Position numbers and translations under genes: made by a program. A stretch of 34,352 bases of DNA from an uncultured Bacteroidales bacterium (GTDB lineage: Bacteria > Bacteroidota > Bacteroidia > Bacteroidales > Bacteroidaceae): the NCBI GenBank assembly GCA_902770725.1, contig CACXUA010000009.1, forward strand, positions 1 through 34,352. The letters are read 5' to 3'. The stretch's first letter is position 1, and the number at the start of each line of letters is the position of its first letter. Below, piece after piece: positions 1 to 34,352 of the stretch. The notes under the pieces are model-generated. The model searched no databases. It worked only from the letters and a program-made list of their open reading frames with translations, and had not been told where the DNA came from.

Positions 1-1071
1 TCTTTGCTATGCAAAGCCGGAGAACCACAGGAATTCCCAATCATCGCCGACATCATGCACACGGAATTGTACGATGCTGTGCGATTCCGCGACATCCACA
101 AGGCAGGATTCAACGCATGCCTTTGTCGTTGCAAAACAAACGAAGACATCCAAAATGTATTGGAAGTAGCAAGGCCTCACAACATCAAACTGATTATTTT
201 CAGCCATCCAATAATGAGGCACCCCGAGAATATAGTTCCTATTATCAAGGATCATCCTTCTATGTGGCAATACTACTTAGCAGACGAGCCTAAAATGGCT
301 AGACTTAAAGAATATCAGATTATCCAGCAAAGAATCTCGAAATACGACAATAATGCGAAATACTACATAAATCTCCTGCCGAATTCCACCCCTAAAGTCC
401 TTGAGTCTATTGGCGTAAAAACTTATCCTGAGTATTTGCAAGCCTACAGCACCATCAGGCAACCACAGATATCCTACGACTTCTACCCAGTTCAAGGCAA
501 GACGGTAAGGAACGACAAATGGTATCCCATTCTGGATGACATCCGCAAAGAGAGTCTTCGCACAGGACGCCCATTCTGGGCATACATCATGTGTGTACCT
601 CATCAAATCTATCCGATGCCAACAATTGGTCATTTGCGTTTACAATGCTATGTAAATCTGGCATACGGGGCTCAAGGCATACAATACTTTTCTTATTCAA
701 CGCCTGCTCCAACAAATCAATATGAATTCCATGACGGACCTCTTTTGCGTAACGGGAAAAAGAGTCCAACCTATAAGCTTGTCAAAAAGATGAATGCCGA
801 ACTGAAGCCAGTTGCAAGCCTATTCTGGAAAAGTGAGGTAACAGGCATTGAACATCGCAAATGCGTGGACGGCGAAGTGGTTGTCTCACATTTCAAGAAG
901 GAAGGCAGACGATACACTTGCTTCGTAAATAAGAGTGCTGACAAAGATGTATCTGTCACTATTCGAAGCAGCAACTATACCCATCGTGTTCGTAAGGATC
1001 TGAAAGTTGAAAGTGTAAAAACATTCTATAAGCTGTCCGCCGGAGACATCCTCATTATGAGAGACAAATGA
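1..1071 (+). CDS. Glycoside-hydrolase-like TIM-barrel protein, 5' truncated by the window edge
   Basis: The reading frame is open to the first base of the window, and the TTG at 4 has no visible ribosome-binding site, so the true start lies outside. About 356 codons are present. The segment MWQYYLADEP (acidic pair near bases 283-288) looks like the acid/base strand of a clan-A type glycosidase barrel, and the later stretch AYGAQGIQYFSYSTP resembles the last barrel strands of GH42-like proteins; the final ~90 residues look like a beta-sandwich. Family assignment is tentative because the N-terminal part is missing. It overlaps the next gene by four bases (ATGA), so it is translationally coupled to a glycosyltransferase cluster. 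That context suggests a role in trimming or building a surface glycan (inference). Confidence 0.6.
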   Translation, partial: SLLCKAGEPQEFPIIADIMHTELYDAVRFRDIHKAGFNACLCRCKTNEDIQNVLEVARPHNIKLIIFSHPIMRHPENIVPIIKDHPSMWQYYLADEPKMARLKEYQIIQQRISKYDNNAKYYINLLPNSTPKVLESIGVKTYPEYLQAYSTIRQPQISYDFYPVQGKTVRNDKWYPILDDIRKESLRTGRPFWAYIMCVPHQIYPMPTIGHLRLQCYVNLAYGAQGIQYFSYSTPAPTNQYEFHDGPLLRNGKKSPTYKLVKKMNAELKPVASLFWKSEVTGIEHRKCVDGEVVVSHFKKEGRRYTCFVNKSADKDVSVTIRSSNYTHRVRKDLKVESVKTFYKLSAGDILIMRDK

Positions 1072-1922
1072 GCTGCGTTGTAGTCATACCTATATATAAA
1101 GATACACTCACCGATACGGAGAGAGCATCTGTTCGACAGACGTTCCGCGTCTTGGGCAAGCACGACATTGTGTTTGTCACGCACCGAGGTTGTCTGCTTG
1201 ACGAATACAAAAAGGTTGTATCGGGCGAGCAGAACGTGTTGCGAACAGAATTCTTTGACGAAGGGTATTTTGACTCGACGAGACACTACAGCGATCTTTG
1301 CTTTTCGGAAGACTTCTACCTGCGCTTCAAGGACTACGAATACATGCTTATCTGTCAAACAGATGCTTGGGTGTTTCGTGACGAACTTGATTATTGGTGC
1401 AACAAAGGTTATGACTTCATTGGAGCCCCAGTATTTTTTCCTTATAACAAGAGTCGCTTCACCCGTATTTTCTATGGTGTCGGCAATGGAGGCTTCAGCC
1501 TGAGAAGAATAGCTCACTGCCTGAACATCATCAAATCCGACCATCACAAGATATTTCTCAAGCCAGGCATTCTGGCCAAGATATACTGGTATGGCTTCCT
1601 CTATAACGAAGACTACAAGAAGAGTCTGCTCAAGCGAATCGGGCTTTTGCCTCTGTTCGTCGCCAAGGCATTGGGTTTCCACAACACCATAGCACAATTC
1701 CGTTCAACAGGCTGCGAGGAGGATGCCATCCTTTCCTTCTGGGCACATAATGCATGGGGGCTGACCTGCCGCGTACCTGATGAACTCGAGGCTGCTCGCT
1801 TCTCCATGGAGGTAAACCCGGAATATCTGTATAACCGAATCGGATGCCAGTTGCCCTTTGGCTGCCATGCTTTCGAGAAATGGGAATACGACAGTTTCTG
1901 GAAAAATCACATCAAGCTATGA
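1068..1922 (+). CDS. DUF5672 family protein, probable glycosyltransferase
   Basis: This 284-residue protein matches the DUF5672 pattern known from capsule and LPS clusters. Visible motifs are QTDAWVF (97-103), DFIGAP (116-121), GNGGFSLR (139-146), an acidic CEED segment (216-219) and the closing LPFGCHAF (262-269). The QTDAW motif occupies the place of a DxD-like metal and nucleotide-sugar site in GT-A folds, though enzymatic activity of this family is inferred rather than shown here. There is no signal peptide or membrane segment, so it should act at the cytoplasmic face. The ATG at 1068 overlaps the previous stop, and its own stop overlaps the next ATG, indicating one polycistronic unit. 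Confidence 0.8.
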   Translation: MSCVVVIPIYKDTLTDTERASVRQTFRVLGKHDIVFVTHRGCLLDEYKKVVSGEQNVLRTEFFDEGYFDSTRHYSDLCFSEDFYLRFKDYEYMLICQTDAWVFRDELDYWCNKGYDFIGAPVFFPYNKSRFTRIFYGVGNGGFSLRRIAHCLNIIKSDHHKIFLKPGILAKIYWYGFLYNEDYKKSLLKRIGLLPLFVAKALGFHNTIAQFRSTGCEEDAILSFWAHNAWGLTCRVPDELEAARFSMEVNPEYLYNRIGCQLPFGCHAFEKWEYDSFWKNHIKL

Positions 1923-2638
1923 ACATCAAGTTTTCCATCATAACTGTCTGCTACAACGGCTCCAGAACCATTAAAGAGACGATAGCCTCCGTACTGGGCC
2001 AGACCTACCAGAATCTGGAGTATATCGTCGTCGACGGCAAGAGCACCGATGGTACAGTTGAGATTCTGCAAAGCATTGCGGATGAAAGGTTCGCGTACGT
2101 CTCGGAAGAGGATTCCGGCATTTACAACGCCATGAACAAGGGACTGAAGATGGCAAGTGGCGACTACCTGATATTTCTGGGCTCTGACGACACCTTCTAT
2201 GGCAAAGATGTTTTGAAGAACGTAGCCAGCAAATTAACAGGCAGCGAAGATGTTGTGTATGGCGACGTCATGCTGAAGAAACGCCAGAAACTCTACAACG
2301 GAGCCTTCACTCGATGGACATGGGGGCACCGCAACATCTGTCACCAGAGCATCTTCTACCCCAAGTCCGTCTATGGCAAATATCAGTACAATGAAAAATA
2401 TAAGAGTGTCGCCGACTGGGACTACAACCTACGCCTACTCATTGAAGGCATCAGGTTTACCTACATTCACGAGACCATCTGTACCTTCAATGATGACAGC
2501 GGGCTAAGTTCAAGCAGCAAGGACCATGACTTCTTGAAAGTGCGCAGAAAGTTGGTATGCAAGGCAGTCGGCTTTCTCCCATACTGTTGGGGCATCCTGC
2601 AAAGGGCCAAACGAAGACTATTGTCCGAAAAGTGGTAA
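1919..2638 (+). CDS. Family 2 glycosyltransferase
   Basis: A 239-residue GT2 enzyme. The frame is open further upstream to an ATG at 1844, but the ATG at 1919 is chosen because it overlaps the upstream stop as ATGA and gives the canonical GT2 start KFSIITVCYNGS. The nucleotide-binding strand has VDGKSTDGT (38-46), EDSGIYNAMNKG follows at 64-75, and the DxD-type metal site is GSDD (88-91). The WGHRNICHQ segment further on is typical of the WcaA-like branch with colanic-acid-type enzymes. It would transfer a sugar from a nucleotide donor to a lipid-linked glycan in the cytoplasm; donor and acceptor cannot be read from sequence. Confidence 0.9.
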   Translation: MNIKFSIITVCYNGSRTIKETIASVLGQTYQNLEYIVVDGKSTDGTVEILQSIADERFAYVSEEDSGIYNAMNKGLKMASGDYLIFLGSDDTFYGKDVLKNVASKLTGSEDVVYGDVMLKKRQKLYNGAFTRWTWGHRNICHQSIFYPKSVYGKYQYNEKYKSVADWDYNLRLLIEGIRFTYIHETICTFNDDSGLSSSSKDHDFLKVRRKLVCKAVGFLPYCWGILQRAKRRLLSEKW

Positions 2639-2668
2639 GTCGTAAATGATTAAATAGTTAATAATTCG

Positions 2669-3391
2669 ATGATATCTGTCTGCATAGCAACATACAACGG
2701 AGAGAAATACCTGCGCCAGCAGCTCGACAGCATCTTGGCCCAGATAGGCAGCGAGGACGAAATCGTCATCTCCGACGATGGTTCTACGGACGGAACTATA
2801 GAATTGATAGAGTCACTTCACGACGAAAGGATTCGAGTAATCCGCCATGATTCTGCATACATAAAGACCACATTCCCGCTCGACAAACCCACACATAACT
2901 TCGAAAATGCGCTGAAGCATGCAAATGGCGACATCATCTTCCTCTCAGATCAGGACGACGTGTGGCTGCCCGGAAAGGTCGATAAAATGCTTCAGGCTTT
3001 AGAAACTGCAGATATGGCAATGCACGATTGCGTCCTAGTCGATACGGAGTTGAAGAAAATCGCACCGTCGTATTTCGACACAGTAAAGACTACGACCAAC
3101 CCTTGGCACAATGCAATGAAATGCACCCTGCTGGGATGCTGCATGGCCATGCGTCGATGCGTTGCCCAAGAAGCGCTCCCCTTTCCAAAAACCAAGGTCG
3201 GGCACGACCTGTGGCTCGGAATGGTGGCTGCATCCAAGTTCCGATTCTCTCTGGTCAGGGAGCCGCTTCTTCTCTATCGCAAGCATGAAAAGAGCATGAC
3301 CACGGCTGGTCAGGAAAGCAAATACGGGCTATGGTTCAAGATGGATTATCGCCTCACCATATTTAGACATTTAATAAAGTTACTCTTATGA
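2669..3391 (+). CDS. Family 2 glycosyltransferase, rhamnosyltransferase-like
   Basis: A 240-residue GT2 protein beginning ISVCIATYNGEKYLRQQL. It has the SDDGSTDGT strand (35-43) and an SDQDDVW motif (93-99), a form often seen in rhamnosyltransferase-annotated GT2 proteins of O-antigen and capsule loci. It is the only gene of the cluster with a real gap in front (30 bases, A/T rich, no promoter seen), and its stop overlaps the following ATG as ATGA. Sugar specificity is not deducible; the rhamnosyl label is by resemblance only. Confidence 0.88.
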   Translation: MISVCIATYNGEKYLRQQLDSILAQIGSEDEIVISDDGSTDGTIELIESLHDERIRVIRHDSAYIKTTFPLDKPTHNFENALKHANGDIIFLSDQDDVWLPGKVDKMLQALETADMAMHDCVLVDTELKKIAPSYFDTVKTTTNPWHNAMKCTLLGCCMAMRRCVAQEALPFPKTKVGHDLWLGMVAASKFRFSLVREPLLLYRKHEKSMTTAGQESKYGLWFKMDYRLTIFRHLIKLLL

Positions 3392-4509
3392 AGACCATAC
3401 TACACATTTCCAAGTATTATTACCCCGACCTTGGAGGCATCGAGACCGTTGCCATGTACCTAGCAGAGGGGATGAGTGAGTATCGCAACGCCGTCATCTG
3501 CTTTGCGACAGACGGCATGTACAGCGAGGAAGACATTCGCGGAGTGACCGTTTATCGGGTTCCAGTCAACTTCTCGTTTATGAGTCAGGACGTTGCCCTC
3601 TCCTACCGGAAAGTACTGAAACAGGTGCTCAAGCAGGAGAAACCCGATGCCGTACACGTGCACTGCCCCAACCCCTTTGTCTATCCCTTGGTATGTTCGT
3701 GCATAGAAAAAGAGACGAAACTTGTACTCCACTGGCACTCCGACATCCTTTCAAAGGGCTTGATGTACTATCTCGTCAAGCCTTTCGAAACGGCAATACT
3801 CCGTCGGGCCGACGTCATCATATCCACTTCGCCCAACTACATCCCCGACTCCAAGCCCCTGCAACGATACATCGACAAGGTTCGCATCGCCCAGAACGGC
3901 ATCATCTCCGAGAGATTCTATCTCATGGAAGGTGACGAGGAGAAGGTCCGCGAGATACGCGAACGCTATAAGGGAAAGAAGATTATCTTCACTTGTGGAC
4001 GCCACATCCCCTACAAGGGCCTCGACAACCTGATAAAGGCCGACGCATGCATCAAGAGCGACTGTGTCATCCTGATTGGTGGCAAGGGCCCGATTGACGG
4101 TGAACTGAAGCAAATACCGCATTCCGACCGCGTTAAGTTCCTCGGCCGACTCCTAAACGACACGCTTCGCCAGCACCTCTATGCTGCCGACATCTTTGCC
4201 TTCCCATCCAACACCAAAGCCGAAGCCTTCGGCATCGCTCTGGCCGAAGCAATGTTCTGTCGCTGCGCAGCCGTTAGCTGCAGGCTGGAAGGGTCAGGCG
4301 TGAACTGGGTATCGGTCGATGGGGAAACAGGAATCGTCGTACCCCTGAACGACATAAATGCCTTCGCTGAAGCGATCGATACACTGGCTGCCGACGATAA
4401 CCTCCGCAAGCAATATGCAGAGGCTGCCAGGAAACGAATCGAGGAGAACTTCACCCGCGAGAAAGCTGTCGCTGTGATGAATAGCATTTACAAAGAACTC
4501 TTTAAGTAA
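3388..4509 (+). CDS. Family 4 glycosyltransferase
   Basis: A 373-residue GT-B fold enzyme of the GT4 family. The N-terminal acceptor domain opens with ISKYYYPDLGGIET (glycine pair at 16-17) and contains LHWHSD (114-119). The donor domain shows GRHIPYKGLDNLI (204-216), GGKGP (231-235) and the retaining-enzyme E-x7-E pair at E279 and E287 within AEAFGIALAEA. It is the last gene of the ATGA-coupled cluster. A 22-bp tandem array begins 46 bases after its stop. Likely role: adding a hexose or similar sugar to a surface polysaccharide. Confidence 0.92.
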   Translation: MKTILHISKYYYPDLGGIETVAMYLAEGMSEYRNAVICFATDGMYSEEDIRGVTVYRVPVNFSFMSQDVALSYRKVLKQVLKQEKPDAVHVHCPNPFVYPLVCSCIEKETKLVLHWHSDILSKGLMYYLVKPFETAILRRADVIISTSPNYIPDSKPLQRYIDKVRIAQNGIISERFYLMEGDEEKVREIRERYKGKKIIFTCGRHIPYKGLDNLIKADACIKSDCVILIGGKGPIDGELKQIPHSDRVKFLGRLLNDTLRQHLYAADIFAFPSNTKAEAFGIALAEAMFCRCAAVSCRLEGSGVNWVSVDGETGIVVPLNDINAFAEAIDTLAADDNLRKQYAEAARKRIEENFTREKAVAVMNSIYKELFK

Positions 4510-4555
4510 AAAACCTTTACAAAATAAGTCCACACAAAACAACGTTTTGACAGCA

Positions 4556-4665
4556 TCGACACGTTACCCTTTTCAATTCGGCACGTTAAGTTTGCCAATT
4601 CGGCACGTTAAGTTTGTCAAATCGACACGTGAAGTTTAACCACTCGGCATGCCCTTTTAAGGGCT
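4556..4665. repeat. 22-bp period tandem array A, five units
   Basis: Five units start at 4556, 4578, 4600, 4622 and 4644. The core GGCACGTTA or a close variant (GACACGTTA, GACACGTGA, GGCATGCCC) falls at 4558, 4580, 4602, 4624 and 4646, exactly 22 bases apart. Units 2 and 3 are almost identical; the outer ones are degenerate. Unit 4 contains the palindrome CACGTG and unit 5 contains GGCATGCC followed by a small GCCCTT/AAGGGC hairpin (4651-4664). No spacers separate units, so this is not CRISPR. Confidence 0.93.
4651..4664. terminator. Possible weak terminator hairpin after the glycosyltransferase cluster
   Basis: GCCCTT and AAGGGC form a tight palindrome inside the last unit of the 22-bp array. 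It is followed by TTAAACC rather than a clean T tract, so intrinsic termination is uncertain. It is the only hairpin seen between the glycosyltransferase operon and the next gene. Confidence 0.35.
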
Positions 4666-4987
4666 TAAACCGCTATAATTTTACCTCTTAACACAAACAA
4701 TTAATACTATCTTAACTTTGGAGTTCAAAAAGTCCTTTTGTAACTTGCTCATTATCAGCAGAAATTCAATCTAAGCCATTTTCTCGGCTTGGGTGGGCAT
4801 AAGTACCAGAAAGTCGGAAAAACGCTCTTAAAAAGCAATCGAAAGTACAAAATATTGACAAATTTCGCCACTCTAACATAGTCCAACAACTAGACAAATG
4901 TTGAAATACGAATAAAGATTAAACTTCGTAGGATACATTGCTAAGGGAAACCATAGCAGCAAAGGCAATTGGAAATACACAACGAGA
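4666..4987 (+). other. Long leader region before the CotH-like gene
   Basis: About 320 bases without a gene. It holds a probable promoter box at 4713-4720 and a short hairpin, AAGCC/GGCTT, at 4773-4790. No open reading frame, repeat or recognised riboswitch fold is visible. If transcription starts just after 4720 the untranslated leader is about 260 bases, long for this type of gene. Confidence 0.5.
4713..4720 (+). promoter_or_regulatory. Bacteroidetes-type -7 box (TAACTTTG) for the CotH-like gene
   Basis: TAACTTTG matches the TAnnTTTG consensus of the Bacteroidetes primary sigma factor. No clear TTG is seen at the -33 position, so the call rests on one box. Confidence 0.45.
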
Positions 4988-7900
4988 ATGAAAAGGAATC
5001 TATCCTTCTTGATTTTATTCCTACTGTTCCTATCCTTGGGAAGAACGATGTGCCAAGCACAAACATTGGAAGAAGTGCTTGGATACGGCCTTCCCGTTGT
5101 GGTAGTCAACACCGTGAACGGCGAAGAACCGACAGCCGAACGAATAGACCCCCCTACAGGATGCTTGGGAGTCAGCATTACGAACGCTACAAAAATACCT
5201 GGGCGTGTGAGAGTTTACAATCCCGGCAATACTGAGAAGCCCATCTTTGACAGCGGAGAATATGTGGAAGATGAAAGCGGCATGACATTCAAGATTCGCG
5301 GAAACACTTCAGCACTTGATGCTAAAAAGCCATTCAAGATAAAGCTGCAGAAGAAGGCTGACATGCTGATACGCGGCGACAAGAGATTCAATGATAAAGA
5401 TTGGGCACTAATCAGACCTACTGGTGGCAGCAAACATCCTTGTCCCATCACCACGATAGTCGGCAACAAGATAACAGAGATACTCCGCGTTTGCGACTGG
5501 ATTCCAGCCAGCAATTATGTCAACCTCATCGTCAACGGAAACTTCCGCGGCTTCTATCAACTGACAGAAACTGTCAAGCGTAACGAGAAATGCAGAATCA
5601 ATGTGAACGAGCAAACTGGCTACATTGCCGAGATAGATGCATATTGGTGGAACGGGGAAGTCAACTGTGTGGAAAGTCCACTCCTTAATAGAACGTACAA
5701 GTTCACATTCAAATATCCTGATAGCGATGACATTACCCAAGAACAATTGGATAATTTCAAGAACTATCTTAACTCCTTCGATGCCTCATTAGCTAGAGGA
5801 ACATATCCCTTATATATTGATGTCGAAAGTTGTGCAAGATGGCTTCTGGCACACCAACTCTTAGGTTCAAAGGATGGTGCAGGAAGTAATGTCTTTATCT
5901 ATCGTGATGATAACAATTCTGTATTTCGAATGGGGACACTATGGGACTTTGATTCTTCGTATGGCATTCAAGGCACCTTTACACCTGTTATGTCCATGCA
6001 TTACTTCAAACAGATGCTACAGAAGAGCCCTTGCAAGCTACTGGCACGCGAAATGATTCGGATATGGGAGTCCGAGAGAAGCAGAATCATGACAGAGATT
6101 TCTGATTTCCTTGAATCCATTGAGGGGACAGAATTTGCACTTGCCATCGACAACTCCATCGAGGCAAACCTCAAGAGATGGCATGGCAACACGCTGGACA
6201 ACATGGACACTACAATTGAGAAACTTAGGCAATGGTTCTCGACAAGAGCAGAGGAAATCGACTCGCTATTGACGACACTCACGACCGAAGATGGTGCAAT
6301 CCAATGGGACAACCTCCCCGAAGGGACCTTTGTCCTGAATGGTGCTGAGCGACCTCAAACAGGAAGCACTCTCTCCCTCACGTCAAGCAAATTGGACTTA
6401 TCTCAATTCACATTCAAATGGACAAGAGGCGATGTTCTGGGCAACTTCAACGAAGCCAATGTACTGTCTGCCGATTCCACATATATTGTCACAGATAATG
6501 ACAATGAGCATTGGTTGCGAGCCGCCGCTTATGACAAATCGGGGAAGGCAATCTTCTCGAAGGACACCTGGATAAGCAAACTGCCTGTCCTATATATCGA
6601 TACCGATGACGGCAAACCTATTACCTCCAAAGAGAACTATGTGACGGCCAGCCTCCGCATTCAAGGCAACACCGAATTCGAGCAACAATACCTCGGGGCC
6701 ACTGAAATACGAGGACGTGGCACAACTTCTTGGGAACAATACCCGCAAAAGCCCTACAAACTGAAACTCGACAAGAGGACCAACCTCTTTGGCTTCGGCA
6801 AGAGCAAACACTGGGTATTGGTTTCGAACTTCAACGACAAGAGTTGCCTGCGCAACTACCTTGCCAGCGAGTTGGCAAAGCTGCTGGGCGCGATTGGCAT
6901 GAACATGACATGGGTCGAGGTCGTACTCAACGGGGAAGTAAAAGGCTGCTACATGTTGAGTCAACACATCAGGGCAGAAAGAAACAGCGTGGACATCTTC
7001 GATTGGGAGGGCGAAGCTGAGGATGTTGCCGATGCACTCTTCCCTGCCATAAAAGAGACGGAAGCGCTGGAAGATGCCGACAAGAAACTGCTGGAGAAGG
7101 CTATGACAAGTAATCTGGCGTGGGTGACAGACGGCATCGTGAACTTCAAAGGAAAGACATACCGCCTCGCTGACTACGGGCTGGACAATCAGTACGACAT
7201 CACCCAAGGCTTCCTGTTCGAAGCAACGGCCAAAAAAGACGGCATGTCGCAGTTCACAACGCCCGGTAATGTGCATTTTGAGGTCAGCGCCCCCGAGTAT
7301 CTCTCCACAAATAGCGAAATGTTTTCTTATGTGACACAACTCTGGAACGATTTCGAAGCCGAGTATAGCCGAGTGCCAACTGCCGACAGCCCAAAGAACT
7401 TCTCCAAATATGCCGACGTGAAATCAATGATCGCTATATGGTTCGTGAACGAGTTCTTGGGACAAGGCGACCCCACAAACTCACGCTATTCGTATATCGC
7501 AAGCGATGGGAAGTTGCACTTCGGGCCCGCATGGGACTTCGACCACGCTGCAGCGTGCTGGACAGCAGATCCCAACGTGAACTTCTTCTACACATTCATT
7601 CACAAGCTCAACTACACCTACTACAAGAAGTGGTTCCCCGACCCTGTGCTGTGCCAAATGACATACGACACCTATTGGGAGGAAGCGCGCCCGTTCGTCC
7701 TCGACTTCATCGCCGAAGGCGGCGAAATGAATGCCAGGTACGCACTATTTGCCGAAGCTGGCAGAACCAATGATACGCTATGGGGCAGCTATCCTAGCAT
7801 CTTGAAGCCCACCGCCGAACCGCGCACTACAGCAGAAGACGTGGAAGCCCTCCGAACCTTCCTCAGCAGGCACATCAAATGGCTCGACAAGCAATTCGTG

Positions 7901-8098
7901 TCGGAAAAGAAACTCATCGAAGCGATGAACGCCGCCTGTCCCTATCCCTGCGACCCCGACATCATCGATGGTATGCAGAGCAGCGAGATTGCCCCAGGAG
8001 GAACGCCCCAGCAAGTCCGCAAAGTCATAAAGGAAGGCCATCTCTATATAATCAGAGGCAACAAGACCTACACCATCGACGGAAAGAGGATAAAGTAA
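4988..8098 (+). CDS. Secreted protein with two CotH-kinase-like domains
   Basis: A 1036-residue protein with a hydrophobic N-terminal signal (about 1-24, ending TMCQAQ). The first CotH-like domain has FKIRGNTS near 102-108, KKPFKIKL at 113-120 and the metal/catalytic-type WDFD at 319-322. The second repeats the pattern: IRGRGTTSW near 574, KPYKLKL, WVLVSNFNDKS and WDFD at 849-852. CotH proteins are atypical kinases that phosphorylate secreted substrates in spore formers; the role of Bacteroidetes homologues is not established. A linker of about 130 residues between the domains looks beta-rich. The C-terminus ends YTIDGKRIK, resembling a degenerate form of the tail on other secreted proteins here. 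It stands alone between the glycosyltransferase cluster and a convergent GH31 operon, 42 bases away. Confidence 0.85.
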   Translation: MKRNLSFLILFLLFLSLGRTMCQAQTLEEVLGYGLPVVVVNTVNGEEPTAERIDPPTGCLGVSITNATKIPGRVRVYNPGNTEKPIFDSGEYVEDESGMTFKIRGNTSALDAKKPFKIKLQKKADMLIRGDKRFNDKDWALIRPTGGSKHPCPITTIVGNKITEILRVCDWIPASNYVNLIVNGNFRGFYQLTETVKRNEKCRINVNEQTGYIAEIDAYWWNGEVNCVESPLLNRTYKFTFKYPDSDDITQEQLDNFKNYLNSFDASLARGTYPLYIDVESCARWLLAHQLLGSKDGAGSNVFIYRDDNNSVFRMGTLWDFDSSYGIQGTFTPVMSMHYFKQMLQKSPCKLLAREMIRIWESERSRIMTEISDFLESIEGTEFALAIDNSIEANLKRWHGNTLDNMDTTIEKLRQWFSTRAEEIDSLLTTLTTEDGAIQWDNLPEGTFVLNGAERPQTGSTLSLTSSKLDLSQFTFKWTRGDVLGNFNEANVLSADSTYIVTDNDNEHWLRAAAYDKSGKAIFSKDTWISKLPVLYIDTDDGKPITSKENYVTASLRIQGNTEFEQQYLGATEIRGRGTTSWEQYPQKPYKLKLDKRTNLFGFGKSKHWVLVSNFNDKSCLRNYLASELAKLLGAIGMNMTWVEVVLNGEVKGCYMLSQHIRAERNSVDIFDWEGEAEDVADALFPAIKETEALEDADKKLLEKAMTSNLAWVTDGIVNFKGKTYRLADYGLDNQYDITQGFLFEATAKKDGMSQFTTPGNVHFEVSAPEYLSTNSEMFSYVTQLWNDFEAEYSRVPTADSPKNFSKYADVKSMIAIWFVNEFLGQGDPTNSRYSYIASDGKLHFGPAWDFDHAAACWTADPNVNFFYTFIHKLNYTYYKKWFPDPVLCQMTYDTYWEEARPFVLDFIAEGGEMNARYALFAEAGRTNDTLWGSYPSILKPTAEPRTTAEDVEALRTFLSRHIKWLDKQFVSEKKLIEAMNAACPYPCDPDIIDGMQSSEIAPGGTPQQVRKVIKEGHLYIIRGNKTYTIDGKRIK

Positions 8099-8140
8099 AG
8101 TTCACGAACTTCAGTTACACCCTGACAAAGCAGTTTTGCC

Positions 8141-10324
8141 TTATTTCCCAAGTTCTGGGACTTGAGGGAAGGTGAGTTTGCTTTTGTCGATGCCGAACTG
8201 TTTGTCGGGGGCAACTTTCATCGTGACGGAATTGCTCGCTGTCCAAGGGCTGTAGGTGACTTTGCCGTCGTATACAATACCGACGCGAAGGGTACGCTGC
8301 TTCTCAGCTGCCTTGCCACCAACTTTGCTAATGCTTACAGTCAGTTTCTTTCCTTCCGTAGCAGCCTGCAGCTTGTACTCGGCAAAGTTGCCCTGCTGAT
8401 AAGCAAAGCCATCGCCATCATCCTCATAGAGACGACCTTCTGCCCTACCCTCTGCATCAGGATTAACAAGCAGAGTAAGGCTGTCGGACTTCATCTCCAC
8501 CGTGTTTTGATAGAGGTTGCCCATCGGGATGACTGAGCCAGGACGCTGAGCCAGATAAGGCTGGAAGCCGTCGTCCTTGTCTTCGAGAGGAAGGATGTCC
8601 CAGTCACCGCTGGGGAGGTTGGCATCGCCTGCCCAACGAGGAATGATAATCAAGTCGCCACCCAACATGAAAGCCTTCTCTTCAGCACGCAAGCTCTTAT
8701 CCTTAGTGTCAGCCATGAAGACGGGACGCATCACGGGCATACCATCCTTGCTGGCCTCCTGGAAGAGCGTATAGACGTATGGCATCAGGCGATAGCGGCG
8801 ATTGATGGCCGTGCGGCAAACGTCGAGGCATTCCTGATCGAAAGCCCAAGGTTCCTGTGCTCGTCCGCCATCAATGCAATGGTTACGGACGAACGGGAAA
8901 TAGACGCCTACTGCCGTCCAGTTGGCGACGAGCTTGCCATTGCTGTCTCCACAGAAGCCACCCATATCGGGACCGTTGAAGGGCTGTCCGCTCAGGCCGA
9001 GCGTAATGGACATCGGGATGGAAGCCATGAACTGTTCCCAATTGGAATAATTGTCGCCCGTCCAAGTTGCCGCATAGCGATGACCGCCGAGGAAATTGCT
9101 TCGGCTCAAGATGAAGGGACGTTTCGTGGGATTCGCCAAGAGCAAGCCCTGACGGCTGGCGCGAACCATGTTCAGTCCATATACGTTATGGTAACGCAGA
9201 TGTGAGTCCTGGCGCAAGCCGTCGCCACCTTTATGCACGTTCGTGATGGGCATTGAGGAGCGAGGTCCCTCGAAGACTGCCGGCTCGTTCATGTCGTTCC
9301 AGATGCCATCCACGCCCTGCGCCATGAAGGGAGGATAGAGCGTGCTCCACCAGGAGCGCACCTCGGGACGCGTGAAGTCGGGGAAGTGGCAGTCGCCCGG
9401 CCATACCTTTCCGACAAAGGGTTTGCCCTCTTCATCAAGAACTGCATAACCATTAGCCATGAGCTGGTCGTCAACCCAATAGCCTTCTTGTGCCTTGACA
9501 CCCGGATCAATCATATAGATGCTCTTGAAGTTCTTGCTGTGCAGGTAGTCGTTGAGTGCCTTGGGCTGCGAGAACTCCTGCGGATGGAAGGTGAATATCT
9601 TGTACTGGTCCATGTAATGGATGTCCATCCAGATGACGTCGCTTGGTATCTTGTGGTAGCGCAAGGTGTCGGCTATCTCCTTGACGCGCGTGTCTGGATG
9701 GTAGCTGTAGCGGCACTGCTGGTAGCCAAGCGACCACAGGGGCGGCATCTCCATGTTGCCAGTAAGGTTCACAAGTTCCTGCATCACCTCCTGAGGCGAG
9801 TTCTTCTCGATGATGACCATACGGAAGGCAGGTCCCAAGCTACGGAACACAATCTCCGTATCGGTAGTCATCGTCGCCTGCCACGTATTATCGGCAATAA
9901 TGCCAAAGCTTGTACCGTCGCTGCGAAGACCGAGAACCCAGGGGTGACTCTGATAAAGATGAGTACCGCCATCCACGCCATAGCAAGGCGTATCGACATT
10001 CCAGAACTCGATGGTCTTGCCGTTACGACGCAAAGGCCCCCAAACCTCGCCGCCGCCATAAAGGTCAGCATCTGCATCCACCTTAATGCGAACGACGCTC
10101 TTGCCATCCTCCGTTGAAAATGCCGGACGAAGTTTCCAGGCAGGACTTACTGCCCCCTGTGGAGCCAGTTCACGAATAAAGATAGGTGACGGACTATGGG
10201 CCGCAGCGTCGTACATAGCGGGATAAAAGACAGCAACATCTGCCGATGCCATATAACTCTGCTGTGCTTGGAGCGCCAGGCCGAAAGCCACAGCAAAAGA
10301 GAAAGCATGAAGTCTAAGTTTCAT
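8141..10324 (-). CDS. Glycoside hydrolase family 31, alpha-glucosidase-like, secreted
   Basis: A 727-residue GH31 enzyme with a signal peptide (MKLRLHAFSFAVAFGLALQAQ). The catalytic nucleophile is D344 within WNDMNEP (342-348), and the acid/base is D424 within TWTGDN. The N-terminal beta-sandwich contains YGGGEVWGPLRRNG and the C-terminal part has a short beta domain (LYEDDGDGF). This motif set is that of alpha-glucosidases acting on terminal alpha-linked glucose. Length is slightly short of typical bacterial members. It is the last gene of a three-gene minus-strand operon, 19 bases after the SusE/F-like gene, and converges on the CotH-like gene. It probably works in the periplasm or at the outer surface on alpha-glucans. 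Confidence 0.93.
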   Translation of the reverse strand: MKLRLHAFSFAVAFGLALQAQQSYMASADVAVFYPAMYDAAAHSPSPIFIRELAPQGAVSPAWKLRPAFSTEDGKSVVRIKVDADADLYGGGEVWGPLRRNGKTIEFWNVDTPCYGVDGGTHLYQSHPWVLGLRSDGTSFGIIADNTWQATMTTDTEIVFRSLGPAFRMVIIEKNSPQEVMQELVNLTGNMEMPPLWSLGYQQCRYSYHPDTRVKEIADTLRYHKIPSDVIWMDIHYMDQYKIFTFHPQEFSQPKALNDYLHSKNFKSIYMIDPGVKAQEGYWVDDQLMANGYAVLDEEGKPFVGKVWPGDCHFPDFTRPEVRSWWSTLYPPFMAQGVDGIWNDMNEPAVFEGPRSSMPITNVHKGGDGLRQDSHLRYHNVYGLNMVRASRQGLLLANPTKRPFILSRSNFLGGHRYAATWTGDNYSNWEQFMASIPMSITLGLSGQPFNGPDMGGFCGDSNGKLVANWTAVGVYFPFVRNHCIDGGRAQEPWAFDQECLDVCRTAINRRYRLMPYVYTLFQEASKDGMPVMRPVFMADTKDKSLRAEEKAFMLGGDLIIIPRWAGDANLPSGDWDILPLEDKDDGFQPYLAQRPGSVIPMGNLYQNTVEMKSDSLTLLVNPDAEGRAEGRLYEDDGDGFAYQQGNFAEYKLQAATEGKKLTVSISKVGGKAAEKQRTLRVGIVYDGKVTYSPWTASNSVTMKVAPDKQFGIDKSKLTFPQVPELGK

Positions 10325-10343
10325 AATTAATAGTGTGTTGAGA

Positions 10344-11261
10344 TTACCTAATTAAGACCTTCTTACCTCCAATGATATTCAAGCCACGATGAGGTTTGCT
10401 CAAGCGCTGACCTGCAAGGTTGTAAATAATGGCGTCGTCGTTCCCAAGTTTCCATTTTTCATTTTCAATTGTTTCGATGCCATCAGGATTTTCCTCTGTC
10501 CCCAGATATTCGCCTTCAATAGTTTCTTTGAAGACATTAACCTTGATGCGATAATAACCGTCTTTATTGATGACCCATTTGTAGTCCTCCGAGCCGTTGT
10601 ACCACAACTGCTTTGCCGTGAGGATGGAGGCGTCTTGGGTGAATGGATGAAGCACCTTAGGGCCCCAGCCGTACTGTCCGTTTATCTTGAAGCGCTTGGG
10701 CTCGACATTAAAAGTGTAATTCTTCAGCAGTCCAATCCACTCGAAAACATTGGGGTCGCTCTGGCTTTGTTCCATTTGCTTGCCAGAGGATATCTGCCAG
10801 CTACCCTCTCGGTCGGTACCCTTTCCTTGCTCGTCCTCGACGCAACCGCCACAAATCCATGCTTCGTACCAACGAACGAAAAGTTCGCCCGTGACCTGCT
10901 TGTTGGTGACGTCAACGGTGAAGCGGTAGTTATCTGCTTCGAAAAGGACTGCCCATTCAGCTCCAACGCTATCGGTTCTGGAGACGTAATCAGCCTTATT
11001 TGTAACAATATCAGTGTCAACAAGTTTAGGGGCATAGTAGCGACTGCCGGTCTTATGCGAATCAGTCGTAGAGATATAGAGATTTCCTGGAAGCAATTTG
11101 CCATGGAACTTGAAGGTATAACGATTGGAGACGTTTGTCGAAAAGCGCGTCAACTCCTGTACCCCGCTAGGAACTGCAGAGCCTCGCACGTATAAACGAA
11201 TCTGAGCAGAGCACTCGATTGAAACCAAGAGCAGTAATATATATATAATGTGTCGTTTCAT
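10344..11261 (-). CDS. SusE/SusF-like secreted carbohydrate-binding protein
   Basis: A 305-residue exported protein. The signal (MKRHIIYILLLLVSIECSAQ) lacks a proper lipobox because Glu precedes the Cys, so it is probably a soluble type I signal rather than a lipoprotein. Two similar modules are visible, about 45-127 and 170-252, each ending in a pattern like YRFTVDVTNKQVTGEL and YRIKVNVFKETIEGEY, as in SusE/SusF starch-binding repeats. The final residues (YNLAGQRL...RGLNIIGGKKV) are a C-terminal tail shared with other exported proteins of this window. Lying between two GH31 genes with gaps of 11 and 19 bases, it likely binds the glucan they digest. No SusC/SusD pair is present nearby. Confidence 0.6.
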   Translation of the reverse strand: MKRHIIYILLLLVSIECSAQIRLYVRGSAVPSGVQELTRFSTNVSNRYTFKFHGKLLPGNLYISTTDSHKTGSRYYAPKLVDTDIVTNKADYVSRTDSVGAEWAVLFEADNYRFTVDVTNKQVTGELFVRWYEAWICGGCVEDEQGKGTDREGSWQISSGKQMEQSQSDPNVFEWIGLLKNYTFNVEPKRFKINGQYGWGPKVLHPFTQDASILTAKQLWYNGSEDYKWVINKDGYYRIKVNVFKETIEGEYLGTEENPDGIETIENEKWKLGNDDAIIYNLAGQRLSKPHRGLNIIGGKKVLIR

Positions 11262-11272
11262 TGCCTTATCTT

Positions 11273-13609
11273 TTATGCCATTTCGCTAAGTGGAACATTG
11301 ATTGTGATGGGTGCAGAGAGGTCGCTCGTGCTAACGGTTATCGTAAGGGTCTGCGTCTCCTCATCATATGAGATGGCCGAATCGTCAATAGGATTACCAT
11401 TGACCGTTATGCCTTCTCGGACGAAAGAGGCAGGCGTTCCGAGGAACTCGACTGTCCATTTCCTTTCGGTCGGCATGCCTTCAAAACTGCCTTTGCGACC
11501 GCCGATGGTCAGGGCAACATTGTCTCCCGTACGGTTCTGCACGAAGGTTGTCATAGCCCAAGCATCTGCCTTATATTCCTGACCTTCGCCTCTATCCTCA
11601 TAGAACTTTCCTGTTCCACTTGCTCCAGGCACGACCTTAAGGATAATCTCGCCCGGATCGTTCACTACAGTACGGCGAACCGGATAGAAAGGAATGATAC
11701 TGCCGGCACGATAGAACACAGGGAACTCGTCGAGCGTATAGGCGCTATAGAACGCTTGGTTGCCACTAAAGAGTCGAGACCTTGTGACGTCCCACCATTT
11801 ACCATTGGGAAACCATATCATACGACCAGAATAGCCATTCACTTGAGGCGTGTAAATGGGAGCGACAAGCATGTCGTTTCCGAACATATACTCGTCCTCG
11901 TAGATATAGGCATTGCTCTCCTCAGGATAATCATAATAGAGTGGACGGTTCATGCCGATGCCCGTATCGTAGGTTTCCCTTGCGGCAGTATAGAGATATG
12001 GGAAGAGGCGATAGCGAAGGCGAACGGCTTCACGAAGCTGCTCGAAGTTGCTATACTTCCAGATGCGGCGTTCCAACTTGCTGTCGTTGGTTGCATGTGT
12101 GCGGAAGATGGGCGTATAGGCACCGAACTGAATCCAGCGAAGCAGGAGTTCCGGGTCGTTATTTCCACCTTGATGACCGCCGAGGTCATGTCCCCAATAA
12201 GCATAGAGGACATTGCTCGCATTGCTTGTGAAGTATATTTCATAACCGAGCATCGACCATGCAGCCCACGTGTCTCCGGAGAAGCAGATGGGGTAACGGT
12301 GTGAGCCGAGGCCTCCCCATCGATGATAGATGACGGGTCTGAGGTTGGGCCTGTTCTTTTGCATATCCTCGAAGAACGTATGGTTGCACCAGAAGGTCTC
12401 GCCCAAACGACTTGAACCATCTGCTGGCGTGTAGCTCTTCTCCTGTCCGTGCTTGCCAACGGTCAAGGCTTGCTGCCAGTCCAGCCACCAAAAGTCGACG
12501 CCTTCTCGCTCGTGAGGTCGGATGACATATCTGAAGAAAGCCTTCATGTAGTCATAGTCCTCGACCTTCCACTTCAGGGTCTGCCTCGTCCTATCCCTCA
12601 AGGCGTTTGCCATTGTCGAATAGTAGTCCTCGTGAGTTCCTACTCCGTCGGATGGGTGCAGGTTAAGGGCGGTCTTCAGGCCATGCTTGTGCAGGGAGTC
12701 GATAAGTTCAATCGGTTTTGGGATAAGGTTCTTGTTCCAGCTCCATCCCGTCCATCCACTTTTGTGCCAATCCATGTCCATGATGAGCACATCCATCGGG
12801 ATGTCATAGTTCTCCACATCTCGAACAATCTGCAGGAACTCGCTTTGGGTATATGCCCAATAGCGGCTGTACCAGTAACCCATAATGTATTTCGGGGGGA
12901 GAGGCACGCGTCCGCCAACCTTTGTATAGTCCTGAATACACTTCTTGTACTCGTGGCCATAACCGAGGAAATACCAGTCGATGGCTGTCGTATCTACTGG
13001 ATTTGCCCACCATGTAATGCCATCTTCCTTAGGTTCGAAGGCATAAGAGGAACTGCCGTCGCCCCTGAGTGTCAAAGGACTCTCGTCGATGATGCTCCAA
13101 CCAGCACGCGAGAGGAGGCCTTTCTCCAGCCTATTTCGAGCATTGTCGCCCCAAGCTGTATCGAGCGTACGACAGGTTCCGAGCAAGTTCATCGAGTCGT
13201 CCTTGCCGGGATACCATATGACGTTCCTTCCATTCAGCTGGAACGTGACCATCAGGTTATCGGGTTTCTTGTCGGCTGGGTTGAATTCGCTACCCTCTTT
13301 GTAACGAAGTTCCAAATCAGATGTCCTGATATAGAGGTAGCCGTCGCTCGTTTCGGTTGTAAACTCAGGCACCGGCAAACGTCGGTTCACGATGCTGAAG
13401 GTCGCTCTGTCCTCGAACTGGGCGGTCGAGCTGTACTGGATGCGAATCATCTGACTCGTGAGAACCGTGAAGCGGGCATTGCCTGAGGTGACAACTGCTG
13501 CAGGGTCTGCCACTGGATTAATCACATCTTCTGCATTCAGGGGCAAGGTTGCCACGAAAAATAAAAGAATGAGAAAATGGAAGAATGAAAGTTTAGGATT
13601 GTTCGTCAT
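11273..13609 (-). CDS. Glycoside hydrolase family 31 (second, divergent type), secreted
   Basis: A 778-residue GH31 enzyme. The frame extends upstream to 13642, but the ATG at 13609 is preferred: the extended part would overlap the promoter -7 box, and starting at MTNNPKLSFFHFLIL gives a normal signal peptide. The nucleophile is D377 in FWWLDWQQ and the acid/base is D446 in FSGDTWAAW; MDMDWHKSGWTGWSWN precedes them. These differ clearly from the partner gene (WNDMNEP), so the two GH31 enzymes belong to different subgroups and probably cut different linkages. The C-terminal part has YEDRGEGQEY, the usual GH31 distal beta domain. It is the first gene of the minus-strand operon with a good promoter upstream. 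Confidence 0.9.
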   Translation of the reverse strand: MTNNPKLSFFHFLILLFFVATLPLNAEDVINPVADPAAVVTSGNARFTVLTSQMIRIQYSSTAQFEDRATFSIVNRRLPVPEFTTETSDGYLYIRTSDLELRYKEGSEFNPADKKPDNLMVTFQLNGRNVIWYPGKDDSMNLLGTCRTLDTAWGDNARNRLEKGLLSRAGWSIIDESPLTLRGDGSSSYAFEPKEDGITWWANPVDTTAIDWYFLGYGHEYKKCIQDYTKVGGRVPLPPKYIMGYWYSRYWAYTQSEFLQIVRDVENYDIPMDVLIMDMDWHKSGWTGWSWNKNLIPKPIELIDSLHKHGLKTALNLHPSDGVGTHEDYYSTMANALRDRTRQTLKWKVEDYDYMKAFFRYVIRPHEREGVDFWWLDWQQALTVGKHGQEKSYTPADGSSRLGETFWCNHTFFEDMQKNRPNLRPVIYHRWGGLGSHRYPICFSGDTWAAWSMLGYEIYFTSNASNVLYAYWGHDLGGHQGGNNDPELLLRWIQFGAYTPIFRTHATNDSKLERRIWKYSNFEQLREAVRLRYRLFPYLYTAARETYDTGIGMNRPLYYDYPEESNAYIYEDEYMFGNDMLVAPIYTPQVNGYSGRMIWFPNGKWWDVTRSRLFSGNQAFYSAYTLDEFPVFYRAGSIIPFYPVRRTVVNDPGEIILKVVPGASGTGKFYEDRGEGQEYKADAWAMTTFVQNRTGDNVALTIGGRKGSFEGMPTERKWTVEFLGTPASFVREGITVNGNPIDDSAISYDEETQTLTITVSTSDLSAPITINVPLSEMA

Positions 13610-13639
13610 AATGGTTATGGACTTTGCTTTATTTGCTTG

Positions 13640-13670
13640 CAAATTTACACTTTTCTTGCCGGACTTACAA
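13640..13670 (-). promoter_or_regulatory. Promoter of the GH31 / SusE-F-like / GH31 operon
   Basis: On the minus strand TTG (13670-13668) and TAAATTTG (13647-13640) are separated by 20 bases, matching the Bacteroidetes -33/-7 arrangement. The ATG at 13609 is about 30 bases downstream of the -7 box. Confidence 0.65.
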
Positions 13671-13740
13671 AAATAACCTGCTGAAAAATGCTATTCTTCA
13701 CGTCATAAGGCCTTGGCGGCTCTATTTTCCGTCGTTTTCT

Positions 13741-13771
13741 TTGCAGGTTTCAGAGGAAATTCGTAACTTTG
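13741..13771 (+). promoter_or_regulatory. Promoter of the GH43 gene
   Basis: TTG (13741-13743) and TAACTTTG (13764-13771) have a 20-base spacer, the same as the divergent promoter on the other strand 70 bases away. The pair implies shared regulation of the GH31 operon and the GH43 gene from the 13610-13807 gap (inference). Confidence 0.65.
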
Positions 13772-13807
13772 TGCGGCTTTATATAATATAATAAGGTATA
13801 AGAAATC

Positions 13808-14779
13808 ATGTTCCGCACACTTTCACTTTTGCTGGCTGTTCTGTGGTCGAGTTCAGCTATGACACAGAACTTCACAAATCCCGTTTGGCGAGGAAACTGG
13901 CCAGACCCGACCGTTTGGCTTGGCGAAGACGGTCGCTATCACTGCCTCGCCACCAATCCCACACGCTCTCTTGTGAGCGACGACCTGTTTAATTGGGAGA
14001 TGTCGAACGTTGCTCCCATCGACATCGAGTCTTGGGGAAAGATGCAAGCCATCAGTCGAAACTATTGGGCCCCAGACGTGGCGACCGTCGCAGGCAAGCG
14101 AAATCTGTATTTGACACTTTACAACAGTGCGGAAGACAGCAATATCGGGGTCTTCCAGGAATATGCTCCATGTCAGTTCCAGTTTGTCGGCATCATTACC
14201 AGCAGTCGAGAAACGGGCATCCACGACACGATAGATCCTGAGGTGGTAACCGACCCGAAGACGGGCAAAGTGTGGCTCTTCTTCGGTTCCGTAGGCGGCA
14301 TCCACCGTATTGAACTCGAAAAGGACGGACTTTCCCTGAAGGAAGGAGCGAAGTACGAGCATGTGGCTGGCCTGAAGGTTGAGGAGAATCCCAACCGCTC
14401 GAAGGTCTTCGAGGGCTCGTATCTGCATCAGCACGGCAAGTACTGGTACCTCTTCGTCAGCTCCGGCTTCTTCGGAGACCACACCTATCAGTTGAAAGTG
14501 GGTCGCGCAAAGAAGCTGACCGACGACTTTGTCGATAGAGAAAGTAATCTCATGAAGGAAGGGTTCGCCACCACAGTACTTCATAGCGACGAAGGCGACC
14601 ACTTCTACGGACCCGGTCACTGCGGAGAGATATTCAAGGCAAAAGACGGAAACGAGTATATCTTCTACCATTGCCACGTAGCGGGAAGCCGCAGACAAGG
14701 CAGCCGACCACTCTTCCTTTCCCAGATCAAATGGGATAAAGAAGGCTGGCCATACGTCGAAGGAGGAAAGCCACAATGA
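13808..14779 (+). CDS. Glycoside hydrolase family 43, secreted
   Basis: A 323-residue five-bladed beta-propeller enzyme with a signal peptide (MFRTLSLLLAVLWSSSAMTQ). The three GH43 acidic residues are placed as expected: base D33 in NWPDPTV, pKa modulator D143 in TIDPEVV, and acid E202 in FEGSYL. WAPDV at 87-91 is also typical. GH43 members here are usually arabinan- or xylan-side-chain-acting (alpha-L-arabinofuranosidase, endo-arabinanase, beta-xylosidase); specificity cannot be fixed. It diverges from the GH31 operon. There is no extra carbohydrate-binding module. A 22-bp array begins within about 16 bases of the stop. Confidence 0.9.
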   Translation: MFRTLSLLLAVLWSSSAMTQNFTNPVWRGNWPDPTVWLGEDGRYHCLATNPTRSLVSDDLFNWEMSNVAPIDIESWGKMQAISRNYWAPDVATVAGKRNLYLTLYNSAEDSNIGVFQEYAPCQFQFVGIITSSRETGIHDTIDPEVVTDPKTGKVWLFFGSVGGIHRIELEKDGLSLKEGAKYEHVAGLKVEENPNRSKVFEGSYLHQHGKYWYLFVSSGFFGDHTYQLKVGRAKKLTDDFVDRESNLMKEGFATTVLHSDEGDHFYGPGHCGEIFKAKDGNEYIFYHCHVAGSRRQGSRPLFLSQIKWDKEGWPYVEGGKPQ

Positions 14780-14794
14780 GGCATCCACAAACGC

Positions 14795-14882
14795 GGCACG
14801 CCGAATGAGCCAACGCGGCACGCCAAGTTGAGAGATGTGGCACGCCGAATTGGTCAACGTGGCACGCCGCGTTGAAAGACGC
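14795..14882. repeat. 22-bp period tandem array B, four clear units
   Basis: GGCACGCC occurs at 14795, 14817, 14839 and 14861, exactly 22 bases apart each time. The second half of the units varies but often ends in CAACG. A preceding half-unit (14773-14794) shares that ending and overlaps the last codons of the GH43 gene. AACGTGGC/GCCGCGTT at 14856-14873 can fold as a hairpin with one G-T pair. Confidence 0.95.
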
Positions 14883-14944
14883 GACAAAACAGGAACATTA
14901 AACAACTGAACAATAAATAATAATTCGTTAATTCATAAACTACC

Positions 14945-16330
14945 ATGACACTCATCAAATCCATCTCTGGCATCAGAGGAACCATCGGAGGAAGAGCAGG
15001 TGATACGCTCAACCCCCTCGACATCGTGAAGTTCACATCAGCCTACGCAACTCTCATTCGCCGCACTACTACGGTAAAGAGCAACAAGATAGTGGTCGGC
15101 AGGGATGCCCGCATCTCCGGACCCATGGTGAAGAATGTGGTCTGCGGCACACTCATGGGAATGGGCTTCGACGTTGTCAACATCGGACTCGCCACGACGC
15201 CCACCACCGAAATCGCAGTCACAATGGAAGGCGCTTGCGGTGGCATCATCATCACAGCCAGCCATAATCCACGCATGTGGAACGCCTTGAAGTTGCTCAA
15301 CTCTCGTGGCGAGTTCCTCAACAAAGAGGAAGGCAACGAAGTGCTCCGTATTGCAGAAGCCGAAGACTTTGAGTATGCCGACGTAGATCACCTCGGGTCT
15401 TACCGCGAGGACAACACCTACGACCAGAAGCATATTGACCTCGTGCTCGGACTCGACCTTGTGGATGTGGAAGCCATCAAGAAGGCGAACTTCCGCGTGG
15501 CATTTGACAGCGTCAACAGCGTCGGTGGAGTCATCCTACCCAAACTGCTCGAGCAACTCGGTGTGAAGACCGTCACGGGCCTCTTCACCGAACCGACTGG
15601 CGATTTCCAGCACAACCCCGAACCGCTCGAAAAGAACCTGGCTGACATCAAAGCCCTGATGCAGAAGGGCCAGCACGATATCGCATTTGTCGTTGACCCC
15701 GATGTGGACCGCCTTGCCCTCTTCTGTGAAGACGGCACGATGTATGGCGAGGAATATACACTCGTCACGGTGGCCGACTACATCCTGCAGCACACCCCAG
15801 GCAATACAGTCAGCAATCTCAGCTCGACCCGCGCTCTGCGTGATGTCACTCGAAAGTATGGATGCGAGTACAATGCTGCCGCCGTTGGTGAGGTCAATGT
15901 GGTGACGAAGATGAAAGAAACCAATGCCGTCATCGGCGGCGAAGGCAACGGCGGCGTCATCTACCCTGCAGCCCACTACGGTCGCGACGCTCTTGTAGGC
16001 ATCGCCCTCATCCTCACCTATCTGGCAAAGAAGGGAATGACGACCAGCCAACTGCGTGCAACCTATCCTCCCTACTTCATCGCCAAGAATCGCATCGACC
16101 TGACTCCTGAGACGGACGTAGATGCAATCCTCGCCAAGGTCAAGGAAATGTACTCCAGCGAAGAGGTAAACGACATCGATGGGGTCAAGATAGACTTCCC
16201 CGACAAGTGGGTACATCTGCGAAAGAGCAATACGGAGCCCATCATTCGCGTCTATAGCGAAGCCAGCACGATGGAGGACGCCGACGCAATCGGCAAGAAG
16301 ATTATGGACGTCGTCTACAGCATGGTATAA
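14945..16330 (+). CDS. glmM: Phosphoglucosamine mutase / phosphomannomutase family
   Basis: A 461-residue alpha-D-phosphohexomutase. The phosphoserine is S106 in TASHNPRMW, the magnesium loop is DPDVDRL (251-257), the sugar loop is GEGNGG, and the phosphate-binding RKSNTEP lies at 426-432. The GlmM reaction turns glucosamine-6-phosphate into glucosamine-1-phosphate for UDP-GlcNAc synthesis. The family also includes phosphomanno/phosphoglucomutases, so the symbol is the usual Bacteroidales assignment rather than proven; the neighbour nagA, 37 bases downstream, favours amino-sugar metabolism. No TAnnTTTG box was found directly upstream; the preceding gap holds the 22-bp array and an A/T-rich stretch. 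Confidence 0.85.
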   Translation: MTLIKSISGIRGTIGGRAGDTLNPLDIVKFTSAYATLIRRTTTVKSNKIVVGRDARISGPMVKNVVCGTLMGMGFDVVNIGLATTPTTEIAVTMEGACGGIIITASHNPRMWNALKLLNSRGEFLNKEEGNEVLRIAEAEDFEYADVDHLGSYREDNTYDQKHIDLVLGLDLVDVEAIKKANFRVAFDSVNSVGGVILPKLLEQLGVKTVTGLFTEPTGDFQHNPEPLEKNLADIKALMQKGQHDIAFVVDPDVDRLALFCEDGTMYGEEYTLVTVADYILQHTPGNTVSNLSSTRALRDVTRKYGCEYNAAAVGEVNVVTKMKETNAVIGGEGNGGVIYPAAHYGRDALVGIALILTYLAKKGMTTSQLRATYPPYFIAKNRIDLTPETDVDAILAKVKEMYSSEEVNDIDGVKIDFPDKWVHLRKSNTEPIIRVYSEASTMEDADAIGKKIMDVVYSMV

Positions 16331-16331
16331 T

Positions 16332-16359
16332 AACTATCAACTACAAACTATCAACTATA
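16332..16359 (+). repeat. Short 14-bp direct repeat between glmM and nagA
   Basis: AACTATCAACTACA and AACTATCAACTATA lie head to tail at 16332-16345 and 16346-16359, followed by a third partial copy AACTTTC. They fill almost the whole gap, directly before the nagA start. The period is 14, distinct from the 22-bp arrays. Confidence 0.8.
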
Positions 16360-16367
16360 AACTTTCT

Positions 16368-17531
16368 ATGTTAACACAAATCATTAATGGTAAGATCCTG
16401 ACGCCGCAGGGATGGCTCAAGAACGGCAGCGTCATCCTTAGAGACAACAAGATTCTGGAAGTAACAAACTGCGATTTGGCAGTCATCGGAGCAGACCTCA
16501 TCGATGCGAAAGGCATGTGCGTCGTGCCCGGATTCATCGATATGCACGTTCACGGAGGCGGCGGAAGAGACTTTCAGGAAGGTACTCCCGAAGCCTTCAA
16601 GACTGCTGTGGAAGCTCACGTGAAGCATGGCACGACCAGCATCTTCCCGACACTCAGCAGCAGCACAGTGCCCATGATTGAGAAGGCCGTACAGACTTGC
16701 ACCAAACTTATGCACGAGAAGGATTCGCCCATCCTCGGTCTTCACCTCGAAGGGCACTACCTCAATCCGACAAAAGCCGGTGCACAACAACCGGGCTGGA
16801 TTAAGAACCCTGACCCCAACGAGTACATTCCCATCGTAGAAAAGTCGGAATGTCTTGCACGTTGGGACGCTGCTCCGGAACTTCCGGGTGCTTTGCAGTT
16901 CGGACGTTACTGCGCAGAGAAGGGAATCTTGCCAAGTATAGCGCATACCAACGCTGAATACGACGACGTGAAAGCCGCATTCGAAGCAGGCTTCACCCAC
17001 GTCACGCACTTCTACAACGCCATGCCTGGCTTCCACAACAAGATGGGGTACAAGTACGAAGGCACAGTCGAGAGCGTCTATCTCATTGACGACATGACCA
17101 TAGAATGTATTGCCGACGGCATACATGTCCCGCCCACAATCCTCCGCATGGCCTATAAGATTAAGGGCGTTGAACGCATGGCCGTCATCACGGACGCCCT
17201 TGCAGTGGCTGCCGCAGGAGCAGACGCGAAGGCTTTCGACGACCGTGTCATCATCGAGGACGGTGTCTGCAAACTTGCCGACCGCAGTGCTCTGGCTGGC
17301 TCCATCGCAACGACAGACCGACTGGTCCGCACTCTTGTGCAACAAGCGGAAGTGCCTCTGGAGGATGCCGTCCGCATGGCAAGCGAAACGCCGGCACACA
17401 TCATGGGCGTCTTCGGCAGGAAGGGAGCATTGGCTCGCGGCAAGGATGCCGACGTGCTCATCCTCGACGAGAAGCTCAACGTGCGTTGCGTTTGGCAGAT
17501 GGGCAAGATAATCGAGAACACACTCTTCTAA
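16368..17531 (+). CDS. nagA: N-acetylglucosamine-6-phosphate deacetylase
   Basis: A 387-residue amidohydrolase. Metal-site features are HVH (H60, H62) in DMHVHGGG, E128 in LHLEGHYLN, H193 in IAHTNAE and H214 in THFYNAMPG; the catalytic aspartate is D276 in VITDALA. It removes acetate from GlcNAc-6-phosphate, giving glucosamine-6-phosphate, the substrate of GlmM encoded just upstream. Length is normal for NagA. The 37-base gap and shared strand suggest cotranscription with glmM. It is cytoplasmic, with no signal peptide. Confidence 0.93.
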   Translation: MLTQIINGKILTPQGWLKNGSVILRDNKILEVTNCDLAVIGADLIDAKGMCVVPGFIDMHVHGGGGRDFQEGTPEAFKTAVEAHVKHGTTSIFPTLSSSTVPMIEKAVQTCTKLMHEKDSPILGLHLEGHYLNPTKAGAQQPGWIKNPDPNEYIPIVEKSECLARWDAAPELPGALQFGRYCAEKGILPSIAHTNAEYDDVKAAFEAGFTHVTHFYNAMPGFHNKMGYKYEGTVESVYLIDDMTIECIADGIHVPPTILRMAYKIKGVERMAVITDALAVAAAGADAKAFDDRVIIEDGVCKLADRSALAGSIATTDRLVRTLVQQAEVPLEDAVRMASETPAHIMGVFGRKGALARGKDADVLILDEKLNVRCVWQMGKIIENTLF

Positions 17532-17537
17532 ACATTC

Positions 17538-18419
17538 ATGAATCCATTCCGTAGAATCTGGCAGAAAGCCATGAATAATGATGCGTTGCGAGAGAAGCTT
17601 CGCATCATTATCTTCCAAAGCGACACACCACTCGGCAAGGCATTCGACATTGCATTGCTGTGTTGCATCGTCGCAAGCATACTGATTGTCATAGTGGAAA
17701 GCCTGCAGGCTATGCCGCCGACGGCTAAGTTGGTGTTCACTATACTGGAGTATGTCTTCACATTCTTCTTTACGCTCGAGTACCTTTGCCGTCTTTACTG
17801 TTCCGACAAGCCACGCGATTATGCCCTCAGCTTCTTTGGAATCATTGACTTGCTGAGCACTCTGCCACTCTACATCGGATGGATATTCGGCCCGGTTCGC
17901 TACCTTATGGTGGTTCGAACCTTCCGTCTCATTCGCGTCTTCCGCGTGTTCAAGCTTTTCAGCTTCCTGCAGGAGGGTGACCTCCTGATGCGTTCCCTCA
18001 TCATCAGCGCCCCGAAGATTGGCGTCTTCTTCCTCTTCATGGTCATCATGGTCATCAGCATGGGAACCCTCATGTATATGGTGGAAGGCAACATTCCGGG
18101 CACTCCGTTCACCGACATCCCGACCAGCATCTACTGGGCCGTCGTAACGATGACGACGGTGGGCTACGGCGACATTGCTCCGGCAACATCCCTCGGGAGA
18201 ATCCTTTGCATGATAGTCATGCTGATGGGCTACACCATCATGGCTGTTCCGACAGGTATCGTCAGCGCACAAATGGTGTATGATCATAAAGCGAAACGCA
18301 AGGAAGAGACCTGCCCAGAGTGTGGATCGCCCCTACCCTCCCACGCACATTACTGTCCTTTCTGTGGTTTGAAGCAAGAGAAAAAGTATATTCCAGCACA
18401 GGATGACACAATAAAATGA
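17538..18419 (+). CDS. Voltage-gated potassium-channel-like ion transporter with C-terminal zinc ribbon
   Basis: A 293-residue membrane protein with six probable transmembrane segments. The S4-like segment RYLMVVRTFRLIRVFRVFK (121-139) carries regularly spaced arginines, and the selectivity filter TVGYGD is at 207-212, followed by a last helix. After residue 255 comes a soluble tail with two Cys pairs, CPEC (259-262) and CPFC (273-276), a zinc-ribbon pattern that may sense or bind metal (inference). It begins 6 bases after nagA stops, so it is probably in the same transcript although functionally unrelated. The first base after its stop codon begins a 22-bp array. Confidence 0.9.
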   Translation: MNPFRRIWQKAMNNDALREKLRIIIFQSDTPLGKAFDIALLCCIVASILIVIVESLQAMPPTAKLVFTILEYVFTFFFTLEYLCRLYCSDKPRDYALSFFGIIDLLSTLPLYIGWIFGPVRYLMVVRTFRLIRVFRVFKLFSFLQEGDLLMRSLIISAPKIGVFFLFMVIMVISMGTLMYMVEGNIPGTPFTDIPTSIYWAVVTMTTVGYGDIAPATSLGRILCMIVMLMGYTIMAVPTGIVSAQMVYDHKAKRKEETCPECGSPLPSHAHYCPFCGLKQEKKYIPAQDDTIK

Positions 18420-18485
18420 TTGCTTGGTCGCGACGAAGCAATTGCTGCATCGCGACAAAGCAATTGCCGCATCGCCATGCAGCAA
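18420..18485. repeat. 22-bp period tandem array C, three units
   Basis: TTGC recurs at 18420, 18442 and 18464, and TCGCGA/TCGCGA/TCGCCA at 18428, 18450 and 18472, both at exactly 22 bases. Units end in AGCAA, so junctions make the palindrome AGCAATTGC. The array starts at the base after the channel stop codon and ends 19 bases before the aminopeptidase ATG. Confidence 0.94.
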
Positions 18486-18504
18486 TAAACTAAACTCGTC
18501 AAGA

Positions 18505-20190
18505 ATGGCAAGCAACATCGTTAAAAGAGTCGAATCGCTACGTGAATATCTGCGGAGGAACGGCCTGTGTGCCTTCATCTTCCCAAGCACAGACCCGCAT
18601 CAGGGCGAGTATGTGCCCGAACATTGGCAGACGCGGAAGTGGATTTCGGGCTTCGACGGAAGTGCCGGCACAGCCGTCGTGACCCTCTCCGACGCAGCGC
18701 TGTGGACAGACAGCCGTTATTTCATTGCTGCCGAGCAGCAACTCGAAGGCACAACCTTCACGCTTATGAAGGATGGTTTGCCTGAAACACCTGCCATTCC
18801 CGAATGGCTTTGCCAACGGCTAAACGAGAACGATATCGTCGGAATCGATGGCGAAGTCTTCACAGCGACTGAGATAGAGGAGCTGAGGTCGGCGTTAGGT
18901 AAGGTCGGCATCCTGCTCAGGACTGATCTCGACCCTGCCGAAGAGCTCTGGACTGACCGCCCGCCCATTCCCAAGAACAAGGTCGAGATTCAGCCTTTGG
19001 AGTTTGCCGGTGAGTCGGCAGAAAGCAAGATAGAGCGCGTTCGGCAGGCACTTCGTGAGCAACAGGCTGAGTATCTCGTCATTTCCCAACTGGATGAAAT
19101 CGCCTGGCTCCTCAATATGCGAGGCTCCGACGTACATTGCAATCCAGTTTTCGTCAGCTATGTCCTGCTCACACAAGATGATGTGACGCTCTTCATCGAC
19201 AGCGAAAAACTCGATGACAGCGTTAATAACTACCTCAAGAACATAGGTGTGAATGTTCTTCCTTATGACAAACCAAGCTTTGAAAGCAAGGCTCTCGACC
19301 CTATTCCCGCTATGAAATCGATTAAGAACCATGCTGAAATTGAAGGTTTCCGCAGGGCGATGATTCGAGATGGCGTGGCGATGGTGAAGTTCCTGCGTTG
19401 GCTAAAGCCAGCCGTAGAAGCAGGAAAGGAGACAGAACTTAGCATAGACAGGAAGTTGACGGCTTTGAGGGCAGAGCAAAACCTGTACCGAGGCCTCTCG
19501 TTCGACACGATTGCCGCATACGGACCGCATGGCGCCATCGTCCACTACGAAGCCACTCCGGAGTCGGACGCCGTGCTCGAACCCAAAGGATTGCTGCTGC
19601 TGGATAGCGGCGCCCAATACCAAGATGGCACGACAGACATCACGCGAACCATCGCGCTCGGTCCCTTGACGGACGAGGAGCGACTCGACTACACCTTGGT
19701 TCTCAAGGGGCATATCCGTTTGGCACTCACCAAGTTCCCCGATGGCATCAGCGGCACGCAGATAGATGCCTTGGCTCGATATGCGATGTGGCAGCACGGC
19801 ATCAACTACGGACACGGCACCGGTCACGGCGTCGGCTCGTATCTGTGCGTCCACGAAGGGCCTCATCAGATACGCCACACATGGAAGCCAGCCCCGCTTC
19901 ATGCAGGCATGACGGTCACCAACGAACCCGGCATCTACCGACAAGGCAAGCATGGCGTGCGCATAGAGAACACGATGCTCATCGTCGAGGACGGCGAAAC
20001 GGAGTTCGGCCGCTTCCTGCGTCTCGAACCCCTCACGCTTTGCCCAATCGACTTAACACCCGTCATCTGGGACATGATGACGCCAGAAGAGATTACTTAC
20101 CTCAATACATATCATAAGAAAGTATATGACGAGCTCTCGCCCTACCTGACGGAAGAGGAGAAGGAAAGCCTCTCCCCAACCCTCCCCTAA
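18505..20190 (+). CDS. Xaa-Pro aminopeptidase (aminopeptidase P family, M24B)
   Basis: A 561-residue metallopeptidase that removes N-terminal residues preceding proline. The frame is open back to a TTG at 18424, but those codons lie in a 22-bp repeat array; the ATG at 18505 is preferred. Two creatinase-like N-terminal domains precede the pita-bread catalytic domain. Metal ligands are D367 and D378 (eleven apart, as in E. coli PepP), H441 in GTGHGVG, E474 in NEPGIY and E488 in RIENT. The last residues (SLSPTLP) and the stop codon are encoded by the start of an inverted-repeat element, so the original C-terminus may have been replaced. Cytoplasmic, no signal peptide. Confidence 0.93.
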   Translation: MASNIVKRVESLREYLRRNGLCAFIFPSTDPHQGEYVPEHWQTRKWISGFDGSAGTAVVTLSDAALWTDSRYFIAAEQQLEGTTFTLMKDGLPETPAIPEWLCQRLNENDIVGIDGEVFTATEIEELRSALGKVGILLRTDLDPAEELWTDRPPIPKNKVEIQPLEFAGESAESKIERVRQALREQQAEYLVISQLDEIAWLLNMRGSDVHCNPVFVSYVLLTQDDVTLFIDSEKLDDSVNNYLKNIGVNVLPYDKPSFESKALDPIPAMKSIKNHAEIEGFRRAMIRDGVAMVKFLRWLKPAVEAGKETELSIDRKLTALRAEQNLYRGLSFDTIAAYGPHGAIVHYEATPESDAVLEPKGLLLLDSGAQYQDGTTDITRTIALGPLTDEERLDYTLVLKGHIRLALTKFPDGISGTQIDALARYAMWQHGINYGHGTGHGVGSYLCVHEGPHQIRHTWKPAPLHAGMTVTNEPGIYRQGKHGVRIENTMLIVEDGETEFGRFLRLEPLTLCPIDLTPVIWDMMTPEEITYLNTYHKKVYDELSPYLTEEEKESLSPTLP

Positions 20191-20274
20191 AGGGAAGGGA
20201 GATTGGCAGAAACAAGAAAATATTGTAACAACAAATATAAAGCCTCTCCCTTTAGGGGGAGGTATGGAGGAGGC
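20168..20274. mobile_element. Small inverted-repeat (MITE-like) element
   Basis: The CT-rich stretch 20168-20201 and the GA-rich stretch 20242-20274 are imperfect inverted repeats: CTCCCCTAAAGGG on the left corresponds to the complement of CCCTTTAGGGGGAG on the right. The whole unit is about 107 bases, with no coding capacity. Both arms also begin with the same AAAGCCTCTCCC. It separates the aminopeptidase from the carbonic-anhydrase-like gene and reaches into the former. Mobility is inferred from shape only. Confidence 0.6.
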
Positions 20275-20277
20275 CAC

Positions 20278-20853
20278 ATGGCAATCATAAAGACACTCAA
20301 GGGGATGCCTGCTCCCCGATTCGGCAAACATTGCTACTTCAGCGAGGGTGCCGTGATAGTGGGCGACGTAGAGATGGGCGACGACTGCACCGTTTGGTTC
20401 AATGCCGTCATTCGTGGCGACGTACATTTCGTCAAGATAGGCAATCGCACGAACGTACAGGACAACTCGTGCATCCATACGCTCAACGGCAAGGCGCCTT
20501 GCATCTTGGGCGACGACGTGACCATCGGACACTGCGTCACCCTGCATGGTTGCGAAGTCAAGGACGGTGCATTGGTTGGCATGGGCGCAACAGTGCTCGA
20601 CCATGCTGTAGTGGGAAAGGGCGCCATCGTGGCTGCGGGAGCTCTCGTGCTGAGCAATACCCAGATTGGTGACGGCGAGCTCTGGGGCGGAGTGCCTGCT
20701 AAGTTCATCAAGAAGGTTGACCCCGAACAGGCTCAAGCCCTGAACAAAACCTACGCGCGGCACTACATCGAATACAGCGACTGGTTCCGCGAAGCCGACA
20801 GCGACCCGAAGAACACGCAAACAGTCACAACCAGCGAAGACTATAAACACTAA
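20278..20853 (+). CDS. Gamma carbonic anhydrase family protein (left-handed beta-helix)
   Basis: A 191-residue hexapeptide-repeat protein. The ATG at 20278 is preferred over an upstream open start at 20203, because the extension lies in the inverted-repeat element. The three zinc histidines of gamma-carbonic anhydrases are matched by H67 (CIHTLNG), H85 and H90 (IGHCVTLHGC). FNAVIRGD at 41-49 is also typical. Members either hydrate carbon dioxide or are inactive scaffolds; activity here cannot be decided. It is cytoplasmic and sits 2 bases ahead of a GH43 lipoprotein gene. Confidence 0.9.
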   Translation: MAIIKTLKGMPAPRFGKHCYFSEGAVIVGDVEMGDDCTVWFNAVIRGDVHFVKIGNRTNVQDNSCIHTLNGKAPCILGDDVTIGHCVTLHGCEVKDGALVGMGATVLDHAVVGKGAIVAAGALVLSNTQIGDGELWGGVPAKFIKKVDPEQAQALNKTYARHYIEYSDWFREADSDPKNTQTVTTSEDYKH

Positions 20854-20855
20854 TT

Positions 20856-21968
20856 ATGAAAGCAAAACTCTTAATGGCACTCCTGTGCCTATGCTTCCTC
20901 GCTTGCAATTCTGGCAAGGAGGCCGAGATGAAGACAAGCTCCGTGACGAACCCCATCCCATTGAAGTTCGGCGACCCCTTCCTGCTGCATGCCAGCGACG
21001 GGCGTTACTACATGTACGGCACCTCGCTGGGCGACGGCTTCGAAGCCTTTGTGAGCGACGACCTCATCGACTGGGACTCGTGCGGGCAAGTGTATAAAGG
21101 CGGCGCGCCAGACCAGTGGAACCTCGATTGCTTCTGGGCTCCGGAGGTTTACGAGCGTGGTGGCAAGTACTATCTCTTCTATAGTTCCAACTACAGAAAG
21201 AACCCCACGAACGAAGGCGAGAACTTCAAGATTGGCGTGGCCGTCAGCGATTCTCCGGCAGGCCCCTTCAAGGACCTCTACGACCGTCCTGTCTTCAATC
21301 CACCCTATCCCATCATCGATGCCAACGTTTACTTCGACGACAAGACCGACAAGTGCTACCTCTACTTCAGTCGTTGCTGCTATAAGCATGCGGTGGAGAG
21401 TGAGATAGCCGACAGTTTGCGCAAGGCCGGCAACTTCCAGGAGATAGAGGAGAGCTGGGTCTATGGCGTCGAGTTGAAGCCCGACTTCAGTGGCGTCATC
21501 GGAGAGCCCGTGCTGCTGCTCTGTCCGCCTACAGAACTTGAAGACAAGCAGAGCGAATGGGAGAGCCGCAGCGCCACGCATGGTGAGGTGAACCGCCGTT
21601 GGACGGAAGGCAGCTACCTCTTCCGCGAAGGCGACACATATTATATAATGTATAGCGCGAACCATTATGGCGGACAGTACTATGCCGTAGGTTACGCCAC
21701 AGCCGACAACCCGCTCGGTCCCTTCACAAAGGCCGAGAACAATCCCGTGCTGCAGGAGAACGTCAGTCGTGGCGGCAAGGTGATGGGCACAGGCCACAAC
21801 ATGGTGATTACGATGCCCGATGGCAATCGCTATTGCGTCTATCATGGTCGCATGACAAGCAATCCCGGCGAACGCGTCGTCCTGATGGACAAGATCAACA
21901 TCGACGAGAATGGCGTCCTCACAGTCGAGGGTCCTACGACTGCAGCGCAAGAGATTGTTTATCAATAA
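20856..21968 (+). CDS. Glycoside hydrolase family 43 lipoprotein
   Basis: A 370-residue exported enzyme. The signal ends in the lipobox FLAC with C17 as the lipidated residue, so it is membrane-anchored, probably facing the periplasm or surface. GH43 acidic residues are D40 (KFGDPFLL), D155 (IIDANVYFD) and E251 (WTEGSYLF); WAPEVY is present as in other members. Insertions around residues 170-215 and 220-245 make it longer than the GH43 gene at 13808. Likely a beta-xylosidase or alpha-L-arabinofuranosidase; not resolvable. It follows the carbonic-anhydrase-like gene by 2 bases, suggesting cotranscription. A hairpin-forming 22-bp array follows its stop. Confidence 0.9.
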   Translation: MKAKLLMALLCLCFLACNSGKEAEMKTSSVTNPIPLKFGDPFLLHASDGRYYMYGTSLGDGFEAFVSDDLIDWDSCGQVYKGGAPDQWNLDCFWAPEVYERGGKYYLFYSSNYRKNPTNEGENFKIGVAVSDSPAGPFKDLYDRPVFNPPYPIIDANVYFDDKTDKCYLYFSRCCYKHAVESEIADSLRKAGNFQEIEESWVYGVELKPDFSGVIGEPVLLLCPPTELEDKQSEWESRSATHGEVNRRWTEGSYLFREGDTYYIMYSANHYGGQYYAVGYATADNPLGPFTKAENNPVLQENVSRGGKVMGTGHNMVITMPDGNRYCVYHGRMTSNPGERVVLMDKINIDENGVLTVEGPTTAAQEIVYQ

Positions 21969-22009
21969 GTCATGACAAACGGCTGATGCCAACCAAAGGC
22001 ATCGGCAAA

Positions 22010-22097
22010 CGCCCTATAGGGGAATGAGCAACGCCCTATAGAGGAATGAGCAACGCCCTATAGGGGAATGGTCACTCCCCTATAGGGCGTTGAAACG
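22010..22097. repeat. 22-bp period tandem array D, last unit inverted
   Basis: Units start at 22010, 22032, 22054 and 22076. TATAG falls at 22015, 22037, 22059 and 22081, exactly 22 bases apart. The first three units are near identical (ACGCCCTATAGGGGAATG); the fourth is the reverse complement but keeps the phase through its CCCTATAGGG palindrome. A weaker preceding unit (21988-22009) shares the GGCAAA ending. Confidence 0.95.
22051..22092. terminator. Bidirectional hairpin between convergent GH43 lipoprotein gene and ugd
   Basis: The arms 22051-22070 and 22073-22092 are complementary over 20 bases with one mismatch and a 2-base loop. The position between two converging genes fits a bidirectional terminator, though neither side has a long T tract. 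Confidence 0.6.
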
Positions 22098-22114
22098 CTT
22101 AATATGTCACCTGC

Positions 22115-23458
22115 TTAGTCGCAGCCAAAGATGTCGCGCGTATAGACCTTGTCCTTCACATCATCGAGGCAAGCTTCATAGCGGTTGGCAACAATTGCCT
22201 GCGACAGTTTCTTGAAGGTCTTGAGGTCATTCACCACACGAGAACCGAAGAAGCTCTCGCCGTCCTGCAGCGTAGGCTCATAAATGATGACTTCTGCTCC
22301 CTTTGCTTTGATGCGTTTCATGATGCCCTGAATGGCCGACTGACGGAAGTTGTCGCTGCCAGCCTTCATGGTCAGGCGGAAGACGCCAATCACGCAATGC
22401 TGCTCGCTTTCGCTGTTCCATTGCGCATTCTCGCTGTAATAGCCCGCCATGCGAAGCACTGCGTCGGCAATGTAGTCCTTGCGGGTGCGGTTACTCTCCA
22501 CGATGGCCGTCATCATTTGCTGCGGCACATCCTGATAGTTGGCCAAGAGCTGCTTCGTATCCTTCGGCAGGCAGTAGCCTCCGTAGCCAAATGAAGGATT
22601 GTTGTAATGCGTCCCAATTCGCGGATCAAGGCCAACGCCTTTGATGATGGCTTTGGGGTCGAGGCCCTTCACCTCAGCATACGTATCGAGTTCATTGAAG
22701 TAGCTGACGCGCAGGGCCAAATATGTGTTGGCAAACAACTTGACCGCCTCGGCCTCCTTCATACCCATGAAGAGAGTGTCGATGTTCTCCTTCTCGGCTC
22801 CTTCCTGCAGGAGCTTGGCAAAAGTCTCGGCAAACTGCTTGGCATCAGGATTGCCGATAGCAGTAATGGCAGCATTCTCCTCGGTGAAGTTACTATCGTT
22901 TATCTCGATGATTTTGGGATAACCTACGATGATGCGAGAGGGGTAAAGGTTGTCGTAGAGCGCTTTACTCTCGCGAAGGAACTCGGGCGAGAAGAGCAGG
23001 TTGAACTTCTTTCCCTTCAGTTCAGGCTTGTAGAGGAACTTCAAGGCATACTTCGCATAAAGGCTTCTGCAATATCCTACGGGGATTGTACTCTTGATGA
23101 CCATCACAGCATCGGGATTGACGCTGATGACCATATCGATGACATCCTCGATGTGATGCGTATCGAAGAAGTTCTTGACGGGATCATAGTTGGTCGGCGC
23201 AGCTATGACGATGAAGTCTGCATCCTTGTATGCTGCCTTGCCATCAAGAGTCGCTGTAAGTCGCAGATCCTTCTCTGCCAAGTATTTCTCGATGTATTCG
23301 TCCTGGATTGGCGAGATGCGTTTGTTGATCTTCTCCACCTTTTCAGGAATAACGTCCACAGCTGTCACTTCATGATGTTGGCTGAGTAAAGTGGCAATCG
23401 ACAGACCGACATAACCCGTGCCTGCAACGGCTATTTTAAGTTCACTGAAGTCTCGCAT
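22115..23458 (-). CDS. ugd: UDP-glucose 6-dehydrogenase
   Basis: A 447-residue nucleotide-sugar dehydrogenase that oxidises UDP-glucose to UDP-glucuronate, a precursor for capsule and exopolysaccharide. The NAD-binding GTGYVG is at 13-18, the STIPVGY and [20 protein letters not shown] segments are typical of Ugd, and the catalytic cysteine is C296 in [10 protein letters not shown] longer frame reaches 23494, but that would read through the promoter -7 box at 23484-23491, so the ATG at 23458 is chosen. Compared with E. coli Ugd (about 388 residues) it is longer, with extra sequence before and after the Cys. It stands alone, divergent from the delta' operon. Confidence 0.92.
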
Positions 23459-23483
23459 ACTCTTATTTGTTTCTTTTTCTGCG

Positions 23484-23491
23484 CAAAGATA
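23484..23491 (-). promoter_or_regulatory. Bacteroidetes-type -7 box (TATCTTTG) for ugd
   Basis: TATCTTTG on the minus strand lies 26 bases before the chosen ATG. The upstream region is A/T rich with no clear -33 TTG. Confidence 0.6.
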
Positions 23492-23535
23492 CAATTTAAT
23501 TAAGAATTAAGAAAGAAGAATTAAGAATTATTTTG

Positions 23536-23543
23536 TACCTTTG
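23536..23543 (+). promoter_or_regulatory. Bacteroidetes-type -7 box (TACCTTTG) for the delta'-ricT-gldH operon
   Basis: TACCTTTG matches TAnnTTTG and lies 45 bases before the ATG at 23588. It is followed by GCAAACAAATATC. The -33 element is not obvious. Confidence 0.6.
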
Positions 23544-23587
23544 CAAACAAATATCAAGGTACCGTTATTCGTCGGTAAATAAAGTAA

Positions 23588-24715
23588 ATGACATTCAAAG
23601 ACATCATAGGACAGGAAGAGGTGAAGGGACATCTTCGTCGGCTGCTGCAAGAGAACAAGTTGCCGCACGCAATTATGTTCTGCGGACCTAAAGGCGCAGG
23701 CAAGTTGCCGCTGGCATTGGCCTACGCGCAGATGCTCCTCTGCCAGAACCCTACTGACGAGGGTGCTTGTGGCAAGTGTTCCGACTGCCAGATGTCTTCC
23801 CTATGGACGCATCCCGACCTGCATTTCTCCTTTCCTATATATAAAGGTAAGAGCAGCGACAAGCCTGTCTCGGACGACTTCCTCGAGGAATGGCGTGAAC
23901 AGATAAGCCGCTCCCCGTACTTCGACATCGAGGATTGGCTCGAGGACATCGGCGCCGAGAACCAGCAGATAGTCATCTATGTGCAGGAGAGCGACAACCT
24001 CCAGAGGAAGTTGGCCCTCAAAGCGAGTCAGGGCGGACGCAAGGTCGTCGTCCTTTGGCTGCCGGAACGCATGAACGAGCAGACGGGCAACAAGCTGCTG
24101 AAGCTCATCGAGGAGCCTCCCGTCGGCACACACTTCCTGTTGGTCAGCCAAGAGCCCGACCTCGTGCTCGGCACCATACAGAGCCGCGTGCAGCGCATCA
24201 ACGTGCCAGCATTGCCTGAAGAGGTCATCAGCAAGGCCTTGCAAGAACGTCATAACATGCAGGCTGAAGACGCGAACCTGCTGGCACACATTGCCCAGGG
24301 CAGCTATACGGAAGCCCTGAAACGCATGGAGCGCGACTCGGAGCAGCAGATGTTCTTCGACCTCTTCGTGCAACTGATGCGTCACAGTTACGCACGTCGC
24401 ATCAAGGAGATGCAGCAGTGGTCACTCACCGTTGCAGAGCTCGGACGTGAACGCCAGAAGCGAATGCTCGACTACTTCCAGCAGCAACTGCGCGAGAACT
24501 TCATCTACAATTTCCACCAACCCAAGATAAACTTCCTCGGTCGCGAGGAGGAGAACTTCAGCACACGCTTTGCGCCGTTCATAAACGAGCGCAACGTCAT
24601 CGGCATCATGAACGAGCTGAGCGACGCAGCCCGCGACATCGCACAGAACGTCAGCGCTCGAATGGTGTTCTTCGACCTCGCACTGAAAATGATAGTACTA
24701 CTAAAGAATGGATAA
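23588..24715 (+). CDS. holB: DNA polymerase III subunit delta'-like clamp-loader protein
   Basis: A 375-residue AAA+ protein. The P-loop is GPKGAGKL (33-40), with Leu where ATP-hydrolysing members have Ser/Thr, fitting a delta'-type subunit that does not hydrolyse ATP. Zinc-binding Cys are C52, C61, C64 and C67. The sequence TIQSRVQRINVPAL matches the SRC-type region of clamp loaders. It works with delta and gamma/tau to load the sliding clamp. It overlaps ricT by 8 bases and is the first gene of a three-gene operon. Confidence 0.9.
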   Translation: MTFKDIIGQEEVKGHLRRLLQENKLPHAIMFCGPKGAGKLPLALAYAQMLLCQNPTDEGACGKCSDCQMSSLWTHPDLHFSFPIYKGKSSDKPVSDDFLEEWREQISRSPYFDIEDWLEDIGAENQQIVIYVQESDNLQRKLALKASQGGRKVVVLWLPERMNEQTGNKLLKLIEEPPVGTHFLLVSQEPDLVLGTIQSRVQRINVPALPEEVISKALQERHNMQAEDANLLAHIAQGSYTEALKRMERDSEQQMFFDLFVQLMRHSYARRIKEMQQWSLTVAELGRERQKRMLDYFQQQLRENFIYNFHQPKINFLGREEENFSTRFAPFINERNVIGIMNELSDAARDIAQNVSARMVFFDLALKMIVLLKNG

Positions 24716-25826
24716 AGAATACATAAGCGGCGAAGGCGGACACGGATTCGCTGCACAAAGCGCCAATACAGGGCACTACGCCCAGCTCAACACATACGAC
24801 TACTTGGCCGATGTACCCGGCAACAATGAGGTGACGGATCTCGTCGAAGTGCAGTTCAAGAATACGCGTAAAGCCTATTACCACAACTGCGACAACCTGC
24901 CTCTGAAGAAGGGCGACATCGTTGCCGTCGAGTCTAATCCAGGCCATGATATAGGCGTCGTCTCGCTGACGGGCAAGCTCGTGCCCCTACAGATGAAGCA
25001 CGCCAACCTGAAGCCGAACGAAGAGATACGCAAGATCTATCGTCTGGCCCGCGAGAACGACATGGAGCGTTATGCTGAGGCGAAAGCCCGCGAGCACGAC
25101 ACGATGATACAGAGCCGCCAGATTGCCAAGGACCTCGGGCTGGAGATGAAGATTGGCGACGTCGAGTATCAGGGCGATGGCAACAAGGCTATCTTCTATT
25201 ACATTGCCGACGGCCGTGTCGATTTCCGCCAACTCATCAAGGTGCTGGCCGATGTCTTCCATGTTCGCATCGAGATGAAACAGATTGGAGCACGTCAGGA
25301 GGCTGGCCGCATCGGTGGCTTTGGCCCTTGTGGACGCGAGCTCTGCTGCGCCGGATGGATGAAGAACTTCCAGAGCGTCGGCACGGGAGCCGCACGTTTC
25401 CAGGACTTAAGCCTCAACCCCCAGAAGCTTGCAGGACAATGTGCAAAACTGAAGTGCTGCATGAACTATGAGGTCGATCAGTACGTCGAGGCATCCCGAA
25501 AGCTGCCTCCTCGCGATGTGATTCTCTATACGCAGGACTCTGAATACTACATCTTCAAGGCAGACATCCTGTCCGGCCAAGTTACTTACTCTACCGACAA
25601 ACGCAACGCCTCCAACCTCGTCACCATCAGTGCTGAGCGCGCCAATGCCATCATCGAGATGAACAAGCGTGGCGAGAAGCCTGTCTCACTGGAAGAAGGC
25701 GGCCGCAAAGAGCCGGAGCGTCCTGTTGACCTGGCTACGCAGGAAGACCTCAACCGCTTCGACAAGAAGAAACACAAGAAGAAGCACAAGAACAGGTCGC
25801 GTCATAATGACAACCGTCCGGAATGA
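24708..25826 (+). CDS. ricT: PSP1-domain protein, RicT family
   Basis: A 372-residue cytoplasmic protein with the PSP1 domain. Conserved cysteines appear as GPCGRELCC (C208, C213, C214) and GQCAKLKCC (C245, C250, C251), the set that binds an iron-sulfur cluster in the Bacillus RicAFT complex, which is involved in RNA processing. Whether the Bacteroidales protein has partners is unknown. The C-terminus is lysine-rich (KKKHKKKHKNRSRH) and may bind nucleic acid (inference). Its stop overlaps the gldH ATG as ATGA. Confidence 0.9.
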   Translation: MDKEYISGEGGHGFAAQSANTGHYAQLNTYDYLADVPGNNEVTDLVEVQFKNTRKAYYHNCDNLPLKKGDIVAVESNPGHDIGVVSLTGKLVPLQMKHANLKPNEEIRKIYRLARENDMERYAEAKAREHDTMIQSRQIAKDLGLEMKIGDVEYQGDGNKAIFYYIADGRVDFRQLIKVLADVFHVRIEMKQIGARQEAGRIGGFGPCGRELCCAGWMKNFQSVGTGAARFQDLSLNPQKLAGQCAKLKCCMNYEVDQYVEASRKLPPRDVILYTQDSEYYIFKADILSGQVTYSTDKRNASNLVTISAERANAIIEMNKRGEKPVSLEEGGRKEPERPVDLATQEDLNRFDKKKHKKKHKNRSRHNDNRPE

Positions 25827-26281
25827 TGCGGCGAGCTATTCTCCTCCCTTTGATTGGTCTGTCGATAGCTGCCTGCACCGACGGAACTGTGCTGCACAGC
25901 TATAAGCCCTTGCCCGCTGACGGTTGGGACAAGCGCGACACCATCTGCTTCGACGTGCCGCAAACTGAAACGGACATCAATGGCACGCTTCTTATCGGAC
26001 TTCGCACGACATCAAACATCGGCATGCAAGACGTGGTGCTTGCCGTAGAACAAATCGGCGAGACAGCAAGCCTTTGCCGATGCGACACCATTCGCTACCT
26101 CTTGACAGACGCCGAAGGCAATGCTCTGAGCAAAGGCGTCAACACGCATCAATACGAAACCCAGCACATACCTTTCCACATACAGAAAGGGCAAAGCTGC
26201 TCCGTCCGCATCCATCACCTCATGAGAAAAGAGACCATTCTCGGCATCTCCGAGGTCGGCATCAGGATAAGCAGGAACTGA
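25823..26281 (+). CDS. gldH: GldH family gliding-motility lipoprotein
   Basis: A 152-residue lipoprotein with lipobox IAAC (C18). The order HSYKPLPADGWDKRDTICFDVP and the end SVRIHHLMRKETILGISEVGIRI match GldH, required for gliding in Flavobacterium but present in many non-motile Bacteroidales. The delta'-ricT-gldH order is a Bacteroidales arrangement as I recall it. It is translationally coupled to ricT (ATGA). A 7-bp hairpin (26311-26328) follows. Confidence 0.85.
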   Translation: MMRRAILLPLIGLSIAACTDGTVLHSYKPLPADGWDKRDTICFDVPQTETDINGTLLIGLRTTSNIGMQDVVLAVEQIGETASLCRCDTIRYLLTDAEGNALSKGVNTHQYETQHIPFHIQKGQSCSVRIHHLMRKETILGISEVGIRISRN

Positions 26282-26310
26282 CACAGATATGCCCCAGCCA
26301 AAGAATTAGC

Positions 26311-26328
26311 ATACCTTATTCAAGGTAT
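26311..26328 (+). terminator. Weak hairpin after gldH
   Basis: ATACCTT and AAGGTAT form a 7-bp stem with a 4-base loop, 30 bases after the stop. There is no T tract, so it may only be an mRNA 3' structure. Confidence 0.35.
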
Positions 26329-26356
26329 CACAACTAATCCGCTTATATATTAAAAA

Positions 26357-26391
26357 GGAATCCCCGACACACATTGTGCATCGGGGATTCC
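26357..26391. terminator. Strong bidirectional rho-independent-like terminator
   Basis: An 11-bp perfect stem, GGAATCCCCGA with TCGGGGATTCC, and a 13-base loop. It has AAAAA before it and TTCCTTTT after it, so it could end transcripts from gldH (plus) and from the small ORF (minus), which converge here. Confidence 0.85.
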
Positions 26392-26420
26392 TTCCTTTTA
26401 AAGTTATCAAAGGCCGCCAG

Positions 26421-26576
26421 TTATTCTGCTTCCCAGATATCCCAAGAAGCATCCTCCTTGGTTAGAGCCTGACCGCCATCAACGGTATCATCACTGATAA
26501 TCAAACTCTCTGCCAGCATCTGAGCAACCTGAGCCTCTTCTACCTCAATAGCAGGGCAAATATAACTTTTCATCAT
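26421..26576 (-). CDS. Small protein of 51 residues, function unknown
   Basis: A short frame from ATG at 26576 (or the adjacent ATG at 26573) to TAA at 26421. It begins MMKSYICPAIEVEEAQVAQM, a pattern like other small Bacteroidales proteins (M-K-x-Y-I-x-P-x-I-E-V), and ends in an acidic stretch, DASWDIWEAE. It has no signal peptide or membrane segment. It lies 73 bases downstream of the discoidin-like gene on the same strand and is followed by the strong terminator, so it is probably the last gene of that transcript. No function is assigned. A peptide precursor is possible but nothing next to it looks like a maturation enzyme. Confidence 0.7.
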   Translation of the reverse strand: MMKSYICPAIEVEEAQVAQMLAESLIISDDTVDGGQALTKEDASWDIWEAE

Positions 26577-26622
26577 GTTTAAATTATTTATTGGTTTATA
26601 ATTTCTATTTGAGATACAGCCC

Positions 26623-26641
26623 CCTCCTCGAGGGAGGGGAC
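26623..26641 (-). terminator. GC-rich hairpin between the discoidin-like gene and the small ORF
   Basis: CCCCTCC and GGAGGGG form a 7-bp stem around CTCGA on the minus strand, 9 bases after the stop at 26650. No T tract follows. It resembles the CT/GA-rich arms of the element at 20168-20274 and may be a remnant. Confidence 0.4.
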
Positions 26642-26649
26642 TGAATTAA

Positions 26650-29259
26650 TTACTTAAGCACCTTCTTGCCGTTAACGATATTGATGCCCTTCTGCATCTT
26701 CTGGAGACGTTGGCCAGCAATATTGTAGATAGAAGAGTTAGCGTTAAGGTCAACGTTCACGTCGTTAATGCCAGTTGCATCGTTGAACTCGAAGCCATAG
26801 AAGCCCTTCACGCCAGCCTCGCCGCTGATAACGAGGTAGCCCTTGCCAGCAGCAATTGTGCTGCCAGTCGTTGCCTTATAGAAGCCGACACCTTGTGCGC
26901 CGTTAGCCAGGATGTACTGTGTGCCATCGGCAGTAACGTCAGCAGTAGCAGCCTTGAGTTCGTTGCCAGTCAGAGCAGCAGCACCAGTGGTGTAAGGAAG
27001 CTTATAGGAGCCAGCATTACCCTTCATAACAACAGCACTACCAACAGGAATCTTTGTTACCTTTGTCAGGTTAGCCCAACCTTCGGGAGCGAAACTTACG
27101 GTATATGCAGCCAAACCGTCACTAGCAAAGCCGCTCATATCAATATCCTTGACTTCAGGAACGTAAGTTGCATAGCCGTTGCTGCCCATGTAGAACATCT
27201 CAGCGCTATCGTCCTTGCCTACGATGCAGAAGCCGAATACCATTGCCTTGCTGTTGGCTTTAGTCTCGCCTGAGTTGTAGAGGCTGATGCTTTTGATAAC
27301 CTTGTTCTGGTCAACGAAAGCAGGAATCTCATAGAATCGGAAGTTGTTATTATTGTCATTCAATGTGCCATTCCAATATACGCGACCTGTCTGATATACG
27401 GTCACGGCACGTGTTACTTCGTTGTTCGTATCCCAGTTGTAAATCTGGAACTCTGCTGTAGATGTAGTGCCGTCTTGATAGTGGAAGGTAGCAGTCATAT
27501 CGGCAGGGCCGTTGCTTGCTGTACCGAGGAAGTAGAATCTCCAGCTCTTGCTCTGGCGTTCGCCTTCGATAGTCATTGTCTTGGTCTCTCCCTTCTTAAT
27601 TGAAACAGCGTTCAGGTTGTCATAGTCGAATGCATAAGTGTGGCCAGAGGAAGTCTTGAGGATACCATCATCAGGAACACCATAGTTCGTTGTCTGCGTT
27701 GTTCCGTTTGATGTATTGGTCACAGTCTTTGTGTAGAAACCTGTTTGGTTGTTATCGAAGCCTTCGATGATATCTACATTGCCTACAGCAGGAATGTTGC
27801 GGGTGAAGACGTCAGCATCGAGACCAGATGAGATGCTCACTGACTCAGCACCGAACTTGTCGTCGCTTGCCAGGTAGTCGGCCATTGCCTTCTCTGCTGC
27901 CCAAGCAGCTGTGACATTGGCATCCAAATTCTTATAAGTGGAAGCACTTACGGCATCTACAGCTGAGTTGAATGTACTCTTCAGTGCATCGGTAGCCTCG
28001 CTGTAGTCATACTTGGTCTTGAAGTCTTGCAGCGCTTGTATAGCAGCATTCTTATTATTCTGGAATGTTGTTCCGTCAATAATGTTCAAGTCTGCCATCT
28101 GCGCCTGTCCCCTACTGGGATCTGTAGTACTACGCAGGACAACCTTGAAATATTGATAACTTTCTGTAATTGCAGTCGTAAAGTCGAAATCCTGTGTCAC
28201 ACCGCTTTGGGTGGTCATGTCGCCGTTCTCAGTGGAATAGAGTTCTACCCAACCTGTTGTAGCATCAGCTGTGGCACTAATGGCACTGGTGAAGTTACCG
28301 CCATAGATTGCCCATGACTTCCAGTTGCGGTACGTATTGTTACCAGTGTCACCAGCTGCGGTCAGCTGATAGTAGAGAGGAACGATGCCTGCCTTAAGTC
28401 GCCAAACAATGTTACCGGATGTGAAGTTACCACCCCACTTTGTACCAGGCTTTCCATCGAGCAGATTTGCTGCAGCACCATCACCCCATGTTGAGCCTGC
28501 TGTTGACAACACAGCATAATTGGCGGTTGCATAGCTGAGAATGTAATCCTGCAACTTTTTTACATTATCGAGGGCTGCGTCCAGGACATCGAAGTTGCCG
28601 GAAATTGCAGCTGCAGCCTGTAGGTCATCGAGTGTGGCAATAAGTGCGGCATACTCGTTTTTCAATGCATCATCGGCATTGGTTGAACTATAGTCGAAGC
28701 TCTTGGCACTATTGATTTCACCATCGTATGCAGAAGTATCAGTAGTGTAGCCAGTGAAGCTGAACTCATCCATCTGACAATACTGATTCCAACCTCCGGC
28801 AAGTTCTTTCACTTCAATCTTGTAATAACTATAGAAGTTGTTGGCGTCAGCATTAGAAAGAGTCAAAGAAACCTCTTCAAACGGACCTGTTGGCAAGGTC
28901 TCTTCTTTAGAATCAATCAAAACCCAACCAGCGGCGTTGCGAGTGGCTTCTGCTTCATTGCTGAAGCTTCCAGCATAAATCTCCCACTTCTTCCAATTGC
29001 GCCCCGGACTGCCGTTGGTGTCATTTGCAATTACCAACTTATACGAAGTCGCCTTGATTGGGAGAGAAGACTTGAAGATGACATAAGGGTCATCGTCGTT
29101 GGTGCCCCACTTAGTGTTTGTCGTGCCGTCGAATAATTTGGCAGGGCCTTCACCTCCACCATAATTAGATCCAGCCAATACCGTATATCCGATGGCATTA
29201 GCATCCTGTACGCTAAACAGCATCATAGCTGCGGCGAACAATGTAAATAACTTTCTCAT
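26650..29259 (-). CDS. Large secreted protein with two discoidin-like (F5/8 type C) domains
   Basis: An 869-residue exported protein with a signal peptide (MRKLFTLFAAAMMLFSVQDANA). Two similar modules are visible: about 22-172 (AKLFDGTTNTKWG ... NWKKWEIYAG) and about 241-392 (ANLLDGKPGTKWG ... NWKSWAIYGG), matching the discoidin fold with its DGxxxTKW loop. The middle holds helical spacers and a beta-rich region (about 480-690). The C-terminus ends YNIAGQRLQKMQKGINIV, then GKKVLK, the tail shared with neighbours. It has no recognised catalytic domain, so a glycan-binding surface role is likely (inference). It is the first gene after its own promoter. Confidence 0.75.
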   Translation of the reverse strand: MRKLFTLFAAAMMLFSVQDANAIGYTVLAGSNYGGGEGPAKLFDGTTNTKWGTNDDDPYVIFKSSLPIKATSYKLVIANDTNGSPGRNWKKWEIYAGSFSNEAEATRNAAGWVLIDSKEETLPTGPFEEVSLTLSNADANNFYSYYKIEVKELAGGWNQYCQMDEFSFTGYTTDTSAYDGEINSAKSFDYSSTNADDALKNEYAALIATLDDLQAAAAISGNFDVLDAALDNVKKLQDYILSYATANYAVLSTAGSTWGDGAAANLLDGKPGTKWGGNFTSGNIVWRLKAGIVPLYYQLTAAGDTGNNTYRNWKSWAIYGGNFTSAISATADATTGWVELYSTENGDMTTQSGVTQDFDFTTAITESYQYFKVVLRSTTDPSRGQAQMADLNIIDGTTFQNNKNAAIQALQDFKTKYDYSEATDALKSTFNSAVDAVSASTYKNLDANVTAAWAAEKAMADYLASDDKFGAESVSISSGLDADVFTRNIPAVGNVDIIEGFDNNQTGFYTKTVTNTSNGTTQTTNYGVPDDGILKTSSGHTYAFDYDNLNAVSIKKGETKTMTIEGERQSKSWRFYFLGTASNGPADMTATFHYQDGTTSTAEFQIYNWDTNNEVTRAVTVYQTGRVYWNGTLNDNNNNFRFYEIPAFVDQNKVIKSISLYNSGETKANSKAMVFGFCIVGKDDSAEMFYMGSNGYATYVPEVKDIDMSGFASDGLAAYTVSFAPEGWANLTKVTKIPVGSAVVMKGNAGSYKLPYTTGAAALTGNELKAATADVTADGTQYILANGAQGVGFYKATTGSTIAAGKGYLVISGEAGVKGFYGFEFNDATGINDVNVDLNANSSIYNIAGQRLQKMQKGINIVNGKKVLK

Positions 29260-29475
29260 TTTGTTGTTTTTGTTTGTTAATATAAAGGTTTATTGTATTT
29301 TAATGCCATTTGGCTGCAAAGATAACATTAAATGCACACATACGCGCGCAATAAACTGTTAAATGATGTTAAGAAAGTAGAGAATAGTAAAGGAGGGGAG
29401 CTGGTTTGCAGCATTAAGTAAGAGTATTGCAGAAAAGGCACCTTTATGTGTATGTTTTTATCCTACTGCAGTTTC
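29260..29475. other. Gap upstream of the discoidin-like gene, no further gene
   Basis: About 216 bases between the ATG at 29259 and the 22-bp array. It contains the probable promoter box at 29317-29324, a purine-rich run near 29385-29402 and no open frame or repeat in 22-base phase. Confidence 0.5.
29317..29324 (-). promoter_or_regulatory. Bacteroidetes-type -7 box (TATCTTTG) for the discoidin-like gene
   Basis: TATCTTTG on the minus strand, 57 bases before the ATG. A -33 TTG at the usual distance is not clear. Confidence 0.55.
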
Positions 29476-29563
29476 ACTCCAGTACCACCATGGGAGAATT
29501 GCAGTCCTCCCATAAGAAAACTCCAGTCCCACCATGGTGGGACTGGAGTCCTCCTATTGAGGT
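29476..29563. repeat. 22-bp period tandem array E, four units with palindromes
   Basis: Units start at 29476, 29498, 29520 and 29542. AGT is at 29481, 29503, 29525 and 29547, each 22 bases apart, within CCAGT, GCAGT, CCAGT and GGAGT. Odd units resemble ACTCCAGTNCCACCATGG; the second and fourth share AGTCCTCC. The array is 22 bases downstream of the DUF4965 gene stop. Confidence 0.92.
29520..29549. terminator. Perfect 30-bp palindrome after the DUF4965-type gene
   Basis: The 15 bases 29520-29534 are the exact reverse complement of 29535-29549, centred on CCATGG. In RNA this gives a long GC-rich stem downstream of the minus-strand gene ending at 29586. A T tract is lacking directly after it, so it may act as terminator or stabiliser. 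Confidence 0.6.
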
Positions 29564-29585
29564 ACGATAAAAAGGACTGGCCTAT

Positions 29586-32500
29586 TTAGTATGCGACCTT
29601 CTTTCCGTTCCTGATATAGATGCCTTTTTGCGAGGGAGCATCCACTCTTTGTCCGCTAAGGTTGTACCAGCCATCGAGCATTGAGCCTGGAACTATTTGC
29701 TCTTCCTGTGCTTTAATGGGGGTGATGGCTGTACCTATCTCACCGCTGAGCATCTTGTCCACATAGACTTTCATCCAGTGTCCGCCTACAACGCTACGTG
29801 CTCGGAAGCCAGTCATAGCGCCTTGTCCATCGGTAAAGTACCAGTCGGAGAGAGGCACGCGGCTTGGTGTCTTGTTGACATAAAGCCATACTAGGTCGGA
29901 GATATTAAAGAAGTAGGTATTGTTGCGGGCAAGGGCTGCAGTCCACATCTCCCAGTCGCTCTTGGTGTAGCTGGAGCGGCTATCGAGCGGCAAACCATAG
30001 GTCTTGAGTTTGCTACGATAGAAGTTATACTCTTGAGTCTTAACAAGATCTGGGAAGATATTTGTTCTCCAGGCCTTATCCCACACCATGTTGTACTTCT
30101 GGCTCCAAGTGCCAGGACGGTCATAAGCGAGTTTATAGTGTGTACCGTCTTTGGCGAGTCTTACCCATTCGGTCGCCATCTCTTGAGCTTTATTAATATA
30201 CTCTGTGTACTTTTCCGTTTCGCCTCGAAGAGAGCAAAGCATCGCATAACCTGCTACACCCATAATGGCTTTGACGGCAAGGTTGGCATTGTGGGCAAGA
30301 TGGCCTGCGAAGTCGTCCGTGCAGAGCTGGTTTTCGGGGTCAGTTCCATTCTCTACGAGGTAATTTGTCCACTTTGTAAGCGTTGTCCAGTAACGGTTTG
30401 CCCAGTTGGTATTACCGTCGATATTGGAGATGGCGGCAGCCAGAATAACAATGTTGGCACTCTCTTCGATAGGCATATTGCCGCCGAATCCTCCACTAGA
30501 ATTGGGCTTTGTGATGGCATAAACCTGTCCGTTGGCATGCGGATAGGTGCCAAGGTCGTGAGCTGCGAAGTCGAATCCCCATCGACTACTCTCGCAATAA
30601 TCGAGGATTGAGGTGCACATACCCTTCATCAGCTCTGTGTTGTAGATCAGGAAGAGCGGTGCTGAAGGATAGGTGAGGTCAACTGTATTGACGCATCCGT
30701 TTGAGTTATTCTCCTTCGAGAAGAAGAGGAGGTTGCCCTTGTTGTCTTGGAAGATCTTGTGGGCGGCGATGCAATGACGGTAGGATGCGCAGAGAAGTTC
30801 AGCGTACTTGGTGTTTCCTGCAGCCAAGCCGTCGTCGTAGATAATCTTGTCCTGCGCTTTGCATCGCGTCATGATATCATCGTAGTTCTGCTGGAACGCA
30901 TTGAAAGCCTGCTGGATGCTCTTGCCGTTTCGTGCCCAATAGCCTTTATAGTCGGTGCCCATGTAACGTATGTCATAGACTTCATCATAGCCGAACATCA
31001 TGTAGCTGCTGGCCTGGCTGACTGTTCCGAAGTCGTGAACGTAGGAGAGTTGCGGCATTTCGCCCTCCTCTGTGCTGTTGTAAGGACTCGTGCTGGCAGG
31101 CAGCTTTCCTGTGGAAGCAAAGGTAGAAGCTGTGAGATCCTGGTCAGCAACGGCCAACGTGCCGTTTACGTTTGGCAGATACAGGTAGCCCCAGTCGATG
31201 GTTATCATGTCTCCTGCCTTGCCCAGAACCTTCTGATCTACGCTTCCACTCTTGATGTACCTGCGTCCGCCCTGATTGACGATGGTTGTTGTGGTTGGCT
31301 GACTGTTGTTGTTTACCGTCAATTCTGGTGTCGTTCCGAAGTAGAACTGCACATCATGCTCCTGTCCATCATTACTACGAACCTGATATGAGATGTAGTT
31401 GATGGGTGTTGACATGAGCTCGACATCATCCATAAGGAAGGGAGCTGTGAACACCAAATCGAGGTACACGCCACCGCATCTGAAGGTATAATATGTGCTG
31501 GTTGGCAGCACGTCGCAGGCCGTCTGTGTAGCCATAACCTCATTCAGAGTCTTCGTATATAGACCAATGTCGGCCAGGGCACCGCCTGTGGTGTTGTGGA
31601 CATGATAGGCAATGACGTTCTGACCTTCGTGAAGGACGGCTTTATCGGCATCCGTAAGACTGTAAACAACATTCTGCTCCCAAGTATTACCTATGTTGAC
31701 CACTCTGCGTCCATTGAGGTAAGCCTGGCATACGTCGTCGTGAGAATAGATGAGCGTCAAGTCTTTCTGCAGGTCTTCGGCAGTCAAAGTAATGTATCTG
31801 CGGATGTAATAGTCGCTATTTGTTGCAGTCCAAGAGGTGCTGATGTTAGGATATTCACCTGGAGTACCGAAAGCTCCGGATTGAGTTTCCCAGGAAGAAT
31901 CATCGAATGCTTCTGTCGTCCAAGCCGTTCCGGTTGTGGTTGTTGTCTTGACCTTTGCTTCCCATGGACCTTCGTCGCCCATTCCAGCGCCAGCGATAGC
32001 TGTGTATCCCGGGTGGAAGCCAAGCAGGTTCTTGTAGAGACCAATGTCTGCCTGGGCACCACCATTCGTGTTATGAACGTGGAAAGCAATAACATTATCG
32101 CCCTCTACGAGTGATGCTCTGGCCGCTCCCGTCAGGTGAACCTTCACGTTTTGCTTCCAAGAGACATCGGTTTCGACGATTTGCACGCCATTGACATACG
32201 CTTCGCATTTGTCGTCGTGGGAGTAGATAATCCAAAGGTCATTACGCAGATCCTCTGCTGTCAGCGTGATGTGGCGACGGATGTAGCGGTCCGAATTGTC
32301 GCCTCCCCAAGAGGTTTGTATGTATGGGTACTCGCCCTTCGAGCCCCAAGGACCTGTTTGAGTATTCCATCCGGCTTCGCTAAAGTCGAGGTTCATCCAG
32401 GTGTCAACCATAGCGTCGGTCAGGCTTGAGCGTACTTTTGCCTCATACCCGCCCTTGTTTCCCATGGGAGCAATGGCGATGAGCTTAGTGTTGCGCTGTG

Positions 32501-32759
32501 TTCCCATGAACCGATAGACCTGACCATCCACGCGAAGCAAGCCGTCCATGGCTTTCTGCTGGTTGGTCCAATGCTTGGTGGTGCCGTCGTAGAGGTTGTC
32601 ATAAGGCGACCAGAACGAGAAGTAAGGGTCGTTGACAAGCAGGGGAACGCTGGGAAGTCGAAGTGTTATCTGCTTGTAAGGCACAAAGTAATCAGGCGTC
32701 TGTGCCTGCAAAAGTGCGGCTGCAATAAAGGCAGCGAGCAGGAGAAATGTCTTGCGCAT
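29586..32759 (-). CDS. Secreted DUF4965/DUF5127/DUF1793 (glutaminase A-like) protein with two inserted jelly-roll modules
   Basis: A 1057-residue exported protein with a signal peptide (MRKTFLLLAAFIAAALLQAQ). The start PSVPLLVNDPYFSFWSPYDNLYDG is the DUF4964 opening of this family; the later IPxDxRxxYTKSDWEMW-like region (LPLDSRSSYTKSDWEMW) and FGGNMPIEESANIVILAA mark the DUF4965/DUF1793 part, as in fungal glutaminase A. Between them two modules, about 106-243 and 267-402, repeat the pattern IRRxITLTAEDL, IYSHDD, YxNG, VHNTxGGAxADIGLY, like beta-galactosidase jelly-roll domains. These are extra relative to family members I know. It ends GWYNLSGQRVDAPSQKGIYI. It may be a glycan- or peptide-acting enzyme; the substrate is unknown. 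Confidence 0.8.
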   Translation of the reverse strand: MRKTFLLLAAFIAAALLQAQTPDYFVPYKQITLRLPSVPLLVNDPYFSFWSPYDNLYDGTTKHWTNQQKAMDGLLRVDGQVYRFMGTQRNTKLIAIAPMGNKGGYEAKVRSSLTDAMVDTWMNLDFSEAGWNTQTGPWGSKGEYPYIQTSWGGDNSDRYIRRHITLTAEDLRNDLWIIYSHDDKCEAYVNGVQIVETDVSWKQNVKVHLTGAARASLVEGDNVIAFHVHNTNGGAQADIGLYKNLLGFHPGYTAIAGAGMGDEGPWEAKVKTTTTTGTAWTTEAFDDSSWETQSGAFGTPGEYPNISTSWTATNSDYYIRRYITLTAEDLQKDLTLIYSHDDVCQAYLNGRRVVNIGNTWEQNVVYSLTDADKAVLHEGQNVIAYHVHNTTGGALADIGLYTKTLNEVMATQTACDVLPTSTYYTFRCGGVYLDLVFTAPFLMDDVELMSTPINYISYQVRSNDGQEHDVQFYFGTTPELTVNNNSQPTTTTIVNQGGRRYIKSGSVDQKVLGKAGDMITIDWGYLYLPNVNGTLAVADQDLTASTFASTGKLPASTSPYNSTEEGEMPQLSYVHDFGTVSQASSYMMFGYDEVYDIRYMGTDYKGYWARNGKSIQQAFNAFQQNYDDIMTRCKAQDKIIYDDGLAAGNTKYAELLCASYRHCIAAHKIFQDNKGNLLFFSKENNSNGCVNTVDLTYPSAPLFLIYNTELMKGMCTSILDYCESSRWGFDFAAHDLGTYPHANGQVYAITKPNSSGGFGGNMPIEESANIVILAAAISNIDGNTNWANRYWTTLTKWTNYLVENGTDPENQLCTDDFAGHLAHNANLAVKAIMGVAGYAMLCSLRGETEKYTEYINKAQEMATEWVRLAKDGTHYKLAYDRPGTWSQKYNMVWDKAWRTNIFPDLVKTQEYNFYRSKLKTYGLPLDSRSSYTKSDWEMWTAALARNNTYFFNISDLVWLYVNKTPSRVPLSDWYFTDGQGAMTGFRARSVVGGHWMKVYVDKMLSGEIGTAITPIKAQEEQIVPGSMLDGWYNLSGQRVDAPSQKGIYIRNGKKVAY

Positions 32760-32799
32760 GTTCTTTCTTATTGTTTTGTTATTGTTTGCTAAGTGTGCG

Positions 32800-32829
32800 C
32801 AAAGTTAACACTTTCTTTGCAATTTGCAA
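32800..32829 (-). promoter_or_regulatory. Promoter of the DUF4965-type gene
   Basis: Minus-strand TTG (32829-32827) and TAACTTTG (32807-32800) with a 19-base spacer fit the Bacteroidetes consensus. The ATG is 40 bases further on. Confidence 0.65.
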
Positions 32830-32936
32830 TGTTTCGGCTGCAAAAAAAGATACATTATTATATTATATAAGGGGCGATGAGACAAACTTTAAGCTTTTTT
32901 ATACGCTTTCGAGGACACTAATTCGGCAGAAAGATG

Positions 32937-32944
32937 TAACTTTG
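32937..32944 (+). promoter_or_regulatory. Bacteroidetes-type -7 box (TAACTTTG) for the CobW-type gene
   Basis: TAACTTTG lies 29 bases before the ATG at 32974. No TTG stands at the -33 position, so the promoter may be weak or need an activator. Confidence 0.55.
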
Positions 32945-32973
32945 CAGGCACGAAACAATAACACACAAACACT

Positions 32974-34206
32974 ATGACGAAATACGACATTCCTGTGCTG
33001 CTGCTCACAGGTTACCTGGGTAGCGGCAAGACAACCCTCCTCAACAGAATCCTCACGAACCGTCGCGGCATCCGATTCGCCGTGATAGTCAACGACATAG
33101 GCGAGGTCAACATCGACGCCGACCTCATCCAGAAGGGCGGCATCGTTGGGGGTCAGGACGACAGCCTGGTCGCCCTGCAGAACGGATGCATCTGTTGCAC
33201 GCTCAAGATGGACTTGGTACAGCAGCTCTACGACATCATCGCCCTCAAGAAGTTCGACTACATCGTCATCGAAGCCAGCGGCATTTGCGAGCCGGAGCCC
33301 ATTGCCCAGACGATTTGCGAGATGGCCCGAATGGCTCCGGAAGTCACGAAGAATGGCGTCCCATACGTCGATTGCATCGTCACCGTAGTGGACGCTCTCA
33401 GGCTGAAAGACGAGTTCAATTGCGGCTCGGACCTCACCAAGAAGGACATCGACGAAGAGGACATCGAAAACCTCGTCATTCAGCAGATAGAGTTCTGCAA
33501 CATCGTCTTGCTCAACAAGGCTGCCGACGTCGAGCCACACGAACTGGAGCGCATACGCCAGATCGTGCGTGGCATACAGAAGAAGGCACAGATCATCGAG
33601 TGCAACTATGGTGATGTGGAGCTCGACAAGCTGCTGAACACTAACCTCTTCGACTATGAGAAGGTGGCGACAAGCGCAACATGGATTGCCGAGTTGGAAC
33701 AGCATCACGACGATGATGACGATGATGACGACGACGAGCATGAGCACGAACATCATCACCACGAACACGAAGAGCACCATCACGACCACGAACATCACCA
33801 TCATCACCATCATGATCACGATGAGGGAGAAGCCGAGGAGTACGGCATCGGCACGTTTGTCTATTACCGTCGAAAGCCCATGCGACTCAGCGAGTTCGAC
33901 CAATTCGTGGCTCGACTCTGGCCAAAAGGCATCATTCGGGCAAAGGGAATCTGCTACTTCAAAGGCGAAGAAGACGTCTGCTACCTGTTCGAGCAAGCCG
34001 GCAAGCAGGTCAAGTTGCAGAACATCGGGCAATGGTATGCCACGATGCCCGCAGCCGAGCTGGAGATGATGAAGCAGCGCGACCCCAACCTCCTCCGCGA
34101 TTGGGACGAAACCTACGGCGACAGGATGCAGAAACTGGTCTTCATCGGTCAGCATCTCGACAAGGAAGCCATCACCACTCTGCTCGACGCTTGTCTCGTC
34201 GAATAA
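32974..34206 (+). CDS. CobW/COG0523 family GTP-binding metal chaperone
   Basis: A 410-residue G3E GTPase. Walker A is GYLGSGKTT (13-21), the metal-binding CxCC is GCICC (C72, C74, C75), EASGICEP follows Walker B, and LLNKAADV is the NKxD-like guanine motif. Between the GTPase and C-terminal CobW domains a low-complexity loop (about 244-286) is made of Asp runs, then His and Glu, typical of zinc-handling COG0523 proteins and likely a metal store. Family members supply zinc to client proteins, often under Zur control; no Zur box was recognised here. It stands alone, divergent from the DUF4965 gene. Its stop codon runs straight into a 22-bp array. Confidence 0.9.
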   Translation: MTKYDIPVLLLTGYLGSGKTTLLNRILTNRRGIRFAVIVNDIGEVNIDADLIQKGGIVGGQDDSLVALQNGCICCTLKMDLVQQLYDIIALKKFDYIVIEASGICEPEPIAQTICEMARMAPEVTKNGVPYVDCIVTVVDALRLKDEFNCGSDLTKKDIDEEDIENLVIQQIEFCNIVLLNKAADVEPHELERIRQIVRGIQKKAQIIECNYGDVELDKLLNTNLFDYEKVATSATWIAELEQHHDDDDDDDDDEHEHEHHHHEHEEHHHDHEHHHHHHHDHDEGEAEEYGIGTFVYYRRKPMRLSEFDQFVARLWPKGIIRAKGICYFKGEEDVCYLFEQAGKQVKLQNIGQWYATMPAAELEMMKQRDPNLLRDWDETYGDRMQKLVFIGQHLDKEAITTLLDACLVE

Positions 34207-34352
34207 CGCCCTCTCACTCAACTTATCACGCCCATTCAGCCGACCAGCCACGCCTGGTCGGCCAACTTAACGTGCCACGTTCGTTAAATGGTCATGAACA
34301 TTTAATTAAATGGTCATGAATATTTAATTAAATAGTCATGAATATTTAATCA
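34206..34352. repeat. 22-bp period tandem array F, at least six full units, open at the window end
   Basis: The phase mark falls at 34206, 34228, 34250 (ACGCC), 34272 (GTGCC), 34294, 34316 and 34338 (ATGAA), each 22 bases apart. The first mark uses the last base of the CobW stop codon. Units 5-7 are nearly identical (ATGAAYATTTAATTAAAT); units 1-3 share only ACGCC. Unit 4 is intermediate. The array runs off the window. Confidence 0.92.
34239..34262. terminator. Hairpin within the array after the CobW-type gene
   Basis: GCCGACCAG and CTGGTCGGC form a 9-bp perfect stem with a 6-base loop, 33 bases after the stop. It spans two neighbouring 22-bp units. No T tract follows. Confidence 0.55.

Follow-up and report, generated by a model that had tools for sequence, protein, structure and literature searches.

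Intergenic arrays with a 22-bp pitch and changing palindromic units in an uncultured Bacteroidales bacterium and its relatives

Tandem arrays that keep one exact period of 22 bp while the sequence of their units changes are found between genes throughout the genome of an uncultured Bacteroidales bacterium. Compared with the close species G005, the places of these arrays are mostly conserved, while cores have been swapped and the number of units has changed in steps of 22 bp. We tentatively favour the reading that they serve as sites on double-stranded DNA, where a dimeric DNA-binding protein would recognise them as a lattice of fixed pitch. The analysis started from one contig of 34,352 nt (CACXUA010000009.1, contig C9 below), referred to as the window, which belongs to a genome of 2.26 Mb in 134 contigs that is 80.6% complete. 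The closest GlmM loci came from rumen and gut assemblies (Bacteroidaceae, Bacteroidales, Prevotellaceae). A first-pass annotation of the window had noticed six arrays and proposed a common ruler with changing sequence. The observation was confirmed and its interpretation partly supported: the ruler itself was supported by a single period throughout the sampled genome, by relatives whose arrays keep that period with other palindromes or, mainly in one related group, have 23 bp, and by the replacement of cores at conserved places.

Results

The six arrays of the window were all called with period 22 by Tandem Repeats Finder (4555-4637, 14790-14869, 18428-18486, 22008-22070, 29476-29535 and 34284-34350; 14795-14879 was also called as period 44), and a looser self-match gave the wider spans used here. 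Array 1 (4556..4651, about 4.4 units of 22 bp) has a CACGTT/CACGTG centre and starts 46 bp past a plus-strand stop codon. Array 2 (14788..14886, 4 units of 22 bp with the core CGGCACGCCG) starts 8 bases past a stop. Array 3 (18419..18486, about 3 units of 22 bp), with a TCGCGA centre and GCAATTGC between, begins at -1 relative to the stop codon, and its counterpart in G005 is shorter by 44 bp. Array 4 (22008..22087) has convergent genes on either side, starts 39 bases past a stop codon and consists of 22-bp CCCTATAGGG units, the final one with its arm order reversed. Array 5 (29476..29565), 20 bases past the stop of a minus-strand gene, carries palindromes of CTCCAGTNCCACC type at 22-bp pitch; paired changes between the window and G005 preserve a 28-bp palindrome and fit DNA, RNA or templated repair equally well. 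Array 6 (34195..34352, about 7 units of 22 bp) runs to the contig end and is the most telling of the six: CACGCC-type units are followed by CATGAA-type units, and the 22-bp grid is unshifted across the switch. Distances from the stop codon, first reported as 0-46 bases, are 46, 8, -1, 39 and 20 for the first five arrays; array 6 overlaps the stop at 34206. The units are not all unrelated: a CACG/CGTG centre is common to arrays 1 and 2 and the opening part of array 6. No known RNA family was matched in an Rfam comparison of the window.

Genes were called with a purpose-written hexamer script in 823 kb of the genome, and arrays by a self-match score whose threshold was 14, 16, 17, 18 or 20 depending on the analysis. 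As anticipated in the first-pass annotation, the lags of intergenic regions gave a sharp peak. In 393 regions of at least 20 bp (823 kb) there were 100 repeat segments at lag 22 and 77 at lag 44, against 3 at 21, 0 at 23 and 19 at 14; instead of being spread evenly over many lengths, periods were dominated by 22 and 44. Outside open reading frames (434 kb), identity at lag 22 was 0.3455 versus about 0.266 at most lags, with a second peak at 44. Shuffled intergenic regions (823 kb) yielded 0 segments at every lag from 10 to 60, which rules out chance or composition as the source of the arrays. The period-22 segments were mostly intergenic in 113 of 120 cases. When all DNA was considered, the own genome (1.19 Mb) had 148 segments at 22, 110 at 44, 10 at 21 and 0 at 23, and G005 (0.61 Mb) had 71, 50, 14 and 1, respectively; a 50-kb E. 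coli control had none at period 22. The median unit number of the 161 mostly intergenic arrays was 4.0, with 3 or more units in 84%. With 11 bp added at both ends of every array, arrays took up 18.4 of 138.7 kb of noncoding DNA, about one tenth of the noncoding DNA sampled.

A frequent unit layout comprises an arm of 7, a centre of 4, an arm of 7 and a spacer of 4 bp, and units are often palindromic, a feature missed by the first-pass annotation (TTGCACATACATGTATGTGCAA, TTAAATGGTCATGACCATTTAA, CCCTATAGGG and GGCGGCCGCC are examples). Several families (CACG/CGTG, CCCTATAGGG, CATG and others) lie on the same grid. Dyad symmetry exceeded that of column permutations (p < 0.05) in 29 of the 55 own arrays tested, that is, those of at least 62 bp among 64, the 9 shorter ones being left out. 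In the 82 of 109 arrays with at least 3 CRYG or TATA centres on one grid, the centres were CGTG (147), CACG (116), CATG (47), TATA (29) and CGCG (9). The alternative that the arrays are copies of one known repeat family is right to the extent that most clear-centred arrays of the own genome belong to the CACG/CGTG family, although no match to a known family emerged. The main-family consensus is symmetric (CMAACTTGGCACGTYAAGTTTG, with AA at -9/-8 and TT at +8/+9, each at 0.85-0.89). Inspection of its alignment columns by eye shows symmetry about a further point, TTKGCMAA, which lies in the spacer at a distance of 11 bp. By eye as well, the CACG and CCCTATAGGG families use a common arm and spacer vocabulary (TTKGCMAA, AACG/CGTT). 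Mixed arrays exist (C8:6441, for instance), and a cluster on C3 (L011, 12.5-17 kb) consists of 22-bp arrays with little or no symmetry.

The spacing of centres was strict. RRCRYGYY centres were 22 bp apart 229 times, 21 bp 3 times and 23 bp once in 1.19 Mb (68, 4 and 1 in G005), and CCTATAGG centres were spaced 14 times at 22 and 2 times at 44, with no further spacing below 80 (30 and 3 in G005). Complementarity of half-sites was 4.20 of 7 within a unit, 3.85 between units of one array and 2.97 at random, and pairing of the outermost arms was weak (3.70 of 7 in the same array versus 2.80 in different arrays). Predicted intrinsic curvature, calculated with wedge parameters, was not raised over 132 arrays (mean z -0.37), and curvature was rejected as an explanation.

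We then compared orthologous places in close species. Between G005 and window positions 8142-22600, identity was 90-97% in three blocks. The gap before glmM, where array 2 lies, contains CGGCACGCCG units in the own genome, CCCTATAGGG units in G005, CTGCAG- and GTTAAC-type units in G008 and GGTTAACC units in G012 and G024; no such array was present in this gap in G013 or L029. In the 0.61 Mb of G005, 22 of the 148 own arrays could be placed. The units were the same at 8 of these 22, the core was different at 3 (C9:14788, C3:45733 and C7:51058, the last also much longer), and 2 had no counterpart array. Differences in unit number amounted to 22, 44 or about 66 bp (8 rows of the comparison, at 7 loci). 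At the place of C25:16074, G005 has a half-converted hybrid unit, one half being CCCCTA and the other CGTTAAG, with the switch point at the dyad centre. Of 49 array-free gaps checked in G005, none had an array. This alignment of orthologous gaps bears out the gain, loss and replacement of units at conserved places that the first-pass annotation had looked for. For the spacers of a replaced array compared unit by unit, the true order was among the best 2 of 24, which is no more than suggestive of orthology at the level of single units.

The spread of each core was followed in 81 genomes of the genus, drawn from a larger group, by counting exact pairs at 22-bp spacing with both strands summed, which may score a single symmetric pair two times; reversed-pattern controls gave at most 8 per genome. 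Pairs of CCCTATAG numbered 23+17 (40) in the own genome and 137+132 (269) in G005, with matches in 7 of the 81 genomes. Pairs of GGTTAACC were found in G012 (105), G024 (112), G093 (17) and G092 (1), and were 0 in the remaining 77, the own genome included. GGCACGYY pairs reached 71+80 in the own genome, 143+88 in G020 and 27+14 in G005, with matches in 20 of 81. The leading palindrome, also overlooked in the first-pass annotation, is thus species-specific: it differs among close species, yet their genomes are similarly dense in period-22 segments, the own genome having 168 in 1.19 Mb and G005 79 in 0.61 Mb. As for location, CCCTATAG occurs in the own genome 61 times in arrays, 10 times in other intergenic DNA and 7 times in 1.05 Mb of coding sequence (reversed control, 14), and in G005 98 times in arrays and 4 times in coding sequence. 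GGCACGCC occurs in the own genome 85 times in arrays and 58 times in coding sequence (reversed control, 14 in coding sequence).

Wider relatives were scanned at 110 loci (1.81 Mb, 19 periods, threshold 20, coding DNA unmasked), requiring a length of at least two periods plus 18 bp and dropping arrays with a shorter internal period (1 of 34 at 22, 1 of 11 at 23 and 7 of 8 at 16). After these filters there were 33 arrays at 22, 10 at 23 and no more than 2 at any other tested period; symmetry reached p < 0.05 in 17 of 33 at period 22, 5 of 10 at 23 and 1 of 2 at 41. Their palindromes have no obvious likeness to those of the window; examples are GTACTCTGCGCAGAGTAC in L081 (a Paraprevotella assembly) and units centred on GGTACC in L108 (an assembly named Phocaeicola plebeius). 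In a group whose GlmM is 83-84% identical, GTTACNNNNGTAAC pairs, sought with a free gap of 6-12, were found in 3 of 8 genomes (31, 23 and 4 matches), the spacing being 23 in each match listed. The 23-bp group is mixed, with 10 arrays at 23 and 3 at 22 in 14 loci (260 kb), and two 20-kb stretches of a 23-bp genome picked regardless of arrays contained one array at 23. A 20-kb stretch of Phocaeicola vulgatus had one weak array at 22, and in a small sample of other families of the order (about 242 kb) an array with period 22 was seen once and one with period 23 three times.

In the literature covered, which takes in few subscription journals, we found no description of fixed 22-bp palindromic arrays and no described system that combines a fixed pitch with free sequence, and we hold with moderate confidence that the finding is new in kind; "intergenic minisatellite" applies as a bare label. 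Plasmid iterons are sites of the replication initiator that lie in tandem about 22 bp, or some two helical turns, apart. They share with the arrays direct repeats at a fixed pitch (229 of the 233 spacings of 21-23 bp given above are 22), whereas the arrays lie chromosome-wide between genes, are often palindromic and are free to change in sequence. The nearest description is that of BrickBuilt in Porphyromonas gingivalis, a minisatellite MITE of 23-nt intergenic tandem repeats at 19 loci in one genome, with a single unit family, leader, tail and terminal inverted repeats, and with 22-nt repeats also mentioned for strain W83 (PMC4596501). The intergenic tandem repeats of 23 nt resemble the arrays (22 here, 23 in some relatives), but here several palindrome families share one pitch, and no mobile ends were noticed by eye. 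As to insertion at new sites, another trait of such an element, 0 of 49 array-free gaps had an array in G005, and 2 of 22 own arrays lacked a counterpart there. BrickBuilt may be a relative in another genus.

REP and BIME-2 elements are short extragenic palindromes in high copy that form regular tandem composites, come with RAYT (Y1) transposases and have supposed roles in termination and supercoiling (PMC2817692, PMC3733652). The arrays resemble them as high-copy small palindromes that are mostly extragenic, with significant dyad symmetry in about half. It is conceivable, though unlikely, that the arrays are a selfish or passive palindromic family of this sort, in which the pitch was inherited from one ancestral 22-bp array and the cores follow from concerted evolution and copying by a mobiliser. 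Such a history would accommodate the vocabulary common to the CACG and CCCTATAGGG families, the species-specific pair counts, the hybrid unit in G005, the mixed arrays and the 2 of 22 own arrays lacking a G005 counterpart. However, the Y1/REP transposase (PF01797) was detected in 0 of 6 genomes, each 62-89% complete, whereas 5 of 14 control genomes were positive, and this result weakens REP copying through a Y1 transposase. The positions are mostly stable between species, none of the 49 array-free gaps had gained an array in G005, one pitch of 22 (or 23) bp spans different palindromes, including those of other genera that have no obvious likeness to the window's, and the neutral drift to 21 and 23 that would be expected is rarely observed. 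The main-family consensus, the only sequence inspected for this, ends without the GTAG or CGTC tag of REP. Writing of the repeats by a reverse transcriptase fares no better, PF00078 being present in 1 of the 6 genomes (G012) and absent from G000 and G005. An enzyme that writes or copies 22-nt units, the first mechanism considered in the first-pass annotation, is therefore left with no candidate in the two families tested.

Arrays are not evenly distributed relative to genes. Among gaps of at least 80 bp (823 kb), an array was present in 23 of 48 gaps between convergent genes, in 57 of 153 tandem gaps and in 14 of 63 divergent ones. Array density in intergenic DNA was 1.75 per kb for the convergent class (25 arrays), 1.16 for the tandem class (62) and 1.04 for the divergent class (22). 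In tandem gaps, 48 of 62 arrays were closer to the stop than to the following start, 36 lying within 60 bp of the stop and 14 within 60 bp of the following start. The enrichment after stop codons proposed earlier is real; nevertheless, shunning of the region upstream of start codons may explain part of it, because the per-kb densities differ less among gap classes.

This 3′ bias is also what RNA structures at gene ends would produce, namely tandem hairpins with a 7-bp stem and a 4-nt loop that terminate transcription or shield mRNA ends, acting in both directions between convergent genes. RNA fold scores are strong (z of -4.05 and -3.69 on the two strands of convergent-gap arrays; -2.84 sense and -2.62 antisense in tandem gaps), and the paired changes at 29476 keep the palindrome as such a fold would. 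We nonetheless consider this explanation quite unlikely. Convergent 3′ ends without arrays are also structured (mean z -3.23), the scores of arrays are alike on both strands, arrays occur in divergent gaps as well, and an RNA hairpin does not demand an exact 22-nt spacing. In 197 units from tandem-gap arrays of the 82-array set, the sense strand showed no preference (CGTG 83 versus CACG 74), and its arm mismatches (GT 94, AC 138) are the reverse of wobble tolerance; the RNA-level signature, G-U tolerance and sense-strand preference, was absent from these units. Intrinsic terminators are likewise inverted repeats that often follow stop codons, but the arrays are strand-symmetric and often lie beyond a terminator-like hairpin. 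A hairpin with a T-tract was found at 51 of 103 array-bearing 3′ ends, where the best one preceded the array in 23 cases, fell at or within it in 18 and followed it in 10, which weakens termination as the sole role; some of these matches are false, since the same scan was positive in 27 of 132 divergent 5′ regions. Since there is neither strand bias nor G-U tolerance, DNA is a likelier substrate than RNA, and symmetry appears to be maintained at the DNA level.

Replication mechanics alone could also act on DNA: single-stranded hairpins would make the polymerase switch templates and slip, in steps of 22 (23) bases that it sets itself, and this would perfect palindromes and multiply units without selection. 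The palindromes themselves, the unit-number changes at 7 loci, the paired changes at 29476 and the switch of the hybrid unit at its dyad centre would all follow. By itself, however, this process does not explain how one new palindrome comes to lie at many loci within a species; other periods are present but few, and E. coli has none at 22 in 50 kb. We regard it as very unlikely. Hardly credible at all are DNA uptake sequences with species dialects, such as the genome-wide motif that reportedly varies between related Neisseriaceae: here too a short genome-wide motif differs between close species, and GGCACGCC with its coding copies makes the weaker case against them, but fixed tandem spacing is not a known feature of uptake sequences and CCCTATAG is nearly confined to arrays.

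Discussion

The DNA lattice that we tentatively favour would work as follows. Each palindrome would be bound by a dimeric protein, either a single one or a member of a small family, with a base preference that is loose or fast-changing, and adjacent dimers would touch, so that protein contacts would set the pitch. Slippage would alter the number of units, and ectopic copying between arrays would spread the currently favoured palindrome. Both the protein and its biological role are what we infer; our guess is that the arrays might mark nucleoid or supercoil domains between genes. Slippage accounts for unit number and its 22-bp steps, and we favour a protein lattice with ectopic copying because slippage leaves one pitch for different palindromes and the genome-wide spread of cores unexplained. 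Support comes from the strictness of the pitch, dyad and strand symmetry, the location of cores in arrays, the like density of period-22 segments in two species with different cores and the grid shared by different palindromes. Among the three mechanisms first proposed, a protein spaced at two helical turns remains the best candidate, whereas the 3′-end RNA fold lost ground to strand symmetry, the lack of G-U tolerance and the arrays past terminator-like hairpins, its strong fold scores notwithstanding.

Several results count against the lattice. Several palindromes occur together in one genome and the leading one varies between close species, which is hard to reconcile with a single specific binder. 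Dyad symmetry fell short of significance in 26 of the 55 own arrays tested and in 16 of the 33 period-22 arrays from relatives, and complementarity within units is barely above that between units. Neither 22 nor 23 bp is an exact multiple of the 10.5-bp turn, 22 fitting two turns roughly and 23 worse, and 22-bp arrays also occur in the 23-bp group. Finally, GGCACGCC is frequent in coding sequence, and predicted curvature is not raised.

A broader reading is possible, though less likely than not, and the occurrence of 22-bp arrays in the 23-bp group lowers its odds slightly. It holds that the arrays belong to an undescribed chromosome-wide system of Bacteroidaceae in which a trans-acting factor would fix only the pitch (22 bp; mainly 23 in one group) of palindromic intergenic lattices, while the favoured palindrome would be rewritten genome-wide within the divergence of sister species, making the system comparable, in bacteria, to fast-evolving satellite or hotspot motifs and the protein that reads them. 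We know of no bacterial precedent for a factor that reads spacing and symmetry instead of sequence; if there is one here, it would represent a new kind of bacterial DNA organisation, in genera of the gut and rumen. With its leading motif exchanged between close species, such a system would also allow a direct test of concerted evolution and of the coevolution of reader and site. Even on the plainest reading, one repeat class makes up about one tenth of the sampled noncoding DNA and lies preferentially after genes.

Comparison of 22-bp arrays with a close relative

The window was compared with G005, the genome of a close related species. At the array in window 29476-29565, paired nucleotide changes between the two species (C-G to A-T and A-T to G-C) preserve a 28-bp perfect palindrome. 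At the gap matching position 51058 of contig C7 of our genome, G005 carries 184 bp more than our genome does, and there CCCTATAGGG units flank a hairpin, GCGAGTGGAAACTCGCTCCCC, which was found again in our own genome at C1:42571 and C2:50624.

Recurring units and other periods

On contig C3 of our genome, 22-bp arrays with units of the TTCGCACCAAGTGTTC type and others are clustered at L011 12569-16964, within a long region where few genes were called. Most units of these arrays lack dyad symmetry. Arrays of this type are also present in related genomes (L034 2834, L036 2943 and L038 1366). Another recurring element, GCGTACCCCTCGGCTACGGC-like, lies close to its own reverse complement at L102 (1655-1721) and L260 (1852-1914), and a similar one is located at L096 13981-14050; in these genomes its period is 23.

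After 22 and 44, the next commonest intergenic period was 14 (19 segments in 823 kb of our genome), made of units near 7 bp of the kind AACTATCAACTACA or TTCATAGTTCATAG, as in window 16332-16363 and in other gaps. Inside a coding sequence, window 33707-33813 holds an in-frame repeat rich in acidic residues and histidine, belonging to gene 32974-34206, whose product is presumably a COG0523-type metal GTPase.
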